A DNA stretch of 39,499 bases from a virus: positions 1-39,499 of IMG/VR virus record IMGVR_UViG_3300044622_001278. One strand, given 5' to 3'. Numbering within the stretch: the stretch's first letter is position 1; each line of letters begins with the position of its first letter. Of the stretch, positions 1-39,499 are shown piece after piece. The position numbers were made by a program, and so were the translations under genes. The notes under the pieces were generated by a model that had not been told where the DNA came from, searched no databases, and saw nothing but the letters and a program-made list of their open reading frames with translations.

Positions 1-112
1 AAAACTTTCTTATTGAAGATATGGAATGTTTCAATTGTTTATAGTTATGATGAACTGATGGATTGTCTTCAAAATATAAAGAATATAAAACTGCAGTTTT
101 TAGGCCATCCAT
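1..112 (-). CDS. Partial small phage protein, C-terminus beyond the left edge
   Basis: An open frame begins at the ATG at 112-110 and runs off the left edge (37 codons visible, N-terminus MDGLKTAVLYSLYFEDNP). Its start overlaps the last 13 nt of the upstream oxygenase gene, which fits the tight coupling of this minus-strand operon. No family recognised; too short for a functional call. Confidence 0.5.
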   Translation of the reverse strand, partial: MDGLKTAVLYSLYFEDNPSVHHNYKQLKHSISSIRKF

Positions 113-666
113 TGAACTATCACATACCTTAATCCATCTGTAACTGGATGAACCTCGTGGTTATATACAAAGTTTGATGGGAATATAAGAAGTTGATTTT
201 TTTGAGCCTTAAATCTTAGGCCAAATCGTTTAAACTCTACATCCCCTCCTTCATATTCATCATTTAGGTAATAAGTCAAAGATATTCTTCTTGTAAAAAA
301 TGGATGATCGTCTATATGGTCATGGAACTTTTGTTCTTTACCATACCTCAAAAGTTGTGGGTGTTCAAATTTTTCTATTTTTGCTGCATAATAAGCAAGG
401 TATTGATCAAGACATGGTCTAAGTTCTTTGTGAAATTCTTTAGAAAAGTCTGCAAGTAATCCAGTTGCATCATTCATGTGATGTGGTAGCATTATCAGAT
501 CTGTATCTCTTGCTTTATAATTTGTACCAGATTTATTTTCATCCTGATTAACTAAGACTTCTGCTGCTTGCCAAGACATGCCCTGATCTTCTATTTTATT
601 AATATACTCCATAGAGTTTTGAAATATATTATCAAAAACAACAATTCCTGGTGCTAATTCTTTCAT
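100..666 (-). CDS. 2-oxoglutarate/Fe(II) oxygenase, prolyl 4-hydroxylase-like
   Basis: A 188-aa protein with the facial triad and co-substrate arginine of Fe(II)/2OG dioxygenases: H117-I-D119, H170 in an NHEVHPV context and R180 in GLRY, in the usual double-stranded beta-helix order. The ATG at 666 was chosen because it lies 2 nt after the stop of the upstream gene with an AGGAAAG ribosome site; an upstream in-frame ATG would overlap that gene. Family knowledge: P4H-like phage enzymes hydroxylate proline or other residues with O2 and 2-oxoglutarate. Context: it lies in the tail-fibre operon, 0.6 kb downstream of a proline-repeat protein and within 7 kb of two Gly-X-Y proteins, so these are possible substrates (inference). 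Confidence 0.85.
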   Translation of the reverse strand: MKELAPGIVVFDNIFQNSMEYINKIEDQGMSWQAAEVLVNQDENKSGTNYKARDTDLIMLPHHMNDATGLLADFSKEFHKELRPCLDQYLAYYAAKIEKFEHPQLLRYGKEQKFHDHIDDHPFFTRRISLTYYLNDEYEGGDVEFKRFGLRFKAQKNQLLIFPSNFVYNHEVHPVTDGLRYVIVQWMA

Positions 667-668
667 AC

Positions 669-899
669 TTACCACTTTCCTAATGGGCACGTGGCCCCTT
701 CTAGTTTTACTTTAAGGTTCATTAAACATCCACACTTCTTGCATTGCTTTGTAGCATTGATTAGTTCTGGACACAATAAGCATATATTATATCTAGAGTA
801 TGCGACCTCATCTGTTGCCCTTGGTGCTTGAGGATTTAATAAATCCCAAGGCCTTGTTGATCCTAAATTTTGCTTATATCTCTCCCATGGAGTTGTCAT
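669..899 (-). CDS. Small zinc-ribbon protein ending in CPLGKW
   Basis: A 76-aa protein with C-x2-C, C-x2-C-x-C and a terminal C-P-L-G-K-W, so a likely single zinc ribbon with an N-terminal tail (MTTPWERYKQN). The same C-terminal module occurs at 10391-10591 (shared CKKCGC and CPLGKW), so these are paralogues. Such ribbons are common beside oxygenase and fibre genes in aquatic phages. The stop is 2 nt before the oxygenase start, so the two are probably translationally coupled. Function unknown. Confidence 0.75.
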   Translation of the reverse strand: MTTPWERYKQNLGSTRPWDLLNPQAPRATDEVAYSRYNICLLCPELINATKQCKKCGCLMNLKVKLEGATCPLGKW

Positions 900-901
900 T
901 T

Positions 902-1267
902 TTATTCTTTCTTAGTTCTTATAGAATGACCAAAATGTAACTTTGGATTGCTTGCAAGCATTGATCCAAGTTGTGATGTAGTTGTTAACTGATTTATTTC
1001 ATTATTATTAATATCAATAAACTTAATAATTGAACAATCATCATTTACGCATTCTATTTTAGATGAATTCTGTAATATTTCTATAAACCAGGAATGCGTA
1101 GAAAACTGTTTAGCAGCCTCAATTTTTCCATCATCATTATAAATGCAAACAATTGTTCCAGGAACGTGATACTCATCACCAACATTTAATTTTTCAGTTA
1201 GCAATGCCTCGTCTTCATCATTAAAAAATATATCATTATCAGTTAACATAGTAATCCATTCTATCAT
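902..1267 (-). CDS. Hypothetical protein, acidic, 121 aa
   Basis: Open frame between the PPVT-repeat protein and the zinc-ribbon gene, in the same operon. It contains HVPGTIVCIY and HSWFIEIL segments and ends in a basic TKKE tail. No family recognised. The start is uncertain: the ATG at 1267 or an internal one seven codons later (MLTDNDIFF), neither with a strong ribosome site. Confidence 0.65.
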   Translation of the reverse strand: MIEWITMLTDNDIFFNDEDEALLTEKLNVGDEYHVPGTIVCIYNDDGKIEAAKQFSTHSWFIEILQNSSKIECVNDDCSIIKFIDINNNEINQLTTTSQLGSMLASNPKLHFGHSIRTKKE

Positions 1268-1294
1268 TAAACTTAAAGTTTTGCAAGTTATATT

Positions 1295-2764
1295 TTATAA
1301 ACATCCGCAACCTGATGATGGGCTTGTACTTGGACCACCGCATAGTCCAGATCCATATCCTCCATCACAAACAGCATTTGCTGTATCAGCAGCCTCTGCT
1401 GCGCTGCTAAATGAATAAGATTGGCATCCACCTAAGTTACCACAGCAGCACCAATAATATGTTTGAGTACTTGATGGTGTTACAGGTGGAGTAACTGGTG
1501 GAGTCACAGGTGGAGTAACAGGTGGCGTTACTGGTGGAGTCACAGGTGGAGTAACAGGTGGAGTCACAGGTGGAGTAACAGGTGGAGTCACAGGTGGAGT
1601 AACAGGTGGCGTTACTGGTGGAGTAACAGGTGGCGTTACTGGTGGAGTAACAGGTGGCGTTACTGGTGGTGTAACAGGTGCTGGTGTACAACTTGGTGTT
1701 CCTGCTGCTGCAGAAGAACCACAAACAAAGCCGCTTGGAAGATATCCATAAGCATTTTCTAGTCCATTTGATAAGTCGTTACATGATTGATTATATGGGC
1801 CGAAAGGTCCTTGTGGTGAATTCGTAGTTGAACAGAATCCGTAGTAATTAGTGTATGTGTTTGGTGGAGTAACAGGTGGAGTCACGGGTGGGGTTACTGG
1901 TGGTGTCACAGGTGGAGTAACAGGTGGATTTGCTCCAGTACAAGAAGTTATAACGTTAGTAGAAACTCCTCCGTTTAATGTTGCGCTTATAGAGAAACAG
2001 AATGATTCAGCATTTGACTCTGCTTGAGTAGCATTTGATGCTGTGGTTGTTCCAATAGTGTTATCGTCGCAACAGAAATAATATGTTTGCGTTACTGGTG
2101 TTACAGGTGGAGTCACAGGTGGAGTAACAGGTGGCGTTACTGGTGGAGTAACAGGTGCTAGAGTACAGTCTGGAATTCCACTTGCTGGTGTAGTTCCACA
2201 GGCCCAACCAATTGGTGGATATCCGTATGCGTTTTCCCAAGTTTCAAGAATTGATGAGCATGGGCCATACACTGTTGACTGTGTTATTGGTTCTAGTGTT
2301 CCTTGATCACACCATCCATAGTAGTAAGTGGTGACTGGCGTTACTGGTGGAGTAACTGGAGGCGTCACAGGTGGAGTCACAGGTGGAGTCACAGGTGGTG
2401 TGACAGGTGGTGTGACAGGTGGTGTGACAGGTGGAGTAACAGGTGGAGTAACAGGTGGCGTTACTGGTGGAGTAACAGGTGGAGTCACAGGTGGAGTAAC
2501 AGGTGGCGTTACTGGTGGAGTAACATAATTATAATATTCAAAATCTAAAGTTGCTTCATATTCACGAAGTTCGTTTGTATCAGATCTTTTTTTTGCTTTT
2601 CCATTGTTAGAAGAATTTGCACCTGTTGTTGTTGAAGATTCTGATCCTAATTTAAAGCCTGCCTCTGTAATAGCATTCCTTGCATCATTTAAAGTTAGTC
2701 CCTCAATATCAGGAACTTTTCCCATTCCTTTTGAAGATGCCCATTTGCCAAGGAATCCAAGCAT
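1295..2764 (-). CDS. PASTA + (PVTP)n + cysteine-module repeat protein, putative tail fibre/adhesin
   Basis: A 489-aa modular protein. Residues about 17-40 (VPDIEGLTLNDARNAITEAG) look like a PASTA domain, which binds peptidoglycan or muropeptides. A linker follows, then four cysteine-rich modules separated by blocks of the four-residue repeat PVTP: repeats (about 15), A1, repeats (4-5), B1, repeats (4-5), A2, repeats (about 17), B2. A modules share YYGxC, GP, ENAYGYxPxG, CG and PxCTxAP; B modules share TQTYYxCC. The order A-B-A-B suggests duplication of an A-B pair. No signal peptide. As a late operon gene with fibre proteins it is probably virion-associated and cell-wall binding (inference). 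The proline stalk is a natural substrate candidate for the P4H-like enzyme at 100-666. Confidence 0.8.
   Translation of the reverse strand: MLGFLGKWASSKGMGKVPDIEGLTLNDARNAITEAGFKLGSESSTTTGANSSNNGKAKKRSDTNELREYEATLDFEYYNYVTPPVTPPVTPPVTPPVTPPVTPPVTPPVTPPVTPPVTPPVTPPVTPPVTPPVTPPVTPPVTPVTTYYYGWCDQGTLEPITQSTVYGPCSSILETWENAYGYPPIGWACGTTPASGIPDCTLAPVTPPVTPPVTPPVTPPVTPVTQTYYFCCDDNTIGTTTASNATQAESNAESFCFSISATLNGGVSTNVITSCTGANPPVTPPVTPPVTPPVTPPVTPPNTYTNYYGFCSTTNSPQGPFGPYNQSCNDLSNGLENAYGYLPSGFVCGSSAAAGTPSCTPAPVTPPVTPPVTPPVTPPVTPPVTPPVTPPVTPPVTPPVTPPVTPPVTPPVTPPVTPPVTPPVTPPVTPSSTQTYYWCCCGNLGGCQSYSFSSAAEAADTANAVCDGGYGSGLCGGPSTSPSSGCGCL
1471..1680 (-). repeat. 12-bp tandem repeat encoding PVTP, block IV (longest)
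   Basis: About 17 tandem copies of a 12-bp unit (plus strand GGTGGAGTAACA with synonymous variants such as GGCGTTACT). The unit keeps frame. Third-position variation among units shows that the block is old enough to have diverged or been shuffled. Slippage or recombination would change stalk length in 4-aa steps. Confidence 0.9.
1861..1928 (-). repeat. 12-bp tandem repeat encoding PVTP, block III
   Basis: Short block (4-5 units) of the same 12-bp repeat, between cysteine modules B1 and A2 of the fibre-like protein. Confidence 0.8.
2092..2157 (-). repeat. 12-bp tandem repeat encoding PVTP, block II
   Basis: Short block (4-5 units) of the same 12-bp repeat, between cysteine modules A1 and B1. 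Confidence 0.8.
2332..2525 (-). repeat. 12-bp tandem repeat encoding PVTP, block I
   Basis: About 15 units of the 12-bp repeat following the PASTA-linker region. The opposite strand is also open and reads a GGVT repeat, a by-product of the repeat composition. Confidence 0.85.
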
Positions 2765-2771
2765 CTGGTAC

Positions 2772-3401
2772 CTACGCTGTCAAATCGCCAATAAGGACCC
2801 AGGTATCTGTACCAGTTTTGATAAGAGTTGCACCAGAATACCTCGCAGCAATTTTCTTGTTAGAATTTTTACTATTAATCGTTACACCAACAGCACCAGC
2901 AAACGTAACATTACCAGTATTTAGTCTTACTACGTCTAATCTCTGTCCATTTGCAAACGGTACAGAAGAGTTAAGCGGAACAGTTACAGTTCTATCAATT
3001 GTAGAATCAATTAAAATTGTTTGTCCTGCATCTGCAAGACCTAAAGTATAATCAGCAGTTTTTGTATTAAGAGTTGCTGTATCTAACATTCCTACCCATG
3101 ATGTACCGTTATAAATTTGAACTTGATTTATATCAGTGCCACCATTTGTTTGCTCAACAAAACATACTGTTCCCTTAATTGGAGATAGAATTACCATATC
3201 TCTTGCCATTGGGTTTTGAAATCTATTTACTCCACCCTTAGCACGGATAACATCATTTACGGTTACTATTGATCCAAAAGTGTGTGCGGCATTCCATGTG
3301 TATGCAACATTTGTGTTAGCAGTTCCAGCAACGGCATACCAAGTGTCTGATACTTGATCATACATGTATGCTACTTTACTGGTTGAACTAACTGTTGACA
3401 T
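2772..3401 (-). CDS. Putative tail-fibre/minor structural protein, 209 aa
   Basis: Beta-rich sequence typical of phage fibre accessory proteins. It opens with STSKVAYMYDQVSDTWYAVAG, contains QIYNGTSWVGM and ends in ATLIKTGTDTWVLIGDLTA. The WxxxxG-type repeats resemble those in neck-whisker and tail-fibre proteins. It overlaps the next gene by 1 nt and ends 7 nt before the PPVT protein. Assigned from operon context, not from a firm domain hit. Confidence 0.7.
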   Translation of the reverse strand: MSTVSSTSKVAYMYDQVSDTWYAVAGTANTNVAYTWNAAHTFGSIVTVNDVIRAKGGVNRFQNPMARDMVILSPIKGTVCFVEQTNGGTDINQVQIYNGTSWVGMLDTATLNTKTADYTLGLADAGQTILIDSTIDRTVTVPLNSSVPFANGQRLDVVRLNTGNVTFAGAVGVTINSKNSNKKIAARYSGATLIKTGTDTWVLIGDLTA

Positions 3402-3586
3402 TAATTATTTTCCTCCGATAAATTTATTTCTGGAAAGAATACTCCACCATCAATACCATTATTATAATCCCAACCATTTGTATATTCAATATACTTGCCA
3501 GGTTTAGCAGCAACTACTTCATCTTCTACGCCAACAATAATGTTGACTACTTTGTTATCTTCAATAACTGCAAATAATTTATCCAT
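3401..3586 (-). CDS. Small protein in tail-fibre operon, 61 aa
   Basis: Starts MDKLFAVIEDNKVVNIIVG, a form seen in small phage proteins that begin with a 'MKxxAVIEDNxVxN' strand, sometimes fused to fibre or assembly proteins. A good ribosome site (GGAGATAAC) precedes it and it abuts the next gene by 1 nt. Possibly a fibre-assembly or accessory subunit; function unknown. Confidence 0.7.
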   Translation of the reverse strand: MDKLFAVIEDNKVVNIIVGVEDEVVAAKPGKYIEYTNGWDYNNGIDGGVFFPEINLSEENN

Positions 3587-3595
3587 TGTTATCTC

Positions 3596-4120
3596 CTATA
3601 CCCAGTATTCAACGTCAATACGACCTGAACCACCGTTGCCCCCTGGGCGACCAGAATCTCCACCGCTTCCACCAGCGCCACCTGCTCCAATTGAATAAGA
3701 AATTGATGCACCTGGTGTTACTGAAAGAGTACTGCTAACAATTACTCCGTTTATTCCGAACTGAGCATTTGTTCCGCCAACACCAGTGCCACCTGCTCCA
3801 CTTCCGCCAAGACCTGAACTACTAGGAGCGTTTACTCCAGTCTGCGCTGTATTTCCAGTGTTTCCATAAAATCGAACTCCACCAGTTCCTCCAGGCGCTG
3901 AAGTTGCGCCAGTAAAAGTAGTAGTTCCTCCATCACTTCCATAACTTGGATTTGTACCGCCACTAGTGCTGCACCCACCACCTCCACCGCCACCGCCAAC
4001 AAGAGTTACATTAAGATATGTAACTCCTGCAGGGACGGTGTAAGAAGTACCAGAGGTAAGTGTTGTGCGATACATAGTTTTGCTACCTGCTGCTGGAGCA
4101 GGAAATACTGAGTAACCCAT
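3596..4120 (-). CDS. Glycine-rich tail-fibre protein
   Basis: A 174-aa protein. After an N-terminal strand region (TSYTVPAGVTYLNVTLVG) come long glycine-rich stretches (VGGGGGGGGC, then GGSGAGGTGVGG, then GAGGAGGSGG) before the end GRIDVEYWV. This matches the glycine-rich domain of phage receptor-binding tips, in which polyglycine-II-like packing forms the tip. Probable receptor-binding protein. Sits 1 nt from the next gene. Confidence 0.75.
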   Translation of the reverse strand: MGYSVFPAPAAGSKTMYRTTLTSGTSYTVPAGVTYLNVTLVGGGGGGGGCSTSGGTNPSYGSDGGTTTFTGATSAPGGTGGVRFYGNTGNTAQTGVNAPSSSGLGGSGAGGTGVGGTNAQFGINGVIVSSTLSVTPGASISYSIGAGGAGGSGGDSGRPGGNGGSGRIDVEYWV

Positions 4121-4422
4121 TAGATAACTTCAACTCCGCTTATATGAAATTTAACAGTAGTAGCAGATGCAGATCCAGAGATGGTGTCTGCTGCTTCTAA
4201 TATCTGCTTAATTTCAAAAGTTGCTATTGATTTTGCTGCAAGGGTTGCGCCAGAGATTAACTCTGTTCCATTTAAGTTAATTGAAAATGTAGTAGATACG
4301 GTATCTGTATTAGTAACACATATATCAGTAACAATTCCAGTCTTTCCAGAACCAACAGTATAAAGTGTTGCATTAGTTAATGCTGCTGCTCCACGATACA
4401 TTAATTTTGGTGTAGTCGCCAT
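4120..4422 (-). CDS. Small beta-sandwich structural protein, 100 aa
   Basis: Reads PKLMYRGAAALTNATLYTV, then DICVTNTDTVSTTFSINLNG and ends KFHISGVEVI. This alternating-strand pattern is common in small phage tail or decoration proteins that sit beside fibre genes. A ribosome site (TAGGAGG) precedes the ATG. Role inferred from context. Confidence 0.65.
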   Translation of the reverse strand: MATTPKLMYRGAAALTNATLYTVGSGKTGIVTDICVTNTDTVSTTFSINLNGTELISGATLAAKSIATFEIKQILEAADTISGSASATTVKFHISGVEVI

Positions 4423-4430
4423 ATTTCCTC

Positions 4431-5072
4431 CTAGTACGCACCCATTACGGATGAAATTATAATAGACTCAGTGTCTACCTGTTGCCATTTGACACCAAGT
4501 GGGCTTGAGTTGTCTGCAGTTAATACTGTTCCATTTGCACCTACAGTCAAATTATCAATATTTGCTGCAGAACTGCCAATAAGTATATCACCTTTTGCCT
4601 GAATAATGTTCTTAAGATCGTTAACCCTTACCCATTCATCATCTATTTGATTGTAGACATATAGGTCTAATGCTTCTGAATCTTTGTCTACCCAAAGAAC
4701 TCCATCAACGATGTCTGTAGTTGGAGCCTCATTTGTATAAAAAGCAGAAGCATATAAGGTTTCAACTGCTCCACCATTTGAATCTGATGCCATGGCAATA
4801 TAGCCGTCTGTTTGTCCTGTTAATGCTGTTATTTGTGCTAAGGTTAAATAATCGGATCCAATACCTTGATCTTCTAAAAATGTAACATCATCTCTTAGGT
4901 TTTGTAGATGTTTTGCTAATGATGGATTTGGTAATTGTGTTGGGTCCGTACTTGTAGTGTCATATGTATAACTACCATATAAAAATGCTTTTAGGGCTGC
5001 CTGAATATCAGCAGCGTCGTCATATCCAGGCTGCTTTGTATTATATAAACCACCAATATTTTCTACTGCCAC
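4431..5072 (-). CDS. Putative tail-fibre protein, 213 aa
   Basis: Contains LTLAQITALTGQTDGYIAM and VLWVDKDSEALDLYVYNQIDDEWV, both typical of fibre or neck-protein segments. The end resembles fibre proteins with a VLTADNSSPLGVKWQ segment. Part of the continuous minus-strand fibre operon. Confidence 0.7.
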   Translation of the reverse strand: MAVENIGGLYNTKQPGYDDAADIQAALKAFLYGSYTYDTTSTDPTQLPNPSLAKHLQNLRDDVTFLEDQGIGSDYLTLAQITALTGQTDGYIAMASDSNGGAVETLYASAFYTNEAPTTDIVDGVLWVDKDSEALDLYVYNQIDDEWVRVNDLKNIIQAKGDILIGSSAANIDNLTVGANGTVLTADNSSPLGVKWQQVDTESIIISSVMGAY

Positions 5073-5089
5073 TTACATCACCCCTTTGA

Positions 5090-5662
5090 TTATACCACCG
5101 AAATATGAAGGTTGGCTGTTCTAGATCCTACTACATCTATCCAGTCAGTACCGTCAAATTCCTTGGCATAAAATGTTATTTTTAAATTGTCTATTCCGCT
5201 AACAGAAACTACCTCTGTTTTAATAGAAGACACTATAGGCATCTCTTCTGATGTTGCAAATGTTGTCTGAATACTAAAGTTTGCAGCGGTAGTGCTACCA
5301 ATATATGCTGGATCTACGATTGCAGATATTGGAATATAGCAATAGTTTGCGGTACTAAAATTAATACTTTGATTTACTACATATGTATTAGGAATTAATT
5401 TTGTAAGAGTCTGCCACTGTGTTGTACCTAAAACTTCTACATACTGATATATCATTAGGTATTCGTCATCAGTTGTTAATAAGTTTATATATAAATCAAA
5501 TATTCTTGGATCTTGTCCAATATCAATTAAATCTGGTTTTCCATTACCTACAAAAACTAAACTTCCTCTATCACCTTTTAAGCCAAAGTCAACTTCGACA
5601 TTAATTGATTCTGGGCCGCCCAAAACAACTAAGTCATCATTTGCTAATAAAACTTCAGCCAT
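5090..5662 (-). CDS. Putative tail/baseplate-associated protein, 190 aa
   Basis: Begins MAEVLLANDDLVVLGGPESI, followed by beta-rich segments. It overlaps the upstream gene by 1 nt. Similar length and placement to fibre-attachment proteins, but no specific motif is recognised. Confidence 0.65.
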   Translation of the reverse strand: MAEVLLANDDLVVLGGPESINVEVDFGLKGDRGSLVFVGNGKPDLIDIGQDPRIFDLYINLLTTDDEYLMIYQYVEVLGTTQWQTLTKLIPNTYVVNQSINFSTANYCYIPISAIVDPAYIGSTTAANFSIQTTFATSEEMPIVSSIKTEVVSVSGIDNLKITFYAKEFDGTDWIDVVGSRTANLHISVV

Positions 5663-6093
5663 TACGGAGTAACCTGTCCTGTTACAGAAATTGTTCCTGT
5701 CAGCAATGTATGTACTATTGGATATGTAAATGGGTTTCCATCTGATGTGTCGTTTGATGGACGAGTTACCTGAACGTCATAAACATAAGTTGTTCCAGGG
5801 GTTAAATATTGAGCATCATCTGGTCTAATAGCACAACCGACAAATGTTTTTGTCGAATCAATCCATGCTGCACACTTATGCCAGGATGTTGATCCTCTTG
5901 ATGTGGCAAAAGTAAAAATTACATTGTCATATGGAACATTTGGGGTAAGTGGATCATTATCGTCATCATAAGATCCTCCGCCTGTATATGGTGTTAAGTC
6001 AAAAATGTCTCCGCTTGGAGTTTTTGGGTAAATACGAAATTCATAGGTATCACCCTTATAGTACGAAATATTATATGTTCCTGGAAATGCCAT
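5662..6093 (-). CDS. Fibre-associated beta-sandwich protein, 143 aa
   Basis: Contains YKGDTYEFRIYPKTPSG and a VYDVQVTRPSND segment, ending LTGTISVTGQVTP. The same layout ('R/KGDT..f...' then 'G.i.v..dvTP') occurs at 7642-8040, so the two are probably distant paralogues of a small phage structural fold. A ribosome site (AAGGAGG) precedes the start. Confidence 0.65.
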   Translation of the reverse strand: MAFPGTYNISYYKGDTYEFRIYPKTPSGDIFDLTPYTGGGSYDDDNDPLTPNVPYDNVIFTFATSRGSTSWHKCAAWIDSTKTFVGCAIRPDDAQYLTPGTTYVYDVQVTRPSNDTSDGNPFTYPIVHTLLTGTISVTGQVTP

Positions 6094-6109
6094 AGTTCCT
6101 CCTTGTAAA

Positions 6110-6829
6110 TTATATCACAGACACGTATATAGAATTCATCAATACTGAAGAATCATAGTCTGCCCTAATTTGAGGTACCGCTCCAGAACTCCACATGGCA
6201 CTGTCTTCTATAAAGAAATTTTGTGTAACATACATGTTATATACATATTGATATTTTAATGATGCCACAAATTGAGAAATTTCAGTAGTAGATTTAGGGA
6301 AAAAGGTTCTAATCCAAACCTCTGTATTATTACTATACGTTGTAAGTTCAAAATTATAAGTAACAAAAACTTGAGATCCTACATTTAATCCTTTAAAATT
6401 TAACTGTCTTGTGTTTTCATTCCATAGGCTTACAGAGTCTTTTGGTAAATATTTTTCATTGGTATTGGACCCTTTTGAATCTACCCAAACACTAACCCAT
6501 CCGTCTTCACCTTTATCTGCGCCAAGTCTAATTTCTTTTCTATTATTGTTAAAGTATGCTCCCCATCCAGCCTGTTGACCAGACGCAGATAGAGAACTTA
6601 GTCCATCTTTGCCAGGGGTACCTCTTTCGCCTTTAGATCCTTGTATGCCGTCTTTTCCAGCAGGTCCCTGAGGTCCAGGTACCCCTGCAGGTCCTTGAGG
6701 CCCCATAGGGCCAGGTACAGGAACATAATTAATTAATACATCAGTATTTGTTGTTTGAGTTTCTACAACTTGTGCAGCATAACTAGATTTTTTGTTTGTA
6801 GGAAAATCCATGGATTTAGAAACGGCCAT
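6110..6829 (-). CDS. Collagen-like tail-fibre protein
   Basis: A 239-aa protein with a Gly-X-Y segment at about residues 40-76 (triplets such as GPM-GPQ-GPA-GVP), then a beta-rich C-terminal head. Collagen-like triple-helical segments trimerise phage fibres. The Y position holds Pro or Ala in several triplets, so proline hydroxylation by the P4H-like enzyme at 100-666 is possible though unproven. The C-terminus (about residues 80-239) would be the receptor-binding or trimer head. Confidence 0.85.
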   Translation of the reverse strand: MAVSKSMDFPTNKKSSYAAQVVETQTTNTDVLINYVPVPGPMGPQGPAGVPGPQGPAGKDGIQGSKGERGTPGKDGLSSLSASGQQAGWGAYFNNNRKEIRLGADKGEDGWVSVWVDSKGSNTNEKYLPKDSVSLWNENTRQLNFKGLNVGSQVFVTYNFELTTYSNNTEVWIRTFFPKSTTEISQFVASLKYQYVYNMYVTQNFFIEDSAMWSSGAVPQIRADYDSSVLMNSIYVSVI

Positions 6830-6838
6830 GGCTTTTCT

Positions 6839-7642
6839 TTATAGGTCTCCGACTTTATTTACTGTAACAATAACTGACGGAATAGATGGGACTCCAACTG
6901 GTGTACCAGAGTCAGCAATGGCAGCAATAGAAACATTTGTGCTTGCTGTGTACCACATCAATTGAAAATCTTGAGGCAGAACATCACAATTTACAAAGAA
7001 ATTCCACGCAGCAACGTTGTAAGTATTATTATTAGCCATGTGAATAATTGTTGCTGTATCTGGAACATCTACATCGTTATGTCTCATCCAAACATAAATA
7101 TCTGCTGCAGATCCACCAGTTTTTTCTAATTGTAAACTAAATGCAATATTATAAATACCTAAAATATCCATTGTTATTCTTGAACCATCTACAATATTTA
7201 TCCCATTTGAAAAATCTGTAGAGTTTAAGGTTATAGCCTTAATTGATCCACCTGTTTGAATAGTTGTATCAAAAAATGATCCTAGTTTGGCTCCAGTTAA
7301 ACTTCCTGGCTCACCTTGAATTCCTTGAATACCTTGCTCACCTTGTGGTCCTTCTTCGCCCTTTGCTGCAACTAAATCCCAAAATAAACCTTCAGATGGA
7401 GTATCTCCAACATTGCCACCATTTGCATTTTTACGATACCATGTTTGGCCGTCATAAGTTACAACATCTCCAACTACGTAAGATGCTCCTGGATTGTATT
7501 CACCATTGTAATACCATGCAGCGTCTGCACCTGCTGGACCCTGTTGTCCTACTTCTCCCTGTGGACCTTGTGCACCAGTTGCACCTGTGTCGCCTTGTTG
7601 TCCTTCTGCGCCTGGCATAGGAACTATCTTAATAACTGCCAT
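6839..7642 (-). CDS. Collagen-like fibre protein with carbohydrate-binding-type insert
   Basis: A 267-aa protein with two Gly-X-Y segments (about residues 11-40 and 94-113) flanking a domain with AWYYNGEYNPGASYVVGDVV and YDGQTWY. That spacing is typical of small chitin-binding/CBM5-12-like modules in phage fibres. A C-terminal C1q/TNF-like beta-sandwich appears to follow (GIYNIAFSLQLEKTGG, IYVWMRHN). Probable glycan-binding receptor-recognition fibre. Confidence 0.85.
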   Translation of the reverse strand: MAVIKIVPMPGAEGQQGDTGATGAQGPQGEVGQQGPAGADAAWYYNGEYNPGASYVVGDVVTYDGQTWYRKNANGGNVGDTPSEGLFWDLVAAKGEEGPQGEQGIQGIQGEPGSLTGAKLGSFFDTTIQTGGSIKAITLNSTDFSNGINIVDGSRITMDILGIYNIAFSLQLEKTGGSAADIYVWMRHNDVDVPDTATIIHMANNNTYNVAAWNFFVNCDVLPQDFQLMWYTASTNVSIAAIADSGTPVGVPSIPSVIVTVNKVGDL

Positions 7643-8040
7643 TATAAACTTCCTCCTGGTGTAACATCACCTAACACATAAATAGTTCCAATAACTGGAG
7701 TCCAAATTGTATCTTCTATTTCATTAGCAATTGTTACCTGTAAATCAAATGGTAACTCTGCAACTGTTGCTGCATATTTTAATCCCCAGTTTTTTGTAAC
7801 TGAAGGATAGGCTGTAATGTCTACATAGCCATCTGCTGGTTCGCAATCAAGCGCATCCAAAATATCTCCAGATTGATCATATGCAGTTGCCCTGTATATC
7901 CATCCTTCAGTATCGTAATAAGTAACTTCATCGTCGTTATAAAATTCTACACGTAGTGTGGCTGTATCTCCACGTACAACTCTCCATTGAACGTTTACTG
8001 GATCAGCACCAAATTTTTCGGGAGCGCAGAAGTTTGCCAT
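7642..8040 (-). CDS. Small structural protein, first gene of the fibre run
   Basis: A 132-aa protein. Start set at the ATG at 8040 because a TATAAT box lies 9 nt upstream (8050-8055); a longer in-frame start would place the promoter inside the gene. It carries RVVRGDTATLRVEFYNDD and ends IGTIYVLGDVTPGG, a beta-sandwich pattern shared with 5662-6093. Overlaps the collagen-like gene by 1 nt. No Shine-Dalgarno is visible, so a leader of about 3 nt is likely. Confidence 0.7.
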   Translation of the reverse strand: MANFCAPEKFGADPVNVQWRVVRGDTATLRVEFYNDDEVTYYDTEGWIYRATAYDQSGDILDALDCEPADGYVDITAYPSVTKNWGLKYAATVAELPFDLQVTIANEIEDTIWTPVIGTIYVLGDVTPGGSL

Positions 8041-8049
8041 AATACAAAG

Positions 8050-8079
8050 ATTATACCATAAAATATAGACTTGCCCCAA
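8050..8079 (-). promoter_or_regulatory. Sigma70-like promoter of the fibre operon
   Basis: On the minus strand a TATAAT at 8055-8050 with a weak TTGGGG 18 nt upstream. The start codon at 8040 is 9 nt after the -10 box, so transcription would begin about 3 nt before the gene. Confidence 0.5.
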
Positions 8080-8208
8080 GGTCGGTGGGTATGGAGACGG
8101 ACCAAAGGGCAAGCATTTAAAGTATATCATAACAGTACAAAATGGACATCAATATCTCATATGTTTGAATCATAAAATTCTTTATGGTATAGTTGTTATC
8201 GGGTTTGT

Positions 8209-8299
8209 GGGGACTTTGCACTAGAGATATATCTTCACTTCCACCATTAGATGTAACAAAAAATCTATGGGGGGAGGGGGGGACTTTCCCTCAGAGATA
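8209..8299. repeat. Two copies of a GGGGACTTT...AGAGATA element in the 8131-8325 intergenic gap
   Basis: The gap between the fibre operon and the holin-like gene holds no convincing gene. It has two near-identical elements, GGGGACTTTGCACTAGAGATA (8209-8229, one mismatch-prone core) and a second copy at 8279-8299 differing at the GCACT/CCCTC positions, separated by about 70 bp and a G-rich run. They may be protein-binding sites or recombination-generated copies; nothing ties them to a function. Confidence 0.45.
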
Positions 8300-8325
8300 A
8301 TTATTCTTTATATATAATATATAAA

Positions 8326-8610
8326 CTACTTTTTACTAGATATATAATCCAAAAGAATCATATACATTTTGTCAAGTTTCTTATCCATATCTCTACGCAT
8401 TTGATCTGCTTCATCTTGACGTTCTTTAATTTCTTTAATTTCTCTATTTGTGGCTTTAATCTCATCTCTCATTGATGAGCCAGAATTTGGTTTTAATTCA
8501 GAAAGGTAATGTTTTACTAACCACTTGACTCCAGCAGAAAAGCCTGCTAGAATAGTGAATACACCAATTATGATTTCTATAATAAGAGCGGTTCCTTCTG
8601 TAGCAAACAT
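8326..8610 (-). CDS. Holin-like membrane protein with C-terminal coiled coil
   Basis: A 94-aa protein with one N-terminal transmembrane helix (about residues 8-30, IIEIIIGVFTILAGFSAGV) and a charged C-terminal coiled coil (about 45-85). This resembles the small holin/DUF2746-type proteins of actinophages, which permeabilise the inner membrane at lysis. A TATAAT box lies 9 nt upstream of the ATG. No endolysin is adjacent, so the lysis role is inferred. Confidence 0.55.
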   Translation of the reverse strand: MFATEGTALIIEIIIGVFTILAGFSAGVKWLVKHYLSELKPNSGSSMRDEIKATNREIKEIKERQDEADQMRRDMDKKLDKMYMILLDYISSKK

Positions 8611-8648
8611 AACAGGTAAATTATAAGGGGAGTTTTTAAAAAATACAA

Positions 8649-8729
8649 ATGCTATCCAAAATAATTAAAAAAATTAAGTATCTAATATGGAGAAGAAAGA
8701 TGCGTAAGAAGCAGGAGTTTATTTACTAA
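8649..8729 (+). CDS. Tiny highly basic peptide upstream of the SGNH gene
   Basis: A 26-aa frame starting MLSKIIKKIKYLIWRRKM with 11 Lys/Arg, ending FIY. Its stop overlaps the next start (TAATG), indicating translational coupling. Strongly cationic and amphipathic. Similar tiny basic ORFs ending in FIY are, to my memory, present in other aquatic phages, but this is not checked. Confidence 0.5.
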   Translation: MLSKIIKKIKYLIWRRKMRKKQEFIY

Positions 8730-9631
8730 TGGCTGAATTAGAAGAAGATCCATTTTTTGGAGTATTAAATCGTGACTTTGTCTATATACTTAACGGAACA
8801 GAAGATATAAAACTTCCAAATAATTCCTATTCAACTTGGTGTATGGATTGTGATCATCCTGTGTGTGTTAAAAGACAGCATAGAATTATTAAAAATAATT
8901 GGCATAAATACCCTGCTTTTGAATACAAATTAAACAACTATGGCTTTAGAAGTGATGACTTTTCTTCAGAACTCGCTGGATCAAATATTCTTTATGGTGG
9001 ATGCTCAAATACATTTGCACTTGGAGTTCCAATTGAATACTCTTGGGCATATCAACTAAATAAACATTTAGGGAAAAATAAATATTTTAGTACAGCAGTT
9101 AACAGTTCATCTATTGATGTAGTTGTTCACAATACAATAAATTACATTCGTAAAATTGGAAAGCCTTCTGGAATTATTCTTTTACTTCCAGATTTATTGC
9201 GAGTAGTTTCGAAAATTGACATGAGACTGGATAAAAAAGTAGGAACATATCCAATCCTTGTAAATACAGGAAAGCAGATAATGGGAGATGAAAAAACATT
9301 TCCAATCATTCGTGGAAACTTGTTATTTAGATTTTATGAAGACGTTACCGCATTGGAAATGATTTGTGAAACATTAGATATTCCTCTTATGTGGTCTACA
9401 TGGAACGAAGATTTAAATAATATTATAAAAGAAGAACTACATGATAAATTTAATCACTATGTCAATATGCTTGATAATATAAGATTTGAGCATTGGCAAG
9501 AAAATGAAGAGGCAGACAGTAGTATGTTTTGGAAGGCTTCACGAGAAGGCCATTATCCAGGAGTAACTCATAAAGTATACGCAGATGTAATGTTTGAGTT
9601 ATGGCAGAAAAAATATGGATCACCTTCTTAA
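8729..9631 (+). CDS. SGNH/GDSL-like hydrolase
   Basis: A 300-aa protein with a family-like layout: NNYGFRSDDF upstream of block I (GGCSNT, nucleophile Ser at about 93), a central beta strand GIILLLPDL and a C-terminal SREGHYPGVTH block carrying the catalytic His (about 275). SGNH enzymes are esterases or lipases; phage members may deacylate host glycans. No signal peptide. First large gene of a plus-strand operon divergent from the holin-like gene. Confidence 0.75.
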   Translation: MAELEEDPFFGVLNRDFVYILNGTEDIKLPNNSYSTWCMDCDHPVCVKRQHRIIKNNWHKYPAFEYKLNNYGFRSDDFSSELAGSNILYGGCSNTFALGVPIEYSWAYQLNKHLGKNKYFSTAVNSSSIDVVVHNTINYIRKIGKPSGIILLLPDLLRVVSKIDMRLDKKVGTYPILVNTGKQIMGDEKTFPIIRGNLLFRFYEDVTALEMICETLDIPLMWSTWNEDLNNIIKEELHDKFNHYVNMLDNIRFEHWQENEEADSSMFWKASREGHYPGVTHKVYADVMFELWQKKYGSPS

Positions 9632-10394
9632 GGAGAGTATTAAATATACTCTGGATTACTCCACAAAACTAATCATCTCGCCAGATATGGATGGTTTAGT
9701 TTCGGCGCAATTACTAAATAGATATAATGGATCTACTATTGTCGGCACATATGATAAAAATGTTTTATGTCTCGCCGACGGTATAGATGTCAAAGAGTGC
9801 CTATTCGTTGACTGTGATATGAATCACGAAAATTTTGTTTCAATTGGAAATCATATGCGACTGGTAAACGATAATGTTTCGTCGAGAGGATTTAATCCGA
9901 ATCAATATTTCGGCATAAATAAATATACATCAAAGTTTCCGTTCGCAACGGCTTACTTAATTGCGTTCGGATTAGATCTTGAAACATCGGCGACAGATAT
10001 GATACGCATGGCATACGCTGATTCTACTTTAAAAAATATGGAAAATTACAGCGATAACATGCGAACATGGTCTGATAGGATGAATTGTCCATCTGTTGAA
10101 TATGTTATACGTAACTCAGAAATTGCCAAATATGCGGATGACACATTTAGGGCGGTATACCCAAATCAATCCCTTACATCCAAAAGATATGGCAAAGAAC
10201 GTTACATACAAACCCTTAATGATCAATTAACACATGAGAATGTTTCACATGAAACCTTGGTATCCTATCAAAAATATAAGTCCGATAAGATTGGTTTGAC
10301 TACATTGAATAAATATATGTCCGACATAATGTCATATGCTGAAATATATCAAGGTGAGTATTCTGTTACGTATTATGATAAGATAGATGAATGA
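9615..10394 (+). CDS. DHH-like phosphoesterase-type protein
   Basis: A 259-aa protein opening with KLIISPDMDGLVSAQLLNRY and CLFVDCDMNH. This resembles the D-x-D-G and D-D/N motifs of DHH-superfamily phosphoesterases, though here the first acidic cluster is DMDG. The downstream segment has HMRLVNDN and FNPNQYFGINKY. The ATG at 9615 (17-nt overlap with the SGNH gene) is preferred over one 21 nt earlier; neither has a clear ribosome site. Catalytic status uncertain. Confidence 0.6.
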   Translation: MDHLLKESIKYTLDYSTKLIISPDMDGLVSAQLLNRYNGSTIVGTYDKNVLCLADGIDVKECLFVDCDMNHENFVSIGNHMRLVNDNVSSRGFNPNQYFGINKYTSKFPFATAYLIAFGLDLETSATDMIRMAYADSTLKNMENYSDNMRTWSDRMNCPSVEYVIRNSEIAKYADDTFRAVYPNQSLTSKRYGKERYIQTLNDQLTHENVSHETLVSYQKYKSDKIGLTTLNKYMSDIMSYAEIYQGEYSVTYYDKIDE

Positions 10395-10591
10395 GTGATG
10401 ATGTTAGGTTTATAGACCTATTTGATCCTAATCAGCCAAGAAGCGATAGGGATCTCATTGAGTCCCGTCTCGAAATTTGCAATACCTGCCCACATTTCAA
10501 TAAAAGACTTGTCAAATGTAAGAAGTGTGGATGCTATATGAAATTAAAGACAACACTTGTTCAAGCGAAATGTCCACTTGGCAAATGGTGA
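10391..10591 (+). CDS. Zinc-ribbon protein, paralogue of 669-899
   Basis: A 66-aa protein with CNTC, CKKCGC and CPLGKW and an acidic N-terminus. ATGA overlap with the upstream gene (10391-10394). It shares its C-terminal 35 residues closely with the minus-strand zinc ribbon in the fibre operon, a duplication across strands. Function unknown. Confidence 0.75.
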   Translation: MSDDVRFIDLFDPNQPRSDRDLIESRLEICNTCPHFNKRLVKCKKCGCYMKLKTTLVQAKCPLGKW

Positions 10592-10629
10592 TTGATCTGC
10601 TACAATATAAGAACAATAAAGGAGACAAA

Positions 10630-10809
10630 ATGATTACTAGAGAAACCATCGTAAATGCAGTTGTGGAGACTGTAGAAGATAATATTAGATCAGAAGCACC
10701 AAAGGATATGTCATCCCAAGAGGTTGATGCTATGCTTACATTAGGTAGACAAGGTCTTGTAACTACCGCTCAAAAAATCGCAGATAAACTTTTAAATAAA
10801 AACGTTTGA
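10630..10809 (+). CDS. Small helical protein, 59 aa
   Basis: Start chosen at the ATG at 10630, preceded by AAAGGAGA; a longer frame would extend into the preceding gene. Sequence MITRETIVNAVVETVEDNIR then MSSQEVDAMLTLGRQGLVTT suggests an all-helical fold. No family recognised. Last plus gene before a convergent junction. Confidence 0.7.
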   Translation: MITRETIVNAVVETVEDNIRSEAPKDMSSQEVDAMLTLGRQGLVTTAQKIADKLLNKNV

Positions 10810-10930
10810 GCAAAATCTGAAAAATTTTTTATAAAGTCATTTTGACAAAAATCTGAATATTTTGCTAATATGTACGATACAGGAAATTTAAAAATAAATA
10901 CAAAAAAATAGTGAGCACATAATAGAAAGA

Positions 10931-10973
10931 TCGCACCATTACTGATGCGACCTAATCTTTTATACTGGTGCGA
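10931..10973 (-). terminator. Hairpin at the convergent junction 10810-10975
   Basis: Perfect inverted repeat TCGCACCA (10931-10938) / TGGTGCGA (10966-10973) with a 27-nt loop that also contains GATGCGAC. On the minus strand it follows directly after the stop at 10976 and is followed by a T-rich run, so it probably terminates the 11569-10976 unit. The rest of the gap (10810-10930) is AT-rich with a TTGACA-like box but no gene. Confidence 0.5.
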
Positions 10974-10975
10974 CT

Positions 10976-11158
10976 CTATCTTATAGGAGCCGTGCCCTGT
11001 AAATAACCATCTATACCCAGCAGGTCGCAAGTAACCTTCACTCGTTGATTTTTCTTTAGGTTATTGCGATACAATTCAATAAAGTATTGGACATTTTCTT
11101 TTGTAGGTAAATCCATGTCCATCTCTTTACCGCTCATCGTTGTTATTGTTACTTTCAT
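10976..11158 (-). CDS. Small protein, paralogue of 12656-12832
   Basis: A 60-aa protein, MKVTITTMSGKEMDMDL, ending KVTCDLLGIDGYLQG. The plus-strand gene 12656-12832 has the same plan (MITLTLTSYNGNTKKM and KVECDLLAISGTVRG), so they are diverged copies in inverted orientation. No function recognised. Confidence 0.75.
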   Translation of the reverse strand: MKVTITTMSGKEMDMDLPTKENVQYFIELYRNNLKKNQRVKVTCDLLGIDGYLQGTAPIR

Positions 11159-11273
11159 TTATTTCTTCTTTCTTGTAATGACTTCTATCGTAATTTGCTA
11201 TTGTGCCACCATTGGCTAAGTGTGCTTTTCTGCGGAGTTGTTCCTCACTATACCCCGCCACTATAACACGCAC
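11127..11273 (-). CDS. Small basic protein, GTG start
   Basis: A 48-aa frame from a GTG at 11273, reading VIVAGYSEEQLRRKAHLANGG and ending in an Asn-rich tail. It overlaps the upstream 36-aa gene by 13 nt and the downstream gene by 32 nt, a long overlap that lowers certainty. Otherwise it fills the gap between two coding genes. Confidence 0.45.
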   Translation of the reverse strand: MRVIVAGYSEEQLRRKAHLANGGTIANYDRSHYKKEEINESNNNNDER

Positions 11274-11371
11274 TCGCAAGGCTCGATGGAGTAATCCTCG
11301 TTATCACCATAGAAAATAATACCTCTACCTGAGCAGGTATCGCACTCAATAATTTGTAATGAGTTTATCAT
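11261..11371 (-). CDS. 36-aa cysteine-rich mini zinc finger
   Basis: ATG at 11371 directly follows the stop of the upstream gene (TAA-ATG). Sequence IIECDTCSGRGIIFYG then IEPCECVL has C-x2-C-x-G-x-G plus C-x-C, similar to half of a DnaJ-type zinc finger. A tiny zinc-binding protein is likely; role unknown. Confidence 0.65.
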   Translation of the reverse strand: MINSLQIIECDTCSGRGIIFYGDNEDYSIEPCECVL

Positions 11372-11569
11372 TTACTCACCTACCTTTACCGCAATAATTC
11401 TGTAATTATCCTTATAGGAATAAGGGGTTCTAACTAATACTCGATACGCTTCTGCGTTAGAATACCAGACATCAGATTTTTCTGCTGAAATAATCTCGCC
11501 CGTCAAAGTATTTGAGCGATAGGTTTTGCCTACTAATAGGCTTTCGATTGTGTATAGATTTGCTGACAT
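11372..11569 (-). CDS. Small protein, paralogue of 13429-13641
   Basis: A 65-aa protein, MSANLYTIESLLVGKTYRSNT, then TGEIISAEKSDVWY. It is closely similar to the plus-strand 13429-13641 (MSANVYTIENLLVGKTYHSK), an inverted duplicate. The ATG at 11569 aligns the two starts and has a GAAAGG site; an upstream in-frame TTG was rejected. First gene of a minus unit with two promoters. Confidence 0.8.
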   Translation of the reverse strand: MSANLYTIESLLVGKTYRSNTLTGEIISAEKSDVWYSNAEAYRVLVRTPYSYKDNYRIIAVKVGE

Positions 11570-11601
11570 GAGCAACCTTCTTTCTTTCTTTTGATAATTC
11601 T

Positions 11602-11667
11602 ATTCTATCAGGGGGGTCTGACATTTTGGCTACTTATTTGCTGAGGCTCATTGTGAGTTGTATCACA
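11602..11667 (-). promoter_or_regulatory. Proximal promoter with CRP-type operator (minus)
   Basis: TGTGAGTTGTATCACA (11652-11667) is a perfect TGTGA-N6-TCACA palindrome. Its centre is 52.5 bp upstream of the first base of a TAGAAT -10 box (11607-11602) on the minus strand. The matching -35 position is non-consensus (GCCAAA), as expected for an activator-dependent promoter. Two near-identical 20-nt segments (ATGAGCCTGAGCGAATAAGT and ATGAGCCTCAGCAAATAAGT, minus strand) flank the operator. Confidence 0.6.
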
Positions 11668-11720
11668 CTTATTCGCTCAGGCTCATTAGCCTTGTGTCCT
11701 TTATTTATTTGTATAGGAGA

Positions 11721-11786
11721 ATAATAACATAGATACCATCAAAAGTCAAGTACCTTATCGGCGTGTCGCATGTGGTGTTTATCACA
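11721..11786 (-). promoter_or_regulatory. Distal promoter with CRP-type operator (minus)
   Basis: TTGACT (11749-11744), 17-bp spacer and TATTAT (11726-11721) on the minus strand. A TGTGG-N6-TCACA site at 11771-11786 has its centre 52.5 bp from the -10 box, the same distance as in the proximal promoter. It would give a roughly 145-nt leader before the ATG at 11569. Confidence 0.65.
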
Positions 11787-11901
11787 TAGACAAAACGGAC
11801 ATATCGGACAACTACCTAGGAAAAAGTTATCCACAGGTCTGACCATTCATGTGTGGATAACTAATGTGAGCCTTATCACAAAAATACTTTTCCGACACGC
11901 C
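11760..11901. repeat. GGCGTGTCG inverted repeat enclosing operators and DnaA boxes
   Basis: GGCGTGTCG-type arms at 11760-11768 and 11893-11901 face each other and enclose a CRP-type site, a CGGACA repeat, CCTAGG (11815-11820), two DnaA-box matches (TTATCCACA at 11827-11835; TGTGGATAA at 11852-11860) and a second CRP-type site. The same arrangement in shorter form is at 13030-13087. Confidence 0.55.
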
Positions 11902-11940
11902 CGAAAAACACCCTAATTTGTCAGACCCCTGTGTTAGACT
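11865..11940 (+). promoter_or_regulatory. CRP-type operator and promoter of the 11988 unit
   Basis: TGTGAGCCTTATCACA (11865-11880) matches TGTGA-N6-TCACA. The -10 candidate TAGACT (11935-11940) starts 62.5 bp from its centre, one helical turn further than in the minus promoters. The -35 position is poor, consistent with activation. The -10 lies in a GTCAGACCCC...TTAGAC segment that resembles the equivalent segment of the proximal minus promoter. Confidence 0.45.
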
Positions 11941-11987
11941 TACAGAGTAAGAAAATAAATAGTAATAAAAAAGAAAGGTGGTCTCAA

Positions 11988-12167
11988 ATGACTACACTAA
12001 CAATAACAAAATGCGTTGAGCATAACCCTATGAAATCTGCTATCTCCGAAATCGGTGATGAGCAATTTACTTTCTGCCAAAATTGTGAGCAGAACATTGA
12101 GCGTTACTACTATGATAGCGACCCTGAGCGTTTGCCTATGTGGACAGATTGGTATGTATCTAAATGA
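11988..12167 (+). CDS. Small zinc-binding protein, 59 aa
   Basis: Start at the ATG at 11988 behind AGAAAGGTGG; the frame is open further upstream only through a TTG inside the promoter. Contains CVEHNP and FCQNCEQNIERYYYD, a likely zinc ribbon. First of a six-gene chain (11988-12976) of tiny proteins joined by ATGA overlaps or a few bases. Confidence 0.75.
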   Translation: MTTLTITKCVEHNPMKSAISEIGDEQFTFCQNCEQNIERYYYDSDPERLPMWTDWYVSK

Positions 12168-12346
12168 ACGACACTATGCAATTTATAGATGAGCAAGGCT
12201 TATGCGCTATGGATAACATTTGTGCATTTTGCATAACACTATTTGACGGGTGGAATAGATTTTGCCCAGCGTGTAAGGACTACAAGGGCGTAATGGCTCT
12301 ACCTGATTTTATCAACACTTATGGAAAGGAAGGACTTAAAAGATGA
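12164..12346 (+). CDS. Small zinc-ribbon protein, 60 aa
   Basis: MNDTMQFIDEQGLCAMDNIC, with CAFC and CPAC knuckles spaced as in a zinc ribbon. ATGA overlap with both neighbours. Function unknown. Confidence 0.75.
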   Translation: MNDTMQFIDEQGLCAMDNICAFCITLFDGWNRFCPACKDYKGVMALPDFINTYGKEGLKR

Positions 12347-12507
12347 GTACCTTTATTAACTTAGACTCAGTTTGCGGTGCTACTACTGCAAGCGTTGATG
12401 TCTATGACTTAGACCTTAACCCTCATGGGGTTATCTGTTGCGATAACTGCAAATCTATCGTGTTATGCCGTAAGGCTTGGGATTTTCTATACAAGAAAGG
12501 AGAATAA
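12343..12507 (+). CDS. Small cysteine-containing protein, 54 aa
   Basis: MSTFINLDSVCGATTASVDV then GVICCDNCKSIVLC: a C-x2-C pair with a further Cys pair, a possible small metal site. ATGA overlap with the upstream gene; GAAAGGAGAA before the next gene. No family recognised. Confidence 0.7.
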   Translation: MSTFINLDSVCGATTASVDVYDLDLNPHGVICCDNCKSIVLCRKAWDFLYKKGE

Positions 12508-12511
12508 CTAA

Positions 12512-12652
12512 ATGGCTATTTTTAATTTTGAGTTATTCGTAGATGTAGAAGCAGATGATTTTGAGTCTGCTTATTCATGGCTAAAGGCTATGCCACTTGA
12601 GAGACAGTTAGACTTTCATGTAATTGACTATCGAGAAATAGAAGGAGAATAA
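12512..12652 (+). CDS. 46-aa 'VEADD' family protein
   Basis: MAIFNFELFVDVEADDFESA, a beta strand then an alpha helix with a V-E-A-D/E-D core. The same core occurs in 14888-15031 (FNTFINVEAEDYDSA) and more loosely in 12833-12976 and the C-terminus of 18158-18571, a family of diverged small proteins. Function unknown. Confidence 0.65.
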   Translation: MAIFNFELFVDVEADDFESAYSWLKAMPLERQLDFHVIDYREIEGE

Positions 12653-12655
12653 ATA

Positions 12656-12832
12656 ATGATAACCCTAACTCTTACCTCGTACAATGGTAATACTAAAAAA
12701 ATGCCTTTCTATACAGAAAAGCAGGTGCGTAGTTTTATTTCTGCGCTTCCATCACAATTAAACAAAACAACATCTCTAAAAGTAGAGTGTGATTTATTAG
12801 CAATTAGCGGAACAGTTAGAGGAGAAAAATAA
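12656..12832 (+). CDS. Small protein, paralogue of 10976-11158
   Basis: A 58-aa protein, MITLTLTSYNGNTKKMPFYT then LKVECDLLAISGTVRGEK; paralogous to the minus-strand 10976-11158 through the KVxCDLL core. GAAGGAGAATAA is the ribosome site, inside the end of the upstream gene. Confidence 0.7.
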   Translation: MITLTLTSYNGNTKKMPFYTEKQVRSFISALPSQLNKTTSLKVECDLLAISGTVRGEK

Positions 12833-12976
12833 ATGAAAAAAAATGTTTTAATTAGTTTTGTAACTGAAGCAGATACAGATCTTCAAGCAGTTTTTAATTT
12901 AAATAAAGTTTTTGCTAAACTTAGCGAAAACGAATTAGAAAAATTTGATGCGTTTGAAGTTTTGCCTGTTGAATAA
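12833..12976 (+). CDS. Small acidic protein, 47 aa
   Basis: MKKNVLISFVTEADTDLQAV, ending FDAFEVLPVE. The strand-then-TEADTD pattern resembles the 12512 family. Starts 1 nt after the upstream stop. Last gene before a hairpin terminator. Confidence 0.65.
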   Translation: MKKNVLISFVTEADTDLQAVFNLNKVFAKLSENELEKFDAFEVLPVE

Positions 12977-12985
12977 ATAAAAAAG

Positions 12986-13010
12986 TTTTTTGGACTTCCC
13001 CTCCAAAAAA
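12986..13010 (+). terminator. Hairpin terminator after the 11988-12976 unit
   Basis: TTTTTTGGA (12986-12994) and TCCAAAAAA (13002-13010) form a 9-bp stem with a 7-nt loop, 10 nt after the stop. AT-rich and symmetric, so it could act on both strands. Confidence 0.55.
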
Positions 13011-13012
13011 TT

Positions 13013-13127
13013 CCTAGGCAATCTACCTAGCGTGTCGTCCACAGGGGGTGTGGATAACTAATGTGGTATAAATCACATACGACACGCCGTGTTTGGACTT
13101 GACTTTTTGGCTTTTGTGTGTTATTCT
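13013..13127 (+). promoter_or_regulatory. Composite promoter with CRP-type operator, DnaA box and inverted GTGTCG arms
   Basis: In order: CCTAGGCA (13013-13020); GCGTGTCGT (13030-13038); DnaA-box match TGTGGATAA (13049-13057); TGTGG-N6-TCACA (13062-13077); the inverted arm ACGACACGC (13079-13087); TTGACT (13099-13104), 17-bp spacer, TATTCT (13122-13127). The operator centre is 52.5 bp before the -10, identical to both minus promoters at 11.6-11.8 kb. Confidence 0.65.
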
Positions 13128-13160
13128 TGCAGTATTAGAAAATAAAGAAAGGTGGTCAAA

Positions 13161-13337
13161 ATGACTACACTAACATTAGAACAAAAAATCGCTAAGGCTG
13201 CTCACATGATAGCAGACGGAGAGTGTGTATCCTTTAGAGGTGCCTCATTCGATACATACATGAAGGTAGAGCGTCTCGCTAATCGTATCAAGCAAGAGCG
13301 AGAGTTTCCTCAATGCCCTTGCGGAGAGTGTGACTAA
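13161..13337 (+). CDS. Small helical protein with CPCGEC end, 58 aa
   Basis: Start at the ATG at 13161 behind AAAGGTGG. MTTLTLEQKIAKAAHMIADG, then a helix and a C-terminal CPCGECD. Its opening bases resemble the 11988 gene leader, suggesting copied leaders. The stop codon lies inside the next CRP-type operator. Confidence 0.7.
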   Translation: MTTLTLEQKIAKAAHMIADGECVSFRGASFDTYMKVERLANRIKQEREFPQCPCGECD

Positions 13338-13394
13338 GGTCACATAGACACAACGGCGTGTCGAATTGACTTTTTAGCAAAAAAATGAAATAAT
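13329..13394 (+). promoter_or_regulatory. CRP-type operator and promoter of 13429 unit
   Basis: TGTGACTAAGGTCACA (13329-13344) is a perfect TGTGA-N6-TCACA that overlaps the stop of the 13161 gene. Then GGCGTGTCG, TTGACT (13366-13371), a 17-bp spacer and AATAAT (13389-13394). Operator centre to -10 is 52.5 bp. Confidence 0.65.
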
Positions 13395-13428
13395 AGGATT
13401 ATTAGAAACTAAAGAAAGGTGACAACTA

Positions 13429-13641
13429 ATGTCAGCAAATGTCTATACTATCGAAAACCTACTTGTAGGAAAGACTTATCACTCAAAAACCCTAAAGGGT
13501 GAAATTATCTCAGCCGAAAAGGCTGATGTCTGGTATGGAACAGATACCGAAAGTTATCGTGTTCAGGTGCGACCTCACTACTCAGCACCACTAAACCTAA
13601 AAGATACTTATCGTTATTTAGCAGTAAGGACAAACGACTAA
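13429..13641 (+). CDS. Small protein, paralogue of 11372-11569
   Basis: A 70-aa protein, MSANVYTIENLLVGKTYHSK, then GEIISAEKADVWYGTD. Longer than its inverted paralogue by a short insertion near the C-terminus (SAPLNLKD). Ribosome site GAAAGGTGAC. The TAATG overlap couples it to the next gene. Function unknown. Confidence 0.8.
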   Translation: MSANVYTIENLLVGKTYHSKTLKGEIISAEKADVWYGTDTESYRVQVRPHYSAPLNLKDTYRYLAVRTND

Positions 13642-13757
13642 TGAAATTAGATGAATTCAAAGCCCACATTGAGGCACAGCGTAAAGCGCAACAATTGACA
13701 AACTTAGAGAAAATCGCTAAAATTGTAGTAACAACAAACACGAAAGGTAAAAACTAA
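13641..13757 (+). CDS. 38-aa helical peptide
   Basis: MKLDEFKAHIEAQRKAQQLT then LEKIAKIVVTTNTKGKN, an amphipathic helix with a basic tail. Its ATG overlaps the upstream stop. No family. Confidence 0.6.
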   Translation: MKLDEFKAHIEAQRKAQQLTNLEKIAKIVVTTNTKGKN

Positions 13758-13759
13758 CT

Positions 13760-14017
13760 ATGACTAACACAACTTATACAGATTTCCCATTCACCGCTAA
13801 CGGAATAAATTTTATTTCACGCATTCACTCCGACTCCCCGTTTCTATCTCAAATTCAAAGCCTGCCAGAAGGTGTATTTGCTCAGATGAACATTCAAGCA
13901 GTAAATGAATTGCTAACTATTGGTAAGACTTATACCATTGAGGAAGTGCAAACAGAATTGGACCGAGTAAACGAAGGTGGAAGCCATGCGTTTATTTTGT
14001 TAGGAGAAAACAACTAA
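13760..14017 (+). CDS. Hypothetical protein, 85 aa
   Basis: MTNTTYTDFPFTANGINFIS, then a helical region IQAVNELLTIGKTYTIEEV and GGSHAFILLGENN. Shares the phrase 'GKTYTIE' with neighbouring small proteins' 'GKTY' segment. Overlaps the next gene by 1 nt. Function unknown. Confidence 0.7.
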   Translation: MTNTTYTDFPFTANGINFISRIHSDSPFLSQIQSLPEGVFAQMNIQAVNELLTIGKTYTIEEVQTELDRVNEGGSHAFILLGENN

Positions 14018-14217
14018 TGATGACACGAAAAGACTATGTCGCAGTTTCAGAAATTCTTGGCAATTACTTTGCTACATCTGTTTTTGATGAGCAAGGAGAA
14101 ATTTTATTTGCTGATTTGGTAGATGAATTTTCTCTAATGTTTGAAAAAGATAACCCAAGATTTGACGCAAATAGATTTGCTATTGCTTGCTATAAAGACT
14201 TGGAGATGATTTCATGA
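14017..14217 (+). CDS. Hypothetical protein, 66 aa
   Basis: MMTRKDYVAVSEILGNYFAT, then a helix ending RFDANRFAIACYKDLEMIS. The pattern 'xYxxxAxIL...F....NPRFDxxRF...C' is frequent in actinophage small proteins. ATGA overlap with the following membrane peptide. Confidence 0.7.
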   Translation: MMTRKDYVAVSEILGNYFATSVFDEQGEILFADLVDEFSLMFEKDNPRFDANRFAIACYKDLEMIS

Positions 14218-14339
14218 CAAGGGCTGCAACTACAATCGTTCAACTATTTTTAGCGTGTAGCGTTTTTATTTTATTTAGAATGATGTTACCAATGCTAAAA
14301 GAAGATTTACAAGAAATAAAAAAAGATTTTAGAAAATAA
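14214..14339 (+). CDS. 41-aa single-pass membrane peptide
   Basis: One hydrophobic helix (IVQLFLACSVFILF, then MMLPML) with a Lys/Glu-rich C-terminal tail that would be a short coiled coil. ATGA overlap with the upstream gene. Last gene before pseudoknot copy 1. Confidence 0.6.
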   Translation: MTRAATTIVQLFLACSVFILFRMMLPMLKEDLQEIKKDFRK

Positions 14340-14344
14340 AATCA

Positions 14345-14372
14345 GATCCTGAGCATGATTGAAAACTGCTCA
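14345..14372 (+). promoter_or_regulatory. 3'-UTR pseudoknot element, copy 1
   Basis: Stem P1 is GATC/GATT (one G-U pair) around the loop CTGAGCAT; A-rich linker; then TGCTCA (14367-14372) pairs with TGAGCA (14350-14355) in the loop. Six nt after the membrane-peptide stop and followed by AATTTTTG. One of seven copies. Confidence 0.6.
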
Positions 14373-14380
14373 AATTTTTG

Positions 14381-14502
14381 CTAGGTGCCTAGCGTGTCGT
14401 CCACAGGTTATCCACAGGCTTTACGTGTGATTAAAAACACACCAACAATTTTCCCGAAACCTGCACTTTGGATTTGATTTTGTCAGTACGAAATGATAGG
14501 CT
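14381..14502 (+). promoter_or_regulatory. Composite promoter of the 14533 unit
   Basis: CTAGGTGCCTAG palindrome (14381-14392), GCGTGTCGT, DnaA-box match TTATCCACA (14408-14416), CRP-type TGTGATTAAAAACACA (14426-14441), then TTGATT (14474-14479), a 17-bp spacer and TAGGCT (14497-14502). Operator centre to -10 is 63.5 bp, about one turn beyond the 52.5-bp class. Confidence 0.55.
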
Positions 14503-14532
14503 TGATTTATCAAGTTAAGAAAGAAGGCATAA

Positions 14533-14673
14533 ATGACCGACACCTGTATCCAATGCAACGAAAATGCAGTATCCATTACTGAATTGTATTGCTATAACTG
14601 CTATCTTGATAATAATGCAGAAATAGACTACACTAAGATTGACCTACTATGGACTACTAAGGAGAACGCATAA
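14533..14673 (+). CDS. 46-aa zinc-finger-like protein
   Basis: MTDTCIQCNENAVSITELYC then YNCY: two C-x2-C knuckles separated by 11 residues. Ribosome site AAGAAGG. TAATG overlap with the next gene. A likely structural zinc site; function unknown. Confidence 0.7.
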   Translation: MTDTCIQCNENAVSITELYCYNCYLDNNAEIDYTKIDLLWTTKENA

Positions 14674-14888
14674 TGGAATACCTATACTCAGTAACAGTTA
14701 CCTATGACTCTAACCCTACACCTGCTTGGGTTGGTCGTTACTCAGATGCTTTAACTGCCGTTGAAGTTTATCAGAAGTTTGTTGATGTAGGGTTTGCTAA
14801 CGAATACTCAACAGTTAATCTATCAGAGCCTTCAGGCAAAATGCACACAAAAACTCTTTATGCTTCAGGATTGGTGGTAACACGATAA
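14673..14888 (+). CDS. Hypothetical protein, 71 aa
   Basis: MEYLYSVTVTYDSNPTPAWV then a helix YSDALTAVEVYQKFVDVGF and a beta hairpin, an alpha/beta ferredoxin-like pattern. TAATG coupling on both sides. Unknown. Confidence 0.7.
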   Translation: MEYLYSVTVTYDSNPTPAWVGRYSDALTAVEVYQKFVDVGFANEYSTVNLSEPSGKMHTKTLYASGLVVTR

Positions 14889-15031
14889 TGCCACTATTTG
14901 AATTTAACACTTTCATAAATGTAGAAGCAGAGGACTATGACTCAGCAATAGAAGTGTTTGATAGTAATATCAGATACGGATTACTAAATAAAAATGATAT
15001 ATATGTAGCAGATATAGAGGAGAAAAAATAA
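14888..15031 (+). CDS. 47-aa 'VEAED' family protein
   Basis: MPLFEFNTFINVEAEDYDSA then ADIEEKK; paralogue of 12512-12652 by the F-x-F...VEA-E/D-D core. Starts by overlapping the upstream stop; AGGAGA precedes the next start. Confidence 0.65.
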   Translation: MPLFEFNTFINVEAEDYDSAIEVFDSNIRYGLLNKNDIYVADIEEKK

Positions 15032-15351
15032 TGGGAAGCGTAACAGCAATTGGATTAGCAGATAGCGTCCTTGATTTAGAAACACAATTAGCCTATCACT
15101 TACAGGGTAATCACTATCCACCCGTACCACTAAGCATGGTGCAACCTTGCATTGATGCTATTGATGCTTACTATGATAATGATGCTATGAGACAGATTGC
15201 TATGCCAGATGGCGTATTCTACAAGGGCATGAGTCATGCACCAGCGTATGCGATTATTGAACAACACCACTTAGATTTTTGGTTGCCACAAGATGATGAA
15301 TACTATGGTGAAGAAGATGCAGGGTATGAATTAGGATTGGGGCTTGAATAA
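15031..15351 (+). CDS. Conserved actinophage-type protein, 106 aa
   Basis: Contains LAYHLQGNHYPPVPLSMVQP, DAIDAYYDND, GVFYKGMSHAPAYAIIEQHH and a C-terminal acidic tail. This 'HLxxNHYPPVP...C.DAIDA...HHLDFWL' plan is familiar from mycobacteriophage and related actinophage small proteins, supporting an actinobacterial host. No biochemical function known to me. Confidence 0.75.
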   Translation: MGSVTAIGLADSVLDLETQLAYHLQGNHYPPVPLSMVQPCIDAIDAYYDNDAMRQIAMPDGVFYKGMSHAPAYAIIEQHHLDFWLPQDDEYYGEEDAGYELGLGLE

Positions 15352-15578
15352 TGTCTGCTACAATGATGAGTATGGAATTGCGATTCGCTGATTATCTTTT
15401 GCCAAACCAATTGGCAGAAGGTGATTTGGTAAAAATTGAAGATCAGTTTGTAACAGTAAAAACAATAATGGAATCTAATGATGGTTATCATTTAATTTTG
15501 CTTGATGACTTTGGTGATGAAGTTGAAGCATTTGTTTTAGATGATGACAAAATTGAATGGTACGTTTTTGTGGAGTAA
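15351..15578 (+). CDS. Small beta-barrel-like protein, 75 aa
   Basis: Contains LAEGDLVKIEDQFVTVKTI and YHLILLDDFGDEVEAFVLDD, an SH3/OB-like strand pattern typical of small nucleic-acid or regulatory adaptors. Overlaps the upstream stop by 1 nt. Function unknown. Confidence 0.65.
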   Translation: MSATMMSMELRFADYLLPNQLAEGDLVKIEDQFVTVKTIMESNDGYHLILLDDFGDEVEAFVLDDDKIEWYVFVE

Positions 15579-15590
15579 TCCGCAAAACCG

Positions 15591-15646
15591 CCTAGGCAAT
15601 TTGGACAAATCGGACATTTGCATTTTTAATATTTTTATGATAAGAT
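15591..15646 (+). promoter_or_regulatory. CCTAGGCA + CGGACAT element and leaderless promoter
   Basis: CCTAGGCA (15591-15598), then GACAAATCGGACATT, then TTGCAT (15618-15623), a 17-bp spacer and TAAGAT (15641-15646). The -10 ends 6 nt before the ATG at 15653. No CRP-type site here; the same CCTAGGCA/GACAAATCGGACATT pair recurs at 19936-19964. Confidence 0.6.
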
Positions 15647-15652
15647 TAAATC

Positions 15653-15781
15653 ATGAGAAAGAAAACCCCTGAGGAATTAAGACGTTTAATGGAATTACGT
15701 CGTTCCAATGCCGCCACCCCATTACGCAGCAAAAAGTGGTATTCCCGAAAGATTAAACACAAAAATAAGAGTGTCGCTTGA
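15653..15781 (+). CDS. 42-aa very basic protein, leaderless
   Basis: MRKKTPEELRRLMELRRSNA then SKKWYSRKIKHKNK: 17 Lys/Arg in 42 residues, with a helix then a basic tail. A likely nucleic-acid or ribosome binder (inference). The ATG is 6 nt from the -10 box, with no room for a ribosome site. Its last codons hold the -35 of the next promoter. Confidence 0.6.
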   Translation: MRKKTPEELRRLMELRRSNAATPLRSKKWYSRKIKHKNKSVA

Positions 15782-15806
15782 TTTTTAATTAAAAAAATGT
15801 TATTAT
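15778..15806 (+). promoter_or_regulatory. Promoter of the GP88-like gene
   Basis: TTGATT (15778-15783), 17-bp spacer, TATTAT (15801-15806), overlapping the stop of the preceding gene. Confidence 0.6.
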
Positions 15807-15829
15807 AGAAGTCTAAAGAAAGGACCCCC

Positions 15830-16549
15830 ATGAAACTAAAACGTTCTATGGATAGGAAGGTAGCAAATGCAGTATCAAAAAATGGAAAAACCCCAACAAT
15901 CGCCAACACTTTTGGATTACCTGCTGGAAAGGCTTATTCATGCCCTAATCAAACCTCTGTATGCGCTAAGGTATGCTACGCAGGAAAACTCGAAAAAATC
16001 TACAAAGGAGTAAGAGATAATCTTATTCATAATTGGGATCTATTGAAAGACGCTAACTATGATGAAATGGTTAGATTACTTGATGAGATGATTCTTGATT
16101 TTAAGGCAGACTGTGTAAAGAAGGACGCCCCTATGTTATTCCGTATTCACTGGGACGGGGATTTCTTTAATGATACTTATACCCTCGCCTGGAGCACAGT
16201 AGTTAAAAATCATAGCGATGTTAAATTCTGGGTTTATACTCGTGTACCCTCTGCAATAGAAATTCTCAAGGGTATCGATAATCTATCTGTTTATTTTAGT
16301 ACAGACGCAGATAATAAGGATGAAGCAATAAAACTATTTAATGCTCATGGCGTTAAATTAGCATACCTTGCAGAAACTTTTGCTATAGGTCAAGAGGACA
16401 TGAAGGCAATGATAGGTAAGGTAGGCGCTAAGTGCCCTGAGAATAAGAAGGCTATCCCCCTAATCTCACAGGCTGGATCTGCTTGCGTATCATGCGGCTT
16501 GTGTATTGACAACAAATCTGCTATAGTATTTTCAACAAAGAAAAGGTAA
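15830..16549 (+). CDS. Gene product 88-like (GP88) phage protein
   Basis: A 239-aa protein: LPAGKAYSCPNQTSVCAKVC, then YAGKLEK, a central alpha/beta region with RIHWDGDFF and a C-terminal CVSCGLC. This Cys pattern and the 'LPAGxxCPxxxxCxxxCYA' opening are those of the mycobacteriophage gp88 family, whose function is not established; an iron-sulfur or radical-type enzyme is a guess. Strong AAAGAAAGGA site. Followed closely by a membrane peptide. Confidence 0.75.
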   Translation: MKLKRSMDRKVANAVSKNGKTPTIANTFGLPAGKAYSCPNQTSVCAKVCYAGKLEKIYKGVRDNLIHNWDLLKDANYDEMVRLLDEMILDFKADCVKKDAPMLFRIHWDGDFFNDTYTLAWSTVVKNHSDVKFWVYTRVPSAIEILKGIDNLSVYFSTDADNKDEAIKLFNAHGVKLAYLAETFAIGQEDMKAMIGKVGAKCPENKKAIPLISQAGSACVSCGLCIDNKSAIVFSTKKR

Positions 16550-16556
16550 GGAAATC

Positions 16557-16625
16557 ATGAAACTAATAGGCTTATTACTTACAGCCCTACTATTGTGGGT
16601 CATTTTTTACCCCCCTCTAAAGTGA
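16557..16625 (+). CDS. 22-aa membrane peptide
   Basis: MKLIGLLLTALLLWVIFYPP, a single hydrophobic helix, with a good AGGTAAGGA ribosome site 7 nt after the GP88-like stop. Its end overlaps the next CRP-type site. Short, so moderate confidence. Confidence 0.45.
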   Translation: MKLIGLLLTALLLWVIFYPPLK

Positions 16626-16705
16626 CCCAAATCACACGAGAGAAATCTCAAAATGTGAGAAAATGTCAAAAATAACTTGACACGGCAAGAAATAAATGTC
16701 ATAAT
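16621..16705 (+). promoter_or_regulatory. CRP-type operator and promoter of 16737
   Basis: AGTGACCCAAATCACA (16621-16636), then TTGACA (16677-16682), a 17-bp spacer and CATAAT (16700-16705). Operator centre to -10 is 71.5 bp, about two turns beyond the 52.5-bp class. Confidence 0.5.
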
Positions 16706-16736
16706 AATAACATAACCAAAACAAAGGAGAAAAACA

Positions 16737-16904
16737 ATGTCAGTAGCAACCGCAACTTACAAGGTAGGCGACCTATACACTTCACAGAAGTCAAAGGTTA
16801 CAGGCACAATTACAGAAATCAAGCCAAACAAGGACGGCTCAACTGTTCGTGTAAAACTTGATGTAAATGGCACACCTCGCTGGACAACTTGGACGGCTAA
16901 GTAA
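16737..16904 (+). CDS. 55-aa KOW/SH3-like small protein
   Basis: MSVATATYKVGDLYTSQKSK then VTGTITEIKPNKDGSTVRVK and TPRWTTWTAK: strand-turn-strand repeats typical of a small beta barrel. Paralogue of 17512-17679 (same 168-nt length; shared Y-x-x-GDL-x-T, VTG and RV-x-L). AAAGGAGA ribosome site. Followed by pseudoknot copy 2. Confidence 0.7.
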   Translation: MSVATATYKVGDLYTSQKSKVTGTITEIKPNKDGSTVRVKLDVNGTPRWTTWTAK

Positions 16905-16927
16905 TTCCTAACTAAATAAACAGGAAA

Positions 16928-16957
16928 AGTCCTGAGCATGACTACTAAAAAGGCTCA
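16928..16957 (+). promoter_or_regulatory. 3'-UTR pseudoknot element, copy 2
   Basis: P1 AGTC/GACT (four perfect pairs) around CTGAGCAT; linker ACTAAAAAG; P2 GCTCA (16953-16957) pairs with TGAGC (16933-16937). This copy has lost the sixth P2 pair. 24 nt after the stop. Confidence 0.6.
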
Positions 16958-16959
16958 AC

Positions 16960-16988
16960 TTGATTTCTAACAGAAAAAATGTTAGACT
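16960..16988 (+). promoter_or_regulatory. Promoter of the 17026 gene
   Basis: TTGATT (16960-16965), 17-bp spacer, TAGACT (16983-16988), immediately downstream of pseudoknot copy 2. Confidence 0.55.
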
Positions 16989-17025
16989 TAGATAAACCCA
17001 AACCCATAAGAAAGGAAATAAACAA

Positions 17026-17448
17026 ATGGCAAGAGGACAAAAAGCAATTAGCGTAAAGATTGCTACAACTAAAGTTATCAAGGCTTTAGAAACAAAGTTA
17101 GCACAACTCCAAAAGGATAAGGCTAATCAAAAAGTAAATGAGGAGAAGTTCTCAAAGGCTCAAGAGAAGTATAACAAGGAAGTCGCTAAGTTAGCACTTG
17201 CTTCTATCTCAAAGGCTACTGATGTATCTGCTCATACTCGCTACAATGGTGAGATAAATGTATCTTTCTCACTACCAAAAGGAACGATTGACCTTCCTAC
17301 TGAACCTGAAAGAGATTTTGAGACTTTCCATGATTGGCAGTATAAGGAAATGGTTGAGGAAATTGAGAACGCAATTCGTATTCTCAAGATGACAGATGAG
17401 GAAGTAGTTTCTACTTCTACTTACAACGCTATCGCCCGATACTTGTAA
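17026..17448 (+). CDS. Coiled-coil protein, 140 aa
   Basis: MARGQKAISVKIATTKVIKA, then a Lys/Glu/Gln-rich coiled coil to about residue 58, then HTRYNGEINVSFSLPKG and a C-terminal helix. AAGAAAGGAAA ribosome site. No family recognised; a structural or regulatory oligomer is possible. Sits alone between two pseudoknot copies. Confidence 0.7.
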   Translation: MARGQKAISVKIATTKVIKALETKLAQLQKDKANQKVNEEKFSKAQEKYNKEVAKLALASISKATDVSAHTRYNGEINVSFSLPKGTIDLPTEPERDFETFHDWQYKEMVEEIENAIRILKMTDEEVVSTSTYNAIARYL

Positions 17449-17453
17449 TTCAC

Positions 17454-17481
17454 TCTCCTGAGCATGAGGTAAAACTGCTCA
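17454..17481 (+). promoter_or_regulatory. 3'-UTR pseudoknot element, copy 3
   Basis: P1 TCTC/GAGG (one G-U) around CTGAGCAT; TAAAAC linker; TGCTCA (17476-17481) pairs with TGAGCA (17459-17464). Five nt after the stop at 17448. No promoter lies between it and the 17512 gene, so the next gene may be read through it. Confidence 0.6.
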
Positions 17482-17511
17482 ACACAAAACCCAAAACAGA
17501 AAGGCAAGATA

Positions 17512-17679
17512 ATGACACTTGGCGGATACACTTACCAAATCGGAGATTTATTTACAACAAGCAAAACAGGAGTTACAGGAAGAATTGAAAAGTTTGTTCC
17601 ACAAACTAAAAATGTAACTCGTGTGATGTTGCGACTTGCGAATAACCAAACTCGTTTTGCTATGGTAAAGACTTACTAA
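17512..17679 (+). CDS. 55-aa small protein, paralogue of 16737
   Basis: MTLGGYTYQIGDLFTTSKTG then VTGRIEKFVPQTKNVTRVML. Same length and plan as 16737-16904, a tandem duplicate separated by one unrelated gene. Ribosome site AAAGGCAAG. Confidence 0.7.
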   Translation: MTLGGYTYQIGDLFTTSKTGVTGRIEKFVPQTKNVTRVMLRLANNQTRFAMVKTY

Positions 17680-17688
17680 TAGCGATAG

Positions 17689-17719
17689 TTCGACCTGAGC
17701 ACTTGTCGAAAAACTGCTC
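17689..17719 (+). promoter_or_regulatory. 3'-UTR pseudoknot element, copy 4
   Basis: P1 TTCGAC/GTCGAA (six perfect pairs) around a 10-nt loop CTGAGCACTT; AAAC linker; TGCTC (17715-17719) pairs with GAGCA (17697-17701). Ten nt after the stop. P1 sequence is wholly different from the other copies while P2 is kept. Confidence 0.65.
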
Positions 17720-17722
17720 GCT

Positions 17723-17781
17723 GATTTTCTTTCCTGCGTTCAAGGCAGATCTATCTGCGAAAGTCCCCTGGAGAGAAAATC
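17723..17781 (+). other. Long two-stem RNA hairpin
   Basis: GATTTTCTTTCC (17723-17734) pairs with GGAGAGAAAATC (17770-17781), 12 pairs with one G-U. It encloses a second hairpin GCAGA/TCTGC (17745-17749 with 17754-17758). It directly follows pseudoknot copy 4 and precedes CCTAGGCA, in a 215-nt gap with no gene. Confidence 0.5.
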
Positions 17782-17782
17782 G

Positions 17783-17868
17783 CCTAGGCAATGTGATTTA
17801 AAACACAGTCCAATATGTGAGATCTTTTACGTACCTGGTTTGCATTTCCCCCTAAAAAATGCTATGCT
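17783..17868 (+). promoter_or_regulatory. CCTAGGCA, CRP-type operator and promoter of 17895
   Basis: CCTAGGCA (17783-17790) abuts TGTGATTTAAAACACA (17792-17807). TTGCAT (17840-17845), a 17-bp spacer and TATGCT (17863-17868) follow. Operator centre to -10 is 63.5 bp. The start at 17895 has an AAGAAAGGA site. Confidence 0.55.
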
Positions 17869-17894
17869 TATATTATCTAAGAAAGGATAAATAA

Positions 17895-18158
17895 ATGATT
17901 TCAACCGCATTAGCAATTCAAGGAGCAACAAAGGACGCCGTCCACGACGAAAGCATAATGGATATGGCTCGTTCTATCTATCAGAATAAAGACTATATGT
18001 CAGCAGATGACTTTGCAAAGGCTATGTTTATGTATTCTGCAAGTCTTTCAGCACTTACCGCTACACTCGTAACTCATGCTTGCTTGACAGAAAATCAAAT
18101 AAATGATATGCTTGAAACAATACAAGAAATGGAATCCATGGGAAAGGATATTGAATAA
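17895..18158 (+). CDS. Helical hypothetical protein, 87 aa
   Basis: MISTALAIQGATKDAVHDES, then helices LSALTATLVTHACLTENQIN and EMESMGKDIE. All-helical; no family recognised, although actinophages commonly carry similar small proteins before a DUF932 gene. Overlaps the next start by 1 nt. Confidence 0.7.
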   Translation: MISTALAIQGATKDAVHDESIMDMARSIYQNKDYMSADDFAKAMFMYSASLSALTATLVTHACLTENQINDMLETIQEMESMGKDIE

Positions 18159-18571
18159 TGGAAACAACAAACGCTCACTATATGACACGAGAGTTTTTAG
18201 AGACTCAGTTAGCAGAAAATAAATCACGCATTACACAACTTGAGGAACACATTCAAACAGTTACACAACGTTCCTATACAGAGTCTGCAGAACGTAACCG
18301 TATGCGTAATGAAATGCAAGAATGGACCTTGGAGCAATTGGATGAAGATTCAATTACAGAGTCACAGGCTGAAGAAATTGCAAACATTTGTGGTTTTGAA
18401 TTAACAAAAGAATTTGAGGTTGAGGTTACAGTAGAGTACTCAATCACAGTCAATGCACGTAATGAAGAGCAGGCTATGAATGCAATCTATGATATTGATT
18501 TTGATTCTGTATCTTATAGTGACAGTGCAATTACATACTTATCATCCAGTGTTGACAGAGTAGACATTTAA
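18158..18571 (+). CDS. Coiled-coil plus alpha/beta protein, 137 aa
   Basis: N-terminal coiled coil (about residues 10-45, LETQLAENKSRITQLEEHIQ), then a C-terminal alpha/beta domain with FEVEVTVEYSITVNARNEEQ and AIYDIDFDSVSYSD. The latter resembles the small VEA-E/D-D proteins at 12512 and 14888, suggesting a shared domain. Function unknown. Confidence 0.7.
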   Translation: METTNAHYMTREFLETQLAENKSRITQLEEHIQTVTQRSYTESAERNRMRNEMQEWTLEQLDEDSITESQAEEIANICGFELTKEFEVEVTVEYSITVNARNEEQAMNAIYDIDFDSVSYSDSAITYLSSSVDRVDI

Positions 18572-18576
18572 AATAT

Positions 18577-18646
18577 TTCTGGCCTTCATGAAAGGGGCCA
18601 GAATGTAAGCGGACCTCTTCTTTCATCCTTTCTTAAAAGAGGCCGC
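18577..18646 (+). other. Two strong consecutive RNA hairpins
   Basis: TTCTGGCC/GGCCAGAA (18577-18584 with 18596-18603) and GCGGACCTCTT/AAGAGGCCGC (18609-18619 with 18637-18646, one bulged A). Just after the 18158 gene and before pseudoknot copy 5. GC-rich stems stand out in this AT-rich genome. No U-tract follows the first; the pair may be a terminator plus stability element. Confidence 0.5.
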
Positions 18647-18649
18647 AAG

Positions 18650-18679
18650 GGACCTGAGCATGTCCACGTAAACTGCTCT
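18650..18679 (+). promoter_or_regulatory. 3'-UTR pseudoknot element, copy 5
   Basis: P1 GGAC/GTCC (four perfect pairs) around CTGAGCAT; linker ACGTAAAC; TGCTC (18674-18678) pairs with GAGCA (18656-18660). 78 nt after the stop, behind the two hairpins. Confidence 0.6.
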
Positions 18680-18689
18680 ACAAAAAATT

Positions 18690-18813
18690 CCTAGGCAGAT
18701 CAAAATCAAAAAGTCAAATATTTAAGATGTGTTTAAGATCACACTTACGAAATGTCCGAATTATCCTTATCTAACTATCCTGATTTGCATTTGTCGGTCA
18801 TAACTGCTAAACT
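18690..18813 (+). promoter_or_regulatory. CCTAGGCA, CRP-type operator and promoter of DUF932 gene
   Basis: CCTAGGCA (18690-18697), TGTGTTTAAGATCACA (18728-18743), ATGTCCGAATT, then TTGCAT (18785-18790), a 17-bp spacer and TAAACT (18808-18813). Operator centre to -10 is 72.5 bp, two turns beyond the 52.5-bp class. Confidence 0.55.
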
Positions 18814-18840
18814 TAGTTTATCTACAGAAAGGAAACAAAA

Positions 18841-19857
18841 ATGGCTCATGAATTAGAAACTCAAAATGGTGTTGCATCTTTTGCATCATTTCGTGAACCT
18901 GCGTGGCATGGTCTTGGTACTGTGTTCACAGAAGAAAAAACAACTACAGAAATGCTTGATGCAGCAAATCTGTCTAATTGGAATGTTCGTCTTGAAGATG
19001 TAAACATTCCCTCTCACTTATCATCAGATAAGGACTATCAGTATGTAGTGCGTACTAATCCTACAGACAATACTCAAACAGATGTTTTGGGTGTTGTAGG
19101 TCAGCGTTACCATGTTTTGCAGAATGAAGATTTATTCTCATTCGGTGATAACATTCTTGACGGCGGAGGTCGTTGGGAAACTGCTGGTGCTATTCGTGGT
19201 GGTCGTGTTGTATTCGGCTCTCTTGCTTTAGAGCGTGAAACAATTCTTGACCCTAATGGTGTTGCAGATAAGGTAAAGACTTATTTGCTTATCAACACAT
19301 CACATGACGGCTCAATTGCTATTCAAGCAAGCATTACACCTGTTCGTGTTGTATGCGCTAACACTCTTAATCTTGCACTTAATCGTACACGCAAGAAGGA
19401 CGGCGTTAAGCAATCATTCAAGATACGCCATACACAGACCGCTAATGGTAAAGTGCAGATTGCTCGTGAGACTCTTGGTCTTGCTAATGCTTACATGGAC
19501 GCTTTTGATGTTATGGCTAAGGCTATGATTGAAAAAGAAGTTACCGCACAGCAATTTAACGACATTGTTCTTGCTGCTTATCCAAAGCCTGAGAATGATA
19601 AGAAAATTGCTCTCACTAAGTGGACAAATAAAATTGATACAATCAATGACATTTACACAGGTGAGTTTAACGGAATGATTGCTGGTAATGCGTGGGGTGC
19701 TTTCAATGCACTAACTGAACGCCTTGATTGGTATCGTTCTGCTCGTGGTGGTAATACTGAAAGTATTCTCGCTGCTGCTTCTGGGTTTGATGCACAAATC
19801 AACGCAGAAAAAAATCGTTTGCTAACTGTTGTGCAAAAAGTTATGCAACTTGCATAA
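18841..19857 (+). CDS. DUF932 / phage-plasmid-like protein (TIGR03299 type)
   Basis: A 338-aa protein with the hallmark opening of this family: MAHELETQNGVASFASFREP, then AWHGLGT, later VLGVVGQRYHVLQNEDLFSF, LLINTSHDGSIAIQASITPV and RVVCANTLNLAL. DUF932 proteins are common in phages and plasmids of Actinobacteria and elsewhere; function not established. AAAGGAAA ribosome site. Monocistronic between two CCTAGGCA elements. Confidence 0.9.
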   Translation: MAHELETQNGVASFASFREPAWHGLGTVFTEEKTTTEMLDAANLSNWNVRLEDVNIPSHLSSDKDYQYVVRTNPTDNTQTDVLGVVGQRYHVLQNEDLFSFGDNILDGGGRWETAGAIRGGRVVFGSLALERETILDPNGVADKVKTYLLINTSHDGSIAIQASITPVRVVCANTLNLALNRTRKKDGVKQSFKIRHTQTANGKVQIARETLGLANAYMDAFDVMAKAMIEKEVTAQQFNDIVLAAYPKPENDKKIALTKWTNKIDTINDIYTGEFNGMIAGNAWGAFNALTERLDWYRSARGGNTESILAAASGFDAQINAEKNRLLTVVQKVMQLA

Positions 19858-19864
19858 ATAAAAA

Positions 19865-19893
19865 AATTCCTGAGCAAGAATTAAAACTGCTCA
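19865..19893 (+). terminator. 3'-UTR pseudoknot element, copy 6, with U-tract
   Basis: P1 AATTC/GAATT (five perfect pairs) around CTGAGCAA; AAAAC linker; TGCTCA (19888-19893) pairs with TGAGCA (19871-19876). Directly followed by a T6 run and further T-rich sequence, so this copy could terminate transcription. Seven nt after the stop. Confidence 0.65.
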
Positions 19894-19935
19894 TTTTTTA
19901 TTTTGTAATTGCAGATCGTAAATTGCAAAAAAATG

Positions 19936-20024
19936 CCTAGGCAAACCATGACAAATCGGACATTGTATTTTTCCAAATATTTTATTACGTAGCACTTGAT
20001 TTTTTTGCTGGAATCCTGTAGAAT
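19936..20024 (+). promoter_or_regulatory. CCTAGGCA + CGGACATT element and leaderless promoter
   Basis: CCTAGGCA (19936-19943), GACAAATCGGACATT, then TTGATT (19996-20001), a 17-bp spacer and TAGAAT (20019-20024). The -10 ends exactly 6 nt before the ATG at 20031. Confidence 0.6.
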
Positions 20025-20030
20025 AAATGT

Positions 20031-20198
20031 ATGACCACACAATATAAACCCTACACAATTGATGAATTAGTTACAACTATCTATGAGGACAATTTAGATC
20101 ATTTCGAATTCATGGAAAATATGAATGGCGGGGATTGTGATTGTGCTTTACATATAGCAATGGATTTAATGTATGAGTATGGAGGTGGATTATGTTAG
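20031..20198 (+). CDS. Small acidic protein, leaderless, 55 aa
   Basis: MTTQYKPYTIDELVTTIYED, then NGGDCDCALHIAMDLMYEYG. All-helical with a CDC motif. The start is 6 nt from the -10, so no ribosome site. The next gene overlaps its end. Confidence 0.65.
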   Translation: MTTQYKPYTIDELVTTIYEDNLDHFEFMENMNGGDCDCALHIAMDLMYEYGGGLC

Positions 20199-20341
20199 GA
20201 TATACAATAGATGATTTAGATGAAATGAGGGCTGTTGTTACTAAGGCTTTATATGACTCTAAAGGACTGCCGACTGAAAAAGGATTAGAAAAAGCAGCAG
20301 ACTTCCTTGATGGCCTATGGGCAGAGGGATACTTTGACTAA
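20192..20341 (+). CDS. Small protein, 49 aa
   Basis: MLGYTIDDLDEMRAVVTKAL then LEKAADFLDGLWAEGYFD. Helical; begins inside the preceding gene (7-nt overlap) with a GGAGGTGG ribosome site. Its opening (YTIDDL) echoes the neighbour's YTIDEL, perhaps a duplication. Confidence 0.65.
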   Translation: MLGYTIDDLDEMRAVVTKALYDSKGLPTEKGLEKAADFLDGLWAEGYFD

Positions 20342-20346
20342 TGTAC

Positions 20347-20375
20347 TTGACATTCCCTTGCATTTTTGCTAAAAT
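20347..20375 (+). promoter_or_regulatory. Promoter of the 20408-21713 operon
   Basis: TTGACA (20347-20352), 17-bp spacer, TAAAAT (20370-20375), near consensus, with no CRP-type site. Starts a three-gene operon. Confidence 0.65.
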
Positions 20376-20407
20376 TTAATTACGAACCCATAAGAAAGGA
20401 CCCATGA

Positions 20408-21124
20408 ATGCCAAATTGGTGTTACAACTCATTATCTATAGACGGTAGCAAGGAAGAAATCTCTGCTATCAAAACACAACTTAATAAACCTTTTACAAGA
20501 CAGCATGACCAATGGAATCCTGCTACACAACAAATGGAACTATCAGATACAAGTTATGATAATCCTGTATTTGCATTTTGGAACATTGTCAAGCCTACTA
20601 ATTTAGAAGAATACAATAAGCAGTCTGACCATTCATTACCTATTGCAGAACAGATGATGTTTAAGGGTGATAACTGGTATGACTTTAATGTTCGTAACTG
20701 GGGAACTAAGTGGGACGTTGCTGTATCTAATAATGAGGAGTATCCTGAGACTGAGTTAATGGAAGAATCAGATACTTATCTTGCATACCGTTTTAATACC
20801 GCTTGGTCTCCACCTCTACCTGCGATTGAGGCTTTGTCTGCACAGTACCCTAATGTTGAGTTTAACTTATCTTATGAAGAAGAAACTGGCTGGGGTGGAG
20901 AGTATCTATTTATAGAAGGTGACGGAACTGAGATAGAGGTCTATAACAATAAGTGTAGAGATTGTGATGCATTAGATAGTCTTGAGTATTGTGATAATGG
21001 CTGTGGTGAGGTTTGTAACGAGTGTCACTACATGGGTGAGGCAGACCTTGATGAAGTTGCGGAATGTGATGAGCACAAGGTATACTTAGATAACGTACCC
21101 GAATACAGAATGGAAAAAGCATAA
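20408..21124 (+). CDS. Api92/DUF1281-like protein
   Basis: A 238-aa protein opening MPNWCYNSLSIDGSKEEIS, the signature of the phage/plasmid DUF1281 (Api92-like, ferredoxin-fold) family, then WSPPLPAIEALSAQYPNVEF and a GWGGEY segment. The C-terminus carries a cysteine cluster (CRDCDALDSLEYC, then CGEVCNEC and a His), a likely zinc site absent from the minimal family. The second of two overlapping ATGs gives this frame. Function unknown. Confidence 0.8.
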   Translation: MPNWCYNSLSIDGSKEEISAIKTQLNKPFTRQHDQWNPATQQMELSDTSYDNPVFAFWNIVKPTNLEEYNKQSDHSLPIAEQMMFKGDNWYDFNVRNWGTKWDVAVSNNEEYPETELMEESDTYLAYRFNTAWSPPLPAIEALSAQYPNVEFNLSYEEETGWGGEYLFIEGDGTEIEVYNNKCRDCDALDSLEYCDNGCGEVCNECHYMGEADLDEVAECDEHKVYLDNVPEYRMEKA

Positions 21125-21375
21125 TGCTACCCGATTATCTAAAAAATGCAATTAATGCTGGCGCCTCAGGATTAGACGTCATGCACGGACATCTTAAAAC
21201 CTTAATGCTTGAAGCAGAACAAGAACTTGCAGACGCCCAAGCAGTTGAGGATGAAACACAAGAAGCAATGGATTCAATGCAACGGACATATGCCGAAGGA
21301 TACTTAGACGCTCTTGCAGCGGTATATAGTCTTACATACGACCTATCATTTGCAGTAGCGGACAAGGAGCAGTAA
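21124..21375 (+). CDS. Helical hypothetical protein, 83 aa
   Basis: MLPDYLKNAINAGASGLDVM, then a long Glu/Ala-rich helix (LEAEQELADAQAVEDETQEA). One-base overlap with both neighbours. A coiled-coil adaptor is possible; no family. Confidence 0.7.
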   Translation: MLPDYLKNAINAGASGLDVMHGHLKTLMLEAEQELADAQAVEDETQEAMDSMQRTYAEGYLDALAAVYSLTYDLSFAVADKEQ

Positions 21376-21713
21376 TGATTAAAACAGATAAGTTAGTACT
21401 AATAGGACAGTTTGCAGTAGACAGTGGACAGGCAATTATTGGAGACCCATGCTATCTTGATGAATGGAAGCCCTGGAATCGAGATGAACATAAGTTTGAG
21501 GACCACCCACTACACGAGGGTGAGTATGGGTATCTTGGTGCTTGCAATGCTACATTAGGTAAGGGATTTGGCTCCCTTGGAACATCTGCTGTAGCCTTTT
21601 CAACAGGGTATGGAGATGGTTTATATCCCGTATATGCTCATATTAATGAGGACGGTAGAGTAGGAATGGTTGTAGTTGATTTCACAGGAGAGTATCTTGA
21701 TGACGAGGAATGA
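21375..21713 (+). CDS. Conserved phage protein, DUF4241-like, 112 aa
   Basis: Contains FAVDSGQAIIGDPCYLDEW, GEYGYLGACNATLG, SAVAFSTGYGDGLYPVYA and VGMVVVDFTG. The 'DPCYL' and 'STGYGDGxYPVYA' core is typical of DUF4241-type proteins found in actinophages and bacteria. Function unknown. Last gene of the operon. Confidence 0.75.
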   Translation: MIKTDKLVLIGQFAVDSGQAIIGDPCYLDEWKPWNRDEHKFEDHPLHEGEYGYLGACNATLGKGFGSLGTSAVAFSTGYGDGLYPVYAHINEDGRVGMVVVDFTGEYLDDEE

Positions 21714-21726
21714 GATCTATGAGCAG

Positions 21727-21755
21727 TTGACTTTACCGCTGCAGTTCGATATCAT
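21727..21755 (+). promoter_or_regulatory. Promoter of the 21788 gene
   Basis: TTGACT (21727-21732), 17-bp spacer, TATCAT (21750-21755). The gene start has AGAAAGG. Confidence 0.55.
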
Positions 21756-21787
21756 GAATACAAACCCTACTACAGAAAGGTATTAAT

Positions 21788-22150
21788 ATGGGAGACAGAA
21801 TCGTATATACAATCAGACAAGACAAGGACCTATCTTTAAATTTGTACAGCCACTGGGGTGGTTATAGTAGATTTATTAATCTTGCCAATGCCCTGGAGCA
21901 GGCCCGTCCACGTTGGAACGATACCTCATATGCGGCACGTATTATCGTATCACAGTTGATTGGAGACCAGTGGAACGACGAACTTGGCTTTGGTCTATGG
22001 GCCAGCAATGAGCACGGCATGTACGGCGGAGACCATCCTGATATTGTAATTGATTTAGTTAATAAGACTGTTGAAGATGAGACTGGCAGCCATTCATTTG
22101 ATAGTTTTATTAGTTACCATGGAGATTTAGTGACGACGGTCACATCCTAA
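21788..22150 (+). CDS. Conserved hypothetical protein, 120 aa
   Basis: MGDRIVYTIRQDKDLSLNLY then SHWGGYSRFINLANALEQAR, and a GLWASNEHGMYGGDHPDIVI segment. The 'LYSHWGG' and 'YGGDHPDI' motifs are seen in phage proteins of this size; function unknown. Ends at a strong terminator. Confidence 0.75.
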   Translation: MGDRIVYTIRQDKDLSLNLYSHWGGYSRFINLANALEQARPRWNDTSYAARIIVSQLIGDQWNDELGFGLWASNEHGMYGGDHPDIVIDLVNKTVEDETGSHSFDSFISYHGDLVTTVTS

Positions 22151-22151
22151 A

Positions 22152-22222
22152 AAAGAGGGTTGGGTCCCCTCTTTACTGGGGCGCAGGTTCTTCTTGCCAC
22201 TTGCGCCCCTCATCTTTTTTTG
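22152..22222 (+). terminator. Tandem intrinsic terminator
   Basis: AAAGAGGG/CCCTCTTT (22152-22159 with 22167-22174), then GGGGCGCA/TGCGCCCC (22178-22185 with 22202-22209), followed by a T7 run at about 22214-22220. The strongest rho-independent terminator in the window; closes the small-gene region. Confidence 0.85.
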
Positions 22223-22244
22223 ATACAATCTAATAGGAGGAATT

Positions 22245-22487
22245 ATGGCTTATAGCGTTAGACGAGCACCACAGAATACCAAAGAAATACAATACTCAAA
22301 TAAGTTTGCCAAGTTAATTACTGAGGACATGGGACTTAATCTGGAGGCTGTTGGATTTCATTTGGTTCGCAATCACCCCGTTATTGTGGCACGACGTTTA
22401 GAAGTCATTGCCTTGACAGCGGGAGAAGAGTATGATAAACTTATGGTAGAGTATTTAGGAGAACAACATGTCGATAGACTTTTCTGA
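22245..22487 (+). CDS. Hypothetical protein, 80 aa
   Basis: MAYSVRRAPQNTKEIQYSNK then MGLNLEAVGFHLVRNHPVIV. TAGGAGGAA ribosome site and a TACAAT -10 between the terminator and the gene. Helical; no family. Overlaps the next gene by 20 nt. Confidence 0.7.
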   Translation: MAYSVRRAPQNTKEIQYSNKFAKLITEDMGLNLEAVGFHLVRNHPVIVARRLEVIALTAGEEYDKLMVEYLGEQHVDRLF

Positions 22488-22752
22488 TAAGTGTGGTATT
22501 TTAGGGCAATTCTGGTTTGAGTTTAGAGATGATGCTAAACTGTCAGAGTTTATAGAATACAATGACATTGGCTTGCCTTTGTCTTGGTTTATTTCTACTG
22601 GTGTGGTAACACCTAATCCTATCGCAGAGGACTATGTAAATGAAACATTTGCTTTGTTTTTATCTGCTATGGAAATGACTGAGGAAGAAGTTGGGGACAT
22701 AGACAATCTATCTGACTTGCTTGCTTATGTAGAGAAAAAGTTAGAAGAGTAA
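22468..22752 (+). CDS. Hypothetical acidic protein, 94 aa
   Basis: Contains CGILGQFWFEFRDDAKLSEF, then DIGLPLSWFISTGVVTPNP and a C-terminal acidic helix. The 'FxxYNDIGLPLAW...G.v' plan is frequent in actinophage early proteins. TTAGGAGAAC ribosome site inside the preceding gene. Confidence 0.75.
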   Translation: MSIDFSDKCGILGQFWFEFRDDAKLSEFIEYNDIGLPLSWFISTGVVTPNPIAEDYVNETFALFLSAMEMTEEEVGDIDNLSDLLAYVEKKLEE

Positions 22753-22910
22753 TAAAAGCCTAAAGCGCCCCTTGAGGGTTGCCTAGAAAAGGGTATAGTA
22801 TATCAAACCAATATCCTTTTGTCAAATGTATTACGAACAATCAAAATATTTTCCCGAAAGTATTACGATCCAATAAACATTTTTTCCAAACCATGATATA
22901 CTTATATCAA

Positions 22911-23240
22911 ATGTCTCCTCATAATAATGCAAGATTCAATGGATCAAATATACATAGTAGTGCTTCATATCATACTGGACAAAATGAATTAGCAATTGCA
23001 TTTGGTAATGGAATATCTAGGGTAATAGGGTTTATATATATGATAAGTGGATTGAAGTTCTTTTATACCCGCCGCATTTTCAAGCGGGGAGTTGAAGCAG
23101 ACAAACCTTTTGAACAAGAACTATTAAACATACCATTACATAAACAAGTTATTGGTCCAAACCATGGTATGGTTATACATCCTAGTTATTTAACTAAGGG
23201 ACAATCATCTAGCCCCTATGATGGTGGCATCAAAGTATAA
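22911..23240 (+). CDS. Possible leaderless protein, 109 aa
   Basis: Frame from ATG at 22911, 8 nt after a TATACT box. Reads SPHNNARFNGSNIHSSASYH, a hydrophobic stretch GFIYMISGLKFFY and a C-terminal region with GPNHGMVIHPSY. The frame extends upstream to a TTG, but the promoter position favours 22911. It lies within the repeat-rich locus and is composed like it, so it could be spurious. Confidence 0.35.
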   Translation: MSPHNNARFNGSNIHSSASYHTGQNELAIAFGNGISRVIGFIYMISGLKFFYTRRIFKRGVEADKPFEQELLNIPLHKQVIGPNHGMVIHPSYLTKGQSSSPYDGGIKV

Positions 23241-23265
23241 AGACATTACGAACCTCTTTATAATA

Positions 23266-23287
23266 CCCCCTGCCGAAAAGGCGGGGG
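23266..23287 (+). terminator. GC hairpin with GAAAA loop
   Basis: CCCCC-T-GCC (23266-23274), loop GAAAA, GGC-GGGGG (23280-23287): eight pairs with one bulged T, 25 nt after the 22911 frame's stop. No U-tract follows. Striking in an AT-rich region; may be a terminator or a structural part of the repeat locus. Confidence 0.5.
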
Positions 23288-23465
23288 ATTCAAATAAACA
23301 TTACGATCATACTCTATAACCCCCCTATATATACATATCAAACCATATTCTTTGGTTTTAAAAACTTTTCAAACCTTTTAAATCTTTATTGGATTTATTC
23401 AAATATTATTACGAAATTTCCCAAAAAATCCCTGAATGTTTAGGGCAAAATCATGCATAAAAGGA

Positions 23466-23494
23466 CTTGACAAACCATTGTTTTGCATGTATAA
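23466..23494 (+). promoter_or_regulatory. Perfect consensus sigma70 promoter without a downstream ORF
   Basis: TTGACA (23466-23471), 17-bp spacer, TATAAT (23489-23494). No credible reading frame starts downstream before 23725. The predicted transcript (from about 23501) holds GGATATATGG repeats, a GAACGC/GCGTTC hairpin (about 23593-23615) and a CTCCACTTTA direct repeat. A noncoding RNA or a replication primer is the best explanation. Confidence 0.6.
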
Positions 23495-23724
23495 TGCCCA
23501 AACCTTTTATATATGGTTTGACAATATCGAGGATATATGGTATAAGCAGGATATATGGTTTGAAGGATATAGGAAAATTTGGTTTGGGATTACGAACGCC
23601 ATCTATAAAAGCGTTCCATTACCCACTATCCTCCACTTTACTCCACTTTAACCCTATCCAATAATATAATCAGTAAGATTTATCTGTGGATAACTTGTGG
23701 ATAACCATATGCTATACTAAATAT

Positions 23725-23955
23725 ATGTGGTGGTCATGGGTATTAGCAGTTATAGGTGTAGCAGGTATTTATTTTGTTGGCCGTAAGGACAAATGGGGAT
23801 GGTTTGTACTCCTATTTAACGAATGCCTGTGGATAACTTATGCTCTCATAACAAACCAATATGGTTTTATATTCTCAGCATTAGCCTATGCAGCCGTATA
23901 TATTAGGTCATATATCCATTGGTCTAAAGAACCAGTAAATAATATTAATCTATAA
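23725..23955 (+). CDS. Three-helix membrane protein, leaderless
   Basis: A 76-aa protein with hydrophobic helices at about residues 4-18, 24-44 and 46-64. Contains WVLAVIGVAGIYFVGRKDKW and the LFNECLWITYALITNQYGFI motif seen in small actinophage membrane proteins. The ATG at 23725 is exactly 6 nt after TATACT; an upstream GTG frame would include the DnaA boxes. Function unknown. Confidence 0.7.
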   Translation: MWWSWVLAVIGVAGIYFVGRKDKWGWFVLLFNECLWITYALITNQYGFIFSALAYAAVYIRSYIHWSKEPVNNINL

Positions 23956-23972
23956 TTTTGGCGGGGTATGAA

Positions 23973-24287
23973 TTATCCTTTTATTGCCCTATTGACCATA
24001 TTGATCAATTTTCTTTTGGTTATCTTATTGGCATTAAATGTCTCCGTATATCCCCCATATGGCATATCTTCCTTATTTAGATAATGTCCATATCTCTCTC
24101 TTAGGGTTTGTAGTACTATAGATTCGACTCTCTTTGCTCCCCGCCGATTTTGAAAATACCAATATGAAACCAATTCCCATCCTTTGGTCTTATGGGCTTT
24201 AAACCTTTTACCAGCAATATCTCCTATTCCTATCTTTATGGCATTATATTCTTGGTGATATATGATATATAAAATAGTGTGGTCCAC
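23973..24287 (-). CDS. GIY-YIG-like / T5orf172-type nuclease domain protein
   Basis: A 104-aa protein: LYIIYHQEYNAIKIGIG, then RFKAHKTKGWELVSYWYF, RRGAKRVESIVLQTLRERYG and GGYTETF. The order 'YI...KIGI...H...GW...E..vL..LR...G.TEtF' is that of GIY-YIG/T5orf172 domains, which nick or cut DNA, with the Glu as metal ligand. Compact single domain, so possibly a homing-type or repair-like enzyme. GTG start at 24287, 6 nt after TATAAT (leaderless). Confidence 0.75.
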   Translation of the reverse strand: MDHTILYIIYHQEYNAIKIGIGDIAGKRFKAHKTKGWELVSYWYFQNRRGAKRVESIVLQTLRERYGHYLNKEDMPYGGYTETFNANKITKRKLINMVNRAIKG

Positions 24288-24319
24288 ATCACAATTATAC
24301 CGCCTGCTATACTGGTACT
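24288..24319. promoter_or_regulatory. Divergent leaderless promoters
   Basis: Minus-strand TATAAT (24299-24294), 6 nt before the GTG at 24287, and plus-strand TATACT (24308-24313), 6 nt before the ATG at 24320. Only 32 bp separate the two start codons, so no ribosome sites fit. Confidence 0.65.
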
Positions 24320-24478
24320 ATGAAGAAGGTAAATGATGATATTTCTAAGGCCAAGCAAAAGAGATATGAAAAGAATAAAGACCGCATAGCGGACAAACCA
24401 TATATGTCTAAGCATGAGAAATGGGAATTGAGAGAAAGATTACGAATCATTTCAGAGGCCTTCTCAAAAGGAGATTAA
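24320..24478 (+). CDS. Small basic helical protein, 52 aa, leaderless
   Basis: MKKVNDDISKAKQKRYEKNK then MSKHEKWELRERLRIISEAF: a highly charged helix. ATG is 6 nt after TATACT. Followed without gap by the double zinc-finger gene. No family. Confidence 0.65.
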   Translation: MKKVNDDISKAKQKRYEKNKDRIADKPYMSKHEKWELRERLRIISEAFSKGD

Positions 24479-24718
24479 ATGAATGATATAAATAAATTAG
24501 ATGTAAGTGTATTATGCTATAAATGTGGGGTTATGTTTAGTGCTCCTATAAATACCGCCGAAGTAACCAAGGCATGCCCTAAATGCTATAATGAGAATAT
24601 GGAAAAGACAACGTGCTTCTATTGCGACCAGAACGCAAAATATACCCAGCCTGATAAGGCTACGGGTAAGATCACTGATGTCTGTGAAAAACATTTTTCA
24701 TTTAGATATATGGGATAA
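24479..24718 (+). CDS. Double zinc-knuckle protein, 79 aa
   Basis: Two metal sites: CYKC...CPKC (about residues 13-36) and CFYC...CEKH (about 46-71). The ATG directly follows the upstream stop, with AAAAGGAGAT as ribosome site. A small zinc-ribbon adaptor; partner unknown. Confidence 0.75.
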   Translation: MNDINKLDVSVLCYKCGVMFSAPINTAEVTKACPKCYNENMEKTTCFYCDQNAKYTQPDKATGKITDVCEKHFSFRYMG

Positions 24719-24740
24719 ATATGCTGTACAATAATAAATT

Positions 24741-24872
24741 GTGCACCTACATAGAACATTATCTTCTGAAACAGTTGAAGGCAGCCTTGTTCACATTGTG
24801 CATTATTGCTTAATGTGTGGGTGGCAAAAGACAGAAACACTAACCAATATTGACCTTGTAGGTCAGGATTAA
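24741..24872 (+). CDS. 43-aa protein, GTG start
   Basis: Frame from GTG at 24741, 8 nt after TACAAT. Reads HLHRTLSSETVEGSLVHIVH then YCLMCGWQKTET, with a C-x2-C pair. Fills an otherwise empty 200-nt gap (24719-24925). Weak evidence beyond the frame and the promoter spacing. Confidence 0.4.
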   Translation: MHLHRTLSSETVEGSLVHIVHYCLMCGWQKTETLTNIDLVGQD

Positions 24873-24925
24873 GGTTTACATTTCTATTTTTCGCCGAACT
24901 TAACTACTATAGAATAGGATAAAAA

Positions 24926-25441
24926 ATGACTTATTTTGAGACTTTAAAAGATGCCAAAGGTATAACAGATATATTTTTTGAAAGAATGGACAAGTATAAG
25001 TATGCTTTGACCATTGCACAGGAACTACTTAGAGAACCTTCTCACCTTACCCCATTAGATCGAGAATTGATTGCAGGCTATACAAGTTATTTAAATAGAT
25101 GCGAATATTGTTTTGGATCACATAGAGAGTTTGCAAAATCATTAGGTGCAACAGATGTAGACCTTGCTTTATTTGATGATCCAGATTCACACAGACTGTC
25201 ACCATTGCTTGCCTATGTTAAGGTGCTAACTTTATCCCCAAGCGAAACCTCGTTAGAACTTAAGCAAAGCGTAATTGACGCTGGTTTTAGTGAGGAAGAA
25301 CTAAAGGATGCAATTGCAGTATGTGCAATATTTAATTTCTATAACAGAATTGTAGAAGGACACGGGGTAGAGGCAAATGCAGAAACCTGGAGTCAGTCTG
25401 CTGCTTATATTAACGAACACGGCTACGATAGACGATATTGA
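24926..25441 (+). CDS. Carboxymuconolactone decarboxylase / AhpD-like peroxidase
   Basis: A 171-aa all-helical protein with C59-E-Y-C62 and H66 in an NRCEYCFGSHREFA context, the CxxC-x3-H active site of AhpD-like peroxidase-related enzymes. Reduced by a dithiol relay, they remove peroxides, so a role in oxidative stress during infection is plausible. Upstream TAGAAT at about 10 nt. Single gene between noncoding gaps. Confidence 0.8.
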   Translation: MTYFETLKDAKGITDIFFERMDKYKYALTIAQELLREPSHLTPLDRELIAGYTSYLNRCEYCFGSHREFAKSLGATDVDLALFDDPDSHRLSPLLAYVKVLTLSPSETSLELKQSVIDAGFSEEELKDAIAVCAIFNFYNRIVEGHGVEANAETWSQSAAYINEHGYDRRY

Positions 25442-25472
25442 CATATAGCAATAACCAATGTATAATTGATGT

Positions 25473-25580
25473 ATGACTGAGAAAGTTGTAATCTGCCCTG
25501 TTTGCAAAAAAGAAACCCAAGTGCGTTGGGGTATATTTGCACATAATACATTAAATAGGCATATGAAGGAACATAAATGA
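25473..25580 (+). CDS. 35-aa zinc-finger peptide, leaderless
   Basis: MTEKVVICPVCKKETQVRWG, then HNTLNRHMKEHK: C-x2-C and H-x3-H, a minimal C2H2-like finger. ATG is 6 nt after TATAAT (25461-25466). ATGA overlap with the next gene. A DNA- or protein-binding micro-finger (inference). Confidence 0.65.
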   Translation: MTEKVVICPVCKKETQVRWGIFAHNTLNRHMKEHK

Positions 25581-25765
25581 CAAAAAAATTTAGACAGTCT
25601 AAAAGAAAAATCGAAGAATTAGATGAGCCAATTAATCTTATGGTTCATACCAAGTGTCCAAGTAAGTGGATTTTAATTGATACTGAGAGTGGAGAATCTT
25701 ATCAAGGTAATCGTGGCGGTTACTGGGATAAGTTAAAAATTTACACTAAAGATAACGCTGAATAG
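25577..25765 (+). CDS. Small basic protein, 62 aa
   Basis: MTKKFRQSKRKIEELDEPIN then KWILIDTESGESYQGNRGGY, with a WxL...G..Y.G pattern found in many small phage proteins. Convergent with the GT61 gene and overlapping its end by 20 nt. Function unknown. Confidence 0.65.
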   Translation: MTKKFRQSKRKIEELDEPINLMVHTKCPSKWILIDTESGESYQGNRGGYWDKLKIYTKDNAE

Positions 25766-26657
25766 ACTTAAGTTTATTTAATAACTCTTCCGTTGTATTA
25801 TTTTCAGTCATAAGACCTACCTGTGTATAGTCTAATTTGCATAATTTTGATATCTTTGCCCATGTTTTATAAGAGTAATCTTCTGGCTTAGTATTTATTT
25901 CTAATACCTTAGTTCCTTCTTTACAAACTATAGTATTAGTAAGGCCAGATCCACTTATTGATACTATTTCATCTGCGTTATAAAATGTATCTATTTGGTT
26001 TTGGAGTGTCATCTTTTCTAAATTTAAAATGTTGTATCCCAATGCCGCAAAATATTTTTCAAACTCAATTTCATCTTCAATAATTCTTCCAGTCTTTAAA
26101 CCGCCTGTACGACTTACATAATATTTACCTTTTAATTTTGAATTATCCTTTGCTAAAGATGTAAATAAATCTCTTATTTCTATAAAAGGAAAATTAAAAT
26201 ACGCCGATGCTGGATCTTTCCTAACTTTTAATTCAAAATCATATACCTTTTCAAACTCATAATGTGCTCCGAGAACTTTTATCTTTGATGATTGAAAATC
26301 TTGACCGAATAATAAAAATATATCTTGATCTACTAAATTAAAATAATCTCTATCATTTGGCTTAGGGCTTGTTGTTATTGCGTACATTTTTAAATCTGGA
26401 ACATATTTTTTTATATATAAAAATACAGAAAGGGAATCTAAAATTAAATGAGTATATTGAGGATTAATGAATATTAAAAAAGAATTACCTTTAATTTTAA
26501 TTTTGTTGTAGGGATTATGTCCTATGCAGACATTATTTAATTCGTATATATCTGGGTAATTTTCATCCTCAGATTTATAAAATATTTCAGATTCTATAAC
26601 ATCTTTATTTGGAATATAAGAATCAAACTTTCTAAACGATGATTCAAAATTTTTCAT
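25746..26657 (-). CDS. GT61-type glycosyltransferase, copy 2
   Basis: A 303-aa protein whose C-terminal half has YYVSRTGGLKTGRIIEDEIE, then LQNQIDTFYNADEIVSISGS and GLTNTIVCKEGTKVLEI. This is the GT61 (capsular polysaccharide/EpsZ-like) signature 'SR...R...nE...Q...A...G..LtN...EI'. Likely transfers a sugar onto a glycan. 40% or more similar by eye to the upstream copy, a tandem duplication. ATGA overlap couples them. Confidence 0.8.
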   Translation of the reverse strand: MKNFESSFRKFDSYIPNKDVIESEIFYKSEDENYPDIYELNNVCIGHNPYNKIKIKGNSFLIFINPQYTHLILDSLSVFLYIKKYVPDLKMYAITTSPKPNDRDYFNLVDQDIFLLFGQDFQSSKIKVLGAHYEFEKVYDFELKVRKDPASAYFNFPFIEIRDLFTSLAKDNSKLKGKYYVSRTGGLKTGRIIEDEIEFEKYFAALGYNILNLEKMTLQNQIDTFYNADEIVSISGSGLTNTIVCKEGTKVLEINTKPEDYSYKTWAKISKLCKLDYTQVGLMTENNTTEELLNKLKSIQRYL

Positions 26658-27598
26658 ATTAACTCCTGTATATATTTTACACTATCTTTTATTTGATCAA
26701 CATCAGATAAAGCGCTTTCTTTGTCTCCTAAAAATGAAATACCAATGTAGTTAATGCCAATAGACTTACAATTTTTTGCCCAAGTATTATAGGTGTATGT
26801 GTCTGGAGATCTATTTATTTCAATTATATTTGCTTCTGAACTACAAAAAACTGTATTAGTTAATCCAGAGCCACTAAAACAAACAATGTCTTTTGCATTA
26901 AAAAATATTTCCATTTGTGCTTCTAAGTTCATATGAGATAATCTTATTAAAGAAAAACCTTTGTCAGCCAAATACATTTCAAATCCAGCAATATCTTTAA
27001 CAGATCTGTTACCAGAATCTATTCTTGATATATATATTTTTTTTGCAGAATTTTCATTTATAGATATTTTATTTAAAAGGTTTTCTCTTATTGCCATAAA
27101 AGGAAATACATACATCGTTGATACAGTTTTCTTTCGTCCAGAGAAATCAAAATCATATACCTCATCAAAAATATATTTATTTTTTCTCAAGTCTAATATT
27201 TTTGAATTTGGATTTTGATGTCCATCAAGATATAGCCAATCTTTGTCAAAAGATATAGAATTATCTCTATAGTTATGTGGATTTAAAAAATAAGGTTGAA
27301 GTCCAGGAATATGTTTTTTTATTCCATAATAAACGCCAACCCCATCTAATAAAAAATGTACGTATGCTGCAGTTTGATACATTAGGAATACTGGCCCTTT
27401 AATTCTTTTAGCCTCTCCTTTCCCACTACCTATTGATAAATTTCTGTACACATATATATTTGGAATAAATTCTTGATCTTGTTCAACTTTTTCATATGGC
27501 AATAATTCTTTTCCTGTTGAGAAAACCAGTTCTTTTTCTATTGGATTATTTAAAAAAAAGGTACCGTTAAACTTAGTCCACGTATTTTCATTAGCCAC
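26654..27598 (-). CDS. GT61-type glycosyltransferase, copy 1, leaderless GTG start
   Basis: A 314-aa protein with KIYISRIDSGNRSVKDIAGF, then NLEAQMEIFFNAKDIVCFSG and GLTNTVFCSSEANIIEI, the same GT61 plan as copy 2. GTG start at 27598 chosen because TATAAT (27610-27605) lies exactly 6 nt upstream. With copy 2 it would modify a surface polysaccharide, either of the virion or of the host during superinfection exclusion. Confidence 0.8.
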   Translation of the reverse strand: MANENTWTKFNGTFFLNNPIEKELVFSTGKELLPYEKVEQDQEFIPNIYVYRNLSIGSGKGEAKRIKGPVFLMYQTAAYVHFLLDGVGVYYGIKKHIPGLQPYFLNPHNYRDNSISFDKDWLYLDGHQNPNSKILDLRKNKYIFDEVYDFDFSGRKKTVSTMYVFPFMAIRENLLNKISINENSAKKIYISRIDSGNRSVKDIAGFEMYLADKGFSLIRLSHMNLEAQMEIFFNAKDIVCFSGSGLTNTVFCSSEANIIEINRSPDTYTYNTWAKNCKSIGINYIGISFLGDKESALSDVDQIKDSVKYIQELI

Positions 27599-27599
27599 A

Positions 27600-27628
27600 T
27601 TGACATTATATCAGTTATGGTATATACT
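27600..27628 (+). promoter_or_regulatory. Promoter of the 27651 unit, overlapping the GT61 promoter
   Basis: TTGACA (27600-27605), 17-bp spacer, TATACT (27623-27628). The -35 occupies the spacer and part of the -10 of the divergent GT61 promoter, so the two are likely to compete. Confidence 0.65.
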
Positions 27629-27650
27629 TATTATAAAGATTAGGAGCAAT

Positions 27651-27806
27651 ATGAAGCATTACGTATATGATGATAACTTTGAAATGATTGAGGTACCTCA
27701 AAATATTAAAAATGATATAGTTAGAGAATATATGTCAAATAAATATTACATTACCGTTGCTATATTGACTGGCATTATTGGATTTTTGCTTGGAGTTTCA
27801 GTATGA
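27651..27806 (+). CDS. 51-aa C-terminally anchored membrane protein
   Basis: MKHYVYDDNFEMIEVPQNIK, then one transmembrane helix at about residues 33-50 (ITVAILTGIIGFLLGVSV). ATG at 27651 with TAGGAGC; an upstream TTG would overlap the promoter. ATGA-type overlap with the next gene. Confidence 0.65.
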   Translation: MKHYVYDDNFEMIEVPQNIKNDIVREYMSNKYYITVAILTGIIGFLLGVSV

Positions 27807-28060
27807 TTAGTTCTTTAGTTGATTTTATATTTAAATGGCAACGTCTTCGTACTGCTATCTTTGCAGAGGTTGATTTTTACAACTCTATCTCACGTACCCT
27901 TAAAGATCCAGAGGCCATGAAAACTGTATCTGCAATTTGGTGTGAGCCTGATGGATGGCGTGGATGGAACTTAAAAGATGGCGGGACATATTATTTTCAT
28001 GATTTGCCAGAAAAAGGTATTGGAGACATTATGAATATAATTTATGAAGGAAATCAATGA
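27803..28060 (+). CDS. Hypothetical protein, 85 aa
   Basis: MISSLVDFIFKWQRLRTAIF then IWCEPDGWRGWNLKDGGTYY. Alpha/beta pattern. Overlap of 4 nt with both neighbours. Function unknown. Confidence 0.7.
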   Translation: MISSLVDFIFKWQRLRTAIFAEVDFYNSISRTLKDPEAMKTVSAIWCEPDGWRGWNLKDGGTYYFHDLPEKGIGDIMNIIYEGNQ

Positions 28061-28356
28061 CCTGGTCCTGCCCTTGCAATGGCTGTAAAAAGGCACAGAA
28101 GGTCGTTATAGACCAAATCATAGAAGAGTATAGGTCTTGTCTCAATGTAGAAGAATTTGACGGTAAATTATACTGTACGGTATGGTATAAACATGATGAT
28201 TGTGTGAGGCTAATGGAATTATTAAATAGGATTACGAAGAATGATTTATATTCCCTGCCAGAAATTAGACCAGCAGTTGCAGATGCTATCACTATGATGT
28301 TGACAGATCCAAAAACTTCTGAGATACTTAGAAGGTTAGAAGATAACGGTATCTAG
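28057..28356 (+). CDS. Cysteine-start hypothetical protein, 99 aa
   Basis: MTWSCPCNGCKKAQKVVIDQ then FDGKLYCTVWYKHDDCVRLM, a possible metal site using the N-terminal C-x-C-x2-C and two later Cys. Its stop overlaps the first base of the Met/Ile tRNA, so the mRNA likely reads into the tRNA cluster. Confidence 0.7.
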   Translation: MTWSCPCNGCKKAQKVVIDQIIEEYRSCLNVEEFDGKLYCTVWYKHDDCVRLMELLNRITKNDLYSLPEIRPAVADAITMMLTDPKTSEILRRLEDNGI

Positions 28357-28430
28357 CACCAGTAGCCAAGTTGGTTAAGGCACCGAACTCATAATTCGGC
28401 TATTCGTAGGTTCAAGTCCTACCTGGTGTA
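28356..28430 (+). tRNA. tRNA with CAT anticodon (Met, or Ile if lysidinylated)
   Basis: Acceptor GCACCAG/CTGGTGT (G1-U72), D arm GCC...GGC, anticodon stem CCGAA/TTCGG with loop CTCATAA (anticodon 28390-28392), T arm GTAGG-TTCAAGT-CCTAC, discriminator A. CCA not encoded. It lacks the C1-A72 mismatch of initiators, so it is elongator Met or Ile(CAU). Confidence 0.9.
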
Positions 28431-28435
28431 CACAA

Positions 28436-28506
28436 GGGATTGAAGCATTAAAGTGATGCTCAGGACTTTTAATCCTGAGAAGAAGGAGCATTACCTTCCA
28501 GTCCTA
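28436..28506 (+). tRNA. Atypical tRNA-Lys(TTT)-like element
   Basis: Anticodon arm is perfect (CAGGA-CTTTTAA-TCCTG, anticodon TTT) and lies between two tRNAs at normal spacing. But the D loop (TAAAGTG) lacks GG and the T loop (AGCATTA in GAAGG/CCTTC) lacks TTC. The acceptor GGATTG/CAGTCC has six pairs. Either a decayed tRNA-Lys or a tRNA-like RNA of another use. Confidence 0.4.
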
Positions 28507-28507
28507 C

Positions 28508-28581
28508 GCATCTGTAACTCAGTTGGTTAGAGTACCCGCCTTATATGCGGAGAGCCGAAGGTTCAAGTCCTTCCAGATGTA
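28508..28581 (+). tRNA. tRNA-Ile (TAT anticodon)
   Basis: Acceptor GCATCTG/CAGATGT, D arm ACTC...GAGT, anticodon loop CTTATAT (anticodon 28542-28544), five-base variable loop, T arm GAAGG-TTCAAGT-CCTTC, discriminator A. One mismatch (C27-A43) in the anticodon stem. Reads AUA, a codon common in this AT-rich genome. Confidence 0.88.
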
Positions 28582-28585
28582 CTTA

Positions 28586-28658
28586 GCCCTTGTAGCCCAG
28601 CGGTAGAGGCACACGACTTAAAATCGTGCAAGCGTTGGTTCGAATCCAACCAGGGGCA
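28586..28658 (+). tRNA. tRNA with TAA anticodon and short variable loop
   Basis: Acceptor GCCCTTG/CAGGGGC, anticodon stem CACGA/TCGTG with loop CTTAAAA (anticodon TAA at 28619-28621, reading UUA Leu), T arm GTTGG-TTCGAAT-CCAAC, discriminator A. The variable region is only five bases (CAAGC), not the long arm of normal tRNA-Leu, so its identity is uncertain. Confidence 0.85.
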
Positions 28659-28686
28659 CAATGGTATACTTAATGTGGAGGAATAA

Positions 28687-29448
28687 ATGATTATACAAAT
28701 TATAGGATTACCTGGATCTGGTAAAACAGAATTAGCAAAAGCACTCAAAGAAAGAATTAACGCCATTCATCTTAATGCAGATGAGGTTCGTGCAACAGTT
28801 AATTCTGACCTTGGGTTTACCGCTGAAGATCGTATTGAGCAAGCACGACGCATGGGAGAGATGGCAAGACTAATTTCTAAGCAGGGCGTTGCTCCAGTAA
28901 TAGTTGACTTTATATGTCCTACAGAACTAACTCGTGCAGCATTTGGTAAGCCAGACATTTTTATTTGGATGGACACAATCGAAGAAGGTAGATTTGAAGA
29001 CACAAACAAAATGTTTGAAAGCCCTTCTGACTATGACATTGCATTTATTAGCCATGATCTAAATCCAAATGAGAAATCAACAGAAATTATTAAACGATTT
29101 GATTTACATGACTGGTCTGCACCTACAACACTTATGTTGGGTAGGTACCAGCCATGGCATGAAGGCCACCACGCCCTTTACAATGAAGCGGGGAAGAGAA
29201 CAGAGCAAGTGCTACTGGGAGTCCGTAATACATACAATACAAGCGAGAAGGATCCACTTACTTTTGATCAGGTTAAGGGGTATATTGCTAAAGATGAGTT
29301 TATGGATGGCGCATTAGTACTAAGACTACCTAACATTACAAATATTGTATATGGTCGTGATGTAGGATATAAGATTGAGCAAGTAGACTTGGGGGCAGAC
29401 ATTCATGCTATTTCGGCTACTGAAAAACGTCGTGAATTGGGCATCTAA
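28687..29448 (+). CDS. APS kinase-like P-loop + nucleotidylyltransferase fusion
   Basis: A 253-aa protein. Residues 7-14 are the P-loop GLPGSGKT, followed by LNADEVRATVNSDLGFTAED typical of APS kinase-like phosphotransferases. Residues about 147-253 are a second domain with LMLGRYQPWHEGHHAL (H158-E-G-H161 of nucleotidylyltransferases) and ISATEKR (I-S-x-T-x-x-R). Both active sites are intact. Likely phosphorylates and then nucleotidylates one small substrate, as in sugar or cofactor activation. GTGGAGGAATAA site. Confidence 0.8.
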   Translation: MIIQIIGLPGSGKTELAKALKERINAIHLNADEVRATVNSDLGFTAEDRIEQARRMGEMARLISKQGVAPVIVDFICPTELTRAAFGKPDIFIWMDTIEEGRFEDTNKMFESPSDYDIAFISHDLNPNEKSTEIIKRFDLHDWSAPTTLMLGRYQPWHEGHHALYNEAGKRTEQVLLGVRNTYNTSEKDPLTFDQVKGYIAKDEFMDGALVLRLPNITNIVYGRDVGYKIEQVDLGADIHAISATEKRRELGI

Positions 29449-29527
29449 TATTGGTAAAGGTATTGCAGATGCAGAAGAAAGAATGATAGAAGAAATGTAT
29501 AGGAAAAAAGAAGATGACAGTAACTAA
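29432..29527 (+). CDS. 31-aa acidic peptide overlapping two genes
   Basis: Frame from GTG at 29432, MNWASNIGKGIADAEERMIE then MYRKKEDDSN, bridging the kinase and DUF2061 genes with overlaps of 17 and 14 nt. A Glu/Lys-rich helix. Small and overlapping, so tentative. Confidence 0.45.
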   Translation: MNWASNIGKGIADAEERMIEEMYRKKEDDSN

Positions 29528-29717
29528 AGCCAGATCATTTGCAAAAGCATTAAGTTATCGCATATGGGGCACACTTTCCTCTATTGCTGTTGCTTATGTC
29601 ATTACAAAGAACGCTTCTCTTTCTATAACGATTGCATTTTGGGAAACGGTAGTTAAAGTATTTATTTACTACGCACATGAGCGTGGCTGGAACTATATAC
29701 AATGGGGAAGAAAATAA
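29514..29717 (+). CDS. DUF2061 membrane protein
   Basis: A 67-aa protein with the DUF2061 pattern: RSFAKALSYRIWGTLSSIAV, then ITIAFWETVVKVFIYYAHER and a GWNYIQWGRK end. Two membrane helices. Found in many aquatic phages and bacteria; function unknown. Ends 3 nt before the Arg tRNA. Confidence 0.85.
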   Translation: MTVTKARSFAKALSYRIWGTLSSIAVAYVITKNASLSITIAFWETVVKVFIYYAHERGWNYIQWGRK

Positions 29718-29720
29718 TAT

Positions 29721-29792
29721 ACCTCTGTAACTCAGCGGAAGAGTAGCGGACTTCTAATCCGTTTGTCGCAGGTTCGATTCCTGCCAGGGGTG
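29721..29792 (+). tRNA. tRNA-Arg (TCT anticodon)
   Basis: Acceptor ACCTCTG/CAGGGGT, D arm ACTC...GAGT, anticodon stem GCGGA/TCCGT with loop CTTCTAA (anticodon TCT), T arm GCAGG-TTCGATT-CCTGC, discriminator G. Reads AGA/AGG, favoured in AT-rich phages. Confidence 0.9.
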
Positions 29793-29814
29793 CTATAATA
29801 TAGTAAAGGACATT

Positions 29815-30915
29815 ATGAACATAGTTATTCCAATGGCTGGACTCGGATCCCGCTTTAAAAATGTTGGCATCAATGAACCAAAGCCTTTGATTATGGTTGA
29901 TGGCAGGCATCTTATTGAGCATTCTGTTGATTCTTTAGATATACCAGGAAAATATATTTTTATTACAAGAAAATATGAAAATCCAGAATATAATAAAAGA
30001 CTATCCAATATATTAACTCAACTAAAACCAGATTGTATAGAGATATGCTTAGATCATGACCAGTATGGTGCTGCTGATGCTGCTCTTTATGCAAAAGAGT
30101 ATATTGATAATGATGAAGAATTAATTATAACTAACTGTGATCAACTTTTAAAATGGAATTCTGATGAGTTTTTAGATGTAGCACGTTCTGCTTATTGTGA
30201 TGGAGCAGTTGCTTTATTTAAATCATCAGACGTCAAACATAGTTATGCAATTATAGAAAATGAAAAGATAATCAATATAGAAGAAAAAAATGTAATTAGT
30301 GATAATGCATTAGTAGGAGTTCATTACTGGAGACGTGGATTAGATTTTGTAAGGTCCGCCAAAAAATTAACATCAGAGTATAGATCAAAAGGATTAAATG
30401 AATGCTATATTTCTTCAACATATAAATATCTTATTGAGGATGGGCTTAATATTTTACCTTATAATATGCCACGCAATGGGTATATTTCTCTTGGCACACC
30501 ACAAGATTTGGATGTTTATTCAAGCAAGTTAAGAGAATACTATAGTGAAAAACCTAAAACTATTTTTTGTGATATAGACGGAACAATTATCAAGCACGTA
30601 CATAGGTTTAGTTATGTAGGATTTGAGCCAGCCATTGCACTAAAGGGTGTGATAGATAAATTTAATGAATGGGATTCTAAGGGACATAAGATTATATTAA
30701 CAACAGCAAGAAAAGAATCAGCAAGAATGCTAACAGAAAAGCAACTAACTGATTTAGGTATATGCTGGGATCAATTAGTTATGGGAGTTACAAGTAGTGA
30801 AAGAATTTTAATTAATGACAAACACTTAGAATCAGACAAAGATCGTGCTGTTGCTGTTAATTTAATTACAGATCAAGGATTTGAAGATACTAACTGGAGC
30901 AATATTGGACTATGA
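29815..30915 (+). CDS. Nucleotidyltransferase + HAD-phosphatase fusion
   Basis: A 366-aa two-domain protein. N-terminal sugar-nucleotidyltransferase (GlmU/RmlA-type): MAGLGSRFKNVG and EPKPL (residues 21-25), then NCDQLL as the metal-binding aspartate region. C-terminal HAD-like domain: FCDIDGTII (D253, D255), TTARKE and INDKHLESDKDRA. HAD partners of such transferases are often sugar-phosphate phosphatases. First gene of a four-gene unit with AAAGGACATT before the ATG, after the Arg tRNA. Confidence 0.8.
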   Translation: MNIVIPMAGLGSRFKNVGINEPKPLIMVDGRHLIEHSVDSLDIPGKYIFITRKYENPEYNKRLSNILTQLKPDCIEICLDHDQYGAADAALYAKEYIDNDEELIITNCDQLLKWNSDEFLDVARSAYCDGAVALFKSSDVKHSYAIIENEKIINIEEKNVISDNALVGVHYWRRGLDFVRSAKKLTSEYRSKGLNECYISSTYKYLIEDGLNILPYNMPRNGYISLGTPQDLDVYSSKLREYYSEKPKTIFCDIDGTIIKHVHRFSYVGFEPAIALKGVIDKFNEWDSKGHKIILTTARKESARMLTEKQLTDLGICWDQLVMGVTSSERILINDKHLESDKDRAVAVNLITDQGFEDTNWSNIGL

Positions 30916-31241
30916 AAGTAAGTAGGATAGAAGATACTATAAAGGGTTGGTTCATAGGAGACTTTCCAAATTCAGCATTTAAGTCAAAAGATTTTGAGGT
31001 ATCTTGGAGAATACACCCTGCTGGTGAATCTTGGGACTTACATTATCAAGAAAATGCGTATGAAATTAATTTATTAATTAATGGCGAGATGATTTTAAAT
31101 AATGTTAAATTAGTTTCTGGCGATGTTTTTATATTAGATCCTTATGAAATTACAGATGTTAGGTTTATTACAGAGTGTTCTATTGTTTGTGTTAAAACTC
31201 CAAGCCTTCCAGATGATAAGGTAATTGTTAAAAAAGTATGA
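30912..31241 (+). CDS. Cupin-like protein
   Basis: A 109-aa beta protein: SWRIHPAGESWDLHYQENAY then INLLINGEMILNNVKLVSGD and VFILDPYEIT. The 'G...N....GD.f.l.P' order is cupin-like, although metal-binding His are reduced. Sugar-binding or isomerase roles are possible. ATGA overlap with both neighbours. Confidence 0.65.
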   Translation: MKVSRIEDTIKGWFIGDFPNSAFKSKDFEVSWRIHPAGESWDLHYQENAYEINLLINGEMILNNVKLVSGDVFILDPYEITDVRFITECSIVCVKTPSLPDDKVIVKKV

Positions 31242-31699
31242 AAATAATAGCACATAGAGCAAATCTATTTGGCCCAGATAAAAATAATGAAAACTCTCCA
31301 GCGCAGATAATAAGGGCCTTAGAAAAAAGGTTTGACGTAGAAGTAGATGTATGGGTTGTTGATAAAAAAATATACTTTGGTCATGATGAGCCTAAGTATG
31401 AGTGCTCAGAAGATTTTCTAATTAGAATTATAGAAAAGTCTTGGTTTCATTGTAAGAATTTAAATGCTATTCATTATTTACCAAAAAAATTTCCAGGGAT
31501 AAAATATTTTTGGCATCAGTCGGATGACTTTGCCTTAACAAGCGATCAATATATTTGGACTTATCCTGGAAAATCAATTACAGATAAATCTATTTTAGTA
31601 TTACCAGAATTATTAAGTGATGATGAATCAAAAAATATGCTTGAACAAAATCCTTATGGGGTGTGCACTGATTGGCCATTTAATTATGAACTTAGATAA
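31238..31699 (+). CDS. GDPD-like phosphodiesterase-family protein
   Basis: A 153-aa protein: IIAHRANLFGPDKNNENSPA, then RFDVEVDVWVVDKKIYFGHD. This resembles the HR-x-N, ExD and HD-x-P core of glycerophosphodiester phosphodiesterases, which cleave lipid or teichoic-type diesters. The barrel is shorter (about 150 aa) than a typical 240-aa GDPD, so it may be a minimal or sugar-specific relative. Confidence 0.65.
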   Translation: MKIIAHRANLFGPDKNNENSPAQIIRALEKRFDVEVDVWVVDKKIYFGHDEPKYECSEDFLIRIIEKSWFHCKNLNAIHYLPKKFPGIKYFWHQSDDFALTSDQYIWTYPGKSITDKSILVLPELLSDDESKNMLEQNPYGVCTDWPFNYELR

Positions 31700-31835
31700 T
31701 GAGATAAGAAATATATTGTTTAAAATAGGACAAGACATAAAAGTTCATAAATTGCAAGATGGACATTTAATTTTAGATATAGATTATGAAAAGTATGTAA
31801 AAGAATTTGTAGAGTTATTTAATAAAGAAAAATAA
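31686..31835 (+). CDS. 49-aa small protein at operon end
   Basis: MNLDNEIRNILFKIGQDIKV, ending KEFVELFNKEK, starting 14 nt inside the GDPD-like gene. Helix-strand-strand-helix pattern. Function unknown; convergent with the 31840-31992 gene. Confidence 0.6.
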   Translation: MNLDNEIRNILFKIGQDIKVHKLQDGHLILDIDYEKYVKEFVELFNKEK

Positions 31836-31839
31836 TACA

Positions 31840-31992
31840 TTACTTATCTTTTTTATTATACTCGCCATACTTACCAAGTACTGCTTTAACTGTACCGTCT
31901 TTTCTTAAGCGTACGATCATTCCGTCTTTAATTTGTATTGGATTAAAAGGATGCTTTGATTTATACTTGCCAGATGATTTACCAGAAGCCAT
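31840..31992 (-). CDS. 50-aa basic protein
   Basis: MASGKSSGKYKSKHPFNPIQ then IVRLRKDGTVKAVLGKYGEY. Very basic, with a short beta pair. Overlaps the end of the upstream cysteine-rich structural gene by 14 nt, so the two form one unit. May be a nucleic-acid-binding or virion protein. Confidence 0.6.
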   Translation of the reverse strand: MASGKSSGKYKSKHPFNPIQIKDGMIVRLRKDGTVKAVLGKYGEYNKKDK

Positions 31993-33127
31993 TACCGCTA
32001 CCACGAACTTTCTTACTCTGTTTTTCTATAGAATTAAAAGTGTCAGAGAATAATGCTTTATCTTTTTCAGCATTAACAATTCTCCTTGACCAAGAATAGC
32101 CAGCATCCCCACCCCATGCTAACCACATTATGTACCCATTGGATGGATTTGATTGACTGCCCCAATCCTTCCCCTTTTTATCTACCTCGTGACGAGAAAA
32201 ATAAGAATACATTCTCTTAACTGTGCTTAGTGAAATTGTTTCGCCTCTTGCAAGTTGTCCTGCACGAGTCCATCCTACTGATGTACCTGCACCTTTAGCC
32301 TTGCCTTGTTCTTTAAATTTAATTGCTTTACGTGCTGCTGAACGAGCACCTGCTGGTGGAGAATATCCATCAGCCTTTGAAACTGTATCTGTTTCATAAA
32401 TTACTGTATCGTCGTCTTCCCAAAGATCGTCTGCTTTTTCTGCTGGTACGCAATTAGGAACCATCTTGCCACCATCTCCTGGTTTCATACCACGCTGAAC
32501 ATACCCGTCCCAACATGGAGCCTTTTTGTTTACATTAGTGCAGCAATCTGATTTCATTTCTCCAGATTGACATTGTGGACATTGGTCGCAAGTGACATCT
32601 AATTCTTTACACATAGGACAGCCGCAACCTTCATATGCTTTTTTAACATTATCGTCTTCTTCTTCATCTTCTTCATCTTCTTCAGTTGAAGAACCGTTAG
32701 ACATTGACTTATCCATTTCATCATCTGAAACAAGTTCAGGTAAAATCATTACGTCTGCTGATTTTGCACCTACAAAATATTCTGTTTCTTCGAGTTCTCC
32801 CTCTTCCATTTCAAATAATTGAATTAAGATAGCAGGTTCTTCAGCGCTTGCTTCAAGAGCATACTCTGATCCTGGAACTCCAAGCATTCCTTCTGTCATT
32901 ACATGAACAACACGACCAACATGCATTTCTTCTTTATGTGGGGCCATAACCATGTCGCCCTCTTTAACCATTGCCTTTCCTATATTGCCCTCAGAACGGT
33001 TTATAGCGTAGATCTGTGCTGCAGCCTCAGAACGAGTCTTATGGCATCCCATAACCTCTCCTGTGTCTTTTAAAGCAGGGTATCCAGAACAACCATTGGA
33101 CCCTTTAGCACCTATACGATACGGCAT
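31979..33127 (-). CDS. Modular cysteine-rich phage protein with DUF5872-like C-terminus
   Basis: A 382-aa protein. Start MPYRIGAKGSNGCSGYPALK with a GCHKTRSEA segment; then a beta barrel-like region (KEGDMVMAPHKEEMHVGRVV), an acidic linker, a cysteine cluster (CGCPMCKELDVTCDQCPQC) and CWDGYVQRGMKPGDGGKMVP. The C-terminus has ARSAARKAIKFKEQGKAKGA, SYFSRHEVDK and WLAWGGDAGYSW, the plan I associate with DUF5872-type domains in phages. These modules recur near capsid-maturation genes, so virion assembly is likely. Leaderless: TATAAT is 6 nt upstream. Confidence 0.7.
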   Translation of the reverse strand: MPYRIGAKGSNGCSGYPALKDTGEVMGCHKTRSEAAAQIYAINRSEGNIGKAMVKEGDMVMAPHKEEMHVGRVVHVMTEGMLGVPGSEYALEASAEEPAILIQLFEMEEGELEETEYFVGAKSADVMILPELVSDDEMDKSMSNGSSTEEDEEDEEEDDNVKKAYEGCGCPMCKELDVTCDQCPQCQSGEMKSDCCTNVNKKAPCWDGYVQRGMKPGDGGKMVPNCVPAEKADDLWEDDDTVIYETDTVSKADGYSPPAGARSAARKAIKFKEQGKAKGAGTSVGWTRAGQLARGETISLSTVKRMYSYFSRHEVDKKGKDWGSQSNPSNGYIMWLAWGGDAGYSWSRRIVNAEKDKALFSDTFNSIEKQSKKVRGSGNGFW

Positions 33128-33166
33128 ATATAAATTATAGCATATGTCTTTATGGTAAAATTAAGT
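33128..33166. promoter_or_regulatory. Divergent leaderless promoters
   Basis: Minus-strand TATAAT (33139-33134), 6 nt before the ATG at 33127, and plus-strand TAAAAT (33156-33161), 5 nt before the ATG at 33167. 39 bp between starts. Confidence 0.6.
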
Positions 33167-33310
33167 ATGAATAACTTCGGATTAGACCATATGTTTAAAA
33201 CTATGAAGCCAGAATTGGTAAAAATAGCAGAAAAATATATTAATCAAGATAATGTTGATATTGATTCTATGATTAATGAGATTATATTAAAAATAAAAAA
33301 CGGCATGTAA
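33167..33310 (+). CDS. 47-aa helical peptide, leaderless
   Basis: MNNFGLDHMFKTMKPELVKI then QDNVDIDSMINEIILKIKNG. Amphipathic helices. Starts 5 nt after a TAAAAT box. Ends head-on with pseudoknot copy 7 of the Hsp20 unit. Confidence 0.55.
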   Translation: MNNFGLDHMFKTMKPELVKIAEKYINQDNVDIDSMINEIILKIKNGM

Positions 33311-33312
33311 AA

Positions 33313-33341
33313 GAGCAGTTTAAACACATGCTCAGGTGCTC
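33313..33341 (-). promoter_or_regulatory. 3'-UTR pseudoknot element, copy 7 (minus strand)
   Basis: On the minus strand: P1 CAC/GTG extended by a G-U, an A-U and a further G-U pair around CTGAGCAT; TTTAAAC linker; TGCTC (33317-33313) pairs with GAGCA (33333-33329). 18 nt after the Hsp20 stop, followed by TTTT. The only copy outside the 14-20 kb region. Confidence 0.65.
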
Positions 33342-33359
33342 AGTATGACCTACTGTTAT

Positions 33360-33779
33360 TTATTTGATTTTGATTGTTTTGGGCTTCTTTTCTTCTGGAA
33401 TGTTTCGTTCCACAAAGACGCTAAGAATACCGTCTGCCATTTCAGCACGATCAACCTCCATATACTCTCCAAGAGCAAAGGTACGTGTGAACTTTCTGGT
33501 TGCGATACCCTTATGCAGAACTTCATTAGAAGCCTCTTCGGTTTTCTCACCCTTAACTATTAAACTTCCATTTTCCACAGAAATCTCTACCTCAGCCTTA
33601 CTGAATCCAGCAATTGCTAAAGATAGTTTGTAGGAATCATCATCAATCTTTACCAAATCATATGGTGGGAATGATTGACGAGTTGCCTCACGATGGATAT
33701 TTGAAAGACGGTCCAACTCTTTGTTGAAACCAATAAAAAAAGGATCTCTAAAAAGATCCATGCCAAATGAACTTACCAT
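33360..33779 (-). CDS. Small heat-shock protein Hsp20 (IbpA-like)
   Basis: A 139-aa alpha-crystallin-domain protein: FPPYDLVKIDDDSYKLSLAI AGF, then SVENGSLIVKGEK and a C-terminal DGILSVFVERNIPEEKKPK, with the K-T-I-K-I end replacing the usual I-x-I. Small heat-shock proteins hold unfolded proteins; phage copies probably protect the virion-assembly line. Strong AGGAGGAAAA ribosome site. Upstream 33780-33847 has a TATAAT-like box and a gene-free leader. Confidence 0.9.
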   Translation of the reverse strand: MVSSFGMDLFRDPFFIGFNKELDRLSNIHREATRQSFPPYDLVKIDDDSYKLSLAIAGFSKAEVEISVENGSLIVKGEKTEEASNEVLHKGIATRKFTRTFALGEYMEVDRAEMADGILSVFVERNIPEEKKPKTIKIK

Positions 33780-33847
33780 TTTTCCTCCTTATTAAGCGAG
33801 TTCAATATATACCCCCCTTTGGGCAGGTACATATTAATTATATCATA

Positions 33848-34441
33848 TTAAATTTTACCTGTAAAATTAATATTAATTACGCATCTAAAGTTATGATCTT
33901 GTGGACTTGAAGATGCATGATATTGTAGTCCATCAAATACTACAGCCCTTCCAGCCTTTGGAGATACCCTTCCAGCAGTATGAATGGTATCTGAGTCAAA
34001 CTTGCCCCAACTTGAATACCTTTCATTGAAAAATACTGTGTCCCCATCGGAATTATTAACGTAATATAAAAATACTAAATGAGGTGAATCAAAATCTATA
34101 TGGGGAAGATGATATTCTTTGTTATCTTGATCTTTTGTTATTAAATTTGACTTAATCCTGATAATATTTTCTACCTTGATGTTATTTTTTTGACAAAACT
34201 TTGTTAATAGATTAATTCCTTCTTCAGCAAAAGGGGATAACTTTTCTCCATTTATCATTCCTAAGTGTACAAACTGAGGAGAGTCTTTTGCTTTACTGTC
34301 GTCAATAACTCCGCCATCTTTTTTATCTTCGTTGGTAGATGATGCATAGAACCAAGGGAATCTGGAATTTGGGTCTGCATACATTAAATTTTGTAGATCT
34401 AATATTTCTTTTTCGGTTAAAAAATTATCATCCATTATCAT
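33848..34441 (-). CDS. 2-oxoglutarate/Fe(II) oxygenase, second copy, leaderless
   Basis: A 197-aa protein with H114-I-D116 in HLPHIDFDSPHLVFLYYV, distal H175 in QYHASSSP and R186. Larger N-terminal helical part than the 100-666 enzyme and little sequence similarity beyond the motifs, so not a recent duplicate. Starts 6 nt after TATAAT (34453-34448). Divergent from the sulfotransferase gene; substrate unknown. Confidence 0.8.
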   Translation of the reverse strand: MIMDDNFLTEKEILDLQNLMYADPNSRFPWFYASSTNEDKKDGGVIDDSKAKDSPQFVHLGMINGEKLSPFAEEGINLLTKFCQKNNIKVENIIRIKSNLITKDQDNKEYHLPHIDFDSPHLVFLYYVNNSDGDTVFFNERYSSWGKFDSDTIHTAGRVSPKAGRAVVFDGLQYHASSSPQDHNFRCVININFTGKI

Positions 34442-34477
34442 ATTTTAATTATACCACGTCTGATACAATTGGTACCT

Positions 34478-35245
34478 ATGAATAGACAATATGTATTTTT
34501 AATGGTGCCAAACAATAGTGGCAGCCATATACTTGCACATTTAATGATGTCTTCAAAAAGTGTTGCTGCGATACCAGGGCTTGAAGGTTTATTTGTAAAA
34601 TCATTTGGAGAGCCTCCAACTAAAAATACTACTGCAAAATCTGCATTTATGTTCACATCTATTGAAGATGATCTTAGAAATTTTCCAATAAGCAGGTGGA
34701 GGGAAGTAAAAGAAGCCTGGGATTTTGAGTGGGATAGATTTATTGATAGACCCATAAAGATAGAAAAGAGTCCTCCTTTAATTTGTGCTCATAATGCTTA
34801 CCCTCAAGTTTTTGATAATTATAAATATATAGTCATGGTAAGAAATCCTTTTGCCGTAGCAGAGGGTATGATTAGAAATGTAAAGAAAAGATCTGGAGAA
34901 GAAATTTCTACGTTAGAGGCAATCAAACATTCTGTTCGTGTATTAGAAATATGCGATGAAATTGTAGATAAACATAAAGATAATGTTATATTTTTTACTT
35001 ATGAAGAGTTTACTGAGAACCCAGAAAAGATAAAACAAATACTAATAGACTTTATTCCAGAACTTAGCGATATGCAAATTTATGAAAAGTATGATATTAA
35101 AGGAGAATATTATTCTGGAATAGTGAACATGAATGATAGCCAGATAAAAAGAATTCCAGAAAAAAGTTTAAAAGTTATGGAACATTACTTAGATTATAAA
35201 AAGAAAACTTCTACAAACATTAATAGTTTTATATTTAAGTACTAA
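34478..35245 (+). CDS. Sulfotransferase-family protein
   Basis: A 255-aa protein with a 5'-phosphosulfate-binding loop-like segment (VPNNSGSHILAHL, residues 10-22) and a 3'-phosphate-binding segment YIVMVRNPFAVAEGM (R122). This is the PAPS-dependent sulfotransferase plan. The ATG at 34478, 8 nt after TACAAT, was preferred over an in-frame TTG/GTG upstream. It could sulfate a glycan or tyrosine; the APS-kinase domain at 28687 might supply PAPS (inference). Confidence 0.7.
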   Translation: MNRQYVFLMVPNNSGSHILAHLMMSSKSVAAIPGLEGLFVKSFGEPPTKNTTAKSAFMFTSIEDDLRNFPISRWREVKEAWDFEWDRFIDRPIKIEKSPPLICAHNAYPQVFDNYKYIVMVRNPFAVAEGMIRNVKKRSGEEISTLEAIKHSVRVLEICDEIVDKHKDNVIFFTYEEFTENPEKIKQILIDFIPELSDMQIYEKYDIKGEYYSGIVNMNDSQIKRIPEKSLKVMEHYLDYKKKTSTNINSFIFKY

Positions 35246-35246
35246 A

Positions 35247-35264
35247 GGGGGAGTTTCCTCCCCC
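35247..35264. terminator. Bidirectional hairpin terminator
   Basis: GGGGGAG/CTCCCCC (35247-35253 with 35258-35264) with a 4-nt loop between convergent stops at 35245 and 35275. The minus-strand reading is followed by TTT. Confidence 0.65.
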
Positions 35265-35274
35265 AATAGCATAT

Positions 35275-35526
35275 TTACTTCTTCTTTGCAGGAGCCTTCT
35301 TAGCCTTAGCATTACGAAGTGCTACTTCAACAGCAGTCAACTTTGGCATTTTGCCAAAAGCCTTATCATTTGGATTTGCTGCACGAAGTGCAACAGGTGC
35401 AATTGCTGCTACCAATGAGTAAACTAGATCTTGTGGATCTGTTAGCCCTGCCATATATAATGTTGCTGCACCAGCAAGGACGGCACGTCCATATGATGCA
35501 AGCATTGCTTTAGTCTTATTATCCAT
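35275..35526 (-). CDS. Small two-helix membrane protein, possible holin
   Basis: An 83-aa protein: MDNKTKAMLASYGRAVLAGA, a second hydrophobic helix DLVYSLVAAIAPVALRA, then a Lys-rich tail (AKKAPAKKK). This plan (short basic N-terminus, two helices, polybasic end) fits class II holins. A related protein is, from memory, frequent in aquatic phages. AGGAGGAAATAA before the ATG. Confidence 0.6.
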   Translation of the reverse strand: MDNKTKAMLASYGRAVLAGAATLYMAGLTDPQDLVYSLVAAIAPVALRAANPNDKAFGKMPKLTAVEVALRNAKAKKAPAKKK

Positions 35527-35536
35527 TTATTTCCTC

Positions 35537-35695
35537 CTAGGATATGACTTTAACCACGATATCGTAGCCAAGCCATAAACCTATTATACCAGCAACTCCA
35601 GCAAAAACAGGAGGTGCTGGAACTGGTAACTTAAAGGCTGCAAAAATAACCCCACAACCAAAACCAGTCAAAATAGATAGAAATATTTCCTTCAT
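35537..35695 (-). CDS. XapX domain protein
   Basis: A 52-aa protein: MKEIFLSILTGFGCGVIFAA, FKLPVPAPPVFAGVAGIIGL, and a third hydrophobic end, the XapX (DUF1427) signature 'G...G..y..l..P.PAP.v.aGv.Gl.G...G'. Membrane-located, function unknown. ATGA overlap with the halogenase gene and AAGGAGATAAC ribosome site. Confidence 0.8.
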   Translation of the reverse strand: MKEIFLSILTGFGCGVIFAAFKLPVPAPPVFAGVAGIIGLWLGYDIVVKVIS

Positions 35696-36897
35696 GTTAT
35701 CTCCTTATCTGTAAAATACTTATACCCTAGATTTTTATCTAAATAATTTAATCCTTGCGGACTAAAAAACCATAACGGCTCAGATAGAATCACGTCTCTT
35801 TTTTCTTGTGATTTTAATAAAGAAGAAAGTATTTTAATTTTATTATATTTGTTAATTTTTTCAATAGAAATATTTTTAGCAAAATCCCAAAATGGTGTAT
35901 TATAAAGTGATCCACCTAAGTAATGATAGTTAATTAAATGTTCAATATCTGTTGTCCACTCCAAATATTCTTTATTACACTCTGCAGCCGTTTTTTGTTT
36001 TAAAATATAATCTTTAATTAAACTATCTATCAAACTATAAAGTCTTAAAGAGTTGCCAAACATTGGCTCAAAAAATGCTGCGCTGTTTCCATTCTTAATA
36101 ATTCTATCATTAAAAATATTTTTAGCATAGTACGGTTTAAATTTATATTCTATATTGCCTAATTCTAGCAAGTTAATCCCTAGCATTTCTGCAAAGTTTT
36201 GTCGTGCATCCCTTATATCAGTTATACTTTCATTAAATAAATATCCATAACTAGTTCTTGTTGTAAGAGGAATAACAAAAGTCCACCCATCCTTGGTCGC
36301 TAAATGCTCGGTATAGTACGGCCCAAAAGATTTATTAGAGTTCATCTTGTTATAAACAATACAATAATTTACGGGCATATTCTCTGCTATCACATATTCT
36401 TCAAAATTTTTTGGAAATCCTGAACAGTCAATAACATAGTCAAACTCTATTACTTCATCATCTATATATACTTCGACTCCATTTGGTATATTCTTTATGT
36501 TTGATACATTCCCGTGCAACTCTACAAATTTATTTGGCCATAAACTTTTAAATCTATTCATGGCAAAATCTTTTAAACTATTAGTATTAAAATGAATAGC
36601 AAGTGATCCCTCAACAAATGGATTTGTAAAACTATGGCTTCTCCAATTAACATACTCTGTTCCAAATTTTAAGGTTCCGTCTAAAAGTTCTAGATCTCTT
36701 GTTATATCAAAATCTAAACCTCTGGATAATGGGGCCAAAAATGATGGATTAGAACTTTCTCCAATGCCCAATGCTGGCTTGTTAGGGTTATGTATAGAAT
36801 ATACTTCCCAAGAACTATCTAACGCTGGAAGTAAGGTTGCAAGAGACTGTATTCCAGCACTTCCTACACCAATAACTGCAATTCTTTTTTTATTCAT
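35692..36897 (-). CDS. Flavin-dependent (tryptophan-type) halogenase
   Basis: A 401-aa protein numbered from MNKKRIAVIG: FAD-binding GVGSAG (10-15), GIGESSNPSFLAPL (44-57), K77 in TLKFGTEYVNW (aligning with the catalytic Lys of PrnA-like halogenases), DCSGF (157-161) and W205-T-F-V-I-P210, the WxWxIP motif with its second Trp as Phe. It should make hypohalous acid and halogenate an aromatic substrate with FADH2. Family knowledge: a cyanophage halogenase (VirX1) has been characterised. Start set at the ATG at 36897; substrate unknown. Confidence 0.8.
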   Translation of the reverse strand: MNKKRIAVIGVGSAGIQSLATLLPALDSSWEVYSIHNPNKPALGIGESSNPSFLAPLSRGLDFDITRDLELLDGTLKFGTEYVNWRSHSFTNPFVEGSLAIHFNTNSLKDFAMNRFKSLWPNKFVELHGNVSNIKNIPNGVEVYIDDEVIEFDYVIDCSGFPKNFEEYVIAENMPVNYCIVYNKMNSNKSFGPYYTEHLATKDGWTFVIPLTTRTSYGYLFNESITDIRDARQNFAEMLGINLLELGNIEYKFKPYYAKNIFNDRIIKNGNSAAFFEPMFGNSLRLYSLIDSLIKDYILKQKTAAECNKEYLEWTTDIEHLINYHYLGGSLYNTPFWDFAKNISIEKINKYNKIKILSSLLKSQEKRDVILSEPLWFFSPQGLNYLDKNLGYKYFTDKEIT

Positions 36898-37096
36898 ATT
36901 TATTTTTCTTATCAAAATCTGGATGATCAATTGGTGTTGGTGCTGTAATTAATGTCCCACATTTTGAACATTCTGAATCAAGCATATAAAGTCCAATCTC
37001 GTAGTCTTGTGGATCAAATTTAACTAATATCTTAAAAATATCATTACCACAACTTGGACAAATGCAAGTTGGAACACCTCTAGCGTCCATCTTCAT
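36890..37096 (-). CDS. Zinc-ribbon protein, 68 aa
   Basis: ICPSCGND (C-x2-C) and ECSKCGTL (C-x2-C) spaced 24 residues apart, a treble-clef-like zinc ribbon. Overlaps the halogenase start by 8 nt and the upstream gene by 17 nt. Function unknown. Confidence 0.7.
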   Translation of the reverse strand: MKMDARGVPTCICPSCGNDIFKILVKFDPQDYEIGLYMLDSECSKCGTLITAPTPIDHPDFDKKNKYE

Positions 37097-37502
37097 TTTC
37101 CTTTGGCAATAATTCTTTAAGTTTGTCTATCTCAGTAAACAAAACTAATACTAAATTTTCATATTTTTCTTTATAATTATATTCTTGATCTAACATATTG
37201 TTTTCTGCTATTTTTAATTTAATTAAATTATCAAAGTCTAAAAGTTTTGATTGTATTTCTTCTATATACTCAAAAGCAATATCTCTAGAATCTGAAATAA
37301 ATTTAAAAAATGAATCTTGATCAAGCCCATTATTAGATGTGTTTTCTAATTGTTCTACTTGTTTTAAAAGTATTTTAAAATCTGCATAAGATTTTAGTAG
37401 TTCGTATTTGTATTCAGCATTTTTAATTCTTAAAGAGGCATTGCTAAACAATAAATAAATAAAACAAAAAATAAATAATATAAATATAATTAACTCAATC
37501 AT
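37080..37502 (-). CDS. Membrane-anchored coiled-coil protein, 140 aa
   Basis: N-terminal signal-anchor (IELIIFILFIFCFIYLLF) then a long coiled coil rich in Lys/Glu/Asp, ending in an acidic tail. Such Rz- or spanin-like proteins can span the periplasm, but this phage's host may be Gram-positive. Role unknown. Confidence 0.6.
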   Translation of the reverse strand: MIELIIFILFIFCFIYLLFSNASLRIKNAEYKYELLKSYADFKILLKQVEQLENTSNNGLDQDSFFKFISDSRDIAFEYIEEIQSKLLDFDNLIKLKIAENNMLDQEYNYKEKYENLVLVLFTEIDKLKELLPKENEDGR

Positions 37503-37587
37503 TTGACATACCTATATAACAAATAATTTCTCCATCTCTGGGAAATTCTTCATCAAACCATATCTCAGAGTTAGACTCGTTCTGCAT
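37495..37587 (-). CDS. 30-aa peptide
   Basis: MQNESNSEIWFDEEFPRDGE then IICYIGMSND. Overlaps the upstream gene by 17 nt and the downstream start by 8 nt, as other genes in this operon do. Small, so tentative. Confidence 0.4.
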   Translation of the reverse strand: MQNESNSEIWFDEEFPRDGEIICYIGMSND

Positions 37588-38053
37588 GAGTTACCCAATA
37601 ATATTTACATGAATCGCAGCATGGACTGTTGTACACGCTATGTTTTGCATAGCCAAATTTTGCATAATACATTGGATCTTTATCAAATAAACTTGCTTTG
37701 TGTGTAGTTATTACACGCATAAGTTTGTTGGTATCATTCCAAAAAGAAGGCGCTGTATTTCCCCATTCGTCCCAGCATTGATCTTTTAATCTATTTAGAT
37801 TAGCCTCATTATTTTCAGTCTTAATTCCTCGATGACGAGCCTCATAAATCATAGCCTGTACATATTGCCAAAGTCCACGTTCATAGCCTTTCCACATAAG
37901 TACAGCGGGATGATTGCGCCAACCGCCAGTTGGAGATTTACCAGATAAAACATTAAGTATTTGATAGCACTCAAGTATTTGTTTATTAAGACGCTTACTA
38001 TCAAGCCAACGTGCTGTTGTTGATGGATTTGCTGACGGTAAAAATGTTTGCAT
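37571..38053 (-). CDS. Pyrimidine-dimer-glycosylase-like phage protein (Pyr_excise/MSMEG_6728 type)
   Basis: A 160-aa protein: MQTFLPSANPSTTARWLDSK, then RLNKQILECYQILNVL and GGWRNHPAVLMWKGYE. The 'MQTFLP....a..LD.kRL.kQ..E..qIL....gW..HPAv.MW.gYe' signature is that of proteins annotated as pyrimidine-dimer DNA glycosylase/endonuclease V (T4 denV-related)-like in actinophages. It may repair UV damage or act on other DNA; the activity is not shown by the sequence alone. C-terminal CCDSC pair. Confidence 0.75.
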   Translation of the reverse strand: MQTFLPSANPSTTARWLDSKRLNKQILECYQILNVLSGKSPTGGWRNHPAVLMWKGYERGLWQYVQAMIYEARHRGIKTENNEANLNRLKDQCWDEWGNTAPSFWNDTNKLMRVITTHKASLFDKDPMYYAKFGYAKHSVYNSPCCDSCKYYWVTHAERV

Positions 38054-38292
38054 TATTCTTTGCCACCTTCACGAACTAAGAGAACAATTGCGCCATTGTC
38101 CTCAAGAGCCTTTTTGACCCTCACCATATATTCTACAGCACGTCTCTTGTCTTCGTCAAGTAAAGACATAAATTGTTTTTCAGATGCACGGACTGTAATA
38201 AAACTATCATTATCTATTAATTCTAATTGAAAATTTGTAGGGGCAAAATGATCTAAAGATCTAAATGCTCTACGCATGCTATCTGTATACAT
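38053..38292 (-). CDS. Hypothetical protein, 79 aa
   Basis: MYTDSMRRAFRSLDHFAPTN then SFITVRASEKQFMSLLDEDK, an alpha/beta pattern. Abuts the upstream WhiB gene by 3 nt. Function unknown. Confidence 0.7.
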   Translation of the reverse strand: MYTDSMRRAFRSLDHFAPTNFQLELIDNDSFITVRASEKQFMSLLDEDKRRAVEYMVRVKKALEDNGAIVLLVREGGKE

Positions 38293-38295
38293 TAA

Positions 38296-38583
38296 TTAAT
38301 CCTTACCTATTGTAAGATTTTGCCATATTTCTGCCCAACCTTCTGCAGTTTTATGATTATTAAATTCTTTTGATATCTCTCCGCCTTCAAGATATATACC
38401 GCCCCATACTCCCCACTCTTTTGATGAAACACCAACAGCAAAACAAGTCTTAACAACTGGACATCTTAGACATAGTTTGTCTACAGCAGGCCTTAATACC
38501 TCGTCTTCTTCATATTTTTCAAAAAATATATTTGTATCGTATTCAATACAGGCAGATTCGTCTTTCCATTTAAGTTTGTGCAT
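38296..38583 (-). CDS. whiB: WhiB-family [4Fe-4S] regulator
   Basis: A 95-aa protein with the four WhiB cysteines C12, C38, C41 and C47 (C-x25-C-x2-C-x5-C) and the G58-V-W-G-G turn. The C-terminus (IYLEGGEISKEFNNHKTAEG) is longer than the minimal basic tail. WhiB-like proteins bind a [4Fe-4S] cluster, contact the primary sigma factor and regulate transcription; the family is restricted to Actinobacteria and their phages. The strongest host evidence here. Confidence 0.9.
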   Translation of the reverse strand: MHKLKWKDESACIEYDTNIFFEKYEEDEVLRPAVDKLCLRCPVVKTCFAVGVSSKEWGVWGGIYLEGGEISKEFNNHKTAEGWAEIWQNLTIGKD

Positions 38584-38788
38584 TTATAAAACTTTCTGGA
38601 ATATTCCATCCACTTTCATCTGGTACAAATCTTTTATTAAGGTACCAATTTTTACCGTCATAAGATCCATACTTGGATGTTCTACCTTTATCAGACTTAT
38701 ATCTGTTAACAACAGTCCATCCATCCCAATAAAGGGATCTGTTTGCTGACACAATTGATTCCATTTGTTCTAATGATTTAATATTCAT
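38570..38788 (-). CDS. Hypothetical protein, 72 aa
   Basis: Contains MESIVSANRSLYWDGWTVVN, then a SKYGSYDGKNWYLNKRFVPD end segment. 'YWDGWDVV.R' is typical of a phage family co-located with WhiB. Overlaps WhiB's start by 14 nt. Confidence 0.7.
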   Translation of the reverse strand: MNIKSLEQMESIVSANRSLYWDGWTVVNRYKSDKGRTSKYGSYDGKNWYLNKRFVPDESGWNIPESFINAQT

Positions 38789-38794
38789 ATTTCC

Positions 38795-39151
38795 TCAGTA
38801 TCTAAATATTCCGACTTCGACATTGTTTGATTCTGCTTCACGCACTAAGTGTGAAACACTTTCTTTTGGATTTGATAAGAAAACAAAATAATTTATATCT
38901 AACATATTTTCTTGAATCCAAGATGGTGCAACTTTATACATTTTTATTTTTTTACCTCTAGACTTCATGCTTCTTTCTGAAACATTTACAAATTCCATAA
39001 CCATAGCATTAACCTTGGCTGGACCAGCAGTATAGATATAAAAATACTCATCGTCCTCAGGTATACCAGAAAGGGCTACACCCATGGCACGAAGAAAAAC
39101 TTGGTAGTCCTCAAAACTACTAGTACCTTGTACCCCCACTATCATTTTCAA
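38795..39151 (-). CDS. Conserved phage protein, Rossmann-like, 118 aa
   Basis: MKMIVGVQGTSSFEDYQVFL then RAMGVALSGIPEDDEYFYIY, VNVSERSMKSRGKKIKMYKV and a GIFRY end. Strand-loop-helix with GTSSF suggests a SLOG/Rossmann-type nucleotide-binding fold. Highly conserved sequence type in T4-like and other aquatic phages (from memory). Function unknown. Confidence 0.7.
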   Translation of the reverse strand: MKMIVGVQGTSSFEDYQVFLRAMGVALSGIPEDDEYFYIYTAGPAKVNAMVMEFVNVSERSMKSRGKKIKMYKVAPSWIQENMLDINYFVFLSNPKESVSHLVREAESNNVEVGIFRY

Positions 39152-39499
39152 ATCCTTCTCTTAGTTTGTCCATTATAAAAAGCATCTTGTCTAATTCTAC
39201 ACTACTCATTGACATTGTGTCAACTATTCTTGTAGTATCTTTATCAACAATACCATCTCTGCCAATATTAGCCATATAAAAAACATTGTCTTTTATCCAG
39301 TATGCAAGATCGTCCATTATTAATACCTTAATATTAACTTTATCATTATGCACTTCTGATTGAGATTTTTTAGGCTTGTTTATATTTAAACTTATTGGTG
39401 TATATTTAGTTTTTGTAATTATGGTATTTAAAATACTACTTTGCGTATATTGTATTTTTTCTTTTACTATTATTTTTTTCTTACTTTTATAATAGACAA
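39120..39499 (-). CDS. Partial conserved phage protein, 5' end beyond right edge
   Basis: The frame stays open to the right edge without a stop. It contains KIQYTQSSILNTIITKTKYT upstream and the core MDDLAYWIKDNVFYMANIGR, with DTMSMSSVELDKMLFIMDKL at the C-terminus. The ATG at 39317 is a possible internal start with an AAGG site, but the extension looks coding, so the gene may begin outside the window. Function unknown. Confidence 0.6.
   Translation of the reverse strand, partial: VYYKSKKKIIVKEKIQYTQSSILNTIITKTKYTPISLNINKPKKSQSEVHNDKVNIKVLIMDDLAYWIKDNVFYMANIGRDGIVDKDTTRIVDTMSMSSVELDKMLFIMDKLREGFENDSGGTRY

Follow-up and report, generated by a model that had tools for sequence, protein, structure and literature searches.

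A short predicted H-type RNA pseudoknot behind the stop codons of phage genes and its possible role at the 3′ boundary of the preceding cistron

What is the short element that recurs behind stop codons in the window (the whole 39,499-nt stretch of viral DNA analysed here), and what does it do for the genes that it follows? A preliminary description had listed seven copies. All of them are present (Table 1), one of them (copy 2) in a degenerate form that terminates in AAAAAGGCTCA and not in AAAC-TGCTCA, lacks two near-invariant positions and is matched by the covariance model over the first hairpin only (15.5 bits). Relatives of this copy in L018, L044 and L069 are intact, with AAACTGCTC at the corresponding place. 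The window contains six matches to the pattern CTGAGC-N4..20-AAACTGCTC and none to its reversal; the stricter TGAGCAT...AAACTGCTC occurs four times, compared to a shuffle mean of 0.00. The covariance model recovered six window copies with E-values of 4e-10 to 7.5e-5, four of these being members of its training set and two (17689 and 18650) lying outside it.

Table 1. The pseudoknot copies and the DUF932 gene of the window (S1 and S2, strands of the two stems; stop to L1, distance from the stop codon to the loop-1 C)
Feature	Position	Strand	Stop to L1 (nt)	S1	S2	Other features	Model R1 (bits)
Copy 1	14345..14372	+	9	GATC/GATT	TGAGCA/TGCTCA	L1 C; L3 GAAAAC; stop ends 14339	38.8
Copy 2, degenerate	16928..16957	+	27	AGTC/GACT	TGAGCA/GGCTCA (5/6 pairs)	AAAA replaces AAAC	
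Copy 3	17454..17481	+	9	TCTC/GAGG	TGAGCA/TGCTCA	L3 TAAAAC; following ATG 30 nt away (17512)	42.7
Copy 4	17689..17719	+	15	TTCGAC/GTCGAA (6 bp)	GAGCA/TGCTC	L2 longer; outside training set	27.4
Copy 5	18650..18678	+	82	GGAC/GTCC	GAGCA/TGCTC	long L3 ACGTAAAC; outside training set	23.4
Copy 6	19865..19893	+	12	AATTC/GAATT	TGAGCA/TGCTCA	behind DUF932 gene; then TTTTTT	42.5
Copy 7	33313..33338	-	24	CAC/GTG	GAGCA/TGCTC	L3 TTTAAAC	38.1
DUF932 gene	18841..19857	+				family most often directly upstream of the pseudoknot	

Sequence comparison predicts an H-type RNA pseudoknot of ∼28 nt behind the stop codons of certain phage genes, with two interleaved helices that are each backed by compensatory change. 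S1 comprises 3–6 bp and is closed by C-G (97% of cases), L1 is one C, S2 (URRRYA/URYYYA) has 5–6 bp, L2 is usually a single nucleotide and L3 ends in AAAC. The L1 C and the AAAC are near-invariant beyond what the pairing demands, and the last two letters of the loop are A followed by A or T in 96%. The loop C was fixed in the searches, and with L1 left free, C was again the sole enriched letter. Loop position 2 is U, the first letter of S2, in the members described here; this letter was fixed in the search seeds, so rarer variants may be missed. The commonest 7-nt spacer end is GTTAAAC (37/277), with T next in every case, and the others vary upstream of AAAC. G is almost missing from the 8 nt downstream of S2′.

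A wider search gave 366 distinct matches versus 25 in reversed sequence, and placed the same pseudoknot at more than 300 sites in viral and bacterial contigs. The claim of a covarying first stem was borne out, and S2, constant inside the window, covaries outside it. The A1 covariation counts were drawn from sequences selected for pairing, and the fair test is the set in which pairing was not required. In this set of 107 sequences, S2 position 4 had two mismatches compared to ∼22 expected under independence and position 5 had three compared to ∼12, and S1 pairs 2 and 3 were paired in 98%. Phages of Actinomycetota, Bacillota, Cyanobacteriota and Pseudomonadota carry the pseudoknot, as do MAGs of many other phyla. 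Four of the carriers are named phages: Rhodococcus Trina and Methylophilales Melnitz (9–10 nt past their stops), Lacticaseibacillus P7.1 (directly behind an annotated gene end) and Microcystis LMM01. The copy of Trina spans 113900–113930 and that of P7.1 spans 9207–9238. Rfam 15, searched at gathering and relaxed thresholds, gave no relevant family match at the pseudoknot, and the motif was not found described in literature searches, whose coverage leaves out most subscription papers and preprints. No RNA family library includes this very small structure, which covariation strongly supports and which occurs in many phyla.

Three further suggestions of the preliminary description found no support. 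For a mobile or copied element, the copies share no flanks, differ in their S1 sequences and are tied to particular upstream genes. Ligand gating is opposed by the one-nucleotide L2 and the lack of any further conserved loop that could form a pocket, as well as by the location behind stops and the Rfam result. The likeness to preQ1-I riboswitches is limited to the H-type topology and the A-rich third loop; the phage element lacks the binding-pocket loop, has no Rfam match and is anchored to an upstream stop and not placed in a leader. The autoregulatory pseudoknot of T4/T2 gene 32 is also a phage H-type pseudoknot, but it lies in a 5′ leader, 67 nt before the start codon, and is bound by gp32 (PMC3014915), whereas the present element lies 3′ of the stop codons of many genes.

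We observed the following for its placement. Among 238 elements that follow an ORF on the same strand, the distance from the stop to L1 was 8 nt in 7, 9 nt in 37, 10 nt in 27, 11 nt in 14 and 12 nt in 15; the mode is 9, no case falls at 0–7 nt and two values are negative. There is a hard floor of 8 nt between a same-strand stop and L1, and a tail reaches beyond 80 nt. Even with 120 nt or more to the next gene, the element remains anchored to the stop (median of 8 nt from the stop to S1, 76% within 15 nt). Same-strand neighbours predominate, at short range, and convergent neighbours are depleted at the element junctions (4.6–8.8% versus 22–24%). Many copies sit within operons, 15–40 nt ahead of the next start, and many precede long gaps or likely promoters, the window included. 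The pseudoknot tracks the upstream gene (DUF932, Hsp20) and not the downstream one. Upstream gene clusters recur (17 DUF932 cases, 15 and 12 in two others), and the 17 DUF932 cases are followed by 15 unrelated downstream genes; in a scan of 110 upstream genes, DUF932 was directly upstream in 20. Upstream families also include Hsp20, head proteins and SSB, which are probably abundant proteins; searches for Hsp20 and head proteins in named phages gave no match. Intrinsic terminators are rarer behind the pseudoknot (1/45 versus 32/345 in a crude scan). In several groups, Myxococcota and Aminicenantes among them, the stop codon of a 20-aa minigene is overlapped by the knot, and several of these knots precede an apparent intrinsic terminator. 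A selenocysteine or otherwise conserved UGA in the minigene was rejected, as some members have UGG in place of UGA with the S2 pairing kept.

One type III-associated CRISPR array has the pseudoknot in 5 of its 140 spacers. All five appear to be antisense to the element, oriented to target the transcript; it is this orientation that suggests transcription of the element. Such targeting shows that hosts encounter the knot, whether as RNA or as DNA, at a frequency that matters to them. The idea that an RT-Cas1 fusion in Ignavibacteria Ch128a captured spacers from RNA was rejected, the adjoining Cas1 being of ordinary size (357 aa).

We tentatively favour a mechanical barrier that would act in cis at the 3′ boundary of the preceding cistron and protect its 3′ end. 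The 3′ placement given in the preliminary description stands, and a role in mRNA end definition, stability or nuclease blocking is the best-supported functional class. The edge of the ribosome lies ∼9–10 nt beyond an A-site stop and, given the spacing mode, S2 would therefore begin just outside it. The pseudoknot would act on the preceding cistron, folding just past the 3′ boundary of a ribosome on the stop codon; once folded, it would define or protect the 3′ end of the cistron against 3′–5′ decay, and the upstream message would outlast its surroundings. REP-type intercistronic hairpins in enteric bacteria stabilise the upstream message in this way. Like REP/RIP-type stabilisers, the element is intercistronic and near stops, with the same shielding presumed, but it is a phage-borne pseudoknot and not a palindromic hairpin. 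The proposal builds on features that are directly supported, namely the fold (by covariation), the stop spacing, the upstream-gene tie and the spread; barrier action, nuclease direction and stabilisation are what we infer. Stop anchoring with a distant next gene, recurrence of upstream genes, the genes of probably abundant proteins, the few terminators behind the knot, the depletion of G after S2′ and the apparently antisense CRISPR spacers all argue for it. Against it, a pure 3′-end device alone does not predict the depletion of convergent neighbours, a 28-nt knot is short for halting RNase R, and at the minigenes the stop overlap and apparent terminator would leave a 3′ shield redundant or broken by translation. 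Because the distance from the stop codon is fixed, a connection between termination of translation and the decay of phage mRNA can be tested directly.

Of the published motifs, coremin (xrRNA-C) is the nearest. This Xrn1-resistant RNA occurs in RNA viruses that infect plants, fungi and insects, beny- and cucumoviruses among them (PMC10520033, PMC5869530), and the resemblance points to 5′–3′ blocking and so against a 3′ shield. GUCC and GACGUUAAACU are common to both, and the commonest S1′ plus spacer of the phage family, GACGTTAAAC then T, together with the 5′-side GTCC, equals coremin GUCCGAAGACGUUAAACUAC letter for letter. Both have a 3–4 bp stem closed by C-G, a loop that starts with Y and ends in A-D, and a spacer GUUAAACU, as in GUUAAAC then U; fixed alike are the first C of the loop, its final A then A/T, and the spacer C and U. 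Coremin sites, too, lie in 3′ UTRs, intergenic regions and around stop codons. However, the G that coremin requires at loop position 2 (YGAD / YGNNAD) is U in the phage element, and the second hairpin right after the spacer is absent: the loop has 8 nt (short in coremin), and six of its bases pair, with covariation, to the strand behind AAAC as stem 2. The phage element belongs to DNA phages and bacteria, and its nuclease resistance is a candidate property.

It is possible, if speculative, that the element is a prokaryotic counterpart of coremin in phages and some bacteria, a 28-nt anisotropic knot, placed exactly where the terminating ribosome has its leading edge, that would halt nucleases or ribosomes and tune single cistrons, and that type III CRISPR would exploit as a broad phage target. 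If true, this would be a widespread, so far undescribed class of bacterial RNA roadblock; the likeness raises shared ancestry or convergence between eukaryotic RNA viruses and DNA phages. A rival reading, which we consider unlikely, is an exoribonuclease-resistant RNA of the coremin type. The knot would halt 5′–3′ decay by RNase J that arrives from the preceding cistron, and what remains would be a downstream mRNA or a small 3′ RNA that begins with the knot. The letter-for-letter match and the depleted convergent neighbours are consistent with this, as are the stopping of bacterial RNase J1 by a flaviviral xrRNA (PMC5760640), the absence of the pseudoknot from T4 and lambda, both searched, and a strong RNase J match in 28 of 40 element genomes (27 above the cut-off, one with 391 versus 400 bits). 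However, ∼12 of the 40 genomes (Polynucleobacter, Flavobacteriales and others; MAGs possibly incomplete or mis-binned) have no strong match, by which a strict dependence on RNase J was rejected, and the element tracks the upstream gene and lacks both the loop-second G and the second hairpin.

The barrier could instead face the ribosome, a knot at the mRNA entry keeping post-termination 70S/30S particles from sliding on into the following cistron, or tuning termination and recycling. The spacing mode puts S1 at the distance from the A-site codon used by frameshift pseudoknots, neighbours are mostly same-strand and near, and in vitro coremin halts eukaryotic ribosomes as they scan. We regard this as slightly less likely still, as many copies precede long gaps or likely promoters, the spacing tail passes 80 nt and particular downstream genes are not tied to the knot. 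More improbable is a protein binding site, or a decoy for an RNA-targeting system (type III toxin–antitoxin-like or CRISPR), acting in trans or cis: the near-invariant C and AAAC and the CRISPR spacers would fit, but the element spans many phyla, where no protein gene was seen linked to it, and its copies are solitary, tied to the stops of unrelated genes, and not ToxI-like tandem arrays beside a toxin.

Transcription termination, with S2 and a following T-run releasing RNA polymerase, is very improbable. TTTT is enriched within 10 nt past the knot (16–25% versus 0–3% at +20–30, in three large neighbour classes) and other terminators behind it are few, but most copies have no T-run, many lie inside operons and S2 by itself is a stem of 6 bp enclosing a long loop. 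Stop-codon readthrough or frameshifting is hardly credible and was rejected: despite the recoding-like distance from the stop, the frame is random (69/59/55), the commonest stop is TAA and the median in-frame extension is 8 codons.

At three Clostridia loci the knot lies directly 5′ of the DUF2800 RNA (RF02960), a separate family whose model boundaries leave the knot outside.

All seven elements that the preliminary description had located in the window, ~28-nt H-type RNA pseudoknots behind stop codons, were found to be present (table at the end of the text). The pattern CTGAGC-N4..20-AAACTGCTC had six matches in the window and none in the backward control. The copy at 16928 is degenerate, having AAAAAGGCTCA in place of the AAAC-TGCTC of the other copies; the same junction is intact in relatives on contigs L018, L044 and L069. 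A same-strand gene lies downstream of all seven. The window is probably an actinophage, judging by the relatives of its DUF932 and GP88.

The same pattern matched at least 120 IMG/VR contigs. The first stem (S1) varies from copy to copy and yet pairs in most of the matches listed. When the second stem (S2) was relaxed, compensated versions were found on these contigs: TGAGCA/TGCTCA, TGGGCA/TGCCCA, TGGACA/TGTCCA, TGGGTA/TACCCA, TAAGCA/TGCTTA, TGGATA/TATCCA and TAGACA/TGTCTA. As the contigs were chosen by exact seeds, frequencies of seed letters are no measurement. A second IMG/VR scan, for TGGRYA versions of S2, provides a fair test of pairing because its pattern left free both S1 pairing (except the closing C-G) and the two variable S2 pairs. 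Among the TGGRYA matches listed, these two pairs were mismatched in 2/107 and 3/107 cases (∼22 and ∼12 expected), and S1 pairs 2 and 3 were paired in 98%. A generic search for the element yielded 366 distinct matches versus 25 in reversed sequence. With no letters fixed in loop 1 or at the end of loop 3, C plus AAAC was the sole enriched combination (47 versus 0 in the control), counted among copies matching neither seed. In an alignment of 70 rows, picked for pairing, 96.9% of the cells were paired and 8 of the 10 pairs had double changes.

The element was also found in 98 stretches in a genome scan, S1 being paired in 79 of 101 matches, usually with 1–5 copies per genome. The taxa were Saccharibacteria, Parcubacteria, Lactobacillaceae, Cyanobacteriota, Bacteroidota, Chloroflexota, Myxococcota and others. 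Full-length scans of 12 named phages gave a single element in each of Trina, P7.1, Melnitz and Microcystis LMM01, and none in T4, lambda, P-SSM2, HTVC008M, HTVC010P, crAss001, Riptide and Hangman. Some uncultured phages carry up to nine.

By mechanical gene calls on the contigs, 17% of the elements were inside ORFs versus 82% of control positions; many of the ORFs that contain elements are short and probably spurious. Where a same-strand ORF lies upstream (n = 238), the distance from its stop codon (TAA 161, TAG 55, TGA 22) to loop 1 rises abruptly at 8–9 nt and then decays, with two outliers, and the reading frame of the element relative to that ORF is random. This spacing persists where there is a gap of 120 nt or more before the next gene. 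The spacing is 10 nt in Trina and 9 nt in Melnitz, and in P7.1 an annotated gene end directly precedes the element. Toeprints indicate that the ribosome covers ∼9–10 nt beyond a stop codon in the A site; S2 would therefore be placed just outside a ribosome sitting at the stop codon.

Upstream proteins fell into clusters of 17 (DUF932), 15 and 12, and Pfam/PHROGs assigned the upstream genes to DUF932 (20/110), Hsp20 (16/110), head proteins, SSB, peroxidase and others. Downstream of the 17 DUF932 cases, 15 different families were present. As clusters and families recur upstream, the element goes with the cistron that precedes it. Convergent neighbours are less frequent than in the background, and few intrinsic terminators lie downstream of the element (1/45 versus 32/345). 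G is almost absent from the first 8 nt 3' of S2 in every neighbour class, and a T-run follows S2 in 16–25%. Genes of the peroxidase family (PF00141) precede the element on viral contigs, on L184 and at one more upstream gene of the alignment A2.

These placement and neighbour data are consistent with a REP-like role, in which the element would form a barrier in cis for the upstream message where operons lack terminators. They agree less well with a possible 5'-3' block by the element, an idea prompted by its likeness to coremin, an exonuclease-resistant motif (xrRNA-C) of RNA viruses. The commonest family version, GTCC-TGAGCAT-GACGTTAAACT-GCTCA, includes the GUCC and GACGUUAAACU of coremin; however, the loop G and second hairpin of coremin are missing, and the element was therefore not classed as such. 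In vitro, coremin blocks scanning ribosomes as well as Xrn1 (PMC10520033), and RNase J1 is halted by a flaviviral xrRNA (PMC5760640). RNase J is present in most, not all, of the element-carrying genomes.

In Ignavibacteria Ch128a, 5 of the 140 spacers of one CRISPR array contain the entire pseudoknot core, all in a single orientation, against ∼0.4 expected by our calculation at the copy density of the window. Adjoining ring-nuclease and CARF genes point to a type III array. Judging by the orientation of the repeats and by the minus-strand genes next to the array, the crRNAs are apparently antisense to the element, and these spacers thereby lend support to its being transcribed. They show that the element is a broad phage target. 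Poribacteria and a cyanobacterium (L383 and L291) have one core-bearing spacer each.

At several loci the pseudoknot is overlapped by the end of a solitary conserved minigene of ∼20 codons (MKRFMIPRTAHCDEGCRILS type, HCxxGC or HCxxCG), which has a strong Shine-Dalgarno, often a terminator-like hairpin on its 3' side, and no NCBIfam match. DUF2800 RNA (RF02960) is directly 3' of the pseudoknot in three Clostridia loci, L257, L267 and L297; L277 resembles these, but its locus stops within the RF02960 RNA. Within the window, CCTAGGCAA-like palindromes recur intergenically, the majority 3' of elements and ahead of likely promoters, and may be operator sites.

Positions of the elements and associated features
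Feature	Location	Remark
Pseudoknot elements, plus strand	window 14345, 16928, 17454, 17689, 18650, 19865	
Pseudoknot element, minus strand	window 33313-33338	
CCTAGGCAA-like palindromes	window 13016, 14381, 15590, 17783, 18690, 19936	
Phage tRNA gene cluster	window 28356-28659 and 29721-29793	Met, Ile, Leu and Arg plus a weaker one; located around kinase/nucleotidyltransferase-like genes
Tryptophan-halogenase-like protein	window 35692-36930	in phage window
Glycosyltransferase 61 protein	window 26654-27598	in phage window
Minigene (∼20 codons) overlapping pseudoknot	L250, L254, L271, L289, L301, L305, L322, L333, L336, L400-L403	
Peroxidase-family gene	L184:5303-7408	
Ch128a CRISPR array	L381:4054-13747
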